Part shown: positions 1 to 64,000 of the stretch, one piece after another
Layout: each line of letters opens with the position of its first letter
Numbering within the stretch: position 1 is the stretch's first letter
Source of the DNA: Anthopleura xanthogrammica
Lineage: Eukaryota; Cnidaria; Anthozoa; Actiniaria; Actiniidae
Assembly: GCA_964019055.1 (NCBI GenBank)
Contig: OZ025221.1
Span: 2,649,713-2,713,712, forward strand
Direction of reading: 5' to 3'
DNA: 64,000 bases
The notes under the pieces: model-generated
Databases searched by the model: none
Told to the model about the DNA's origin: nothing
Seen by the model: only the letters and a program-made list of their open reading frames with translations
Position numbers and translations under genes: made by a program

Positions 1-1113
1 CACAACGGGAAAAGTAACGGCTTGGTAAAGATACCTAATGTAATTTTTGGATTTGCAGACCATTACTTAATCTCATAAAATTATGAGATTATGCTGATTA
101 ATGTATTATTGTCACGGTAAAGCCAAATAAAATCAACAAAACATGATTCAATGTAGAGTTTAGTCTTGTGCGCGCGCACATCGTGGGCTCAAATTAAACG
201 TTAAAAGGACTCAGACACCATAATCATTATTATAAACGCTTTGGTATTTAGTAAACTTTTTTATTGTTCAAATGTGGAGCAATACTTCTTAAGCTAATCC
301 AGATTAGCACTAATATGTAAATAACTGCCTAATAGTAACTAATACTAAGAAGTTTGATCATATTACTCCACAACTAAAGAAATTAAGTTGCCTTTCAGTA
401 AGAGAACAACTATATTATGTCCTCTTTGCAACCTTAGTTTTCAAATGTACGACTGGATGTGCCCATCAGAGGCATAGCAAGGGTTGTCCAGAAGAGGGTG
501 CAAATATTTCTAAAAGCTGACATTTTGTTTTTCCCCTCCCAAATGGTGAAGCAAAACAATATGATAAAGGGACATTTTTCATTTTTCATTTTTCTCGAGG
601 GCTTTATAGGCTTAATGCCGACATTTTTGGTATTTATCAGAGTTATATCATCGAGTCAGTTTCGTTTGTTCACTGGCGGTCTTTATCCTTCATATTCACC
701 CACCGGCGGCTTTGAGGTTGATTTCTAGTTATCAACCTCCCGAGGAGATCATGTCTTTAGTTATCAACCCCGTGCTTAAGAAGCTTCCCCAATGATGATG
801 TAAGGCGGTTATATACCTTATACCTCGGTGGATATAAGCATGTTTTTGTGAGTTTTTACTTCGCTGGTTTAGTTGTAAACATGCATTAAAATGGCTTTTT
901 ACTTGAAATGTAAAATTATTTTCTAGTATTTTGTAGTTCAAATCATACATAAAATACTAATTTAAAAAGGTTTTACAGCAACGTTAAAACTTTCTATGCT
1001 GTTCTTGACTTAGCTTTCTTGTAGAAGGGTCGGTTATAACAAAGGCAACGAAGATGGATGAATGCCTTCGCTTCGCATTTTTTATAAAATTTTGTTGAGT
1101 GAACTACAAGCAA

Positions 1114-1242
1114 AAAATCACACGACCTTCTCGTACAATTTGGAATTAATAGGCACTCGTAAAGACTCGTGCAATTACAAGAACTTTCAAAACATTACTC
1201 GTACCTATTAATTTCCAAATTGTACTCGAGGTCGTGCGATTT
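1114..1242. repeat. foldback element with ~39-bp inverted arms
   Basis: The segment at 1114-1153 is the approximate reverse complement of 1204-1242, separated by about 50 bp that include an ACTCGT motif on both sides. It looks like a small non-autonomous palindromic element. The right arm is shared with the perfect palindrome that follows, so one arm sequence is present three times within 170 bp. A related foldback lies at 8770-8888. Confidence 0.75.
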
Positions 1243-1283
1243 CCTATACGTATAGGAAATCGCACGACCTCGAGTACAATTTG
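1216..1283. repeat. 68-bp perfect palindrome with no spacer
   Basis: 34 bases on each side of a centre between 1249 and 1250 (CCTATAC/GTATAGG) are exact reverse complements with no loop. The arm contains CTCGAGGTCGTGCGATTTCC. Zero-spacer palindromes of this size are usually unstable. It appears to have arisen by head-to-head joining of two copies of the arm of the adjoining foldback. Confidence 0.9.
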
Positions 1284-1299
1284 TATACAAATCCATTAC

Positions 1300-1690
1300 T
1301 TTCCATTACATCCCTATATTTGCTATTGCAACAGCCGGATTATTAATTCACTCCTTTTCTACAAAGAGGTCACTATAATATTCAATCCCTATATTTTCTA
1401 TTGCAACAGCCAGATTATTAATTCATTCCTTTTCTACAAAGAAGGGGGTCACTATAATATCCAAACCATTATTTTCTATTGCAACAGCCAGATTATTAAT
1501 TCACTCATTTTCTACAAAGAGGGGGGTCACTATAATATCCAATCCCATTATTTTCTATTGCAACAGCCAGATTATTAATTCACTCATTTTCTACAAAGAG
1601 TAGGTCACTATAATATCCAAACCATTATTTTCTATTGCAACAGCCAGATTATTAATTCACTCCTTTTCTACAAAGAAGAGGTCACGGGCA
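1300..1690. repeat. tandem repeat, ~76-bp unit, about 5 copies
   Basis: Five imperfect units each contain TTCTATTGCAACAGCCAGAT, then ATTATTAATTCACTC and TTTTCTACAAAGA, then a variable GAGG/GAAGGGGG tract and GTCACTATAATATCC. Length differences lie mainly in the G-rich tract. An apparent reading frame through it is a by-product of the repeat. Confidence 0.85.
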
Positions 1691-2420
1691 CCCTAGATAC
1701 GCCCCAGATTATTTATCATCTAAGTATATCTAAGTATAAGATCTGACATTAGTACGTTCAATATTTACTATACACTGCCAGTTATTATACCTCTTTTCGC
1801 AAAGCCAGTGGACATAAAAGTTTATATTGTCGCTTTGTTTCCTTGTGGAATGATTTAGATTCTGATTTAAAATCTAGTAAGTCTATTATAGATTTTAAAC
1901 GAACAATTAGTAAGGTAATTTTAAGTAAGCACTTGTTGTAGAATTTGTTTGGGGGGCCATATTTTGTATTTACTCATATTTTATATCTCGTTTAAACATT
2001 ATCATTAATAGTATAGTTTTTATTATTTTTTGTATATGATTTGAAAGAGCCCTGTGGGGATGAGTCAATAAGGTTTGTTTGTATGTATGTATCAAAGGCG
2101 GCGACCGGAAATGGAAAGTGGGGGGAGGGGGGCTGAAATAGCCCAAAATTACGCCCAAGCAGAAAGGAAAAGGTGGCCAAAATTTCTTAAAAAAATAAAG
2201 AGCCAACGGGAATAAAATCGCTGCTACAACTGTTGAAAAAAAATGTTGCCTAAAAAGTGGGGGGGGGGGGGATCAGCACCCTCTAAATTTCAAATGGGGG
2301 GGGGGGGCTCTTTCACCCCATCTCCCCTTCGTCTATGTATTTCTTGACCTGCATTACAATGATTGCCGAACGGGCTCTTACCGGCTTAAGCTTCTACCTT
2401 GCGATTGGGTTCAGTCAGGT

Positions 2421-3419
2421 TCAAAGGTATTCCTGTATTCTTCTGGGAATGGATTTGATTAGGTTACGGCTGTAAATCCTGAGTTTTTCACTCCTGAAAA
2501 AGTACACCAAGGGGTTGAGAGCAGAGTTGAAAAAAATCAAGATGATTGCGAACTGGATCAGGATGTCATGGACTAGCTTGGCAGTTTCTCCTCTTTCTGA
2601 TGAAGCTGTTTTCCTGTCCATTTCTAGAGCAATGACAGTTCCATAGCTAGTGAGCAAGGACACGGTTACTATCGCAACAGTCATCAAGCCACGTATTTCC
2701 ATCTTGGTTTCAGCTCCAGGAGTGACAGATTGAATTTCGTCTTGGATTTGTTTGGCATGTTTTCTGGAGATACAGTACACCTTTCCATAAAAGCTAATCA
2801 TGAACACACAGGATAACAGCATGAACAGGCTCCATAGCACTCTCGTTCCGTTGGTTAGGGGCGAAGGATTCGTCCCCAAGAATCCAAACAGGAAGCTCGT
2901 CGTCCATACGAATATCATGGCTTTTTTGGTGCGGGACATCGTTATGATGGTTACATATCGGAGTGGATAAACGATGGCTGCGAATCTATCAAGTGTTATG
3001 AGCGATAGATGAAGGAAACTAGCTGTGACGGTTACAACACCTATCGATTCTAACATTATGGCACAATATGAATTGCGAATTGACGTACAGGGTCTCTTTC
3101 TATTTATGAGAACACTGAATAAACCTATTTCATTACTTGTATGCAAGATGAAACCGGTGATGAAGTCTGCAACTGCCAAACTTGCCACCAAAACGTTCGT
3201 GGGTATCCAGAGCTCTCTGTAAGCAACTATCGTCAGAATGACTGTCAGGTTTCCCAGGAGAGTTAGGATTTCCGTGACAGTGTTGAGGGTCAGCAAGACA
3301 GCTACTATGCTGGAACTGTACTTCGCGACAGTGGTGAGGCTTCCCGCAAAAAACGTTTCTTGATAATCAAGAGAATTGGTCGGGTTTTTGAAGGTTGAAT
3401 TGGTGTTGTTGAAATCCAT
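2421..3419 (-). CDS. class A (rhodopsin-family) G-protein-coupled receptor
   Basis: A 332-residue intronless reading frame with seven hydrophobic segments. Visible family landmarks are G56-N57 in TM1, LAVAD at 81-85 in TM2 (D85 the conserved Asp), C119 near the top of TM3, DRF at 144-146 followed by YPLRY (the DRY region), W172 in TM4, and NPLVY at 302-306 in TM7 followed by a basic helix-8 region. N-glycosylation sequons lie at N5 and N7. Two canonical features are missing: there is no Cys in the second extracellular loop (about 181-195), and TM6 reads SLLTSYG where CWxP is expected. Absence of the loop-2 Cys is known from the melanocortin/cannabinoid/lysophospholipid cluster, so a receptor of that broad group is plausible, but the ligand cannot be inferred. 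A strong splice acceptor (pyrimidine-rich, ending CGCAG) sits three bases before the ATG, suggesting a non-coding 5' exon. Confidence 0.88.
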   Translation of the reverse strand: MDFNNTNSTFKNPTNSLDYQETFFAGSLTTVAKYSSSIVAVLLTLNTVTEILTLLGNLTVILTIVAYRELWIPTNVLVASLAVADFITGFILHTSNEIGLFSVLINRKRPCTSIRNSYCAIMLESIGVVTVTASFLHLSLITLDRFAAIVYPLRYVTIITMSRTKKAMIFVWTTSFLFGFLGTNPSPLTNGTRVLWSLFMLLSCVFMISFYGKVYCISRKHAKQIQDEIQSVTPGAETKMEIRGLMTVAIVTVSLLTSYGTVIALEMDRKTASSERGETAKLVHDILIQFAIILIFFNSALNPLVYFFRSEKLRIYSRNLIKSIPRRIQEYL

Positions 3420-3445
3420 AGCCTGCGAGAAAAGAAAGACAGCTG
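3420..3445 (-). promoter_or_regulatory. likely 3' splice site of a 5'UTR intron before the GPCR
   Basis: On the minus strand CTTTCTTTTCTCGCAG is followed by GCT and then the receptor ATG. The pyrimidine tract and CAG make this a good acceptor, so transcription probably starts further upstream (higher coordinates) from an untranslated exon that I cannot locate. Confidence 0.5.
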
Positions 3446-6400
3446 TTATCCCATTTGAGGCTGTTGCGTTTTTATTGCTCCAAAAAATGCAACAAGGACA
3501 AAAGTAATTTTTATATTTCTTATTCCTTGGAAAAGAACATTTTTATTTTGGTTTGAAGACGGATGTAAAATAAAAAGTGACTGTCCAATGCACACAAAAA
3601 TGTTTTGTCTCGAAATTGTAGTTTATTTTCAAATCAAGTCCTAACATACTTTTTGCCTTACTTCGGCAAAATCCCAAAAAGAAAGTAAATCCGTTTCTAC
3701 ATTTCTTGATATTTTTATAATTTAGGACGGCTAATTTTTCATTTTCAAGCCGCAGTTTCAATCTGGGGCTCAGAATTTTTTTCTGAGTCCATTTCAAGGT
3801 ATAGTACGATCATATACACATTTCAACCCATCATCATATACATATCATGTTAAGCAGTTTCCATAGTGTTGACTAAAATGATTAGTGATCACACCAGGTG
3901 GTCTAAGATAAGTCCATTAGCTAATGGACTCCTTTCAAATTTATTTTAAATGGCTAACATGAAAAAAAAAAAAAAAAGAAAAAGAAAAAACGCCAAAAAT
4001 TAAGCTTTTTCGAATTCGCTTGAATAACCACAGTACAAAAGATTCAAGTCCAGACTAGAGTTTTCAAATTGATAAATTTACTGCATTTTGTCTACTCCAG
4101 CCTCGCATCGAGTCACTCTCTTGTTTTTTAGTCAGTCAGGTGACTTCGGGAAAGGTCTATTCCATCGAGAAAAAAAATGTGATTTATCTTGTATTTTCAT
4201 GTTATCCTCGCATCCAAAATGAGCAACATTATTTTGAGAGGGGTCAATTTTGTTTGAGAATTAGATTAAGAGAAGATGTCAAAAAAAAAAAAAAAAAAAA
4301 AAAAATCGAACAAAATCGAAATTTACCGGCACAATCAAAATGAGAAATTTTGAAACATGTTTTAATCTATGTATTCTTACATGCGGTAAAACATGTTACA
4401 AAATAAATTAGATAGTACGCACGCTCTGATTGGCTGATATAGTCTTGTTTGCATAGGGATATGTAAACATGGTTGTGACGTCAGAGGTTTGGATGTTTTT
4501 TTTAAATTTGTCAAAATGTTTAGTTTTTTTCTTATTTTCTTGTTCTTAAATATTAACTTTGAAATGAAAAAGCCGTAGTAATATATTAAACAATGCATCA
4601 CAAGTTATAAATCTCTGAAGTATTGGTGGAATACGAAGGACATTCCTTGCAAATAGTAAATTCATACTACAGTCTGTACTTCATCGTGAATTACAAATAC
4701 AGAAATGCAAATCAAATAAGACTTAAATAATGACTTTTTACGTTACTTAACACATAAAAATAGAATAAAATTACAATAACTGAAGTCTGAAAAGTGGCAT
4801 GAAGTATAATATTAAAAAATATTATAAGGCTCTCAAAAATCTTCGAAGGACAAAAAAAAAATAGCGTTATAACCTGAAAGCACTAAAAATACTGTCTTAC
4901 TTGGATAAAGCTAAGGAGAATTTCCAGTAATTCTTGATTGCCGAATGTTTTTGTTCACTAGTTATTAAATCTATGTCATATCACTTCTTACTGCCTTAGT
5001 GTCCGTACAAAGAAGCAAAGATCTAAAAATCATCGCCTCCTTTATTGTCAGACGAATGTAGTTATACCTCAGGAAAATTCAATAAATCAACTGCTTTTTT
5101 CGTTGAAGATTTCTGTGAACATACGTGATTGGTGGAGATTGTCTGCTTGAACGTAGAGAGAATTTGGATTTTCATATTCAAATAATTTTTATCTTTTCCA
5201 GCTTAATTACTATGTTTATTGTTTATTGAAAACTTTTCTATAGCTAAACTATTATATCTTTTGTCGAAAAATCGCTTCATTTCCAAGAAAAATGAGAAAA
5301 ACGAATTTTTCAATAATTGCCCCTTAGCTTTGAGAAAGCCAAAATATACTCAAATTTTGGAAGGCTCTAATGATATTTTGCTCTTTTAGGTAATTTTTAA
5401 ATTAATGTAATTGAGCCGACCAGACGCCTTTCTTTGACATTTCTCCAGCTTTAGATTTTTATTACTGGTTGCAGAATAAAAAACCCAAAAAATGCTTTTA
5501 AACACGGTTAGAATATTATTCCGACTCTCCTTTTTTATTCGCCTTAGATACCCTGGTAGATACCAATACCAACACTAGAAAGAGCACTTCTACTTTAGTA
5601 GCTCTACGAAGTTTCATTTTGCCAAGAAAACTGTTTTTGAAACTCGACCAATTTACAGGCATTTGTATGGCTAGGGGTAGAGCTTATACCCCCAACCATA
5701 CAAACTTCTGTAAATTTGTCAATTTTCAAAACAACAAAATTCTCAGCCGATATGAGACCTAACATAATGAATATTCGAGGAGTTCACTTAAAGTCACAAA
5801 GACCATTAGATAGTTGATGGGGGGTTGCGTAAATTCCCCCCAAAAAATCGAGCAAGCTCTTAAACCCCCCAAAAAATATCGTGCACGCTCTTCTTTCCAT
5901 AAAAAAAAAAAAAAGATCGAGCAAGCACAGCCAAGGGTATTGGCACGAATTTTATAAATTTCCTGCTAATGGCCCTCAAAATTTTTCGGGGGAGTATGCC
6001 GCCAAACCCCCCAAATGCATAATTGGATTCAACATCAGAACTATACAATCAATTAGAATAGAATTATGGCTTTAATTTTCAGTTTTCAATGGCTAAAATA
6101 ATAGTAGTTATCATTCCTTATCATCTCGATTAGTGGTAAGACGGTCAGTCGTTCCACGAATCCTGTTAAATAATATTGATTTAGAATGACTAAAGAATAT
6201 TCCAAGAAAGAGTTGTTTCAAGGTAAAAGAAGGCTGATGATAGATATTAAAATCGGCCGTAAGGAAAATTACAACTTTTGAATCTCAAACATAATATTTT
6301 GTATTTCCGGAACTAGCTCGAGACTAGACATTTTTAATTTATAAACGACTGCCCTTATCACTATAACACTACATTTGCTTAAAAAAAAACAGCCACAGGT

Positions 6401-7554
6401 TGCTGTCGAAACTTTTGAAGAAAGCTAAACATAATTTTACCACGTCCAGAAACAGCTCTAGACATTCACTGGCCATTTTGCTCATCAGAAATATTCCCGG
6501 AATTATTGGAGAATGAAATACAAGAATGACTTGAATACTAATCAGAAAGAAGACTTGAAAACAACTCTCCGTTTCAACTGCATGGAATATCGTCGAGTGA
6601 TTTCGTTTTAAGAAAAAAACAATTGAATTGGAAGCAGAGATATAGATCGATGGACCAATATTAAGAGAATTTTAGCGTGTTGTTAGACTTATTTTCATAA
6701 ACCTAAGATGATTGACGGATCAGAAAAGCCAAAAAGCCAAACGAAGTTTTGAAACGCGGGTCGCGACACAAGTGTTTTCGCAAAAAGGATTACAGTCCTC
6801 ATGTATCTTCATTATACCATTTGGTTATTTATATTTTGACAAAAGACTGTTTCTTTTCTGTTAACTTTTTTAAAAATTGTTCTCTTTTTGGTTCATTTTG
6901 GCTCTCAATCCAAATTTTGTGTATTTCGCAGACAAAAGTAGTAGGGAAATGAGAGTAACTCTCATTTTCCTACCACTAAAAAAAGACCTTTTTCGCTACA
7001 AATATTCATAAATTGTCCTTGTTTTACGAGAATATAACACTTAAAAGTCATGGGATAACAAACCCTGGTCATTGGCTCCCGTTGGAAGAGAGAACCGGAA
7101 AACCAGAAGAAAAACCCTCGGAGAACAAAACACTAGCTGCACTCAGACCTGATGAAAATTCTACCAGTTCTAAGGATCGAAAGCATAATCACAGAGCACA
7201 TATACAATTTGTCTGCGCATGCGCCAGATTTGTTTTTTGAGCTGATTTTTTAGCTATTCTCGTACCACACAAATAATTTTCTAAGTTCGCTGGACAGAAG
7301 GCACGGAACCAAAAAACCTCAAAATTGCAATTAAACGACAAAGCAAAACATTTAACAATGGTCTGTTTTTTTTATGCGATTTTTTAAAACTTTTATAACG
7401 ATTTAAACGATGTTTCAAAAACTGCAGAATTAAAGCTTGCGATGTCTGTGATTCAAATCTGGCGAATGCGCAGACAAGTAGTGTATATACTTAACCACAG
7501 CAGTTGTGCATTAGCATCATAAACCGCCCGTGGTTCTATTAATTGGGTTTACTG
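3446..7554. other. no recognisable gene
   Basis: AT-rich sequence with poly-A runs (about 3961-3990, 4280-4304 and 5900-5914). No open frame shows a domain or coherent splice sites. About 5565-5715 is a copy of a dispersed repeat also seen at 42630-42780. 7035-7230 resembles the 3' half of the SINE family described below in reverse orientation. Confidence 0.45.
5565..5715. repeat. dispersed repeat, second copy at about 42630-42780
   Basis: Both copies contain ACTAGAAAGAGCAC, CTTTAGTAGC/CTTTAGTAAC, a CCAAGAAAAC/CCGAGAAAAC box with TTTTTGAAA, AATTTACAG and a following GGGG-TATACC-like end. The second copy lies in the first intron of the LRR receptor gene. The element type is unknown. Confidence 0.6.
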
Positions 7555-7625
7555 GTTTTTATTTTATTTTATTTTATTTTATTTTATTTTATTTTATTTT
7601 ATTTATTTTTTATTTATTTATTTTT
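7555..7625. repeat. (ATTTT)n microsatellite
   Basis: About 12 tandem copies of the pentamer, decaying into TATTTATTTATT at the right edge. Confidence 0.95.
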
Positions 7626-7860
7626 CTTTGATCCGACGACACTTCAGTAGTTATAAACTTTTAAATTATAAGAATGATACCCGTGTCCTCAAACAGTTCT
7701 TAAAGTGCACTATTACAGAACGGAACTCAAGCAAATTATAATGTTCCATTTATTTGTAAATTTGTAAATTTCAAAGATTTTAATGCCGTTTTCTTTCGAC
7801 TTTTTCGCAAAAGTTGTCCGTGCGCGAGGATGGTGCCAGCAAACATGGTCCGTTATTCAC

Positions 7861-8696
7861 TACCTTATTATAGGAAATTGACGTTAAAAATTGCATCAAT
7901 TTAAGTCGTGTTCATTTCTTTTAATGTTAATTTCCATATCATTAATAAAGTGGAACGTTAATTTTCACGATATCAATTACTAGTAATTTTATCTTAAATC
8001 TACTTTCGAAAAAATATTCATTTTAAATCTGAACATAACAGCTAGTCATTCATTATGTTGCCTGGGATTATGAGAGTTGATTTCGAAGTACTGGTAGGGC
8101 TTATAAGGAGTGTTACATATTGCTCACTGGAGTGAAGCGTAATTTATGATCAACATATGCAGAGTATTTGGTGGCGTGGGAATAAAAATTTTGTTCAACA
8201 CTGGTTTGCCAACGAATTCACCAATAGCTCAGTTGGTATAAAGAGGGAATTCAACTCCAAGGGTCGCAGGTTCGAGACTCGGTAACGTCGGAAAAAAAAA
8301 AAAGGTAAACAAATATGTAAATTAAGTAGTTAGATAGACAGAAAGATAGTGGATAGTGGGAAATTTCAAATTCTTTTGAGATTTCCCACCACTATGTAGA
8401 TTTAGAAGCATTTTCATCACTAGTGATTAAAATATTTCAAACACCGGCCAACCTATAATCGTGTTTCATTGGGGTTTCAAACCCATACACGTGGTGCGAA
8501 TGGTGTGCTCAAATTGGTTGATTAGTTCATGAATTATTAATGAGTTTGAGAATTTCATTTAAATGAGAATTTTGCTTCTCTTTCGCGTTAATTTTCTTCA
8601 TTTGAAAGTATCTTTGCCCTAAATTCGCGTTAATTTAAGTCGCTCTAATTTCTAATACTTTAATTTTGTGAAGCGTTAATTTCCTATAATAAGGTA
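7861..8696. mobile_element. TIR element, TA-flanked (MITE-like), with nested SINE-like insert
   Basis: The ends TACCTTATTATAGGAAATTG and its complement AATTTCCTATAATAAGGTA are inverted repeats flanked by TA, as in Tc1/mariner-type non-autonomous elements. Weaker inverted similarity continues inward. There is no transposase. A tRNA-like SINE head lies inside at 8213-8300. Right-end sequence of the same family recurs at about 52340-52560. Confidence 0.65.
8213..8300 (+). mobile_element. tRNA-derived SINE-like head with A-tail
   Basis: An A-box-like TAGCTCAGTTGGTATAAAGAG and a B-box-like GGTTCGAGACTC are spaced as in a tRNA gene and followed within 15 bases by poly-A. The cloverleaf is not closed (the acceptor arms do not pair well), so this is better read as a SINE head than a functional tRNA. 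Confidence 0.5.
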
Positions 8697-8769
8697 ATAC
8701 AACAAAGTCCTCGATAGTCAATAGTCAATCTGTCTACCCACATCAACCATCTATTAGTAGAGGTAATAC

Positions 8770-8888
8770 TATGGTTTCGAGTTCAATTTGGAATTAATTT
8801 GCACGAGTGTGTTTTTCGAAGAGTTCTTTGAGCTCTTTGAAAAACACACAAGTGCAAATTATTCCAAATTGAACGAGAAACCATATTA
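8770..8888. repeat. foldback MITE
   Basis: GGTTTCGAGTTCAATTTGGA on the left and TCCAAATTGAACGAGAAACC on the right form inverted arms that continue through AATTTGCAC-GAGTGTGTTTTTC. The centre is short (GAAGAGTTCTTTGAGCTCTTT). A partial copy of the right arm lies at 63440-63480. Confidence 0.75.
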
Positions 8889-9237
8889 TTAATGTCAATT
8901 TATTTAATGAAAATAAATTTTAGTTAATTGACAACTCTTGAGTGGTGTCGCGAGTCTGAGTAAACAACTTATCTGTCCCTCGTTGCGTGACATGTCATTG
9001 CTTTGTCACGTGTTTGCTATCAACCAATAGACTGGTTGCCTGGTTTGCATTCCCACGTGGCATGGTTTGACGATTTCATTTTATTCATTCCTGCTTGGAG
9101 CTGTAACCAAGCAAAAAGTCTTTCTGCAAATTAGTTCTTCAAAAAAGTCTTAGTTACAGTATTTCACGAGTCTTTTCGCAAAACTCTTTCAAGAAGTTGC
9201 TTCAGAGGTTTTGGAAGCCCGTCGAAGAGCCCATACA

Positions 9238-11160
9238 ATGCCGCCGACTAGATCTACTAGAAGCACGAAACAACGACAAGAAGCTGTCGAAGTTCAAATA
9301 ACCAGCGCCATTCCCGAATTAACAGAACTGAACTCTCTTCTTCTCAACGATATTTGAGCCCTCTGTAAAAAACAGGGCTTTACAACCACTGGAACGAAAG
9401 ATTGTCTAAGGAGGAGACTGAGGCACGCTCGACCGAGCCAAGAACCAAGAAAACACTCGTCACAGGATACTCAAAATGGCGGCGACCTCGAGGTGACTGA
9501 AAAGCATGCTTTTTCCGCATATATTAGTGTCATCATTAGCAAAAGTCCTGAAAGAGCCCCTGAGCTTTTAGAGTACATGTCTCTCATACGCTACGCAGCA
9601 CAATATCACACCGGCCTAGGGTGGTGCGTATATGATATTAAGTTTAGGCAGAAAGCAGCCAATAACAAAGCCCTTAAATGGTCAGCCATTGACAGTCAAT
9701 TATGGCTTAAAACATTCACTGTGTCCCCACCACGCATGAAGGAGGACATCAGTTTTTTTCCAAAATGGACCCTTTTCACCAGGTACGCGAGGAAACGAAA
9801 ATCGTACCTGCAACAATTACAATAGGGGAGTTCCCTGTGCCAGAAACCCCTGTATGTTTGCCCACAAGTGTAACAGACCAGACTGCGGGAGGGATCACCC
9901 CGGGATCAATTGCAATACCCAGTTCAGAGACTCGGAACAGTCTGAGTTTAGCACCAACACTTCCCACAGAGGTGACAAAACTTCCTCCCGCCATCAAAGC
10001 CGGAGAGAAAAATAAGTTGTAGATAAGTTTGTTAGTCCTGTCAGCGTTTCGTCACTTAAAAAGGCACTATTAGGTCATCCAGACCAATTATTCGTTGATA
10101 AATTATGTTCTGAGCTTACCCATGGGGCACATATTGGCTACTCGGGACCAAGGTACCCCGTTTTGCAAAACTTTTGAAAAACCCACCATAGTCTCAAATA
10201 ACTTAGCCGAGGAGGTTAAAAAGGGGAGAACATGTGGCCAATTCTCGTCCCCCCTTTTAAAAATTTCCAAGTATCGCCCATTGGTCTTGTCCCAACAAAG
10301 CAATCGGAAATATTTCGAACAATCTTCCACATCCCTACCCAAAATCAGGATCATCAAGTATTAACTATTTCATTGATAAAGATGAGTTTTCACTTCAGTA
10401 CATTACTATTGACAAGGCAATCAAAGCCATTCAAAAACTGGGCCCACATTGTTTCATGGCAAAGACTGATATTGTGTCTGCCTTTAGACGTTTTCCTGTC
10501 CACCCAGATGATTGAGAGCTCTTAGGCATGCACTGGAGTGATCAGTACTATTTTGACAAAGTTCTTCCTTTCGGTCTCCGCAGTGCACCCTTTATCTTTA
10601 ATCAACTAGCCGATGCAACTGAATTGATACTGCTGAACAAGTGTGCAATATCTTTTGTTTGTCACTTGCTCGACGATTTCCTTATTATAGAGTCTAGCAT
10701 TATGGATGACCCTTCTGACTCAATCTGTCATACTAGCCTGACTAGTATGCTTCTAACTTTCACAAACTTGAATGTACCCATTTCACTTCCCAAAACCGAG
10801 GGGCCCTCCCCGGTTATCCAATTCCTGGATATTATCCTAGACACCAACTCTATGGAGGCTAGACTACCCCAGGACAAGCTAGAACGCATTCAAACTGTTC
10901 TTGACTCTTTCCAGCTGAGAAAATCTACCACAATACAGGAATTGCAATCCCTAATAGGAACTTTAAACTTTGCTTGCAAGGTTATTGCCTCTGGTCGGCC
11001 ATTCCTTCAGCGCATGATTCAACTCAAAAAGGGAGTATCAAAGCCCCACCACCACATTTAAAAGCTCAACTCTGGTTTCTACAAAGACGTTGAAATGTGG
11101 AAACGTTTTATCCAACAGTGGAATGGGGTAGGGATGTTTTTGTCTATGCAATGGAACACC

Positions 11161-11224
<64 letters not shown>

Positions 11225-12545
11225 CACTGATGCCTCCGGGTTCCCTGGGTTATGGGTTTTTTTCAACAATGCCTGGTTCCAAGGCCGATGGCTAACTACC
11301 CAACAACTAGGCCAGACAGACATTAGTATTCTATGGCAGGAGCTATTTGCGATAAACATCGCATGTCATCTATGGGGCCCCCTCTGGGTATCTAAACGCA
11401 TTGAGTTCTATTGCGATAACCAGGGTGTTGTGGAGGTAATTAATTCAAAGAGGTCCAAAATTCCCCGGGTCATGGACTTAGTACGGGACCTTACCCTCTG
11501 TACCCTTCAGTACAATTTCTACTTCCGTGCAGTTCACATCCCAGGAAAGAACAATGACATTGCGGATGCTCTGTCTCGTTTTCAGATGGAGCGTTTAAAC
11601 AACTATCCCAGCCCATCTGTACAATCTCTGAGGAGTGAAGCCAAGGAATACATGAGGGAGGCTCTTGCAGCTAACACAAAGAAAACATACTCCTCAGGCA
11701 TGAGACATTTCCTAATATTCTGTCAACAAATAAACATTGCCCCGAAGTACCCTTTAGACCAGGATACACTCATTCATTTTTCTACATTCCTAGCTCGTTC
11801 AGTACAACATAGTACAATCAAAAACTATCTGTCAGCAGTCAAACACTATCATTCCAGCAATGGCCATGCTCTTGCACTCCAAACTTATCTGCGTCTCCAG
11901 CTTGTTTTCCGAGGAATCAAGCGGGAGCAAGGTAGCAACAAAAGGGTGCGCAGACCTATCACCTTACCTATACTTAACCTGTTCTACTGCCTACTTAATA
12001 TAGCACGTACTAGGAATAAGGATAATATCATGTTATGGGCCGCAATGGCACTAGCCTTTTTTGGGTTCTTACGCATAGGTAAGATCACATGCAATGCAGT
12101 TTTTGATACCAAATACCATCTTACAGAAACAGACGTCAGCCTATTGCCTAAGGGGTCCCCTCAGTACATGTTAATTAGAATAAAATAATCAAAAACTGAT
12201 CCCTTCCGTCAAGGCCAGACCATTGTAGTAGGGAAGTCCCACTCCAATGTCTGTCCAGTATCGGCCATGATGGCATACCTAGCAGTAAACAATTCAAGTC
12301 TAGAACCGGGTCCATTTTTCAGATATACAAATGGTTCCCCTCTCACTCGGGACAAACTCACTAGTGAAATCAGAACTTTACTATCCATTGGAGGTCTTAA
12401 CTCATCCGAGTATGCCGGGCATAGCTTTAGGATATGCGCAGCAACATCAGCAGCATCTGCAAACCTCCCTCCATGGCTAATTAAAGTGTTAGGGCGGTGG
12501 TCTTCGGATTGCTTTGAAAGATACATAAAATTTCATATATAAAAT
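9238..12545 (+). pseudogene. decayed DIRS-type retroelement (gag-SAP, RT, RNase H, tyrosine recombinase)
   Basis: Four domains follow in DIRS order. At 9238-9460 a SAP-like motif contains CKKQGFTTTGTKDCLRRRL. At 9493-9760 a gag segment contains YMSLIRYAAQYHTGLGWCVY. At 10350-11060 a reverse transcriptase has FGLRSAP and LLDDFL (the catalytic DD box), and at 11220-11620 RNase H has a YTDASG-like start and an HIPGKNNDIADALSR end. At 11620-12540 a tyrosine recombinase shows FLRIGK (first Arg), HSFR (HxxR) and GRWSSDCFERYI (nucleophile Tyr). The frame is broken by stops (for example TGA at about 9357 and 10514, TAA at 12186), by frameshifts between 9760 and 10350, and by a CT microsatellite in RNase H. 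It is therefore inactive as it stands. Confidence 0.88.
11165..11221. repeat. (CT)n microsatellite inside the RNase H region
   Basis: About 28 CT dinucleotides interrupt the DIRS coding sequence immediately before the YTDASG-like RNase H start. Confidence 0.95.
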
Positions 12546-13075
12546 ATAAAGGAAACAAATGTTTTTTATTCTATTTTATTTCAGATAAAATCTATCAAAA
12601 CAGTTGGAAAAATATATTTTCTTCACGTGATAAAATTGCTTGTGATCTGGCTTAGTTGCCTGGGGCCCCTGTTTTTCTTTTCAGATTCCAGTGGCTTCTT
12701 CGGCGAATTAAAAGACTGAAACAATTAAGAAAAATACATCAGATAAAATTAAAATGGTTTGGAATTAGCCAGGTGATCTAAGGAAAAACAATTAGCCAAC
12801 CAGATTGAAAATCCCTTTTTTGAAAAAGAATCAATCCCATGCGTCTTTTCAAGCCCAATCATTGATGAATAGGGGGAAATCAAAACAAAACAAAATGGCA
12901 TACAAGTACAATGGAAGATAAGTGTCACTTAGCCGAGGATTTAAGGCTTAAAATTGTTCTACTTCAAAGAATATGTTGTCTAGGTAAGACTAGAAATACA
13001 TCTTCATCGGTTAGGTTATTATTGGTGGTTTTTTAATAAAAAATACCGTTGAAACGATCTCCATGAAACTTCAAG
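12546..13075 (+). repeat. DIRS-associated 3' region; inverted copy at 46790-47335
   Basis: Directly after the tyrosine recombinase end there are about 500 bp (including TTGCCTGGGGCCCCTGTTTT, CAGATTCCAGTGGCTTCTTC and AATCAATCCCATGCGTC) that match 46790-47335 in reverse orientation almost throughout. The match begins inside the recombinase end (AGATACATAAA). This looks like the element's terminal or internal repeat. A shorter related piece is at about 39120-39190. Confidence 0.75.
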
Positions 13076-14090
13076 TGAAACTTCAACTTCATTAAGCATC
13101 AAGACTATGCATTTCCCGATCGCGAAGCATTCAAACATTGATACAAATCAAAATATTTTTAATATAATGTGTATTTTATACGTTTTATTCGCAGCAATTA
13201 TATTGCATAATTTGTTTTAATCTATATTAGTGATTAGTAATAATCATTGATCATAATTGTATCATAGTTTCTGTTTTTAATTTAGCGCTGAAGCATTCAA
13301 ACATTGATTCAAATCAATTTTGTTTTCAATATTTCTCATGATTACATTATCAATATCTATTCTGTAGTGATTAATATATTAATATTTGCGAAATGTTTAT
13401 TAATATGTTTTTATTTGGTGTAGTCCTGATAAAAGTTATGAAGTAACTCTACTGAATGACTCTACTTAGTGGGTTCGATTCCCAACTGGGACCACAGAAA
13501 TTGTTTATATGAGTTCCCTGTCTCCGCCCTTATTTCTTATATATCTATCATTAGCATTAGTCTACAGCCCTCGAGCTTAATATGACTGATTGCCTCGGTT
13601 CTCGGTTATTAACTCTTGCTTATTCCTGTGCTTATTTAGCCTTTACTGACTTTCTGGTTAATATTCCCCTATCACAGTTCTATGCGCCACCTTGAAAGTT
13701 AGCCTTGCTTTTGTATTGAAGCGAGATGAACCATGAGCTTACAATGATAGCCTGTGAACTTTTTTTAATTTCTTGGACAAATATTTTCATGTCTCTATCA
13801 TTGCAAGATCACCTAGCTCATGTCTCGCTTCGATGCAAAGGCGCGGCTACCTTTACCTTTCAAGATGGGGCAGGGAACTGTGAAGAGGACTATTACAAAT
13901 CGAACGAGTTGATGCAATTTTTCATGTACTACCAAAGAATTTAGGATATATAGATATTAATTGTATATTCGACTACTTTGTCGCTAAAACGAAAAACAAG
14001 ACCTGTGACCAAAATACGAATACAATTTTAAACTGTGATATAAACAACAAAGTCTTTTTCTCTAGATTTTTTATGGTGACTGCTGCTTCC
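13076..14090. other. no recognisable gene
   Basis: AT-rich. A direct repeat GAAGCATTCAAACATTGAT occurs at about 13126 and 13289. A B-box-like GGGTTCGATTCCCAACTGGG at about 13472 suggests a tRNA-derived fragment. This stretch lies downstream of the LRR receptor gene and may include its 3' flank, but I cannot place a polyadenylation site with confidence. Confidence 0.4.
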
Positions 14091-15420
14091 CATCAAATAC
14101 ATCTTTCACATCTTCAAAATCTTTTTAGGGGACATCTTTCACATCTTTGGTGCAAACATCTTTCATATCTTGTGTGGAAACATCTTTAATTCACATCTTT
14201 GTTGGGAACATCTTTCCCATCTTGGATAGGGACATCTTTCATATCTTGTGTGGAAACATCTTTAATTCACATCTTTGTTGGGAACATCTTTCACATCTTG
14301 GGTGGGATATCTTTCACATCTTTGGTGGGGAAATCTTTAATTCATATCTTAGTTGGGAACATCTTTCACATTTTGGGTGGAAACATCTTTCATATCTTAT
14401 GTGGGGACATATTTCACATCTTGGGTGGGGACATTTTTCACATCTTTGGTGGGGACATCTTTCACATCTTGGATGGGGACATCTTTCATATCTTTGTTGG
14501 GAACATCTTTCACATCTTGGGTGGGGACATCTTTCACATCTTGGGTGGGAACATCTTTCATATCTTTGTTGGGAACATCTTTCACATCTTGGGTGGGGAC
14601 ATTTTTCACATCTTGGGTGGGGAAATCTTTCACATCTTGGGTAGGGACATCTTTCACATCTTGGGTGGGGAAATCTTTCACATCTTGGGTAGGGACATCT
14701 TTCACATCTTGTTTGGGGAAATCTTTTACGTCTTGAGTGGAACAACTGTAATTTACATCGTTGTTGGGAACATCTTTCACATCTTGGGTGGGGATATCTT
14801 TTACATCTTGTGTGGGGACATCTTTCCTATCTTGTGTGGAAACATCTTTAAATTAACATCTTTGTTGGGAACATCTTTCACATCTTGGGTGGGAACATCT
14901 TTCACATCTTGGGTAGGGACATCTTTCACATCTTGGGGGGGGGAAATCTTTCACATCTTGGGTAGGGACACCTTTCACATCTTGGGTGGAGAAGTCTTTC
15001 ACATCTTGGGTGAGACATCTTTCACATCTTGGGTGGGAAAATCTTTCACATCTTGGGTGGGACATCTTTAATTCACATCTTTGTTGGGGACATCTTTCAC
15101 GTCTTGGGTGGGGACAGCTTTCACATCTTGGGTGGGAACAGCTTTCACATCTCTGATGGGGACATCTTTTACATCTTGAGTGGGGACATCTTTCACATCT
15201 TTGGTGGGACATCTTTACTTCACATCTTTGTTGGGAACATTTTTCACATCTTGGGTGGGGACATCTTTTAAATCTTTGTTGGGAACATATTTCATAATTT
15301 GGGTGGGAACATCTTTCACATCTTGGGTAGGAACATTTTTCACATCCTTGTTGGGAGCATCTTTCATATCTTTGTTGGGGACATCTTTCACATCTTGGGT
15401 GGGAACATCTTTCACAGGAT
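14090..15420 (-). repeat. 24-bp minisatellite, coding at its 5' end for an octapeptide repeat
   Basis: More than 50 imperfect copies of a 24-bp unit. In the sense of the receptor gene (minus strand) it reads AAAGATGTCCCCACCCAAGA..., encoding K-D-V-P-T-Q-D-V. Only the portion from 15420 to 15215 lies in the open frame of the receptor's last exon. The rest follows the stop codon. At intervals a variant containing AATTAAAGATGT introduces an in-frame TAA (for example 15215-15217 and 15068-15070), so the array is a higher-order repeat with built-in stops. Confidence 0.92.
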
Positions 15421-15651
15421 TTTTGTCATCAATAGGAAGGTTTTCTTCATCATTTGTTTCTGCAGCATTTGCTTCTGAAACATTTTGGAAAAGATCCTGA
15501 GATTCTGTTGGTGGTTCTGGAACGGACATATTGGTTACTTCACTAGGAGCATCGGTGACAAGCTGGAGTATCTCGAGACAACATGTGGCACTACATTCTG
15601 GATTCTGCTTCAAAGCAAGTACTGTCGTCAAAACGTTTGAGATATACTTGA
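15215..15651 (-). CDS. LRR receptor last exon: cytoplasmic tail with KDVPTQDV repeats
   Basis: The acceptor TTTTATTTCAG at 15652-15662 joins in phase 1 to the preceding exon's GCAG end, giving ...VALVAV-KYISNVLTTVLALKQ. The first about 75 residues are acidic and Ser/Thr-rich without a recognised motif. The last about 68 are eight and a half octapeptides of the form K-D-V-P-(T/N)-(Q/K)-D-(V/M), ending K-D-V-K-stop. Reading past this TAA, the same frame continues for 48 codons of the same repeat before another TAA at 15068-15070. Confidence 0.82.
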
Positions 15652-18600
15652 CTGAAATAAAACATTAATGATAATTAGAACAATATTTGTATTTGTGCAT
15701 GAGGAAATTACTTCAACCATAGGTGAGAAGTCACTTATGTAAACCCTGTTCCGAAGTACAGGAGAGAACCAAGGAACAACTCTAGCTAATCACTTATATA
15801 GGATACATGTCGAAGCATCGGACCAACGATCATAGCCGCGATAGACAGTGCATCAGCTACGAAAACGACGACAAAATCAAATAGGCAGCTCTCAGTGTCA
15901 TCGAGCGATTGTTGGAGAAGAAGAGCAACTGCTAAGTTCCCCAATTTGTTAAATTTTGAATGAAATAAAAACTTTATATTTGCCTCCTGGAAGTGAAAAA
16001 ACGTTTCGTATTAATTTTTGACTACATACCTGCAACCAGAGCAATCACAAAGACATTTGCACCAACAAGAAAAACTGTAACTATAAGCGTGTCGGTCTGG
16101 TTGTTGATGCCTGATGTCGATTCTTCTTCTGGGATTTTCATCAGCATTCCGATGGTAAAGTTGACAGAACTTGCCATCAGAGAGTCCAGCTGCAGCCAGT
16201 GCTCAAATGCGTCTTCAATTGGTTTGGAATAAGCAAAAGCAACAGAGTATAGCCCAGATAAAATGGCAGTAAGACCAAGACTTGTGCGGCTTTCGGCATT
16301 CATGAGTATTAGCATTGACGTGACCACGATCTTCCGGACAACTTCAACAATCTCCCAGAACCAGCAATCTTGTGAGTAGTTTTCGTACAGAAAACGAGTC
16401 CCAACTAATATTGCACTCCTTTTGGGTTTGTCAACCCCAGCATTACGGCGAGCATATTTCAGGAGACAAAACATCCACAGTGGAAACCCGATACAATAGA
16501 TTAAAGACGCTGAGCCAAAACTGCTATACATGCTATGTTTTGCTGAGTTACATTTGATCGAGTAATCAGCTTTGAGATAGGAATTGCATTGGACGTTGCC
16601 ATAGGAACATATCTCTTGACAAGCAGCTGGTAGCATCTGGATGATGTGGGTACATGTCGATGGGAACGTGATAAACAGGATCAAGATCCAGAACCGATAG
16701 CTTTTCTCTTTATATTGACTTATTTGGATCTCTTGAGTTTCCTTTTCTTTGGTTCTGTACTTCACGTAACACTTTATGACAAAGTTGAAAACTGGCCCCA
16801 TCAAGATGACAACCGCTGTGATGGTGACACTGAGAAGAAGTTGAGTATAAGCATCTGCTCTTATCGAATGACTGATGCAGTTCACAGGTGCTATGACCAA
16901 AAGATTAAACTGCACCATCTTGGCGTATTTCATAATAGTAACGACCAGTCCCGGCCAACTGATGTATGAGAAAGAGTCAAAAGTAGCCACCGAGACTTGA
17001 TAGAACCCGATGACTATTTTAAGTCTGGCTAGAAAGATGTCCGTCAATGTCCGTGATGGGTTGTTTGGATCTCTTTTCTTCTCCCACAGAACAATGAAAA
17101 CAAGAACAGCCATTGCTAACGAAGCCATTACTATTTGTCCAATAATCCACGGTAAAGTTGGGCACTCTCGGCATTTGGTTAACACGTTGAAGTATCCCTT
17201 GCCACAAACAGCACACAGAGGACCTTCGTAGCCTTTGCCGCATTGTGAGTTACGCTTCCCTAAGCAAGATTCTGCGACTGGACAGGCGTAGACATTCGGT
17301 ATGTTATCTTCAAAGTTCTTTATTTTGTTCTCAGCATTTGTAATCATCAAGTCATTTTTAAAAGCCTCGTATTGTTGCTGGGATTTCTTGCTTTGCCACA
17401 CCCAATAGAATCCTGGCGCAAGATCGATAGTCTCATTCAGGCACACGTTGCCTTTGGTGCATATACTGCAAGGTCCAAATCGATCAAGGCGGTAGTAGTT
17501 TTCCATGCATCTGCAAGCGCGAAACTTTGCATGTTCCTTGAGATTTGTACCTGTTAGTTAAAGAAATTTGTTTCAATAAGCAACTGATATGTTATTTGAG
17601 AGAGAGAGAATTTCGGATATTTTCAATTTAGGCATATGATATTGGTGTATGATTAACATAGCGCTATTTCTTACTGCAGCAGATTAGCGAATGAAATTGG
17701 GTTAGGTAGCTACCTGGTGGACATGATTGACAGTCTGTTTGGGATTTTCCTGGTGCAAGCTCAGGCTTCACATAAGATCCCCGTGGACACTGCTTGCAAC
17801 CTAGATTATATGCTATTATGGTTGAATAACCCATCTCGTCCTGATAGAAGCCACCTGAAAGCATTTCAAAAAGGCAGTGTTTTATTTAATGAAGAACAAA
17901 ACAAAATGTTCGATTTGTGAGTTAACCGTGCGCTGACTTAGATCAGCCCAAAACTCTTGATGGTTTCATGGCTCGATCTTTGAGCTAGCCATGCCCTGAC
18001 TTAGATCAGCCTAAAAGTTGTTTCATGGTTCGATGTGCGACTTAGCCCCATGCCCTGACTTAGACCAGTGCTAAATTATAAGCTTTACCTGGTGGGCAGA
18101 GTTCACAGCTTTGTCTTGAAGGTGACTGAAAGCTTCCTCTATTACAAGGTTCACAGTCGAACGTGTCAAATGCCACTTGTCTACAGTTGTACCCAATTTG
18201 ACCCAAGACGGTTTTGGAATTCGTGTTCTGACCTCGGATCACAATTTCGGTGGTCGATTCTTGATTCTGTGACCTAACAGAAACGACACCATTAAAAATG
18301 ACCACTTATAAATACTGCGTAATCTTCGAATTAACTATAATCAGGAGTGAATATGACACAAACTTACACGATGTACGTTATGATAGCTTTTGTTGGCCAA
18401 ATGTTGAGTGGAATCGTCAACTGGGTGTCCAACAAATTTCTAGGGAAAAGAATACTGAGCCCTTCAAATGCCGGGTTTCAATGAACACATTTCCTGTCTC
18501 GTGTGGAATTTTTATTAGCTGAATGGCATGAATTACTAATAGAACATACCCGCTTGCAGGACGTCGGAATGCAGCCCAACTTGGAGGGTAAAACAATAGG

Positions 18601-21600
18601 TTTCAATTCTCAGGAGTTCTAAATTCTTTTGTTTTGCCCTTCAAATTAAACTGCATTCCGACGTGCTGCAAGTAGTCTATTCTTTCTCAAATAATGAGAT
18701 TAAAAGTTTTGAATTGAACTGTGTTTGAATTGCGTTGTTGAAGTTGTGCATTCGAATAAATGATTGTGTAATAGAGAAACACACGAAGTATTTTAGAAAT
18801 TCAAAGATTGACTCTTTTATCATTAACGTCTAGTTTATCTCATACAGCACATACGGCTACTTAGTGATCTAGCTGCTCACATGATTTTAAGACTTGGAAG
18901 AGATAGGAATGCCCCATCTTCAATAATTGTGAGCGGGTTTCCACTTAAAGATCTGTAAAAAGAACAAAAGTATCTGTAAAACTTTTAACAAGTGCTGGAC
19001 AAACCTTGAGAACCAGATATCAATTAAACTCTATGTAACTCTCATAAGGTTCAGTGGAGCATGAAACCACCTTTGGCCTACAATGAATACGGTGGTGCAA
19101 AACAGATCCATATGGCGCTCGTACTCTCCTTTCACTTTCCCAATAATCCTTAGCCTAATGATTTGCTCTTTTTAAGGTGTCAGCATACGTTTGAGGCCTC
19201 TGAGATTACTTTACGCGCGACCAAAATTTCGCGCTGCGTCTTCAATATTATTATATGAAAGTATGCATTTTCTGAAAGCTAAATAAACGTAGTTTTTAAA
19301 AATCAATATGGAATTTTCTGTTTCGCGACACAAAAAAAGTTATTGGCTTGAGTGACCAAAATATTGTTTTAAAAACATTGTAGCTCTTTTGGATTACATC
19401 GGATCGAACTGAAACTTTGGATTATGATAAATCACATTGCGATCTAAAAACAGACAATTATAAATAGATATTCGAAAACAACGTTTATTTAGCTTTCAGG
19501 AAATGTATACTTTTATGGCAAAATATTGTAAAGCCGGTGCGAAATTTGAGGTAGCGCGTATAGGGATCCTAATCATATCCTGATACCTTAAGGGCGTCGA
19601 ACCCGATAGGGAAAAACTGTCAGAAAAATTAACATTATCCAATCAGATGCTCCTTGTAGCTTGTTCTATACTTAAAATGCTGATTATCATCACGCATTTT
19701 CCTAGTTGATTTTGCACGCTGCTAACATTAAGAAGCCGAGTTAGTGTTACAGAACATTTCTTGTTTTACAAAGTACTTATAAGGTACTTACATAGCATTT
19801 AGCTTGGTGGCTCCTTTGAAGGTGTCGTTGATAATGCGTTCGATTCTGTTGTTATCAAGAAAACTAGAAAAGACCAAATCAGTTTGTAAAGTATCAATGG
19901 GTCGTAAAATGTATCAATCTATTCAAAGGTTGCCCAAACAGAGTGACCCTAAGCCGTTGATGGTAAGGTCTTTCTATTCCAGAACATATAGGTACCCCAG
20001 ACAATGAAATGCTATCCTTATGACAACTTAAAGTGCACCTAACCCCTGATACAATACCTTCAGTATCGATTCTACATTAAGTGAATAGTTGAATGGTAAA
20101 CTATTTCTTTATTTGATTGTTGCGATGATAAATCCTTTATTATACTCGTGTCCATTCTATAACCTTTACTAAGGTGCACTTTTACGGGGATCTCGGTCGT
20201 CTTGAAAATTGCTGGTTAACATGGTTAAATTAAGTATAAAAATCAAGGCAATGACGTGCTCTGAAATTCAAAAGCATTTCCTTCGAATTTTAAAAGAGGT
20301 CTGGAAGAAAAGTTCCTTCAGTCATAAGCAAAAACTACATTAGTTAAAAAGCTATGAATGCTCACACATTGGAAAGTTCTGCAATTTTCCTCATAAGCTG
20401 GAAGTTTTCCAGGGATCTGATTCGATTGCTTCCAAAAAATCTAAACAAGAACGAGAATAAAAGTCAAGGTACTGCTAACTCCCAGATCGAAACCTGAAAC
20501 AACGTCTGGGGTGATCTTAGTCAGGGCACAGCAGAAAACATACACATGAAGCCAACCAGGTGGTTTTTAATTATTTCAGGACTCTATAAACTTGTGTTAA
20601 GTTATTTTTTTTTAGCGTTACTTACATTTGACCTAAAGGACTGCCATAAAAGCGTGGAATGGTCGAAAATTCATTTTGATGCATTACCCTACGTAATAAA
20701 ATACAAAAAAGGTACGTTATCATCTTGTTTTCTTATTGCAAACTGCAAACACTGTCTAATACTTGCAGGTTTGTCAGGAAAATTAGACTAGAAAAAAATC
20801 CATCGGGTAGGTACTTGATACGGTTTCTGCTCAGCGTCCTGTATCATAAGAACTATTTCATAAGATATTATAACACAAATTATTTGACCTACAACAAGCT
20901 ACAATATTATTTGAATTGCAGCCAAATTTCATATATGTTATATCTACATTTGAAGCATTTTTGTCTCTGACGTTTTTTCAGCCTTAGAAATTTCTACTCA
21001 CTAGACTTCATCAGAAATAAAAGCGAATAAAAGAAAAAGAAAAACATTGTATGTATGCATTTAGGGATTATGTGTGGTACAAGTGCAAACTTTTGGTTCA
21101 GTTGCATGCATGATACACTTCTGGAATTTTCATTATATCTAAAATTCCATAATTAGTAGTTGTTGGACTGAATAGGGCCAAATTTTGTCTGAAATTATAG
21201 AAGGATTCCAAAAGTGCACGATACGAATACACAATAGGTCTTAAGTCTATTCCTTAACTTACAGACTGAAAAGGGTTGTAAGATTAAGAAAGGTTCTGTT
21301 GTCGAGATGCGTAAGTTTGTTGCCATCCAAATTTCTGGGTAAAAATACAGTAACAACCAATCAGAGCAACGCAACCAACTAACTGCCCAATAAACCTTTT
21401 TACTGATACGGCGGCCATCTTGAATTCTATTGTTTTAAGTAAGACATTTTTGAATGCTGTGTGTGGTGTGGTGTGGTGTGGTGTGGTGTGGTTATAACGA
21501 TAATTTTATCAACTGTACTTACACGTCTGTAAGAGAATGGCAGTTTTTGAATGCCCCTGGTGCAATATTTTCAATCATATTTTCTCTTAGGTTTCTGGAG

Positions 21601-24600
21601 AGGTATGTTGAGGTAAATATTAAATGCTGAGTTTAGCTTATTATTGGATTATTGTCTTCTTCAACAGTGATGTAGAGGGAAGAGGGCAAAAGATGGGATA
21701 ACAAAAGACATTTGTTTCAACATGTTCACCTTCCCATAATATATTGCGGCTTTGGGGGTAACCAAAAACAGCTATAGTGTACTTTCGATTTAAGTTAAAT
21801 TTTCTGACAATTTTTTGACCGGTTATCCCTAAGAAGCAAAGGATTATAGGGAATATGAAAAGGCGAATTAATTGAACATTAACTCACATTGTATGTAACC
21901 TAACATTGTTACTGAAAATTCCTTCTTCTATACGGCGTAGTTTATTTTTATCCAAGGTTCTAGGGAGAAAATGCACGAATATTACATCAGCTAGTTATTT
22001 TCTGTAAATGAAGAAAAGGAAACATTTTTCGTGCACGTGGTCACATCACAAATCTTCTAGGCTTAGAGGCGCATGCGCTCTGTGCCGCTGATTAAAACGA
22101 AGGCTTACATTTACGAATAGTCTGTGAATAAAGCGAATTAACAAACTGTGAGAGGACATTAAGACATGCATCACTTGCGTCTAGCGTGCATCATCTTTTC
22201 TCAAAGGTGTCGCAGGGACCGCGGAGCGTAATTTTGATTGGGAGGGGGGGCTAACGACCACCAAATACTGGAACACCTAGGGAGGTTGGTGGGTATGCTC
22301 CCATTATTGGGGGGGGGGGGTAATAAAGCCCCCCGGCTCCCCCTGCTCCGCGGTCCCTGTGTCGTGAACATGAACATTATCATGAACGCAGACATGCACC
22401 TCGTATTAATAAGATCAAACACAATGCTACTTACATCCTAAAACCGGTCTTAGTAAATATCCCAGGTTCTAAATTTTCTATTAGATTATTTTGAAGATCT
22501 CTGTGTCAATGAAAACAAAATAAATATCCACAATAAAGAAACAATAAAGTTTTCCTTTAAGGAACATCTTGTGAGCCTTGCTTAAAGAAGAATGCACTGC
22601 ACGCTGAAACAATGGAACCCCCCATTTTCTCTGCAAGGCAAAATGGCGGTTTTGTAGGTGAATTTTGGGAATCCAGTTCCAACGGTCTTGTTATTCAAGC
22701 TAGAAGTTTTAAAACCATCAGAATTTGAAGATAAGTAGTTATTTCGTGCTTTTCGTGAGGTTTGAAGAAATTTGGCATCGAATCTAGGTATATTTTATAT
22801 GTAAACAATGATATAAGCCTCGCAGATTCTATAAGGCAACTATCAACAACAACGAAGCTGATTCTACAGATGTAGACAAAGGAGGTAGTTCTTAGGTGTC
22901 ATGATTTGTATTTTCTTTTGTCATAGCATCTATGCATCATTTTCCTCTTTCTTTCTTTCTTGCCTTTCTTCGTTTCTTTTGTTCTTTCTTTTTTATGAAA
23001 TTGATATTAATATTTATGCATTCTTAGATAATATATCTTTTCTACAAATCGTTTACTCACAGGAAGTACAGGAATACGGTTTTATTGAACCAATCCTTTC
23101 CAACAAATGAAATTCTGTTATTTCCAAGATATCTGGTAAAGTGTCCGAAAGATGAAGGTAAGAATAGCAGTTGCAATACGTTAACATTCCATATCTTAAT
23201 ATTCAAACTTGATTGCGATACTTTAGCGGCATTGTACTTCATATATGGTACAAACATATGGATCACCAAATACATTTATTGTTAGGAACAAAATACCAAT
23301 TATGACGTTTCTACCTTTCGGCAATGATTCTTAACATCTCTAAAACAAAAGTCATGCTTGTTGGTAGTTCTCGAAAAATATTAACTCTTGAACGTGACAT
23401 CTCAATTGAAGTAAATAGCACTAAGTTGCAGACAACTGATTCAGTTAAATTGCTTGGTGTCCATATCGATCGATCACTTTCATGGAACTCTCGAATTGGT
23501 AGCATTGAACATTGGGTTTCACAACGTATTGGCTTACTCAAAAGGAATAAGAGATATTTATCTCACTCGGAGAGAATATTGTTTTATAATTTACTAATTA
23601 AACCACTTATTGAGTATTGTGCCCCTGTTTGGGGAGGTTGTTCCAAAGAGGCCAAATATCGCCTTATCAGATTGCGGAAAAGAGCTGCTAGGACAATATT
23701 CGATGCGGCCTGTGATGCGCCCTCGGTTCCCATGTTTAATAAACTTGGTTGGATTCCTATTAATGAATTGTGCAATTACTTGATTGGTGCTCTAATGTTT
23801 AAAATCTTAAATGGGTTCACACCTAGTTATCTATCCAATCTTATCAAACCCATGAAAAATGTCCACAAATTTGAAACTCGCTCTAAGTACAACGTTAAGG
23901 TACCAAAAATATCACTGTCTACAGCTGGAGGCCGGTCATTTAGTTTTAGAGCGTCTACTTTGTGGAATTCGTTGTCTGTAGAATTGAAATCTGCATCTTC
24001 TTTAAATAATTTTAAATCTAAATATTTATCGAGTATTTTATTACTGCAGGAATCATTGGACCATTTCAATATCTAAAATACTTTTTCCGGCTTTTTTATC
24101 TCCACGTTGATAGTTTATCAATATTTATCATATATATCAATTATATCCTAGTTAGATAATATATATTATATTTATTTATTTATTTATTTAATTTTTTTTT
24201 TTTTTTTTTGCTCGCGGACTCGCTGGTTCGCGATATGACGGGAAACTCGTGAATACAAACGGTATCAGGCTCTAAACCTGTGATAATCTCTATTCATTTA
24301 TTATTGTTCCTTTATTCTTCTTTGCAGCCGGTTTTTAACTCCCTCCCCATTAAGTGATCCCATTATAGCACTTACAGTCTTATGATCTTGATAACGTCAT
24401 CGAATACTCCTTCCTGGATATGTTGTGTTCTGTTACTTGTCAGATTTCTAAACAACATGTTACGAATATTTGGGATTATTATGTCTTTAACTATAAAGAA
24501 TGTTCGTGAAATGTTATCAAGGGTGGTGTAGCATTAGTTCTCTTGTCTCTTATGCACCCCTGGGTTCGCCGGATTCCTGGCCTTAAATGCCAGCTGAGTT

Positions 24601-27600
24601 GATCGCCGTCCCCGAAAGCAATCATAGCTCACTATTTTTGGGTAGCATTTTTCGAGCAATTTCCGAGTATACGATGTACTTTTCATGTTGATTAAACTGA
24701 AGGAAGAACTCGTATTTCATAAATTCTCTTGGCAGAATTATGGGAAATGCTAATCAAAATATGATGTCGAATCCTCAATTATGATTGGTTGACCTTGAGT
24801 TTGTTCTTAATAAATAAGATTTGTTCTTGTTTTTGCCCAACCTTGGAATGGCTAATTTGGCCCCCGTTGGGGAAGGGAGGAGTGGGGATGGGGGTGCGGG
24901 TGAGGATGGAAGCGGGGTTGAAGGAAAGAGAGGAATTTTCAGTTATGTTGATTTAGGACAAGCAAATATACGTACAGTTCTGCGAGACTGTACAATCCTT
25001 GAAAAATTCCATTTTCGAGCATATCGAAGCTATTTCCTGAAAGGCTTCTAGAAAAAAATAAATATAAAAACATACTTTCACCGCTTGAAGCAGTGCCAGC
25101 CAGCACCACTAGGAATGTTAAAGATCACATTCACAGTCCTAGCGTTCCACTTTCAATGAACTAGAAATGGGACAAGTGTGATATTCCATGGTATGTCACA
25201 GAAAGCATCGTATAACTATTTTATTCTCCACAATTTAAAGTCGCAATGGGTACTGGGAAGGAAGAGTGAAATACCAATGAAAATACATCGGCTTTCCTGT
25301 ATTCTGATTGGCTGTATTTTAAAGGATGTGTTTAAAGTAATATCACATAACACTGAGTTAAAGGCGAACAAAAATATTGCTTTACTTACAGAGCATTAAT
25401 TGAGTTCACTTTCGCAAGAACTCCCTTTTTGATGTACGATATATTGTTATTTTGTAGATATCTTAAATGATACAATAAAAACATTGGTTCATGATAAGAA
25501 CGTCCTATCTTTCGAAGGCATCATCACTACCACCACCACTAGATGCATTCGTGTAAATGTTTTGAACATCACCATAGACATGTTCAATTACTCATTTTTT
25601 AAAAAGAAGAAAATAGTCAGTTTTCAAAAACGTTTTTTTGTGATTATTTGGTATTTCATCGAAAGTTTTTGCGTGGCCAAAATTATTCCAAAACCTATAC
25701 GTCTCCTTTCTTCGGTTTAGAAAACTAGTGCTCCGCGATGCAAGGCTTGGACGTCAGTCAAACAGTCTAAATAAACTTACAAAATGCTTCGACATAAAAC
25801 ATTTTTTTTTCAAACGAAGCCACAAATGTTTCTCTCTTCATACATAAAAAAGGATTAAGAAAATACGTACAGTTTTGATAACATTCGCATATCATTAAAT
25901 GTGTTTTCTTGGATAGCACTAATGGCATTGTCAGAGAGGTCTCTGGAAAAAAATCAAGTAAAATAATTAGAATAATCGACGACTTTCCCTAACAGGTCAC
26001 GTGATTCTTCCCTGTTTAAATTGAGCAGTTGTGTCAGAATGACGAGCAGAAATGAAAATAGAACCTCGATATTATTAATGAGGTGGAGTTTCAGCTCATA
26101 ATGTTGACTATAGCAGAGATGACATTAAATATGGAATCGAGTATTTTATAGATGCGTATGAGAAAATGTTTTGGATGGTGAGCTCTTGTCACCCAAATTG
26201 AGCTGCATTCCAACGTGCTGCAAGGGGTCTATAATAAATATTGCTAAGTAGTACTATCAGTCTTTCGTTATTTTCGTTATTTTATGCAAGTGCAACTTTT
26301 GTTATGTGTTTGCCGAATTCGAATTAGTAGAATAAACTTACAGAATATTGACGTTTCTAGTGCCATTGAAGACTCCTCCTGTCAGCTTAGTGATCTTGTT
26401 CCTGTTGAGATACCTGAAATATCGTAGTATGGCGATAGTTAGCACTCCCTGCAACCAACTCAAAACCTGTAAATCAACCAATCTACAAATCAATCGAACT
26501 AACGACAGAGAAACAAATAATATAACAAACGAAGCAATTGGTGCACCAAGCAAGCAAGCAACCAGTCAACCAAACAACCAAACAACCAAACAACCAAACA
26601 ACCAAACAACCAAACAACCAAACAACCAAACAACCAAACAACCAAACAACCAAACAACCAAACAACCAAACAACCAAACAACCAAACAACCAAACAACCA
26701 AACAACCAAACAACCAAACAACCAAACAACCAAACAACCAAACAACCAAACAACCAAACAACCAAACAACCAAACAACCAAACAACCAAACAACCAAACA
26801 ACCAAACAACCAAACAACCAAACAACCAAACAACCAAACAACCAAACAACCAAACAACCAAACAACCAAACAACCAAACAACCAAACAACCAAACAACCA
26901 AACAACCAAACAACCAAACAACCAAACAACCAAACAACCAAACAACCAAACAACCAAACAACCAAACAACCAAACAACCAAACAACCAAACAACCAAACA
27001 ACCAAACAACCAAACAACCAAACAACCAAACAACCAAACAACCAAACAACCAAACAACCAAACAACCAAACAACCAAACAACCAAACAACCAAACAACCA
27101 AACAACCAAACAACCAAACAACCAAACAACCAAACAACCAAACAACCAAACAACCAAACAACCAAACAACCAAACAACCAAACAACCAAACAACCAAACA
27201 ACCAAACAACCAAACAACCAAACAACCAAACAACCAAACAACCAAACAACCAAACAACCAAACAACCAAACAACCAAACAACCAAACAACCAAACAACCA
27301 AACAACCAAACAACCAAACAACCAAACAACCAAACAACCAAACAACCAAACAACCAAACAACCAAACAACCAAACAACCAAACAACCAAACAACCAAACA
27401 ACCAAACAACCAAACAACCAAACAACCAAACAACCAAACAACCAAACAACCAAACAACCAAACAACCAAACAACCAAACAACCAAACAACCAAACAACCA
27501 AACAACCAAACAACCAAACAACCAAACAACCAAACAACCAAACAACCAAACAACCAAACAACCAAACAACCAAACAACCAAACAACCAAACAACCAAACA

Positions 27601-30600
27601 ACCAAACAACCAAACAACCAAACAACCAAACAACCAAACAACCAAACAACCAAACAACCAAACAACCAAACAACCAAACAACCAAACAACCAAACAACCA
27701 AACAACCAAACAACCAAACAACCAAACAACCAAACAACCAAACAACCAAACAACCAAACAACCAAACAACCAAACAACCAACAAACCAACCAACCAACCA
27801 ACCACACAAACAAACAACCAACCAACCAACCAAACAACCGAACAACCACCCAACCAATTAACCAAACAACCAAACAACCAAACAACCAAACAACCAAACA
27901 ACCAAACAACCAAACAACCAAACAACCAAACAACCAAACAACCAACAAACCAACCAACCAACCAACCACACAAACAAACAACCAACCAACCAACCAAACA
28001 ACCGAACAACCACCCAACCAATTAACCAAACAACCAAACAACAAAACAACCAAACAAACAACTAACCAACCATTTGTGATGAAAAGGTAAATTTCACACT
28101 GTAAAAATAAGAAAGATCACTTGCTTACTTTTTGGACGCTAGTCCTTTACTCCGACGAAGGACTAGCGTCCGAAAAGTCAGTAAGTTATCTTTCTTATTT
28201 TTTACGGTGTAAAATTTATTTTTTTATCACAACTGTTTAATTAGAAACACCGATGCAGCACACACTAGCTTACCGCTAGTTATCATCTCTAACCAACCAA
28301 CCAACCAACCAACCAACCAACCAAGATCAACTTAAACACTGTTTTGAATAGTGTAGATTGTATCAGTAGAATAAGGCATGACTTACAACTCTCTTAATCC
28401 TGTCAGCTCACGGAACGTTCCAGGTATCAGTTCTTCAACGTTATTCCCGGAAATATGCCTAAGCACGAAGAAACAAGATATCGAAGGGATTGTCAAAGCG
28501 GTAAAATTTTAATCTCAGCTATTTTTGATTTGTTCGATGTAGAAAAAAGTTTTTATTCAAAGCAAAACATTGAACTCTTCCATAAAATATTTTTTTATTT
28601 AAATAATTTTTTGCAAGTACAGTTGCTAGATCGTACTCGCTACCGCCTTGATTGGTTGATTATGAGTTTGGTGTTTCAGAGTATATACCACTTGCAGCAC
28701 GTCGGAATACAGCTCAATTTGGAGAACAAAATAATAGGTTCCACTTCTCAGGAGATTAAAATTCTTTTATTTTTGTCCTCTAAATAGAGCTGCTTTGACG
28801 TCACGTAAAAGGAGTCTGTAAAGTACGACAAGCAGTAGCATGGGTAGCATGGGTGGCGTACGCTGGTAACGCGTCGCCTTTCACCACTGTGGTTCCAAAG
28901 GCTCGGGTCTCTGGTTCGAGCCCTGCGGTCGCCATATGTGAATTGAGTTTGTTTGATGTGTGCTACGAGGGTTTTCTCCGGGTATTCCGGTTTCCTCCGT
29001 AAAAAAATCAACATGTGAGTGAGTGTTGTGTGCATAAAATACTGAATGTAGTGGTAGTGTGTGTGTGATAGTGTCCCCAATTAATGCGAAAAGCGCTACA
29101 AAGACTATACACTTAAATAAAGAGATTGATTTATTTATTTAAGCAGTGACATATAGCACCGATTAATATCGCGCGGTTGTATATAAGGCAATTCAAAGTT
29201 TAAAAAAACAAAGATGGTTTAAACAAAAGAAGGTGAAAAATTCGGGATCAAATCGAATGCGCACGGAAAACGATACTTAAACTTTGAAATGGCTTATAAA
29301 GTATTTTGATGAATACACAAATAAGCTCTACTCACAATTGGCCCAAATGTTTCAGTTTGGTAAAAAGACCTTCCAGTAAAAACGTTAAGTTGTTGTTGTC
29401 AATATGCCTGAAATTGATTTTACAAGAGACTTTGGAAAAAGCTACACAAAGTTAAGAGGGCTCCAAACATATGATAGTGTTGTGTACGTGAAAGATCCGT
29501 GGAAAGAGTTGCAAACAAATGGTAGCGTTATGTACGTGAAAGATCGTTAGAGAGAGTCCTTGAAAACATATTTCTACACTTTCTGAAAGTACGGTGACCA
29601 GGGGAATGACATAGGAAAACAAAGGGGTGTTAAAATATAATGTGTTGTGTTTTTGATTTTTCGCTTCTATAAATTAGCACACTTGTTAAGACTGTAGCTC
29701 ATTCTAAATATTTATAAATAATTTTTTTCCAGATTTTATTTTCGTTTAGTACTTTTATCTAAACCAGGCAACCTGTGGAGTAAACAAGCATTTTTCATAT
29801 CATCATATCATCATCACACTTACAGATAAGCCAAATGCTCTAAATCTTTGAAAGCTCCTTGTCCGATAGCTTTGATTTTGTTGTTGCTAACATTTCTGAA
29901 GAAAAGAAAACATGGCTTCGTTAAACATACTTTTTCTGGAACCGAGAGCCAGTGGTCCGCTGTTAGAGAGACTCCCTCTTAACTCTCTTCAAAATTATTC
30001 CACGTTTTTACTCTATCATATGTGTTATATCAACTCCTTGAAAATAACAGTGTAGAAGAATAAAATAGACAATTGAATATAATGAATGCTTACAGGTTTA
30101 CGAGAGAATGCAGTGTCAGAAATTCATCCCCTCTGATCCATTCAAGCTGATTATGTGACAGATCGCTGATAATTAGTAAGCAAAAAGCTTAATTTAAAGT
30201 CATGGCAACCTTCCACATTTTGTTCAAAAAAGTGCAACCTATTTAAAGTAAGTTAGAGCGACTTCAGAATAAACTCTCTTAGCTTGAGTGTAATGTTTTC
30301 CCATTTCAGATAATGGGTCATTCAAATTCCCTAAAGTATAATTTCTTTGTTTAACGGTTGCACATGAGAAGACACATGAAAATGGATACAACTCAACTAA
30401 AGAATCTTATTCTCAAGAGTGACACGTGGTTTGAAATGTGAAACATTACACCCAAGCTTAAGAGGTCTCTTTTGAAGTCGCTCTATCTTAGGACTATTTT
30501 ATTTTTCGAGGAAGAAACATTACAGTAAATTTAACACCTTGGAGTTACCTACGCGGTCTTACGTCAGCCGTAACTGTGCATTGTGATTGGATGTTTGAAA

Positions 30601-33040
30601 TAAAAATAATGCAGTAAGCACGTACATTAGCTAATCCAGTTAAGAAGTGCTGGGTTTTAATCACATGATCAAGGGCACTAGGACACCAAATGTGGTTTGA
30701 TTTCTATAGTTTTCCCCGATTATTTGAATCAAATGAACGTTATTTTTGTTAACTTATCTCGTATTTGTGTTCCTTTGCTGCTAAAATTAAGTTTTACTTC
30801 AAAGGTCAAAGGGTTTGAATAACCGATTGTACTTATTCCAGCAACGGCCGTCTGTATGTAACAACAGCAACGCGACCGCGCGATGTTCGTTACGTCAGTA
30901 ATACTTAACCGCCGGATCGTTAATATAGTTAATCAAATTCACCTTCAGTAGCATTAAAAGTACCGGGGTAGGCAACGAACCGGTTTTCCATTGTCCTCCC
31001 GTCTGCTCGCTTAATCCAATTATTTTGGCAGGTACGGTGGAACTCTGTTTACACACCGATGACAGATCCAGCACCAACGTAAGCAAACGAACCACTGGTG
31101 ATCTCGTTTCGGTAATCTTCGCCTGAACTCGGGCGGTCGCAATTTGAAACGTATTTTGAAACTAAAGAAATTTGAAACTATCTGAAAGACTCGGGGATCT
31201 GGAAATCACGAGCACAAACCGCTACTCTGGAACAGAGATAATTTTTGACATTTACTGTAACGATACGAGCGTAAATATGTTCAATCGTTCAATCGAGACC
31301 AAGTGACCCGCGCGCGAGGTTAACTGCTTCTTCAGCAACGAAAACATTCAAACCGGCGAGGATAAGCTCAAGAGCTTTCCACTGGTGTTGGTCCAAATCC
31401 ATGTCACATTATTAAAATTATGTGACACGAGAAAAAAAACTCAGTATACTATAGTATTTGAGCTAGTCGCAATATGGTTTGGATTGTTTACCGACACAAA
31501 GGTCAAAGTCAGAGTAGCGGTTTGTGCTCCTGATTTCCAGATCCCCGAGTTCAGGCGAAGATTACCTAAACGAGATCACCAGTGGTTCGTTTGCTTACGT
31601 TGGTGCTGGATCTGTCATCGGTGTGTAAACAGAGTTCCACCGTACCTGCCAAAATAATTGGATTAAGCGAGCAGACGGGAGGACAATGGAAAGCTGGTTC
31701 GTTGCCTACCCCGGTACTTTTAATGCTACTGAAGGTGAATTTGATTAACTATATTAACGATCCGGCGGTTAAGTATTACTGACGTAACGAACATCGCGCG
31801 GTCGCGTTGCTGTTGTTACATACAGACGGCCGTTGCTGGAATAAGTACAATCGGTTATTCAAACCCTTTGACCTTTGAAGTAAACCTTAATGTTAGCAGC
31901 AAAGGAACACAAATACGAGATAAGTTAACAAAAATAACGTTCATTTGATTCAAATAATCGGGGAAAACTATAGAAATCAAACCACATTTGGTGTCCTAGT
32001 GCCCTTGAAATGATAAACGTTTTTGAATCTCATTATTATCTGTTCCAAATGGTGGTCAAACACTAAACAGAAAGATTTATTTTGAAAACTTTGCATTTGT
32101 GGACGGAAACATAGAAGTTTATTGCTGAGAATTTTTACACAAAACTACGATTAGGTGCAGATGGAATCAATAGTATAATAACACGTAAAATGCCCCAGCT
32201 CAGAAACTAGAGTGGAGCTTTCAGGAAAAGATCATGTTGCTGGGCAAAATAGTTACTCTTTCCAGACTTATATATATATAGACAAAAAAGGCGTACACGA
32301 GTTTAGTTCAGTCTTTAAGTGGTGTAACGATGATCCACTTACAGGTTTCGTAACTTTAACAACCCTTCGAATGTTCCCGGTTGAATGGTTTCAATCTTGT
32401 TTTCTCGAAGGATACTATAAAACCCACAGAATCATCCTTGTTTTACGAGAGTAGCACTTATAATAGCCAGTGGCTAACAAACCTGTGGCCCTCTTCCATG
32501 ATCGAATTGGAATTTAGAAGTTGATTTAGTTGTGGAGGGAGAAAAAACCGGAGAACCCGGAGAAAACCCTCGCCCAAGAAAAGGAGAGAAGCAACCAGAA
32601 ACTCTATTCACATACAAAAAAAATACCGAGTCCGGTGGAACTCGAGCTCTGGTCGCCTTGGCGAGAGGTGAGCACTCTCACCTCTATGGCACCCGGGCTT
32701 TCCTGAATAGTGGGGTTTGTCTTTTTTATACCATACAGTGCCGTAGCGCCCACAGATTTCCATTTTTCGTGATCACGTGTTGCTTTGTGCCCCTCCCCAG
32801 TTTTTCAAAGCTTGCTACGGCCCTGCCATAACTAAATCATATTATTAATATTTGTTGATGACGTAATCCCAGAATTCCTGCACGCATAAGTGATTAAGTT
32901 TGCCGCAGCATAGTAAGTTTAGTTTTGAGTTGCCATCCACAATAGCAAAACATAATTTGTAAGTAAGATATATTTTGCCATATTTTGCTCTTTTTTATTG
33001 TAATTTTCATATTTCTTCATTTCAGTCGAACCACACACAA

Positions 33041-33101
<61 letters not shown>

Positions 33102-36100
33102 CACACAATATCACAGATTCGCAAACAGCCACAAGTTCAGAGAATAAAGTGCGTTCGAATTTATGAGCCTGAAGCATGTATTCCTAGATTTGAGACTCAA
33201 ACCTCACAATATTTACTAGAGGATTAAGCATCGCATGTAAGCATAGTCTGTTGAGTTTCTCCTTTGATTCAAGGGTTTTTCTTCAGGTTATCTGGTTTGC
33301 CTCCCTCCACAATCGCAAAATCTAACATGCTAAATTTCAATTCGATCTGTGAGTTAGCCATGCCCTGACTTAGATCCGCCCAAAAGTTGTTTCAGTGTTT
33401 TATCTGTGAGTTACCCTTGCCCTGACTTTGATCAGCCCAGAAGTTGTTTCAGTGTTTTATCTGTGAGTTACCCTTGCCCTGACTTTGATCAGCCCAGAGG
33501 TTGTTTCAGTGTTTTATCTGTGAGTTACCCGTGCCCTGACTTTGATCAGCCCAGAGGTTGTTTCAGTGTTTTATCTGTGAGTTACCCGTGCCCTGACTTT
33601 GATCAGCCCATAAAATGTTTCAGGGTTCTATCTGTGAGTTACCCGTGCCCTAACTTTGATCAGCCCATGCAGAGGTTGTTTGCGGGTTTAATATGTGAGT
33701 TAGCCATGTCCTGACTTTGATCAGCCCAGAGGTTGTTTCAAGGTTTAATCTGTGAGTTACCCGTGCCATGACTTTGATCAGCCCATGCAGAGGTTGTTTC
33801 AGGGTTTAATCTGTGAGTTACCCGTGCCTCGACTTTGATCAGCCCATGCAGAGGTTGTTTCAGGGTTTAATCTGTGAGTTAGTCATGCCCTGACTTTGAT
33901 CAGCCCATGCAGAGGTTGTTTCAAGGTTTAACCTTTGAGTTACGCGTGCCCTGACTTTTATCAGCCCATGCAGAGGTTGTTTCAAGGCTTCGATAAGATT
34001 CCTGTTTTGGTTTAGTTTATATTTGATTTTCATTGTTATGGCTTACATATATTTAATGCTGTTAGAGCCGTTGAAGGCTCTTGCGGGTAACGACGTTATT
34101 AAATTATTTTTGAGAACCCTAGAAAATGGATAAAATAAGAATGTTATAAATTTATTCAATATTCCTGAATGTTATTTTGTCCATTTTTGAATTCTCTGTT
34201 GCTCGGGGTTAAAATAGCTCCACTCAAAAAACACATAGTAAGCCGCACTTAGATTGGATATTGACACTAGATATGGCCTTCTGTTACCATCCCAACTGGA
34301 ATGATCTTAATGAAAGCATACAAAACAAATCATTCGTATAATATTATAGTCGTTCTCAATAACAATCCCTGGGTCGATCGATGGATGGACTTTGGGACGG
34401 CGTGGTTGTGGTCAGCGGACGTCAATAAGAGTTTCCCCTGACAATATATACTTACATTTTAGTCATCCCCGGCTTATGTTGAAACCAGGACTCTCCTATG
34501 CTTTTTAACCCATTTTCTTTTATATCACTAAAAAGAAAAGACGTGACTGACATGCACATAATCAAACAAATGACATAATATGATTTCTGAGGTTTTAAGC
34601 ACATGATAAAACCAATTTGTGAAATGGATCAATTTTTGATTGGTAATGACGTCATCACTCTTACGTAATTTATGACGTCATATTTTTTTTAAATAAAAAA
34701 GCGTGCATTTGGTTGGTTTGACCTAAGAATAAGCGAAATCATAACCGACATGAATTGAAACAAAGTTAAGCATGGATTTTACTCTACGTTAAGCGGTTGG
34801 GAAAATATTTAGATTCGAAATTTTCAACATGACAAGGTAATCTGATCTTTTCACCGTTTTCAAAAAAAAAATGCTTACCTTTGTTTTAATTCATGTCAAC
34901 TATGATTTCGCTTAATTTTGGGTCAAGCCGACGAAATGAACGCTTCTTTTTTTTATTTTTGTTATTAAACTTTTTTTTACTAACCGCTATATAGGAAGTC
35001 ATGTTAATTGGCGAACTACATAGTAGTTCAGTATATATACGTACATTGCAGCTAATGAGTTTAGTCCCTCAAATGCTCTCGGATGAATATCTTGGATTTT
35101 GTTTCCACCCATATGCCTGCGAAAGATAATTGATAACTTGAACTTTTCTGGTATCAATACCAGCTGAGTTGACCTTCAGAACAAACTCAAGGTCAACCAA
35201 TCAGAATTCATGATCCGACATCGTATTTTGATTAGCATTTCCCGTTATTCTGCCAAGAGAATTTATAAAATACGAGTTCTTCCTCATTTAAATTAATCGT
35301 GAACGCTAGTTGAACTCATGGCGGAATTTTATTTCAACCAACAAGAAAAGTCTACATTGTATACTCGAAAAATGCTCGAAAAATGCTAAACAAAAATAGT
35401 GACCCATAATTCCTTTCGGGGGAGGCAATCAACTCAGCTGGTATAGACCCCTACTCCCATTCTTTTATCATGACTTACAGAGCCTCTAAAGCTTTTGTTT
35501 CGTTGAATGCACCTTTTTCCACAGTGGTTATACGGTTATACATCAAATCCCTAGAAGCAAAGAAAAATGAATCATTTTAAACCAAATTTCATCCTCTTAG
35601 CTGAGAATAAGAATTTGAGGGAATGTCATGTAATCTGAAATGGAAAAAGATCCTCGAAAGCTGTATGAGTTTACTCGTTATGACCCAAGTAACCATATAT
35701 CTCGTTCTTCATTAGCACTTACAGGAAAACTACTGAACGGAGTCCTCTGAACGTTCCTGATTGAACAATTTGAATGCTATTGTTTTTTAGGTACCTTTTC
35801 ACAGAACAAAACACCAAACAAAAACACAAACAAAAGCACAAACGCACACAAAACAAAACAAAAAAGAAAGAAAGAAAAAAAGAAAACAATTAATCATTAG
35901 CCTCATCTTCATCATTATTTTGTCTTTTGTTACAGACCCCTCACAGCACTATTAAATGCAGTTTAATTATAGCAGGACAAAACTATATGTTTCCAATTCA
36001 AAGAAGATTGAAATTCTTTTGTTTTCTCCTGTCAATAGAGCTGCTTTTACCTCATATGGAAGGGGTCTATATCATCCAACATGGTGGCCATGTCTTTTGT

Positions 36101-39100
36101 TATATCATCTAACATGGTGACCATGTCTTTTGTTATATCATCCAACATGGTGGTCATGTCTTTTGTTATATCATCCAACATGGTGGCCATGTCTTTTGTT
36201 ATATCATCCAACATGGTGGTCATGTCTTTTGTTATATCATCCAACATGGTGGCCATGTCTTTTGTTATATCATCCAACATGGTGGCCATGTCTTTTGTTA
36301 TATCATCCAACATGGTGGTCATGTCTTTTGTTATAACATCCAACATGGTGGTCATGTCTTTTGTTATATCATCCAACATGGTGGCCATGTCTTTTTTTAT
36401 ATCATCCAACATGGTAGTCATGTCTTTTGTTATAACATCCAACATGGTGGTCATGTCTTTTGTTATATCATCCAACATGGTGACCATGTCTTTTGTTATA
36501 TCATCCAACATGGTGCCTTTTTCTTTATATTATCCAAGATCATGATGGTCATGTATTTTGACAACATTCATTATGGATTAACTTACAAACTATTCAGACC
36601 ATATAGTTTTTCAAATGCTCCTTCATCAATATCAGCAATTTTGTTACTCCGCAGAATTCTATAAAAAAGTGAAAAATGAAAAACAAATGTAGCAATCAAA
36701 AACAAATAGCCTGCTTTCTTCATTTTTTTATGTAATTGCATGATTTATTTGTGATATCTGGCATAAATACCAGTCATTAAATTGCAAAAATTTTGAAATA
36801 ATTCTCATGGTATTTATGTCAAATGTCACGAACAAATCATGCTATTAATTATTTATAATATGACTTGGGAAATTCACTTGAAGATCTGCAAATTTGCTTA
36901 TCCATCTTATGAGAAGCCGGACGCCAAGCACAGCCTTGACTTTAAATTACAACAACTGCAACAAAGACATCTACATCAACAACAACAACAACAACAACAA
37001 CAACATTAATAGCAACACCACAAATAACAACAACGACAACAATATCAACAATAACAAAACTAGAAAAATGTATATAAAAAGCTAAGGGTATTCTAGAAGC
37101 AGTTTTAGCCGTTTTAGGTAAATGTCAGTGGATAATTTGTAACTTATTTGCTGGTCTTGACTTGAGATTCGTCATAATAAGATTCAATTTTCAAGTCTGT
37201 CTTCAAAACTTCAAAAAAGTCGTCTTCGTTGAGCTATCTCATTTTGAATTTGAAAAAAAAGTCCGATACTTCATATATATGATGTAAGTTTTTGTTATTT
37301 GTGTTTCAACCAGAGATGGATAATCTTGTACACAATTGTAGAGCTTCAACAGAACGAACAACCTGCTTTTGTGAGTTAATTTACTGGATCTCATTTTTTC
37401 CTTTCGCCGAACGAAGTCCACTTGATTTTCAATTTCTGGCAGAAAAAAATTGCTTTTTTTTCGCCATTTCATTCTTAAAAGCCAACATTCCAGATGTCTT
37501 CCAAATATTCTTGGTCATGTGTTCGTATTTTTAAATTTAAGTTCTTGTTTAAAGACAAACATATTTACGCCAGTTTTTAAATTAGGCGATCTGCGTTGTT
37601 TTGGTGGTTGCCTTGGAATTGTAAAAAACAACCATTAGTCTCAGCCAATAACATTGCAGAAATTTCTTAGTTCATATTATAACTCTTCCTTAAACCTGAG
37701 TAAAAGAGACGTTCTCATGAATAATTCATAAGCATTTGTTCCAGTTATAACGACCATAAACGTCACGTGTTATACTCGATAAAGTCTTCTTTATTAGTAT
37801 TCTTTATAAACCTATTTCAGTTAACGTTGATAACGGGGGATCTGAAATGTTCGATCTGAGACCTATGCATGTTTTTTTTTGAAGGTTTTCAAATAGACCT
37901 TTCTCGAACTGTTTCACCATAGTTAATGGAGTGGAATGGTTTAGAAACCTATTGTTCTAGGCTTTTGTTTGGTTAGCGATGTTGAAACGTACCAACACGT
38001 GATATTGACCGTGCACAATGAACCAAAGCAAGTATGGCTGAAAATACTAGTTTCCGTACTATTTTCATGTACGAACATTTTGAAAGAGTAAAATTTTCAT
38101 GCTAAGATTAGAAAGAAGAAGATAAATAATTCCGCGCAGATACAGTTAAGTTACTAGATGATAAATAAGAAAGCGTTCAAAAAGGTGATTCCATTTTCAG
38201 TAAACAGTTAACCTTTGTCATATAGGATTAATCAACAAATATCTCCTATTTTAGAATATTTTTGAGAAAAAAAATCGTCTATGTTCCCTAATTTACGATG
38301 AACAAACGCTGCAACTTTTTCTTCTCTGTGCACGGTCAACGTCATATAACAATAGAAAAAGTTGAACAAAAACCTACAACAATAGGTTTCCAAACCATTC
38401 CACTCCATTAACTATGGTTTCACTAACCACATAACAAAAGATTCAAGTCCAGGGTGGGGTTTTCAAATTCACACATTTACTGCAGTTTTCTGCTCCAGCA
38501 TCACCTTGAATAGTTGTTCTCTGGTTAGTCAAGCGAATTTTGGAAAGGTCTATAAACTCGCCGTTGTGTTTTATCAGGTACTAAAACCACTCGGCTACGC
38601 CTTGTGCTTTTATATCCGATAAAATACTCCTACTCTATTTATAAACAGTAAGTAATCATGAAAAGGAAAGCAGTCGCATTTTGGGCTGGATATTACAGTG
38701 TGAACAATTCCTGCATTCCGGTGAAGATTCGTACTTTCAACTTCGTAATTCGATTCTTCTGCAAATCGCTGAAGAAGAAACATAAAGAAATGTTGGGGTT
38801 GTCAGTTCTACACAGGAAATACTTATTGATTGTTTTTCTTCGAATTGAATAAGTTTTCTGATGCTTTGAAGGCTTAAAATAGTATAATATTTTTTTCATA
38901 ATAGAATTTCTAAAATAAAAATGATTGATAAAAATGATATGTGTGCATAAATAAGTATCCCTTCAGAACAATTTTTTACACTTTTGAGGAAAAGAATTGG
39001 TAAAAAAGATGGTTATAATAAGATACATAAAATTTATGATAAATAAAATCAAAATGATGTTTACGTTATCGGTGTTTAGCGTTCATTATCTCGGTTAGAT

Positions 39101-42100
39101 GTGTGGGAATCCCATTTTTTTTCAGATTCCAGTGGCCTCTTGGGTGATTTAAAAGACTGACACAATTTTTTTTTTTAATTTAAAAAAATGGTTCGCAATT
39201 AGAAGGCACCATCCTGAACAATACCTGGAGTTAAATGTGTGTATTCATAAGGAAACAAAATAACTGTTCTGATAAAGAGGGATACTGAAAGGGGAAAACT
39301 GAACTGTTCTGAAAGGGGGATACATGTATACATAAATATATATTCGAGAATTCTCTTCTTTTTTTGTTTCAGGAACGGTGTATATTTATATATTACAGTC
39401 TTATCAATGAATTCAGTCCTGTGAAAGCTCCTTCTTCAAACGTTTCTATCTGATTGTTTGAAAGTAATCTGAAGAAGAAACAACATAAAGATATTCTTAA
39501 TTAAGATTACTACACTTGTTTTGTCAGTATTTTCTACTATTTTTTTGAAGTGGCACTTGGATAAAAAAAGGCCCTAATTTTTGAAAGTGCGAATATTTCA
39601 AGTATTTGAGGATAATATGACTTAATTATGATTATGAAAACCAGATTGGCGAAAATTGTAGCCTAGGAGCCACTTGCATTTCAGAAATGTTGGTTTAAAA
39701 ACTAAAAGAGCAATAGGGTTGAGTAAAAAAGACGTCATTTATTCACAATTTAGATGATGAAAAAAAATGATAACTTTTATCCGCCACTTTTGACAGCGAC
39801 GAAAATATGTTGCTTGGCTACTATTGGGACCATATAGATAAGTTTAACCAAGTTTCAAGTCATTTCCAATATTCGGGGGATTTTAAGGCGACTAATTTTA
39901 TTGAAATAAGTACAGTAATATCGACTTTTTATGGGGAGCGCCAGATCTTGTCTTGTATTACTTAGTGATGAGTTATGTGGTTTGTGTAGTAAACTTACAT
40001 TTCTGTTAAAAATGGAGCACCATTGAAGGTATTATTTTGCAGCAATTTTATGGCGTTGAAGTTCAAGTCTCTATAATGTAGGAAGAATAGAGACTGATGT
40101 AATAATGCAATTATTTAAAAATATATGTATATTAAGATATTTTGAAATATCGTAATTTCGTTTAAATTAGTCCAAACTGGATCAAATTTTCAGTCCATAC
40201 TATTTTTTAGGTGTTCTTTCTTATGATGGGGATTGTTCGTAAATTAGATATAATTTGAGAAACTCGATCCCAGTCCCCTGATGTTTTGCCATCGGCTAAT
40301 TTGGTTTATATTCTACTTTACTCACACGTTATCCAAACGTTGCAAGTCATAAAATGATCCTGGTTCAATTGATTCAATTGCATTCCATGACAAGTTTCTA
40401 AAAAATATTGATGAGATATATTAAGAGATTATCCTTGTCCTGTATGACGTGAAATTTAACTTGGAATAGACCTCTTTAGTTTCGTTGTTTGTTGTGCCCA
40501 TTTCAGACCATGTGATGCCACACTTGGGATGAGTTGATTCTTTCATGTATAAATACTTAACAAAAGAAACGTTTCTCAACGGAATGTCATGTGGTCTGAA
40601 ATGGGCAATTTTCATACGAAGCTTTTAAACAGGTAAAGTCCCTCATCAGTCAGTACATTATATTCCTATGGCATACCGTCAAACTCTATAATGAGTAACA
40701 ATAAACACGGAGAATAATAATTATTAACTCTACTTATACAATGATATTGCTGGTATCAAGCATTTAGAAGGATTTCATTAGCTATCACGTGACATTTCGT
40801 TTGGTCTAAATGTCTTTTTTGGTGGACAACATTAATGAAATTGGCTGTATATAACTTACAGATATTGAAGATTTGAAACATCATTGAATACTCCTTTCTC
40901 GATATGTCGTAACTTGTTGCGTTGCAGTTGTCTGAGAAATACAATATATTTAATATATTAAGTATCTTGGCCTCACAGTATACACAGAAATATTTCGCAT
41001 ATCGGGCTTATGGAAAACAAATATTTCTTTTCTCAATAACAAAAAAATGCTGAAATGCGCAAGCAAGCGCAAAAGTTTTTCACAAGTTTTTTTACGATCT
41101 CAACAACACATCTACGATGACTACGCATGCGTCATAGGTATTATCTAGTTTGATAAACAGGGTGCATTGTGGTCCAGCTTGGGTACAAACATCTTTTTTT
41201 GGTCTACCCAAGCTAGACCACAATTCATCATGTTTATCGAACTCAGGAAATGCCAGAATGCATTGTGGTCTTGCATTGGTACAAACGTGGAAACTTATAT
41301 AAAAAGTACTAAACAAAAGATATTCGTACCAAAGGTAGACCACGATATATCTCTTAGAATGGAAGTGCTACATTATTTCACTTACATTTCGTTCATAAGG
41401 TCAAGTCCTTTAAACATGCCTGGCTTCAGTAGTTGAATGTCGTTTTCTCCAAATAATCTGTTAAATATAGTTAATAATTTTTTGGTCTGGCTTATTCCTT
41501 CCCATCTGTTCTCTTCCCTTCCCCCTTTGCTTCTCTTCTCTTCTCTTCTCTTCTCTTCTCTTCTCTTTTCTTATAAAAAAGCTTTTCTCCTATTCTTCAG
41601 ATCATATCATTCAGTTCTTATGCTTACAATTTTAAGGTGCGAGGAGGAATGTTTTCAGGAATCGATGATATGTTATGACATGTCAATATTATTGTCGAAT
41701 ACCAGCCACGTTTGCATTCACATTTAGACGGACAAGCTTTACAAGAACAGTAAGCAAAAGTTCCGTTAATAAACTAGTATTTTGAACATTCAAACAATAC
41801 TCCTACTTACAGTGCAGAGACACTCGAACCATGAACACTTCGATGTTTTTTTAACATTTTTTCATAACTATCCAATCAGCACTCTCCGTAAAAACAAAGG
41901 AATCAAATATTTGTAGCCGCCATCCAATCACAACAAACAGAAAATATTTAGAGGTTTTTTTTTTAACTTCTCAGGTGAACTAATGAACTGCTAAATCACA
42001 TAAATTATGCCGTTGGTTGTGATTAGATGAGACCTAAAAAAAGTTTTTTTTTTTTTTTTCAATGGAGAGTGCTGATTGGATAGTTATGAAAAATGTCAAC

Positions 42101-44376
42101 AAAAAAAAACCTCGGAGTGTTCACGTTTCGGGTGTCCGCACTGTAAGAATACTCCCGTTTCGAGTTCTCTTTTACGCTGTGTTAGCCTCAAAACCGTTTA
42201 ATATATTCTTTAATTCAGTAACAGCCCGTCGAAATTCAAGAGATCTGTGTGTAAAGAAGACAATAAAAATACTTTGAAATTTCACGAGTTTTATCTAAAT
42301 TTCTGCATAATTTACGCACAATTGAGGCTAACACAGCGTAAAAGAGAACTCGAAACGGGAGTATTAAGCATGAACCCTGGGTTATGGCTAAGGGTTCTTA
42401 ATTCACTTGGGGGTACGTTAAGGCCTTACAGAGGTTGTAAGGGATCGTCAAAATGAATGGGGATGTGAGGGGAAACTATGTGGATTCTGGGTTTTAAAAC
42501 AGCATTTTTTTTGGCAGCTACCCGATTTTAAACCCAATATGTTATATGTCCCTCCTCTAGAATAGATCCTTTGCCAAAATGGCGGCCGTAAATTCGAATG
42601 ACTTAAAACTAAAAGTTACTAATTATGAGTGAAAAACCAGTACCAGCACTAGAAAGAGCACCTTTACTTTAGTAACCCTACAAAGATTCATTATTCCAGG
42701 TGTTAAATTGGCCGAGAAAACGTTTTTGAAAATCGAAAAATTTACAGACGTTTGTGTGTCTGGGGGTATACGTTAATTATTTTGGCAAAGGGTCTATTGT
42801 AGAATATAATAGATATGAATATTACATGATCAATTCTTGATAATTTTTTAATGGATAAATAGCAGTACCCTTTTCTCAAAATTATGAACACCAGGCAATG
42901 TCAGGAAAAACGACTCGCCAATGAGATTACAAATCGTGTTTTCGAAAAATGCATCAATTTAAGGAGGCTCGAAATGGTTTTCCTTGAACGAGCGCGCGCG
43001 CTCTTAAATGACGTAGCACTGAATCATTTGAAATGAAAATAGGAAAATGTTGTCCTAAAAACCTCATACTTAAACTAAAATAACTCAAAAACTGGACAGT
43101 AAATTTTTTTTAAACTTTGCATGTGGTTTTTATTTAATGGTTCGTAAGTGCTAAGAAAAAATAAGAAAATTCTGTAATGGGGAACGTCCTTAAATAAACT
43201 TCATTGAATTTTGAGAATTTCTCATTACAGAATTTTTTCTTTTTCGGTCTAATCAAAGATTGGATTATGAACTTCAAATATGCCAATTTTAAACGATTTT
43301 CACCGTTCGGTTTTTGAGTTATGATTTTTTAAATGAAAAAATTTGCACACATTTTAAGTGTTCTATCGTTGGCATAGCAACGTGTTACGTCATATTTTTC
43401 TTTTTATTCCAACCTTTACTTTATGGTCTTTCGTCTTCTGGGTCAACTTACGGTCATATATTAGTCATATAAAGTTTTTCAGGGTCATTTTTGTTAGTCT
43501 ATATGGAAGTTCAAAAACCCTTTCTAGCCTCCTTAATGTGTTTTGAGCGTTCAATCCTTGATCAGAAGTAGAGAAAAAAATGGCGGTCAAGAAAATGCAA
43601 AGAGAAGTGTCATTTAGACGAGGATTAAAAAAACTTTTTTAATTGTTTCTGATGAACAAAATTACGAGAATATTTATGGCAAATCGGCTATTTCAAAGAT
43701 TCAGATGCGGTAATGAACACAGATTGTTCCCTTTGATTCTTACTGCTTCTTTGCAAAATTTTAAGACCAAGAAGCTATATTTTCATTTTTTATTTATTTA
43801 TTTATTTTTTTGCGAAGCCAAATGAACCCACTTATGAACTTTCACATCCCACGCTGTATTTGGTTCAAAGTGATGAAAACAAAATGTCTCCCATTAAACG
43901 AAGAAAACTTGAACTGCTTAAAAGTCTAAGAAAGTATATACTTCTACTGTTAAAGAAAATTACTTAATATTCATGTTTACTTAACTCTCTTAAGATTTTT
44001 TAGATGATAAATAGCGGAAATATCATTGAATTTGCTTTAAAAATGCTGAAAACAGAGACTTTTGATTTCTTTTCTTTTCTTTACCGATAAGGGATGTTGT
44101 GTTGCTTTAGTTTCACGACGAAAAAAGGCAAAATATAATACACAATTTCAAACAAAAACAAAAAACAGATAAAAATGACAAAAAAATTTTATTTTTATTT
44201 TTGACTGGCGGCAGTGAAAAACCAAATTCCAACGGGAAAACTTGCAGCTACAGAAATTGCAGAATATTGAGAATCTCAGTAAGACTGAGTACAATACAAT
44301 GTTTACCTGCACTCGTGTTGTGACACACCTTAGAGAATAGTAAGGACAGCAAAATGATCTTCACGAGAATATCCAT
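15215..44376 (-). CDS. LRR - GCC2/GCC3 - multi-pass (TRP-like) membrane receptor, whole gene
   Basis: Join of 36 coding exons on the minus strand, each bounded by GT-AG sites and in phase: 44307-44376, 41628-41736, thirty LRR exons listed below, 18089-18273, 17714-17854, 16030-17550, 15215-15651. The total is 4611 bp, 1536 residues. Order: signal peptide (1-23), LRR N-terminal cysteine cap (24-59), 30 LRRs (60-776), GCC2/GCC3 and related cysteine-rich stalk (777-1016), about nine membrane segments (1017-1391), and a cytoplasmic tail ending in octapeptide repeats (1392-1536). There is no LRR C-terminal cap. Known family: proteins with CPPG.Y modules and a GY.GPLCAVC box before a TRP-like helical bundle occur in protists and invertebrates. 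The 30-LRR ectodomain suggests a recognition or adhesion receptor or a ligand-gated channel-like protein, which is inference. Transcript data would settle exon usage. Confidence 0.85.
16030..17550 (-). CDS. LRR receptor exon: cysteine-rich stalk plus multi-pass membrane domain
   Basis: The largest exon, 507 codons, phase 1 at both ends. Residues from 885 on hold a cysteine-rich part (C..C pairs, PGFYW, then GYEGPLCAVCGKGYF and CRECP) directly before the first membrane helix (about 1017-1040, PTLPWIIGQIVMASLAMAVL). Landmarks of the TRP-like bundle follow: RLKIVIGFYQVSVATF with YISWP after it, a helix near QLLLSVTITAVVILMGPVFN, YRFWILILFITFP, and FLYENYSQDCWFWEIVEVVRK, then two more hydrophobic segments to VTVFLVGANVFVIALVA. 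I count eight to ten membrane segments. The K-x4-GFYQ/WP and Y-x5-W-x-WE-x5-RK pattern resembles GCC2/GCC3-linked TRP-like proteins. I recognise no selectivity filter. Confidence 0.88.
17714..17854 (-). CDS. LRR receptor exon: second GCC2/GCC3 (ephrin-receptor-like) module
   Basis: 47 codons, phase 1-1, between acceptor TGCTTTCAG and donor GTAGCT. It contains GGFYQDEMG, CKQCPRGSYVKP, and C-Q-S-C-P-P-G at the 3' end, the spacing typical of GCC2/GCC3 repeats. As a symmetrical exon it could be skipped or duplicated in frame. Confidence 0.85.
18089..18273 (-). CDS. LRR receptor exon: linker and first GCC2/GCC3 module
   Basis: 185 bp, entering in phase 2 from the last LRR exon (AT|G) and leaving in phase 1. 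A Ser/Thr/Gln-rich linker (SQNQESTTEIVIRGQNTNSK) is followed by a cysteine-rich module with C-E-P-C-N-R-G-S-F and C-E-L-C-P-P-G. This exon changes intron phase from the 2-2 LRR series to the 1-1 stalk series. Confidence 0.83.
18881..18952 (-). CDS. LRR exon 30 (last)
   Basis: Core SLSGNPLTIIEDGAFLSL, ending LKIM across the junction with the 185-bp exon. Acceptor TTTTTACAG, donor GTGAGC. No cysteine cap follows. Confidence 0.85.
19792..19863 (-). CDS. LRR exon 29
   Basis: Core FLDNNRIERIINDTFKGA. Acceptor TTTTCTAG, donor GTAAGT. Contains an N-D-T glycosylation sequon. Confidence 0.85.
20366..20440 (-). CDS. LRR exon 28 (75 bp, one residue longer)
   Basis: Core FFGSNRIRSLENFQLMRK. The GTGAGC donor at 75 bp keeps phase 2, whereas the overlapping GTGTGA donor two bases earlier would give 73 bp and break the frame. 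The G-x-F turn is replaced by NFQL. Confidence 0.72.
20626..20688 (-). CDS. LRR exon 27, candidate (63 bp, short repeat)
   Basis: A 21-residue unit VMHQNEFSTIPRFYGSPLGQ with the LRR Asn and an I-P turn, between a pyrimidine-rich acceptor ending ACGTAG and donor GTAAGT. Phase is preserved (1+60+2). It is the weakest LRR of the set and could be a cryptic or optional exon. Confidence 0.5.
21263..21334 (-). CDS. LRR exon 26
   Basis: Core NLDGNKLTHLDNRTFLNL, then TTLFSL. Acceptor TTTTACCCAG, donor GTAAGT. N-R-T and N-L-T sequons. Confidence 0.86.
21458..21492. repeat. (GGTGT)n microsatellite
   Basis: About seven tandem TGTGG pentamers in the intron between LRR exons 25 and 26. Confidence 0.9.
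21523..21594 (-). CDS. LRR exon 25
   Basis: Core NLRENMIENIAPGAFKNC, with a Cys in the convex part that is unusual for this array. Acceptor CTCTCCAG, donor GTAAGT. Confidence 0.87.
21888..21959 (-). CDS. LRR exon 24
   Basis: Core TLDKNKLRRIEEGIFSNN. Acceptor TCTCCCTAG, donor GTGAGT. Confidence 0.86.
22206..22365. repeat. short foldback with G-rich interior
   Basis: CGCAGGGACCGCGGAGC at the left and its near complement GCTCCGCGGTCCCTGTG at the right bracket two poly-G tracts. It is GC-rich compared with its surroundings and lies in the intron between LRR exons 23 and 24. Confidence 0.65.
22435..22500 (-). CDS. LRR exon 23 (66 bp, two residues shorter)
   Basis: Core DLQNNLIENLEPGIFTKT, then GFRM. 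Acceptor TTGACACAG, donor GTAAGT. The missing two residues lie after the Phe turn, so the strand and Asn ladder are kept. Confidence 0.82.
23061..23132 (-). CDS. LRR exon 22
   Basis: Core YLGNNRISFVGKDWFNKT, with Trp before the Phe. Acceptor CACTTTACCAG, donor GTGAGT. N-K-T sequon. Confidence 0.86.
23310..24310 (+). mobile_element. 5'-truncated LINE 3' end (RT thumb and C-terminal domain)
   Basis: The reading frame at 23324-24076 carries NISKTKVMLVG, VKLLGVHIDRSLSW, LLIKPLIEYCAPVWG, LRLKRAAR-like IRLRKRAARTIFDA, and WNSLSVELKSASSLNNFK, the standard 3' part of CR1/L2/Jockey-like non-LTR retrotransposons. The catalytic palm is missing, so it is a 5'-truncated copy. It ends in TATTTATTTATT and a poly-T run (about 24190-24210). 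It sits antisense in the intron between LRR exons 21 and 22. The frame is intact over 250 codons, suggesting a fairly recent insertion. Confidence 0.85.
24376..24447 (-). CDS. LRR exon 21
   Basis: Core NLTSNRTQHIQEGVFDDV. The hydrophobic residue after the Asn is Thr-Gln here, a mild deviation. Acceptor TTGTTTAG, donor GTAAGT. N-L-T and N-R-T sequons. Confidence 0.84.
24585..24815. mobile_element. MITE-like repeat with CCAGCTGAGTTGA end
   Basis: Starts GCCAGCTGAGTTGATCGCC and carries GAATTTCTTGGCAGAATTAT-like, GGAAATGCTAATCAAAATA and TTGACCTTGAGTTTGTTCTT. The same sequence lies in reverse orientation at 35158-35447. Confidence 0.6.
24976..25047 (-). CDS. LRR exon 20
   Basis: Core SLSGNSFDMLENGIFQGL. 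Acceptor TTTTTTTCTAG, donor GTACGT. Confidence 0.86.
25390..25461 (-). CDS. LRR exon 19
   Basis: Core YLQNNNISYIKKGVLAKV, with Leu in place of the usual Phe. The acceptor ATTTAAG has a weak pyrimidine tract, the weakest acceptor of the series. Donor GTAAGT. Confidence 0.78.
25871..25942 (-). CDS. LRR exon 18
   Basis: Core DLSDNAISAIQENTFNDM. Acceptor TTTTTTTCCAG, donor GTACGT. N-D-M is not a sequon but N-T-F keeps an LRR turn. Confidence 0.87.
26342..26413 (-). CDS. LRR exon 17
   Basis: Core YLNRNKITKLTGGVFNGT. Acceptor ATATTTCAG, donor GTAAGT. The preceding intron holds the octamer satellite. Confidence 0.88.
26560..28070. repeat. (AACCAAAC)n satellite, about 1.5 kb
   Basis: Uninterrupted octamer from about 26565 to 27780, then two related blocks with AACCAACC variants to 28070. 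Three octamers make 24 bases, so several frames on both strands stay open and produce long spurious reading frames (T-K-Q-P-N-N-Q and V-W-L-F-G-C-L). A separate (CCAA)n tract follows at 28290-28325. All of it lies within one intron of the receptor gene. Confidence 0.97.
28086..28222. repeat. foldback MITE, ~60-bp arms
   Basis: CACTGTAAAAATAAGAAAGA and GGACGCTAGTCCTT at the left are mirrored by AAGGACTAGCGTCC and TCTTTCTTATTTTTTACGGTG at the right, with only about 8 bp between (TACTCCGACG). Confidence 0.85.
28387..28458 (-). CDS. LRR exon 16
   Basis: Core HISGNNVEELIPGTFREL. Acceptor GTGCTTAG, donor GTAAGT. Confidence 0.86.
28675..28822. mobile_element. MITE, family with copies at 18546-18690, 26190-26232 and 35930-36072
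   Basis: Left end ACTTGCAGCACGTCGGAAT...CAGCTCAATTTGGAG and right end with GAGCTGCTTTGACGT...GGAGTCTGTA are inverted to each other. The interior carries ACAAAATAATAGGTTCCACT and TTCTCAGGAG. All four copies are in introns of the LRR receptor gene. Confidence 0.65.
28825..29130 (+). mobile_element. tRNA-derived SINE
   Basis: A tRNA-like head with GGTGGCGTACGCTGGTAACGCG and a B box GGTTCGAGCCC is followed by GAGGGTTTTCTCCGGGTATTCCGG, GTGTCCCCAATTAATGCG and a TTTATTTATTT tail. The central 'TTCTCCGG' part is shared with the element at 53017-53275. Confidence 0.6.
29336..29407 (-). CDS. LRR exon 15
   Basis: Core HIDNNNLTFLLEGLFTKL. Acceptor CAATTTCAG, donor GTGAGT. N-L-T sequon. Confidence 0.86.
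29824..29895 (-). CDS. LRR exon 14
   Basis: Core NVSNNKIKAIGQGAFKDL, close to consensus. Acceptor TTTTCTTCAG, donor GTAAGT. Confidence 0.88.
30094..30165 (-). CDS. LRR exon 13
   Basis: Core DLSHNQLEWIRGDEFLTL. Acceptor AATTATCAG, donor GTAAGC. Confidence 0.87.
30669..32008. mobile_element. large foldback element, ~0.5-kb inverted arms
   Basis: The left arm 30669-31230 is nearly the exact reverse complement of the right arm 31510-32008. The arms differ by a few substitutions and about 50 bp of extra sequence in the left arm near 31135-31190. The roughly 280-bp centre (31230-31510) is not repeated. Each arm carries the same 66-codon open frame (starting MVRLLTLVLDLSSVCKQ) pointing outward, at 30895-31095 (-) and 31582-31782 (+). 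No transposase is visible. It lies between LRR exons 12 and 13. Confidence 0.85.
32343..32414 (-). CDS. LRR exon 12
   Basis: Core ILRENKIETIQPGTFEGL. Acceptor GGGTTTTATAG, donor GTAAGT. Confidence 0.88.
32440..32720 (-). mobile_element. SINE copy in reverse orientation
   Basis: Read on the minus strand: GTGAGAGTGCTCACCTCTC-like head, CCAAGGCGACCAGAGCTCGAG, then TTTTCTCCGGGTTCTCCGGTT, TCCAATTCGATCATGGAA and GTTAGCCACTGGCTATTA. The order is the same as the element at 53017-53275. Confidence 0.7.
33030..33110. repeat. (CA)n microsatellite
   Basis: About 35 AC dinucleotides with a single interruption. Confidence 0.95.
33340..33995. repeat. tandem repeat, ~57-61-bp unit, about 11 copies
   Basis: The unit includes CTGTGAGTTACCCGTGCCCT, GACTTTGATCAGCCCA and GAGGTTGTTTCAGGGTTTAA. 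Some units have an extra TGCA. The array follows a SINE 3' half (33240-33340). Three divergent units of the same family occur at 17925-18062 in another intron. Confidence 0.9.
34456..34527 (-). CDS. LRR exon 11
   Basis: Core DIKENGLKSIGESWFQHK, with Trp before Phe as in exon 22. Acceptor TTTCTTTTTAG, donor GTAAGT. Confidence 0.85.
34695..34957. repeat. foldback MITE, ~75-bp arms
   Basis: Left AAAGCGTGCATTTGGTTGGT...GACCTAAGAATAAGCGAAATCAT is mirrored by ATGATTTCGCTTAATTTTGGGTC...GAACGCTT on the right. Confidence 0.7.
35045..35116 (-). CDS. LRR exon 10
   Basis: Core HMGGNKIQDIHPRAFEGL. Acceptor CTTTCGCAG, donor GTACGT. Confidence 0.87.
35158..35447. mobile_element. MITE-like repeat, inverted relative to 24585-24815
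   Basis: Bounded by CCAGCTGAGTTGACC on the left and GCAATCAACTCAGCTGG on the right, about 14-bp terminal inverted repeats. The interior has TTTTGATTAGCATTTCCCG and ATACTCGAAAAATGCTCGAA. Confidence 0.7.
35479..35550 (-). CDS. LRR exon 9
   Basis: Core DLMYNRITTVEKGAFNET. Acceptor TGCTTCTAG, donor GTAAGT. N-E-T sequon. Confidence 0.88.
35723..35794 (-). CDS. LRR exon 8
   Basis: Core YLKNNSIQIVQSGTFRGL. Acceptor CTGTGAAAAG has a poor pyrimidine tract, but phase, length and repeat match. Donor GTAAGT. N-N-S sequon. Confidence 0.83.
36065..36530. repeat. 33-bp minisatellite, about 14 copies
   Basis: Unit ATCATCCAACATGGTGG-(C/T)-CATGTCTTTTGTTAT. Because the unit is 33 bp and lacks stops, both strands are open (M-V-A-M-S-F-V-I-S-S-N on plus, M-L-D-D-I-T-K-D-M-A-T on minus). 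It is intronic, between LRR exons 7 and 8. Confidence 0.95.
36587..36658 (-). CDS. LRR exon 7
   Basis: Core ILRSNKIADIDEGAFEKL. Acceptor CTTTTTTATAG, donor GTAAGT. Confidence 0.88.
36736..36844. repeat. small foldback
   Basis: CATGATTTATTTGTGATATC...GGCATAAATACCA is mirrored by TGGTATTTATGTCAAATGTC...ACAAATCATG. Confidence 0.6.
36970..37005. repeat. (CAA)n microsatellite
   Basis: About nine ACA/CAA triplets, followed by AAT/AAC-rich low-complexity sequence to 37060. Confidence 0.85.
37909..38420. mobile_element. MITE with ~45-bp terminal inverted repeats
   Basis: Left end ACCATAGTTAATGGAGTGGA...TGGTTTAGAAACCTATTGTT and right end AACAATAGGTTTCCAAACCA...TCCACTCCATTAACTATGGT are inverted repeats, with TTC on both flanks as a possible 3-bp target duplication. 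The ~420-bp interior has no coding potential. Confidence 0.75.
38697..38768 (-). CDS. LRR exon 6
   Basis: Core DLQKNRITKLKVRIFTGM. Acceptor TTTCTTCTTCAG, donor GTAATA (weaker than most). Confidence 0.85.
39397..39468 (-). CDS. LRR exon 5
   Basis: Core LLSNNQIETFEEGAFTGL. Acceptor TTTCTTCTTCAG, donor GTAATA. The acceptor and donor context resembles exon 6, suggesting the two are a recent duplicate pair. Confidence 0.87.
39999..40070 (-). CDS. LRR exon 4
   Basis: Core DLNFNAIKLLQNNTFNGA. Acceptor CATTATAG, donor GTAAGT. N-N-T sequon. Confidence 0.86.
40326..40397 (-). CDS. LRR exon 3
   Basis: Core NLSWNAIESIEPGSFYDL. Acceptor TATTTTTTAG, donor GTGAGT. Confidence 0.88.
40860..40931 (-). CDS. 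LRR exon 2
   Basis: Core QLQRNKLRHIEKGVFNDV. Acceptor GTATTTCTCAG, donor GTAAGT. Confidence 0.88.
41386..41457 (-). CDS. LRR exon 1
   Basis: Core LFGENDIQLLKPGMFKGL. The acceptor TATTTAACAG joins TT|A to the LRRNT exon, giving TLKL-LFGEN. Donor GTAAGT. Confidence 0.88.
41530..41572. repeat. (TTCTC)n microsatellite
   Basis: About eight CTTCT pentamers in the short intron between the LRRNT exon and LRR exon 1. On the minus strand this is a purine-rich GAGAA array, which could also act as a splicing enhancer-like tract. Confidence 0.85.
41628..41736 (-). CDS. LRR receptor exon: N-terminal cysteine cap (LRRNT)
   Basis: Contains CPSKCECKRGW...LTCHNISSIPENIPPRTLKL, the C-x3-C-x-C-x(n)-C and 'IP..IP' pattern of LRRNT caps. 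It enters in phase 1 (G|CT, Ala) after acceptor TTCTTGTAAAG and leaves in phase 2 (TT|) at donor GTAAGC, which converts the signal-peptide phase into that of the LRR series. 109 bp, residues 24-59. Confidence 0.85.
41800..42366. repeat. two adjoining foldbacks sharing a GGAGTATT-type end
   Basis: First foldback: 41803-41895 (AATACTCCTACTTACAGTGC... AACTATCCAATCAGCACTCT) against 42060-42152. Second: 42146-42190 (ATACTCCCGTTTCGAGTTCT) against 42324-42368 (AGAACTCGAAACGGGAGTAT). They abut at AATACTCC. The CTTACAGTGC in the first arm mimics an LRR-exon donor but has no exon. Confidence 0.7.
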
Positions 44377-44392
44377 GTTTCCATGTGGGGCT
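44307..44392 (-). CDS. LRR receptor first coding exon: signal peptide
   Basis: ATG at 44376 starts MDILVKIILLSLLFSKVCHN, a typical signal peptide (n-region, nine-residue hydrophobic core), ending GCA G|GTAAAC in phase 1. The acceptor ATTATTTTTCAG at 44393 places 16 bases of 5'UTR in this exon, so an upstream untranslated exon is expected. An upstream ATG at about 44384 opens an out-of-frame seven-codon reading frame ending TGA at about 44361, overlapping the start. An LRRNT exon follows 2.6 kb downstream in transcript direction. Confidence 0.78.
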
Positions 44393-45594
44393 CTGAAAAA
44401 TAATATCATAAGAGAAATAAAAATGAAATACAAAAAAATAAATGCGATGGATCGTCGTATTTGCGTTCTTTATACGTTTTAATTGAATTTAAGATAGCTG
44501 CCTTCTATAGAAAAATGAACCTATTACGCTACTACACAACTACGCCATATAACTCCATGAAACAGCACTTTTGGCTTATGATCACGATGTGTGCACGCAC
44601 AAAAACCGCTTAGAGCCGTTGAATAACCTTCTAACTTTCATTGAGGAACCGAACTTGCTTGAACGAGAGTAGCACTTAATAGGCAGTTGCTAATCGACAA
44701 ATATGTGGCCCTCATTCAGGATCCATAATATATTGCACGGGGCCCTTTACTTTCTCCCCCAATTTTTCAATATTCTATGTATGAGAAAAGTTTCAATTAG
44801 CAAATGAAATGGGGTTTTACTCATAAAGAATGTGGTATATAAGTGTACAAAATGGGATTTTAGGAGAATACTTTAAGAGTTACCTCTGTGATGAGGAGCT
44901 TCCAATTTTCTCCTTTTTATTGAGGGATAAGCGATGCAGCGTCGTGTGAAAAAACTAGTAATACAGCTCCAGGAGCGATGAAGCTTGTACACGTACTGCT
45001 TGTAATCGACTTTTGTCTCAGCCCGACTACACCTACAGCTTTAGACTCCAAGGTGTATTTGATTCAGTTTGAGGAAGGCTTATCAAGGCTCGTCTATTTT
45101 GGGTTTAATTAAAATAAATTGTGTTGAAAATTGGTAGACATGATTGAGAAACAATTTACCTACTTATATCGATTGCCAATAACTTCCCTGCGGGTATTAA
45201 TGACTTATTAATTAGTTTAGAAAAAAAGTTAAAAGTTTGTTTAAAGTGAAACGACGATGAAAATTGAACCTAGCTTTTCTGAACGAGATGTTTTGTTTTT
45301 TTTAATGACAAATTACCAAAAAAAGTTAAGAGAAAGAGAAACCCAATGTTAAAAAATTGAAAAACAAAAATATAATAGCTAATATTCTGAGTTGGATTGT
45401 CTAAGAATATCGTCCGCCATTAATCCATCTCGTTCATACCTGTGATTTCAGTCACTCAACGCTTTGCTTTTAGCATCCAGGTTTAGGACTTATTGCTACA
45501 TTCTTGCTCCACAACGCGTCTTCTGGGCTTTATTTTCAAGAAAGAAACCTAAATTACAGAATATCCACATAAGACAACAAGCCATGAGGGTTAT

Positions 45595-45835
45595 CAATAC
45601 ACGCATCAAGAATTCCGCGCTGCTGCTCAATGCGCATGCTCAAGGGATAAAAAAGTGGGATAAAATTGATTGTCAAGTACAATTTTCACTAAATATTCAC
45701 GATCGCGTACCGTTAAGCGAATTCTGAATCAAATATACCGAAAAATTGCATATTATACAAAATATTATCCCACTTTTTAATCCCCTGAGCATGCGCATTG
45801 AGCAGCAGCGCGGAACTCTTGATGCGTCTATAGTG
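45595..45835. repeat. foldback MITE, ~70-bp arms
   Basis: ACGCATCAAGAATTCCGCGC...TGCTGCTCAATGCGCATGCTCA...AAAAAGTGGGATAA is mirrored by TTATCCCACTTTTT...TGAGCATGCGCATTGAGCAGCA...GCGCGGAACTCTTGATGCGT. Confidence 0.8.
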
Positions 45836-46789
45836 ACAAACTGACGTCACAAAGAGAACGTTTGAATAATGGCGGAAAGCGAACTCCGAGAAATAGAACT
45901 TGTTTTGATGGCTTTAATGGCTTTAATATGTTAGTGTGAATGCTATGAGGATGTCAAAAGTGTAAAAATATTAAGTTCATTGATTTCATCGTCGTCCCAC
46001 TTTAAAAAACGAACCAATATATGGTGCATTTCAGGTGATCTCGCTTCTCTCAGGCTGAACGAATTCAGCCAATTATAAGCGAACATTTTGTTCGTAACTC
46101 AATGCTTCCTAATCCAAGGTGTTTGGCTCGATTTATAACACCTTTTGCTCGAAAATAAAGAAGTGAAAATAAAACTAATTCGTGCTAAGATTCGCCAAAT
46201 ACCTTTTAGAAATAGCATATTTAGTATAAATAGCCTGCAATGTGAAGCTGATAAAGTATTGAAAACCGAATATACCTCACTTAAACATTCTACCAGCGAT
46301 TCTCATTTGAACGAGTCGCCAAAGATCAAAAATGTTCTTTGGATATCAGTGTTGAATTATAATTACCTCCTGAAGCTTAAAGAATTTAAAATATTTTTTG
46401 TTCAAATGGTGAGGAATCTTAGTGTTAATTTTTTCTCAAAATTGATCCATCAGGTCCGTTGGTCCGTTTTGACTAATCCAGGTGATCTGACGGTGCGAGC
46501 AAAGCATGATTTCCTGTTCTGAAAAAGAATCAATCCCATCATCCACCGCACGCTCAAATCACTTGAGTTTCATTGGGTCCATCTTGAACATAAGTTGAAT
46601 ATAAGCGACTTTCTTGCCAATAAATATTTTCTTGTTGAAAAGGAGACACTCTCGATAACAGATAAAATAATTTTCTTCAGGTTTAAAGCATTCTAGAAGG
46701 ATTGAAAAGGACCAAAAAGCAACGTAAGATGTTGAAATTTAGTAAATATTGCCAAGGAATCGAGAAACCTTTACGGCAGTTTCATCGAC

Positions 46790-47335
46790 ATCGTTTCAAC
46801 GGTAATTCATTATTTAAAAAAAACATCACTAATAACCTAACCGATGAAGATATATTCCTAGTCTCATCTAGACAACATATTCTTTGAAGTAGAAACATTT
46901 TAAGTCTTAAATCCTCGGCTAAAAGACACTTCTCCTTGCATTGTACTTGTATGCCATTTTTGTTTTGTTTTGATTTCCCCCTATTCATCAATGATTGGGC
47001 TTGAAAAGACGCATGGGATTGATTCTTTTTCAAAAAAGATTTTCAATTTGATTGGCCATTTTTTTTTCCTTAGATCGCCTGGCTAATTCCAAACCATTTT
47101 AATTATTTCTGATGTATTTTTCTTAATTGTTTCAATCTTTTAATTCGCCGAAGAAGCCACTGGAATCTGAAAAGAAAAACAGGGGCCCCAGGCAACTAAG
47201 CAATGTCATCACGTAAAGAAAATATATTTTTCTAACTGTTTTGATAGATTTTATCTGAAATAAAATAAAATAAGAAAACATTTGTGTTATTTATATTTTA
47301 TATATGAGAGTTTATGTATCTTATATAGGAAACCA
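46790..47335 (-). mobile_element. DIRS 3'-end remnant (inverted copy of 12500-13075)
   Basis: Near-complete reverse-complement match to the region downstream of the DIRS recombinase, including AAGATACATAAACTC at the element-internal edge. No recombinase coding sequence remains. Confidence 0.72.
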
Positions 47336-49924
47336 TCGTTTTTGTGAGAAAAGTGAAAAAAGTCTTCTCAAATACCATCGAAACTGCCTTTTTACAAAGC
47401 GAAATTATGAGGATCTTTTGCCCAAAACCAGACCTGGGTTCTAGAAAATTATTTTCTTGTCAATCTTTGGCGACATAGCAAAAATGTGAAAAATATATTT
47501 ATCGATGCTGATCATGGCATTGAAATTGCCCAATGCAGCCCGATTTTTTTTTTCTTGAATTGCGATTTTCTATTTTGAAATCCCGAGGAGGAACACCTCT
47601 ATCAGTAGATACCCGGTAAGTGTGCGCGCTGACAATGCTAGACAACGTCTCCTGGAGTTAATAATCAGGCCTTCATCTCGCTGTGTTTTTTTGCAGAACG
47701 AATAGCAATTTGCTTAATAACACTATAAGTTAGCTGTTTTTCCTTCAAATTCTAAATGTGTTTTTTGAATTCATTTCGTGGTAAAAACCTTATTTAAAAA
47801 ACAGCTAAACGAAAACATGCAAAGCCTCATAACTAGCTAGTTTGTTCAAAACTACAAAAACAAATTAAGCTTATTTTCTACTCAAAACACAATATATTAC
47901 GACTTGTAATTTTCTAAATTCATATCTATGGCCTTTTGTTGTATTTCAGCCAAAAAGGTTTTTGGAATTTTTACTATTTCACTCTAAAATGCACTGGTAA
48001 AACGCGAATTTATAGCCGCCATCTTTGTTTCAACATTATCCCGAGTTTTGGAAGTGAATATCATCCATTCTAAAACTCATTAATATTCAATGAGGTTAAG
48101 AGCGCATCGTGTCGCCCAAACTAAACACGTGACGTATTTTTTCATACCTGGATAAAGGTCCATCAAACTAAAAGCTGGGGTTGGTTTTAAATATCTCAGG
48201 GGAGTGCGTGGCTGATTGTTGAGAAAAACACTAGTTATAACGTCAATGTAGATACAATGCTGATACAATGCATTTGTGCTTGATGAATCGTTGAACCGTT
48301 TAAACTGTTTAATAAACGTGAGTGTTTTAAGTGCAGTTTAATTGTAGTTAAAAAATTCATGTTTATTCTCTATCTACAACAATTCATCAAGTACAAATGC
48401 ATGAGCACGTATACGAATATTTATTCAAACGTGCACTCTCCCGAAATCAACTCAAAACCACCCTCTGTCTGATGAACCTCTATACCTTAAAAATAAAATG
48501 AAATAAAATAAAGGCAATGAAAGACATTTAAATTGACGTTAAGTAGTGTTTTCTCAACTAGAAACATTGAATATATAGTTTTATAGATTGGCTGATTGAT
48601 AACAGTGTTCATATTCTCGATCAATACCATCTTTTTTTTTTTTTCTGTATTGGAAAAGTTCAATAAACTGAAGCCATGCGTAACTACCATTTGAAAAATA
48701 AACCCTCACTAAAATGATTCGTCAAAACTTGAAATGTCTTTTTACGATAAAATATCATCTGTAAAATCTTGAAGTTTAAATCAAACTATAAGACACAAGT
48801 TCTTCAGCGGATAAGTCTCACCATTTTGTTTCGCGACTTCTTGAATGAACTTCAACCGGCCAGAAGTCGTGTGACTGTGTGTTAAGATTTTGAATAACTG
48901 AAAGATGTGTTTAACGTGCCATGGAAAAGTCTCTTTTGAAGGATCTTGCATGATCTTGTTTGACTCGAAATCTCTTCAAATCTTCAAAAATCTTATGGGC
49001 CCACTTTGAAGAATATTTGGTACTCGAAGGTACCGAATCATTCTACTAAAGATTTCTCTTTCAGAGGTTTGTACCTTCTGAAAGCGCTGCATTGTCGTTA
49101 TGACACGCAAAAAGAAACCAAAAAAAAAACAAAAACAGAACATGAAAAACCAAAACAAATCTAAATAACAAAGCATTTTTGTTTCTTATTAAACAAAGAA
49201 AGGTTTTTCAAAAGCGTTATGCCCTAATAAGTCAATACAAATGTTAACTGCGCCTCCTGAGATTTCTATTCCTTACAGACATCTTATTGTTTCATAGTAA
49301 TTTTATTCATGAAACTCACGATATTTAAAACTTATAATGTGGCACCAGATTCTACTGCAACAATACATTTTTCATTTTTAATATAGTCTTGAATAAAATA
49401 GTTCAAAATATGTTATATAATCTTCATGGGCTTCTTTGGTCTTAGGCCTCTTGTTTATATCTCTCGATAAAACACTCATGCTCGTTTTTAATTTTTTTTT
49501 TTTTATATATATATTTTCTTCCAACGCCGTCAATATAACCCGTATTTTCAGAATGCTATTGAACACGGTCTATCTCGACGGTTTTACAATATGCCAGTTA
49601 TTCAGAATTATATTCATAATTAGATACCTTAAGGCCACTTGGCGGTGGAGATTTAAAAAGGTTTGTATCTCGGCGTAAGTAAAACCGGCATCGAAGTAAG
49701 TCTTGATTATCTCATTTCGGGACATCGTTCTGTGTTCAATAGCGTTCTGATTCATCCAATTTACCCCTCAAAGCAAAGTGCAAGGAGTTCATCAAGTTTA
49801 GATTCGCTATGGAGAAAACCTCTAGTCTATTGAAAAAGAAAAAGAAAGGCAAGGAAAAGAAACACGGGAATACTTACTTTGCTGACACGGGAATCAGGAA
49901 ACCTAACAGGAATGACGTCATATT

Positions 49925-50125
49925 AATCAAGTCGCATCTCGCATTTTAATCAAGTCGCATCTCTACGGAAGCTTCTAGGGGAAATGCGAGATGCGAGTTG
50001 ATTAAAATACGAGATGCGAGTTGATTAATATGCGAGATGCGACTTGATTAAAATGTAAGATGCGACTTGATTAAAATGCAAGATGCGACTTGATTAAAAT
50101 GCAAGATGCGACTTGATGTCATTAA
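49925..50125. repeat. 22-bp minisatellite with inverted units
   Basis: Unit GATGCGACTTGATTAAAATG with variants GAGTTGATTAATATGC. The first two units (49925-49965) are in the opposite orientation to the later six or seven, separated by ACGGAAGCTTCTAGGGGAAA, making a large palindromic-type array. Confidence 0.85.
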
Positions 50126-50690
50126 TAAGTAACGCAGAACTTAACCAGCCAAAAGATACAAATACTGTCGTCAATAAGTAGCATATCATTACTTGACATC
50201 ATAAGTGCCGCTAAGCCAGTTTGTTGTTCTAATTAAGGCAACCAATTGTGTTTTCATAAGTAAACCCCCAGGGTATTCTAGAAGACAGTGTATTATTGGA
50301 TATCCAAGGTGAAACCTGATCATTATGACTCAGTGCGATTTCGAAACCGCCAATACGGAAAATATTTTCTTCCAACGCCGTCAATATAACCCGTATTGGC
50401 GGCTCAAAATCGCATAGGAGAATCGCGATTCTTTAGGTTATGGATGTATTGGTGTAAGTACATGTCACCAACAGCTGCAACATGCTGATGTAAGTTTGAA
50501 GTTAAACAAAGTTTTTATTCTTGGACGATTGTGAATCGAAGTAACGTTAGCAACCATAGAAATTCCATCAACGTTGACGCGAGTGAAAAACGCACTGCGC
50601 ATTCTCGGAAGTTCGTCGTGTTTACAAAGACAACAATTGTAGATTTACCGGCGTTTAGGAATTACATCTCTAAAGTTAAGGCCGTTCGTG
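50126..50690. repeat. duplicate of the region upstream of the PAN-EGF-F5/8C gene (62838-63400)
   Basis: 50200-50690 matches 62912-63400 in the same orientation with few differences (for example GTGCCGCTAAGCCAGTTTGT/TTAT, AACCCCCAGGGTATTCTAGA, ACTGCGCATTCTCGG). The adjoining 75 bp (50126-50200) match 62838-62912 in reverse orientation. A hairpin (GATTTCGAAACCGCCAATACGG paired with CCGTATTGGCGGCTCAAAATC) lies at 50328-50411. A third short fragment of the hairpin loop is at about 49508-49547. Confidence 0.85.
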
Positions 50691-51072
50691 GAAAGTTAGT
50701 GCTTATTTTTTCCTGATACATTACTTTAGTTCTTTTCTTTTCCTGGTCAAATAATATGAGAGAAATTCGCATAATACTAGAAGCTAGGTAATGTATTTGC
50801 GACAAGGCCTGCATACGAATTCACCAAAGTTGTTAGGCTTGAGCCCGTGCATTTTTGTAATGCGGTATTGTATAAAAATATAAATAAAACGAAGGGAAAA
50901 TCCCCAGCTCGCCGTTCATTCAACCAACATTCGCATGTATTTCGATATTTTTTTTATTTTCATAAAAACAGTACGTGTCGAAGGTATTTGAATATATTGA
51001 AAGAAGAAAATAAACAACGGATTAAGAGTGCAATGTTCATGTGAAACTTCTTTGCACCTTGATTTAATATAA

Positions 51073-51438
51073 ACATGCTTTTTGGAAGGGAATTTAGTCG
51101 AGCTCCTTTCATCATGGAAGGAGGTTCGCAGAGTCGTTTTTAACTGCGAATTTTGTTTCGACTCGTTTCGACATAAACCGTCGCTATCAAGACATTACAT
51201 GAAAAACCCAACTCACCGTTCTAACGCCCGTTGTAAGGTGAAAGCTAGTAAATGTGTACCTGCCCTGTTAGATAACGTTGACCCATACTATCGTGGAGCA
51301 CGCTTGCGGCTTATTGTCGAAAATGTGTCCAAAGATGAATTACGACAGTTGTTTGTACCAAAAATCTCGAATACTTTAACTCTCCTGGAATACGTGGAAT
51401 TGTGTTGTACTTCTGATAACGTGGCTGTCGATACCTAA
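51073..51438 (+). pseudogene. C2H2 zinc-finger-like ORF fragment
   Basis: An open stretch of about 120 codons without an in-frame ATG near its 5' end. It contains FNCEFCFDSFRHKPSLSRHY and KNPTH (C-x2-C-x12-H-x6-H), then a basic stretch and DPYYRGARLRLIVENVSKDE. I do not recognise the family. It sits within the left inverted arm and may be a relic of the element's coding region or a single exon whose partners I cannot find. Confidence 0.4.
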
Positions 51439-51570
51439 GGAAAAATATTTAGAATGGCTTCTCTTGAGATATTTTGGACTTGAACGACGATTCAATGAAC
51501 TTTTGAAGTCGTGAAGTTGACCGTCGTCTCTAATGGCTTCTAAATCTATGTAAAACCTGCACTGACCAAT

Positions 51571-51921
51571 ACTCCAGTTTCACATTCGATGGAAACCGCT
51601 GTTTTTGAAGACCACAGACTCATTTGTACAGGCTTAGCCTCGTTTATAAGTCATCTATTCACAGGCACCATTAAAAGTCCGTGGGATTGGTATTATTCAA
51701 CTTGCACATTCTTTACATTACAGTTGGCTGTTGCTAATGATTTGCATAAGTCAACCGTAATGTAAAGAATGTGTAAGTTGAACAATACCAATGTTTTGAA
51801 ATCCCACGGACTTTTAATGATGTCGTTGAATAGCTGACTTATAAGCGAGGCTAAGCCTGTACAAATGAGTCTGTGGTCTTCAAAAACAGCGGTTTCCATC
51901 GAATGTGAAACTGGAGTATTA
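51571..51921. repeat. foldback MITE, ~160-bp arms
   Basis: From AATACTCCAGTTTCACATTC to GAATGTGAAACTGGAGTATT, arms nearly perfect through CAGGCTTAGCCTCG, GTCCGTGGGATT and TACATTCTTTACATTAC-like sequence, with a ~20-bp centre. The AATACTCC end is the same as in the 41800-42366 foldbacks, suggesting one family or shared target preference. Confidence 0.85.
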
Positions 51922-52339
51922 TCATTTCGAGGGAGGGGAGCCTCGACGTATTAAAAAACGTTTATTTGATACTTTACATTTTCAAGAATGATTTTATTTT
52001 ATTGACGATAATTGTTATATCATGTTGTAAATATTGTTGTATATTGATTTTTAAAAGTAGTTTTGAGTTTTAGTTTCGATTTTTCTGACCGAAAAAAATC
52101 ATTCGTACCCTACTCTACTGAGGCAGATTTTGGTGCGCAATTTTTTTTCCTTTCATGGGCTATGCGGCTAACAACTTGAGCTTGTTAGTTTCGCGCTGAT
52201 TGGCTAGTTACATTTTCTTGTATCATATAGCTAGTCACTTAATAACAACAATTCAGTTTTTGTCAGAAATTACATTTTTGTTTTTCATTCTACAAGCTCT
52301 CCAGTTTCATTTTCAGATGAGTAATCTTTGTGTCTATCG

Positions 52340-52680
52340 CGTTAATTTCATTTTAATGGGAATTTTGCTTCTCTTTCGCATTAATTTTCTTCATTTGAAA
52401 GTATCTTTGCCCTAAATTCGCGTTAATTTAAGTCGCGCTAATTTCTAATACTTTAATTTCGTGGAGCGTTAATTTCCTATAATAAGGTAATACAACAAAG
52501 TTCTCGACCAATCATGGCACGCGTACTATAATAGTCAATCTGTCTACCCACATCAACCATCTATTAGTCGGTTAATAGCGTTTTTCTTCTTTTTTTTCTT
52601 TTTTTTCTAGTACGTTCCTTATCAGAAGAGAGCCAAAAACAGGAAATGAAAACAGCGCATGTACAACATCTGATTATATT
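52340..52680. repeat. repeat shared with 8563-8755 and 63885-64000
   Basis: 52345-52560 matches 8563-8755 (GAAAGTATCTTTGCCCTAAA, AATTTCCTATAATAAGGTAA, ATCTGTCTACCCACATCAAC). 52560-52680 matches 63885-64000 (CTATTAGTCGG, ACGTTCCTTATCAGAAGAGA, AAACAGCGCATGTACAACAT). The window ends inside the last copy. Confidence 0.75.
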
Positions 52681-53016
52681 CTTTCTATCCAAGTATTTTT
52701 TTAGGCCCTGTTTGGACGTCGAATTTCACATGTGTGGAATCTAATGCAAATGAATTCAAACAATAGGTTTTGCTCATTTTTGCGGCAGACTAGTAATATA
52801 GCCCTCGCATGTTTCCTATTCTAGATCTAGACGCAATGAACTAGGTACGAAATTATTTGATTTTATAAGGCCTGATCATGTTCCTTATTATAAAATATAA
52901 TATATATATTTAGGCGTCGCTTAAAAGCAGAGCTTCCAGTACAACTTTTCGAGCAAGACTCTACGGTATAAATCGAGTGTTAAATGCGTGACGAGTGTGA
53001 CGCAGCGTTAAGAAAC

Positions 53017-53275
53017 AGCTAGACCACCTTACCAGAGTGCAGCGTTAGAGTGCTTGCCTCTCACCAAGGCGACCCGAGTTCGAGTCCCGCCGGGCTCGGT
53101 GTTGTATGTGAGTAGAGTTTCTAGTTGGTTCTCTCCTGTGCTTCAAGGGTTTTTCTCCGGGTTCTCCGGTTTTCCTCCCTCCTCAAAAATCAACTTCTAA
53201 ATTCCAATTCGATCATGGAACGAGGGCCACAGTTTTGTTAGCCACTGGCTATTTAGTGCTATATATTAACATTGT
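53017..53275 (+). mobile_element. tRNA-derived SINE
   Basis: Head with GTGCTTGCCTCTCACCAAGG and B box GAGTTCGAGTCCCG, then TTTTTCTCCGGGTTCTCCGG, TTTTCCTCCCTCCTC, CCAATTCGATCATGGAACGA and GTTAGCCACTGGCTATTTAG. Copies or partial copies: 32440-32720 (-), 7035-7230 (-), 33240-33340 (+), 44640-44735 (-). Confidence 0.75.
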
Positions 53276-53369
53276 AATTTGATTCTTCGGCGTGGGTCTG
53301 CATATACGTTCGTCATGATTACATTGTAAGTGACTCAAGCTAGATGTTGAAATCGTATATATACTAGTT

Positions 53370-53525
53370 ATACAATGGTTTCGAGTGGTATACCAAGGAA
53401 CATCCCACAAGTCACTTGTAGTTTCTAGTATACACACGAGCCTTTAGGCGAGTGTGTATACAAAGAAAGTACAAGTGATGAGTGGGATATTCCACAGTAT
53501 GCCACGAGAAACCACTGTATAACCA
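53370..53525. repeat. foldback MITE
   Basis: TTATACAATGGTTTCGAGTG and ACTTGTAG...GTATACACACGAG are mirrored by GAGTGTGTATAC...TACAAGT and CACGAGAAACCACTGTATAA. Sequence to its right (53525-53650, GGGAAGGAAGAGTGAAATACC) also occurs at 25240-25310. Confidence 0.75.
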
Positions 53526-56500
53526 TTTTATTCCACACCATAGAAAATACAAATGGGTAGATTCAACGCGAAGTGCATGATGGGAAGGAAGAGTGAAATA
53601 CCGACGAATATACAACGGCTTTCCTGCTGTATATTTCTATGGTGTGGGATAAAACCGAATCTAGAGTTTGTTATAAGTCTCACTTGGGGTAATACACCCT
53701 TCTACATAAAAAAAGCAGCCCGGACAGTTTCTGCCTTGATAGAAGCAGGACTACCAAATGATCAAGAAAATGCCTCTTCTAGTAATAACTGAGGTATCGG
53801 TTATGAAGATATATAAAAAAGCACGCGCGTGCTGTGTGCAGTTATGAAGCACTACGACGGCTTAGCCAATCACAGCTCTATTTCTGAAATCGAGAACTGA
53901 AGCGCGCCAGATAAAAAACAAAAATAATTTTATCCAACGTTTTGAATGTTAGAGAAAATTCTGCGGCTCATGGTTTATCATATTTGGCGAGAAATCAACA
54001 GGGCGGCCTGTCACGGGCCTGTCTCCTGATTGGCTTAAGTCATACATTTGGAATCGAATGTCTGGCTGCAGTAAGCAGCCGTTAGTGGGGAGGGATTTTG
54101 AGATCGAGAGAGCAGCAGAGTTTCGAAGCGTGGAACGACACAAATTTCGTCACGCGGGAAAATCCAGAAGTAATCAACGGAAGTAATAGGATTAAAGAGC
54201 ATTACGACACCTTCTATTTTGATTCGATCTTCATTCAAATCATGTTTTTCAAAATAACTAGCGAACTTTTAAACTTTACACAAAAACCACTTTCATTCAA
54301 AAAGAAAGATTAATATAGAAACCTTTTTTTTAAATAAGTGAAATTTTAAAAAAATACCCGGGAAGGTCTCCAGTATCCTTAATCATGTATTGAGTCGCCC
54401 AAAGCTCTAACGTTAGAGGCCTGGATGAAATAATATTCTCACAATTTCTATGATTCATTTTTAAAAACAAACATAATATGAATCTGAATTCGAACTCTTT
54501 CCACGCCATTGCTTGATGTCCTAATTACTGAATATGAGGAAGTTGTCCGAAGTCTGTTCATTACTAGAGTTTGACAAATTGTATTGGTATCAGATATTAA
54601 TAATTCTAAGTTTGCTCTGAAAACATTTAAAAGGTTTGATTTGATTTGATTTTGTATGATTAAAATATTGATTTGATCAGACGTTTCAAGTAATTCTTCT
54701 AGTCTATTATTCCACCTTGAAATGCTTGATTCGAGATTTATTTATTAACTGTTATGCCGTTTAAAAGAATAAGTGGTTTATGTGTTTAAATTCCTAGTTG
54801 CTTATAGAACGATTTGGATTCCTTTAGTCATGTAGCTTTCCTTACAATTGATGCAGTGAAAATAATAACTGCTGCAAAGTTCCATCTTTTTAGTTCTGTT
54901 TTTCTTGCTGTGTTTGCCGCCAGAAGGCAGACATGCAAGGCTTTTGTACTTTGAAAAATACGTTCGCATTTGAATATACTGTTAAATTTAACTCTGCTTC
55001 ACCAAAACAAAAATAATATTTCTCGCAACTTCGTATTAGTGCTATCATGATCATAGTTTTTAATTAAAAACAAGGTTATTTTTTTTAATTTAACATCATA
55101 GCCAAATCTTTAATTTCATTAAAAAATATCTTAGAGAAAATTTGTAAAATGAACCAAACTGCAGGAAGTTAAAAGACTTTTCTTCCAGCCATAGCCTGAG
55201 AAAACAGACGTTCTTTCGCTCATCATCCCCTATGTCAATAATCCGTGTCACAAAAAAGATGAAAAGAGCTGCCACTAATTTATTCAAATTTTAGTAGATA
55301 CAAACAATCAAAACAACGAAATGAGTGTGTGAAAGAATTTTTAATAATTACTTTGCTTCTGAAATACATATGAAAACTACTAATATTTCGATTTAAGTTT
55401 TTGGGGGTTCTTGATACGGTGCCATTTAAAAATAATATTTTAAGGTGTTGTCTTAAACAGCAGCATAAATAGCGAAAAGTGTCTTCTAAAGTGCGGTAAA
55501 TGGACTGATGCATCATGAAATATAATTGATGAAGATGGATAAAATATTGATAAAAACATGGGGAGAAAGTAGAATTTTCAATCAGTCAAATTCAGTGCAC
55601 ATTATTCTAAATTTCAGCGTAAAAGATATGGATAACAGGATTAACTTTTTTTTTGTGTTTTTTTTTGTGTTTTTTTTTTTCATCTTTTTGCAATGGAGCT
55701 TTTGCTGGTTAATCTTTTGCACATCGCGCAGAATCGCCTTTGTTTAAGGGACACTTTGATTTTTTTGGAATAAATTAATTAAAAATTCAGTGAATTAAAA
55801 TCTCGATTCCTATTGGCTATTGGGTATTCTGGATTCTCACGTCGGATTTCAGGATCATCAAGTAATTAACTAGCAATGGATCAGTGAGCGGGAGCGAGCG
55901 GTTGTTGTCGAGCTAATCAGCATAATCCTCTCAAAATAACTTTTAAAGTGACATTTCTTAGTTTTTGTATCATTTTAAAGTACATTTCAGGACCTACAAG
56001 ACGTGGTGTGTATGTTGTCGTGGCGCCTTTAAGTTTAAGAGATACAGAGCCTTGAATATTAGAGATTTGGGTTTTTCCCATAAAATACACTTGAAAGTCC
56101 CTAAGATTGTCATTGCCAAGGTAGTAGGTTTTTTTAAGAGTTAAACAAAATAAAAAGCTCTGTGTGATTGTTTGAAGCTTAATCTTCCAAAAGCTGTATA
56201 TATGTCATGAATTTGTTTTCAAAGAAATGCTAAAAACCGCGTTGAAGATGCAATGGTAACATAGTTTCAGCCATTTTCTATGTATTTGAATCTCCCGCCA
56301 CTCATTAACTTCGCACTGGCTCATTGCACTCCAAGCTCTTAATTAGATGCAAAAACATATTTGACCCCTCATTCTGCGCGATGAGGAAATATAACTCATG
56401 AAGGTAGTTAAAAGATTGATAAAACATTGAGAGAATTATCAAGCTATGCAACTTAGCTATATCATGTAACACTCAATGTAAAATAGGATTCAGTCCTGAG

Positions 56501-56549
56501 TCATATTATTTTTTCTTCGGTGCCTCTTTTTCTATTGCTTGTGCAATGC

Positions 56550-57575
56550 ATCTAGGTGATACAAGAAAATGTAACTAGCCAATCAGCGCGAAGCTAACAA
56601 GCTCAAGTTGTTAGCATAACCCATGACGGGAAAAAATTGCACACCAATGACTGCCTTAGTAGGGTAGGACACGGCAAATGTTTTTCGGTATAAACAAAAT
56701 TGGAACTAGAATTCAAATTTCTCTCATTATAAACGCAGGATCCACTGTTTCCTAAATACTAAAAAGTTATGATCAATAAAATTATTTTTTCTTTCAAATT
56801 CGAGAGCTAGAACGAGCTTCGAGAAAATGCTCAGGCTCCCCTCCCTTGATTTGATAATTGGATGCGGGTTTTACTTTGTCAAAGAAGCTCGTGAACACGA
56901 AGTTTATAGAAAAACTAAAACGAAGTTTTCGCCATAGCATCTTAATATTAGCTATGTTAAATCATTTTGACAGGCTTTGCATTCCTCTAAGAGTTCTAGC
57001 GACGCGAGTTGTGCTGCTCTAATCGAGTAAGTTTGAGTTGCTGACAAATAATTCAGCTGATATGAATTCTCATAATACTCAATAATAAAAACTGAATTGT
57101 GGAGAGTCGTATTCGACGCAGCGAACTCCCTTTACATTTGAAGGGAACTTACCTAAATTCTAATACTAGTTACATGTTCGTATAAATGCTAAGCTTTTAT
57201 TCTGTGAATATTATACGGTATGCCTTATTCTGACCGGCCGCTTTATAACATGTTCCATGAATTAACATATTCAAACAGTATTTTTTAACAGTTATTACTT
57301 TAATTCTAGAAATAGAAAGCTTGCGAATATCTTGATACGTGTAGAAATACATAATGCGAATGTTTCAGTAGCTGCAAGCTTTTCAACACTTGTCTTCTTT
57401 TAAATTCTTTTAAATTTACTGAAGAAGCGAACGTGAGTTGTTGGGTTTTCCTTCGGTTTGTTTATATTCTCGCACAATGACGCATTGTAAAAATGCACGG
57501 GCTAAAGGCTTACAAAAGGCTAACAACTTTGGAGGGATTGCATGCAGGCCTGGTCGCAAATACTTTACCTAGATA
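56550..57575. repeat. right arm of the long inverted-repeat pair (partner 50785-52230)
   Basis: See the left arm. Inner edge near TGTATCACC/GATACAAGAAAATGTAACTA, outer edge near 57575. It ends only about 50 bp from the stop codon of the PAN-EGF-F5/8C gene, so it lies in that gene's 3' flank or 3'UTR. A possible AATAAA on the minus strand is at 57196-57201. Confidence 0.6.
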
Positions 57576-57627
57576 TGATTGCAGGAGTTTTAGCTGTTTT
57601 TGAACTTTAAAATCTTTTGCTTGCTTT

Positions 57628-57765
57628 TCAACAGCCATATAACTCACATCTCAAAGAGGGATGAACATGAAAATCCTTCATGACAATCCTTACATAGCGA
57701 GCTTTGATTGGAATAATGAGAACATTGGTAACGACGGTTGTTTGGTCAGTGTTACCGGGAAATTC
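57628..57765 (-). CDS. PAN-EGF-F5/8C gene exon 5: second half of F5/8C
   Basis: EFPGNTDQTTVVTNVL, KARYVRIVMKDFHVHPSLRC and ELYGC-stop, the conserved C-terminal half of a discoidin domain. A GTGAGT inside the final codons resembles a donor, but reading through gives the canonical CELYGC end, so the exon is terminal. Confidence 0.88.
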   Translation of the reverse strand, partial: EFPGNTDQTTVVTNVLIIPIKARYVRIVMKDFHVHPSLRCELYGC

Positions 57766-60700
57766 CTGAAACACAATGAAATTCCGAATTAAAACTAGTT
57801 ATTCCAATAAATGCATAGGAATGTTGAATATTTCTTAATTTTACGATTGGTGCCATATTTTGACAGCCAGTCGCTGGAAAAGCAAACTGAATATCCAAGT
57901 AGGAGTATGTCAAATTTTCCACTGAAAACTTCTAACATCCAAGAAGAAAACCAAAAGATATTCTAGACTATAAAACTATTATCACAACTTACCTTGGTGC
58001 AAGTTCCTGGGTAGTTGACCCAAGTAATATTGTTTTCACTGTACCCCAAGCTGTACTTGGTGATATACTGTGAAGCTGTTCTGTGTACTCTTCCTTGTGT
58101 TGCTACTTTGGTAATAGTCTTCACATCACCAAGGTCAATCTGCAGGTATTCACCAGGAGTTTTACTGCCAGCAGCCCAACATCCCTCATCAACCCTTACG
58201 GTGGGAGCCCGGTGAAGTCGAGCATACCAGGGGGCAAAAGTACGACGGAAATACGAAGAAGCGGTGATTTGGGAATCCAAGATTCTTCCATCTTGCATCC
58301 CAAGCGCTCCGCCACACCCTGAAAAAAGCAAATCAAAATATTCTGTTAGGTTTGGTTAGTTTCGCCTATTCTTTTGTTTAGTCTTGTTAATATCAGCAAA
58401 AAAGGATATCACTGTGTAGATACAGTACTTACTTTAAACATAAATAGCCTAGTTTAGTCAATTGATCATTAAATAAACTCAAAAAAACCTCCCCAGCACT
58501 ACTTCTAAAATTATGCAAAAATCAACCGAAAGAGGAGTTTCCTTGCATAAAATTATTTCTTCTTTTAAAGATTATTTAAAAAAATCATGCTTTTATTCTT
58601 TTCTTCTTACCATCAGGCGTGGTGGTTGTGCAGTTTTGGATCTCTGTGTCAAGAACAGCATGGTCAACACAAGGGTTAGCAAAGGGAGGCTCGGGAAGGT
58701 CGTACGTCTTCACACGTTTTCTTGCATAATCAGGACACCTCAGGTCAAAAGTACAGTTGGACCACGTGCTCCAGGTTTGGGCTAAAACTAGTAATATAAT
58801 AATAAACTATATGTATAAGTAAACATAATAAGAATTAATTCTAAATCAAGAGACCATGAAGGACAGATAGAGACTCTCCAGTATAACCTTTGGGATATCG
58901 GTATCCCTCGAAAGTTATTTTTAGATTTTGCATACCTCTTCCGCTTCAGGTTACTAGTCGCGTGAGGGTCCTTGAAGCAATATGGCGGCCGGTGGAGAAG
59001 TGAAAATTATTTTTGTGACTAAAGTTTATTTCAAAAACACAGGAAAATGCTATTTTTATAGAATCTTAAGTATAAGGAAAGGGGTCACCGTAAATACATT
59101 ACAATCAAGTGCGATAATAAAACTTCAAGTTTCTTCGATAAATTTGATTCCAAGTCCGATGAGAGCATCGATTTACAACTGAACAATTTTAAAGTGCCAA
59201 AAATTATCTCATTTATTTATTATTATTTTTTATTTAAGTTTTCAAATATATTTTCTAGCTTTGAAAGACTTCGATAACTGATTAAGTCGGCAACCAACAG
59301 AATTTTACTTTAGCCGTTGTATTTTTGATCAGCTTGTGAGATGACAAGACGGTGAAAAGTCAATTGAAAACATAATTTTTTGTAGGTTTTGAACTGCTCT
59401 AATTGGCTTTGCTTTTCTCGTACTGGTAGTAAAAACAAAAGCTCCAGATGCAGAATCCAAGCTTTTGTTTTCAGTGAAAGCTTTCTGATTAAAAGCATTT
59501 TGTTTTGCTGTTTTCATTCACCTTGTGGGAGCCGTTAGTCGTTTTTATTCATCTAATTGAATGTCTAATTCAAACTCTTGTGAATGCTTGTGAAGTATTT
59601 GAATTTTTTTCGTTTAAATTAATTGATGTACTTTTAAGAGTGTTTGCAAAAAAATTAATTCAGTTAGCCTGTGGTCTTAAATTGGAAGGATTTTTTTTCT
59701 TCACTCAAAGTGAATTATTATTATAATTTTTTTTTTTTCGTGTTTTTGGAAACGTTTTGTGATTACAGAAATCTTTTACAAATTTTGATTGGCTTGAACT
59801 TCGAAAAACTTGGGAGAATTCAAAACCTGATCTTTATATAATGTCAAATGGTGACCACTTTTAATATATTCGTATACTTCTAAACACGTGTTTTGTGCTG
59901 CCGAACGAGGCCTTATTTGGTACAACCAGACAGCTTGGCATCAAATGTCTCTGTCAGTCAAAGTACAAAATCCCGTGCATAGAAATATGCAAACACATTA
60001 AATGTGCTCCTACTTTTGCGCGTCGCGCTATAAAAGACCTTGTGTTTTAGTATGTCTATAAATAAATGAAGATAAATTTTCCTGATTTTTTAAAGAAATC
60101 GTCTTGTGATAAGCAGAATAAGCAGAAGCCTCCAATTTGTGATTTTAAAATACTTTCCTTACTCTCCCAAACATAAAATATGATTTATTGAACATTTTCA
60201 ACACAAAATGAATCGTTACCCTACGGGGTACGCAAAATCTAAAAATAACTTTCGAGGAATACCGATATTAAGATACCAGAGTCCCTCTCCGTCCTTCATG
60301 GTCTCTTGTTCTTAATCTAAGGTATATTTTACATAAAATCTAGATACATCTGGTTCTCGATCTTGAAATACGGGGTTTTTTTTGTTGTTTTTTTTTTTTT
60401 TTTTTTTTTTTTGAAACTGCTACCTAGTATTTTATTAACAACTTGCCATTCTTTCTTTCTATCTGCCTCCATTCTATCTTTCACCCTTCTAATTTCACTT
60501 CCTGATTCATCCCTTCGATTCCTTCCATCCGTCTATCTGTTTGTTACTCCCTCCTTTATTCCCTTCCCTTAGTTCATCTCACCCTATCTTTACCTTCCCT
60601 GACCGCCACTCCATTTTCACTAATTTCTCTTCTCGTATGTCTTCTCTGCTCCAGCTCCTTTCACGAGCTTCCGACTATTCCGCAGCATAGCGTTGCAGTC

Positions 60701-62814
60701 CCCTCCTAGCTAGCAGTCGTTCAATTTTTATTCTAGCTAGTAAGCATAACAACTGAAAGTTTTTAATCCAGCGTTTATCTTTTTCTTTAAATAAATATCA
60801 GCAGTAAGCTCTAACATGTATTTCAAGCTGTACTGCTCTGCCCATTTCCTAAATTACAGTTTTGAAACCCTGGGTCTCACGTCCCCAGTCTGGATTTTAT
60901 AGTGCTTAAGGTCTGTAATAAAATAACTAGTACCGGATTTGACAAATGATTACCAGATATGCACAGGAATCTCACTCTACCTTTTTCACAGTTGTACCCA
61001 TAATATGGACATTGACACTGACACGAGTATGTGTTGGTCTTGTAGATGGGAAAACACGTGCCATTGTTCTCACAAGGCTCGTCGTGGCATTTAGTCTGTT
61101 AAGGTAAGGAATGCCGTCAGTATTGGTATTGATATATTTGTGCTAAATCTGATATAGAAGAGGGAGTGACTGATAATCTGTAAAAAACTTTGGGTTTCGT
61201 AGAGAGTGAAAATAAGACTCTGCAAACAAAGCCGGGACAATTTCTTTGTCAGTTTGCGTATCCTCCGTGGTTACGTAGCAACGCTGCAAGTCTTCGTTAT
61301 TTTGACATGGAAGCCAACCTCAGGTTTGAAATATCAGGCTCAACTGTGGTTATGCTGTCAGTCATTTTCTATTTGTACGTGCTTATCAATTATCTTCAAG
61401 TGGAGCAGATTTGAAATTAAAACATTTTTCGTTTCCAACTGATGATAGTTAAAGCAAATCAACCTAAGTTGTAGAGCCTTTTATGTCTTTAAGAACGTAT
61501 AATAAGAAACAGTATATCGTATATTACACTTGAAGTCCTAAAACCGAAAAAGAAGCTCAGAAAAACTTAGTTCTGAACATGGTCTTCTTTTAAAAATTCG
61601 GTCGACTATTGTTTCATAAGCATTAACTGGTTGTTTTTCTTGGTTGAAGCAATAGTTCATTATCACCCCGAAAATATTTAAATTTTCAAAATATGGATAA
61701 ATAATATATGATTAGGAGGGAATAAGGGAATAATCTTTATTTCCGAAAGATACAAAAATTAATCTTTTCAAAATGGTTTGCAGTTTCGTTTTACTTCGTA
61801 CACGTTCAGGATACTAAGCACACTTGTGATCTTAATTGAGGAAGGACAACAGAAAGTGGTAAACCTCGCGGTTCAAAACGAGTCTAAAAATTTTAACTTA
61901 CATTTTGTTTAACTTCACTATTTTGATGCTTCAAAACAAAAGCCCGTTTAAAAATAGTTGAAGTCAATAAAAACAGAAAAGTTCAGTTGAAAAAGGTGTT
62001 AAAAGTAGGGTGTTGCAGTTATTGAAGAAGAAATATGTATTATTCTTTTTTGACTCGTGTAAAATATCTAACCTTCAAGCTGTAATGGGGAATAAGGGAA
62101 TAATCTTTATTTCCGAAAGATACAAAAATTAATCTTTTCAAAATGGTTTGCAGTTTCGTTTTACTTCGTACACGTTCAGGATACTAAGCACACTTGTGAT
62201 CTTAATTGAGGAAGGACAACAGAAAGTGGTAAACCTCGCGGTTCAAAACGAGTCTAAAAATTTTAACTTACATTTTGTTTAACTTCACTATTTTGATGCT
62301 TCAAAACAAAAGCCCGTTTAAAAATAGTTGAAGTCAATAAAAACAGAAAAGTTCAGTTGAAAAAGGTGTTAAAAGTAGGGTGTTGCAGTTATTGAAGAAG
62401 AAATATGTATTATTCTTTTTTGACTCGTGTAAAATATCTAACCTTCAAGCTGTAATGGTTGTAATTCTCGTTGTTGGTGATGCTTGAGGAAGAGTTGAAC
62501 ATGTCCGTAGCAAGAAGCTCACATTTAAACTTGCCATTAGAGTCAGGAAAGACAGCGACGTTAAGCGACAAGCACTGCAAGTTTTGGACACACCACACCT
62601 GACACTTTTTCTCGTTTGGCATCAGTGAAGAGATGAAGGGTGTGACTTGCAAATACTTGAACTGGTATTTTATAAAGTTAGCGAAATGAAGACCGTGTTT
62701 GACATCTCTGACGACCGAGTTGTTGGCGGCTTGAAAATGTATGACTTCTTTTGCCTCGCGAGAAGCGGTAATCAGAAGCGTTAAAAGAATAATGATAGAA
62801 AGAAGATCGTACAT
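57628..62814 (-). CDS. secreted PAN/Apple - EGF - thrombospondin-like - F5/8C (discoidin) protein, whole gene
   Basis: Join of five exons, minus strand: 62443-62814, 60981-61095, 58611-58787, 57993-58318, 57628-57765; 1128 bp, 375 residues, intron phases 0, 1, 1, 0. Order: signal peptide (1 to about 20), PAN/Apple-like region with C71, C75, C81, C98; EGF (125-162); a WSTWSNC thrombospondin-like segment (163-221); F5/8 type C domain (223-375) that ends with its closing Cys directly before TGA. No membrane segment or GPI signal, so it should be secreted. F5/8C domains bind carbohydrate or lipid, PAN domains bind protein or glycans, which suggests an adhesion or recognition role (inference). Similar mosaics are common in cnidarian genomes. 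Confidence 0.85.
57993..58318 (-). CDS. PAN-EGF-F5/8C gene exon 4: first half of F5/8C
   Basis: GCGGALGMQDGRI...ITASSYF, WYARLHR, GCWAAG, EYLQIDLGDVKTITKVATQG and YSLGYSENNITW are textbook F5/8C landmarks. Phase 1 in, phase 0 out (AAG|GTAAGT). Confidence 0.92.
58611..58787 (-). CDS. PAN-EGF-F5/8C gene exon 3: thrombospondin-like module
   Basis: LAQTWSTWSNCTFDLRCPDY with a following basic RKR, then two further cysteines: four cysteines rather than the usual six of a TSP1 repeat. Symmetrical 1-1 exon. The module is best called TSP1-like. Confidence 0.75.
60981..61095 (-). CDS. PAN-EGF-F5/8C gene exon 2: EGF domain
   Basis: TKCHDEPCENNGTC, YSCQCQCPYYGYNCEK. Seven cysteines are present because CQC is extended to CQCQC, one more than a standard EGF, so one may be free or paired with another domain. 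Acceptor CCTTAACAG, donor GTAGAG. Confidence 0.88.
61718..62457. repeat. perfect 370-bp tandem duplication across an exon-intron boundary
   Basis: 61718-62087 and 62088-62457 are identical as far as I can read (for example GGAATAAGGGAATAATCTTT at both starts, and CTAACCTTCAAGCTGTAATG at both ends). The unit includes the last about 15 bases of exon 1 and its GTTAGA donor, so a second donor lies inside intron 1. Confidence 0.95.
62443..62814 (-). CDS. PAN-EGF-F5/8C gene exon 1: signal peptide and PAN/Apple region
   Basis: MYDLLSIIILLTLLITASRE is a signal peptide. FQAANNSVVRDVKHG leads into a PAN/Apple-like core with C-x3-C-x5-C and a later KCELL. It ends CAT TAC AGC TTG AAG|GTTAGA in phase 0. 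The exon's last bases and its donor are duplicated in tandem 370 bp downstream (62073 area). Confidence 0.85.
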
Positions 62815-62837
62815 GTTTGCCGAACATCAGCTTTCAA

Positions 62838-63400
62838 TTGTAATGATATGCTACTTATTGACGACAGTATTTGTATCTTTTGGCTGGTTAAGTTCTGCGT
62901 TACTTATTAATGACATCATAAGTGCCGCTAAGCCAGTTTATTGTTCTAATTAAGGCAACCAATTGTGTTTTCATAAGTAAACCCCCAGGGTATTCTAGAA
63001 GACAGTGTATTATTGGATATTCAAGGTGAAACCTGATTATTAAGACTTAGTGCGATTTTGAAACCCCAATACGGAAAATATTTTCTTCCAACGCCGTCAA
63101 TATAACCCGTATTGGCGGCTCAAAATCGCATAGGAAAATCGCGATTCTTTAGGTTATGGATGTATTGGTGTAAGGCGGTATGTACATGTCACCAACAGCT
63201 GCAACATGTTGATGTAAGTTTGAAGTTAAACAAAGTTTTTATTCTTTGACGATTGTGAATCGAAGTAACGTTAGCAACCATAGAAATTCCATCAACGTTG
63301 ACGCGAGTGAAAAACGCACTGCGCATACTCGGAAGTTCGTCGTGTTTACAAAGACAACAATTGTAGATTTACCGGCGTTTAGGAATTAAATCTCTAAAGT
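62838..63400. repeat. upstream region of the PAN-EGF-F5/8C gene, duplicated at 50126-50690
   Basis: This begins 24 bp upstream of the ATG and must contain the 5'UTR and possibly the promoter of the gene. The copy at 50 kb has the proximal 75 bp inverted. Beyond 63400 the match stops where a foldback-type sequence (63405-63480) begins. Confidence 0.8.
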
Positions 63401-64000
63401 TTTCAAAGAGGTCGAGTGCAATTTGAACTCTTTGAAAAACACACGAGTGCGAATTATCCCAAATTGAACGAGAAACCACATGATTACTTGTTAATAATAT
63501 ACATGAAAAATCTTACAAACTTTACCGTCCGACATTGAAAATCTCAAGAAAAAACTCTGAGCGCGCGCTCAATGACGTGAGATGGCGTCAGCAGCGCGCG
63601 CTCTTCAATTGAAACCGACAAAAATTTTATTCAAAAACAAAGAAAATCACCAACTTTTTAGCCATTTTCACCGCTTAAACTTGTTCCTTCACCATCGGAA
63701 AATGCATAGTCTTGATGCTTAATAATGTTATCAAGAGCAGAATAATAAAAAAACTGGTTTCAAGACCGTTTTCGGAAATTGTAATTTGCACTGTGTTACA
63801 ATTTTTTGCACTGTGTTACAGATTTTGCACTGAATTACCACTGTTCATCAGCCAATCAGAATCGAGTAATTTTCTTATGTATATTATTAGTCGGTAAATA
63901 GTGTTTTTCTTCTCTTTTTTTTTTTTTTTTTTTTTTTCTACTACGTTCCTTATCAGAAGAGAGCCAAAAACAGGAAATGAAAACAGCGCATGTACAACAT

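What the first reader, a model, noticed from the sequence alone, without database searches (positions are those of the whole stretch)
15215..44376. A 36-exon receptor with 30 LRRs fused through GCC2/GCC3 modules to a TRP-like membrane bundle
Seen: every exon has GT-AG sites, all phases agree, and the summed CDS is 4611 bp, divisible by three, with a signal peptide first and a stop last. Known: LRRNT, LRR, GCC2/GCC3 and TRP-like multi-pass domains each exist. Inference: the combination of a very long LRR ectodomain with a TRP-like pore-type bundle is, to my knowledge, not a described receptor class. It could be a pattern-recognition or adhesion receptor that gates or couples to a channel-like domain.
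Basis: partly seen in the sequence, partly recalled or inferred. Interest (0 to 1): 0.9.

Follow-up and report, generated by a model that had tools for sequence, protein, structure and literature searches.

The report
LRR receptor on nine-helix membrane module
A marine-animal gene (most like those of corals and sea anemones) encodes a very long leucine-rich-repeat surface receptor joined through a cysteine-rich stalk to a nine-helix membrane module that is shared with some unicellular eukaryotes and that matched no solved structure; similar genes, with no function we could find described, occur in corals, sea cucumbers and a sponge.

Summary
On the minus strand, 39 coding exons (44376→15215) give 1608 residues: signal peptide, LRRNT-like cap, 33 single-repeat LRR exons (reader: 36 exons, 30 LRRs; the shortfall equals three 72-bp exons), two Cys-rich GCC2/GCC3-type exons, one exon with DUF7630 plus the membrane bundle, and a tail ending inside a minisatellite. 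One intron is GC-AG. LRR-type exons: 29 on the gene strand, 1 opposite, mean 0.41 in shuffles.

The fusion is not unique: single proteins with LRRs, Cys stalk and the same bundle occur in anemones, corals, a jellyfish, echinoderms and a sponge, mostly unnamed. The bundle is predicted (pLDDT 88) as nine helices, N-out/C-in. It is related through intermediates to Pfam PF06011 ('TRP' of fungi) and to algal and ciliate proteins, and shares its nine-pass plan with apicomplexan CRMPs. It hits no animal TRP, polycystin or GPCR profile, and no solved fold matches significantly.

Best reading: a contact/pattern-recognition receptor whose nine-pass module signals ligand binding inward, possibly through Ca2+. 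The architecture is shown; signalling is inferred. New variant of a known kind.

The parts
44307..44376 (-). exon 1: start codon and signal peptide
   Evidence: hydrophobic MDILVKIILLSLLFSKVCHNTSA, judged by eye
41628..41736 (-). exon 2: LRRNT-like Cys cap (CPSKCEC...C)
   Evidence: LRRNT named from the Cys pattern, no Pfam LRRNT hit
41386..41457 (-). exon 3: LRR 1
40860..40931 (-). exon 4: LRR 2
40326..40397 (-). exon 5: LRR 3
39999..40070 (-). exon 6: LRR 4
39397..39468 (-). exon 7: LRR 5
38697..38768 (-). exon 8: LRR 6
36587..36658 (-). exon 9: LRR 7
35723..35794 (-). exon 10: LRR 8
35479..35550 (-). exon 11: LRR 9
35045..35116 (-). exon 12: LRR 10
34456..34527 (-). exon 13: LRR 11
34047..34118 (-). 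exon 14: LRR 12
32343..32414 (-). exon 15: LRR 13
30094..30165 (-). exon 16: LRR 14
29824..29895 (-). exon 17: LRR 15
29336..29407 (-). exon 18: LRR 16
28387..28458 (-). exon 19: LRR 17
26342..26413 (-). exon 20: LRR 18
25871..25942 (-). exon 21: LRR 19
25390..25461 (-). exon 22: LRR 20
24976..25047 (-). exon 23: LRR 21
24376..24447 (-). exon 24: LRR 22 (degenerate motif)
23061..23132 (-). exon 25: LRR 23
22435..22500 (-). exon 26: LRR 24 (66 bp)
21888..21959 (-). exon 27: LRR 25
21523..21594 (-). exon 28: LRR 26
21263..21334 (-). exon 29: LRR 27
20767..20838 (-). exon 30: LRR 28, GC-AG intron follows
20626..20688 (-). exon 31: LRR 29 (63 bp)
20366..20440 (-). exon 32: LRR 30 (75 bp)
19792..19863 (-). 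exon 33: LRR 31
18881..18952 (-). exon 34: LRR 32
18368..18439 (-). exon 35: LRR 33 / C-terminal cap (degenerate)
18089..18273 (-). exon 36: cap end and first GCC2/GCC3-type Cys module
   Evidence: PF07699 17.8 bits, below cut-off
17714..17854 (-). exon 37: second GCC2/GCC3-type Cys module
16030..17550 (-). exon 38: Cys region, DUF7630 and nine-helix membrane bundle
17162..17290 (-). DUF7630 (PF24633) within exon 38
   Evidence: 33.1 bits, cut-off 27
16034..17155 (-). nine predicted transmembrane helices within exon 38
   Evidence: pLDDT 87.9 and 87.3
15215..15651 (-). exon 39: cytosolic tail with a CxxxCC segment, ends in KDVPTQDV-type repeats; stop at 15215

Best explanation
The gene encodes a cell-surface recognition receptor: a 33-repeat LRR solenoid held outside the cell on a disulphide-rich GCC2/GCC3-DUF7630 stalk, joined to an ancient nine-pass membrane module (PF06011/CRMP-like) with a cytosolic tail. 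Shown by sequence and prediction: exon structure, domain order, nine helices, N-out/C-in topology (by inference from the model), conservation of the fusion in other animals. Inferred: the LRR solenoid binds a ligand (microbe, symbiont, neighbouring cell or matrix), the stalk passes the binding on to the nine-pass module, and the module and tail start an intracellular response, most plausibly Ca2+-linked signalling or triggered exocytosis, as proposed for the CRMPs of apicomplexans and ciliates. Ligand recognition by the LRRs is the likeliest step; channel activity is the least certain.
For: Gene model. Same fusion in single proteins from Actinia, Nematostella, Oculina, Stylophora, Acropora, Rhopilema, Apostichopus, Holothuria and Oscarella. 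Membrane exon up to 82% identical to unnamed-source ORFs; 15 Cys positions invariant in a 10-sequence alignment down to 29% identity. Bundle predicted at pLDDT 87.9/87.3 as nine helices, with a Cys-bearing insert on the side that the topology puts outside. Related to algal and ciliate proteins: an HMM from the animal-side alignment hits 27 of 27 distant proteins at 34-152 bits; hhalign against 26 of them gives probability 100 over 448 columns. PF06011 hits among relatives. NCBI names three relatives in the listings 'cysteine repeat modular protein A-like' (P0015, P0202, P0211). CRMPs: nine TM helices in Toxoplasma and Plasmodium members, ephrin-receptor-like/EGF-type modules, cytosolic C-terminus shown for one of them, needed for regulated exocytosis (PMC9815656 and PMC9670195, passages). 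Added ectodomain modules (CUB, SRCR, MAM, Ig, FN3) on the same bundle, across coral radiations. LRR part closest, among solved structures, to ALS, LRRTM, LRIG1, LRRC15, LGR4, TLR3.
Against: No ligand, partner, expression or transcript evidence. Direct alignment to a CRMP sequence was not made, and Tetrahymena CRMPs are predicted to have five, not nine, TM helices (PMC9670195). The window protein has no PF06011 hit. The cytosolic tail has no recognised signalling domain. A pure adhesion role is not excluded.
Confidence: 0.45

Rival explanations
1. Ligand-gated ion channel: the nine-pass module forms a Ca2+-permeable pore (alone or as oligomer) gated by the LRR ectodomain, the reader's TRP-type reading.
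Against: No animal TRP, polycystin or ion-channel Pfam hit; no pore-bearing solved fold matches significantly; a fungal FLC protein shares 1-2% identity with TRPML1/PKD2; a calcium role of FLC need not mean a pore.
Confidence: 0.25
2. GPCR-like receptor analogous to LGRs: LRR ectodomain coupled to a divergent G-protein-coupling bundle.
Against: Nine helices, not seven; no 7tm Pfam hit, while a rhodopsin-type GPCR in the same window scores 83 bits; no GPCR chain stands out with the membrane-only model.
Confidence: 0.12
3. Adhesion or anchoring protein without its own signalling: the bundle only anchors a long LRR rod at the membrane.
For: LRR rods serve adhesion in many proteins (established knowledge); tail lacks known domains.
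Against: A single helix would suffice for anchoring; the bundle is well conserved (up to 82% identity) and related to algal and ciliate proteins.
Confidence: 0.15
4. Artefact: two neighbouring genes (LRR gene plus membrane gene) or a decaying copy wrongly joined.
For: No transcript data; stop lies at a minisatellite; 33 LRRs exceed every relative scanned (31 by the scan against 28 for the next).
Against: Same fusion in single proteins of distant animals; 39 exons all open and in phase; membrane exon intact and conserved; no second copy found elsewhere in the window.
Confidence: 0.03

Closest known systems
Unnamed animal LRR-GCC2/3-DUF7630-nine-pass proteins (e.g. Actinia LOC116301966, Nematostella LOC5521529, Apostichopus and Oculina paralogues)
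   Same: Same bundle (26-52% identity to exon 38 in a 60-sequence alignment) and LRR ectodomain in one protein; 83 of the first 89 have at least 3 LRRs
   Different: Fewer LRRs (next highest 28 against 31 in the same scan); some add CUB, SRCR, MAM, Ig or FN3 modules
Cysteine repeat modular proteins (CRMPs) of apicomplexans and ciliates
   Same: C-terminal multi-pass bundle (nine helices in Toxoplasma and Plasmodium), Cys-rich ephrin-receptor-like/EGF modules before it, cytosolic C-terminus (PMC9815656, PMC9670195, passages); three relatives carry that name at NCBI
   Different: No LRR ectodomain in the passages read; kringle, MAR or lectin-type modules instead; five helices predicted in Tetrahymena; direct sequence alignment not made here
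PF06011 'TRP' proteins (fungal FLC/Pkd2 family) and algal relatives
   Same: Part of the bundle matches PF06011 in relatives
   Different: Window protein itself does not hit; no ML-like PF14558 domain
Aplysia ApLRRTK receptor
   Same: LRRs with a GCC2_GCC3 region in one receptor ectodomain (PMC4200351, passages)
   Different: Eight or nine LRRs, one transmembrane helix and an intracellular tyrosine kinase
LGR receptors (LGR4/5) and Toll-like receptors
   Same: Extracellular LRRs similar by sequence
   Different: No 7tm or TIR domain; nine helices

Membership tests
Animal LRR + GCC2/3 + DUF7630 + nine-pass family | exon-38 bundle homologous and in one protein with LRRs | tested here: met
Animal LRR + GCC2/3 + DUF7630 + nine-pass family | DUF7630 above its curated cut-off | tested here: met
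   31.2 against 27 bits; 33.1
Animal LRR + GCC2/3 + DUF7630 + nine-pass family | GCC2/GCC3 (PF07699) above its curated cut-off | tested here: not met
   17.8 against 23.1 bits; Cys pattern present by alignment
PF06011 (fungal FLC-type 'TRP') | profile match above gathering cut-off | tested here: not met
   no hit at E up to 1 in the exon or up to 0.1 in the whole protein; relatives do hit
PF06011 (fungal FLC-type 'TRP') | ML-like N-terminal domain (PF14558), present in most FLC proteins tested in PMC9600462 | tested here: not met
   absent from the Pfam scan
Animal TRP / polycystin channels | ion-channel Pfam models, six-helix unit | tested here: not met
   no such hit; nine helices predicted
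Animal TRP / polycystin channels | TRP/polycystin fold | tested here: inconclusive
   TRPM4 chains appear only as non-significant rows
GPCR / LGR | seven-helix 7tm domain | tested here: not met
CRMP | nine-pass bundle with cytosolic C-terminus and Cys-rich modules directly before it | tested here: met
   by prediction only against the description of the Toxoplasma/Plasmodium members in PMC9815656 and PMC9670195 (passages)
CRMP | direct sequence homology to a named CRMP | not tested
   no CRMP sequence fetched; only NCBI names of relatives
CRMP | role in regulated exocytosis | not testable with these tools
   needs experiment
Toll-like receptor | cytosolic TIR domain | tested here: not met

The most novel reading that the evidence does not exclude
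Early-branching animals and echinoderms possess a large, unnamed class of recognition receptors in which exchangeable ectodomains (LRR rods up to 33 repeats, with CUB, SRCR, MAM or Ig modules) drive a nine-pass module of a fold with no solved relative found, inherited from unicellular ancestors and shared with the contact-linked exocytosis sensors (CRMPs) of apicomplexans and ciliates; in anthozoans it may act as a diversifying self/non-self or symbiont receptor that triggers Ca2+ signals or discharge of secretory organelles.
Probability: 0.35. Interest if true: 0.85.

Novelty: new variant of a known kind. Interest (0 to 1): 0.55.

Why it matters
If the nine-pass module is a signalling unit, animals keep a receptor class that is neither GPCR, TRP, Toll nor kinase, with a membrane bundle that no solved structure resembles at significant score, and it has many entries in single coral and sea-cucumber genomes (22 Oculina and 16 Apostichopus entries among the 94, isoforms not separated). 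It would tie animal recognition receptors to machinery by which apicomplexans and ciliates are thought to sense contact before exocytosis, and would give coral immunity and symbiosis work a large, testable family now filed as 'uncharacterized' or named after its LRRs.

Tried and rejected

Paper searches (only this open-licence library): DUF7630 0; DDB_G0281931 0; GCC2_GCC3 + leucine-rich repeat 3 (one is the Aplysia LRR-GCC2_GCC3 single-pass kinase, read as passages; one a fungal GPCR survey that lists both domains apart, passages; one listing only); ephrin_rec_like + LRR + transmembrane 1 (Eph evolution, passages: LRR domains in Capsaspora Eph-like proteins, not this architecture); GCC2 + coral + LRR 1 (unrelated by title); PF06011 6 (three fungal, three crustacean sensory-gene surveys; one fungal read as passages, five listing only). 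None seen describes this architecture; most hits of the broader searches (56, 9 and 21 papers) were seen as listings only.

Full report
Gene model. I rebuilt the gene on the minus strand by scanning for in-frame AG...GT segments and joining them by phase. It has 39 coding exons from 44376 to 15215: a signal-peptide exon, an LRRNT-like Cys cap, 33 exons that each encode one LRR unit (30 of 72 bp, the others 66, 63 and 75 bp, all entered and left in phase 2), two Cys-rich exons, a 1521-bp exon with the membrane region, and a tail exon. The protein is 1608 residues. One intron (after exon 30) is GC-AG. Some units (exons 24, 31, 32, 35) are degenerate LRRs; my scan of the 33.

More than chance. 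A fixed LRR-exon pattern between splice dinucleotides occurs 29 times on the gene strand of 18000-44400, once on the opposite strand, and 0.41 times on average (maximum 2) in 100 dinucleotide shuffles. Pfam gives LRR_8 433.6 bits, DUF7630 31.2 (cut-off 27) and Ephrin_rec_like 17.8 (below its cut-off of 23.1). Outside 15000-44500, tblastn of the protein against the window finds only the tail repeats (14 pieces) and two weak pieces of E 2.4 and 3.5.

One gene, and a family. A protein search with residues 900-1480 returned 94 proteins. Of the first 89, which hit at E of 1e-55 or better, 83 have at least three LRRs by a position-specific scan built from this gene's own units, in which our protein scores 31 and the next, from the sea cucumber Apostichopus, 28. 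The six with fewer than three are P0022, P0016, P0015, P0025, P0041 and P0024. Several carry extra CUB, SRCR, MAM, Ig or FN3 modules (Pfam column). A tree of 45 membrane regions (of the 200-odd in hand; midpoint root) puts the window gene with an unnamed-source ORF (P0117, 82% identity), then P0120 and Actinia P0001 (100/99), inside a set of anthozoan radiations in which the added ectodomain modules are scattered. The Actinia protein also runs on through the exon 38/39 junction with similar sequence.

The membrane module. A search with exon 38 alone gave 745 proteins, of which 120 were listed. AlphaFold2 on a 60-sequence alignment gave pLDDT 87.9, pTM 0.86, and the membrane part alone, on 59 sequences, 87.3 and 0.85: nine long helices (exon-38 residues 132-154, 168-192, 233-265, 269-304, 336-370, 398-415, 421-441, 447-471, 483-505), short helices at 200-225 and a strand insert at 310-332. 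A hydropathy profile alone showed fewer clear segments. With the Cys-rich stalk outside, the four Cys at 310-333 fall outside and the basic loops at 155-167 and 371-397 inside, which is self-consistent (my reading). Strongly conserved positions include K177, Q184, W198, D328, C333, the ENY motif and the W-x-W-E-x2-E-x2-R-K helix; 15 Cys are invariant in that 10-sequence alignment.

What it is related to. Distant hits from algae (Mesostigma, Volvox, Chlamydomonas, Ectocarpus and others), the ciliate Halteria and unnamed sources came from a search with the Mesostigma protein (23 proteins including the query; only the 7990 candidates sharing most words were scored). An HMM built only from the animal-side alignment matched all 27 distant proteins collected (34 to 152 bits; E-values refer to that small file), and hhalign against 26 of them, cut to the matched cores, gave probability 100 over 448 columns (partly circular, since the cores were cut with the same HMM). 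PF06011 was above cut-off in 3 of 4 distant proteins that I chose because they were listed with it, and in 1 of the 7 that hit it among 10 relatives scanned (the 7 were likewise chosen for it, the other three, the closest relatives, had no hit). In the listings, PF06011 is precomputed for 0 of 94, 4 of 23 and 8 of 120. So the bundle is homologous to PF06011-type proteins through intermediates, yet the window protein is not itself a PF06011 match. PF06011 is the fungal FLC family; the identity of a Cryptococcus member with human TRPML1 and PKD2 is 1.1 and 2.4% in PMC9600462 (passages). 'TRP-like' is therefore a label, not a demonstrated pore.

CRMP comparison. Three relatives are named 'cysteine repeat modular protein A-like' by NCBI (P0015, P0202, P0211). 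In PMC9815656 (passages) Toxoplasma CRMPs have nine TM helices, a conserved core of two EGF-like modules plus the TM region, ephrin-receptor-like modules in the family, and similar predicted bundles in Dictyostelium proteins; in PMC9670195 (passages) the C-terminus of TgCRMPa is cytosolic, ciliate and Toxoplasma members act in regulated exocytosis, and the authors propose contact sensing; they also state that Tetrahymena CRMPs are predicted to have five TM helices and that CRMPs are not bona fide GPCRs. The match in plan is close; I made no direct sequence alignment to a CRMP. Some relatives, including P0186 (507 residues, no LRR listed), are named after the Dictyostelium protein DDB_G0281931, which hints that a social amoeba has the bundle too (inference from a name).

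Ectodomain precedent. The Aplysia receptor ApLRRTK joins eight or nine LRRs and a GCC2_GCC3 region to one helix and a tyrosine kinase (PMC4200351, passages), so LRR plus GCC2/GCC3 is a described pairing; on a nine-pass bundle I found no description.

Mechanism. Shown: architecture, topology by prediction, conservation. Inferred: ligand binding by the LRR solenoid, coupling through the disulphide-rich stalk, signalling by the nine-pass module. I rank receptor signalling of unspecified output above a ligand-gated channel, above plain adhesion and GPCR-like coupling. The extra modules on the same bundle and the many Oculina (22) and Apostichopus (16) entries among the 94 (isoforms not separated) favour recognition of variable targets. 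PMC10236652 (passages) reports that most gene families amplified in corals are receptors likely related to recognition and innate immunity but, in the passages read, does not name this architecture. A table of symbiosis-dependent Hydra genes lists a 'gcc2 and gcc3 family protein' (PMC6019070, passages); whether it belongs here is unknown.

Limits. No transcripts, no species name, no own-genome search (tool busy at seven tries), no direct CRMP or fungal FLC alignment, and a C-terminus that ends at a minisatellite.

Noticed in passing
14128-15416: 24-bp minisatellite, 52.7 copies; its first part is coding in exon 39 (KDVPTQDV-type repeats) and the stop lies in this stretch, so tail length may vary between alleles.
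   Followed up: partly
2421-3539 (-): Long open frame of a rhodopsin-type GPCR, 7tm_1 83.2 bits.
   Followed up: no
10516-12185 (+): Retroelement remains: reverse transcriptase, RNase H-like (just under cut-off) and integrase SAM-like domains in successive open frames.
   Followed up: no
23306-24073 (+): 256-codon open frame antisense in intron 24; reads like the end of a LINE reverse transcriptase (recalled), no Pfam hit.
   Followed up: no
26545-28069: Intron 19 holds an 8-bp (ACCAAACA) array of about 192 copies, open in several frames.
   Followed up: no
36068-36515 and 33345-33984: Introns 9 and 14 hold a 33-bp array (13.6 copies, open on both strands) and a long-period array (TRF period 57, 10.9 copies).
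   Followed up: no
57966-58355 (-): F5/8 type C (discoidin) frame of another gene, 58.7 bits.
   Followed up: no
P0094: EukProt protein of unnamed species with LRR-like repeats (LRR Pfam hits listed), Cys stalk and a bundle hit by the animal HMM: LRR fusion apparently outside the animal set, ancient or convergent.
   Followed up: partly
models m2427de00320d and mf0b4c2afcfcb: TMEM16 chains recur among the non-significant Foldseek rows, a weak hint only.
   Followed up: no
PMC6019070: A 'gcc2 and gcc3 family protein' is listed among symbiosis-dependent Hydra genes; a possible lead to function if it is a member.
   Followed up: no
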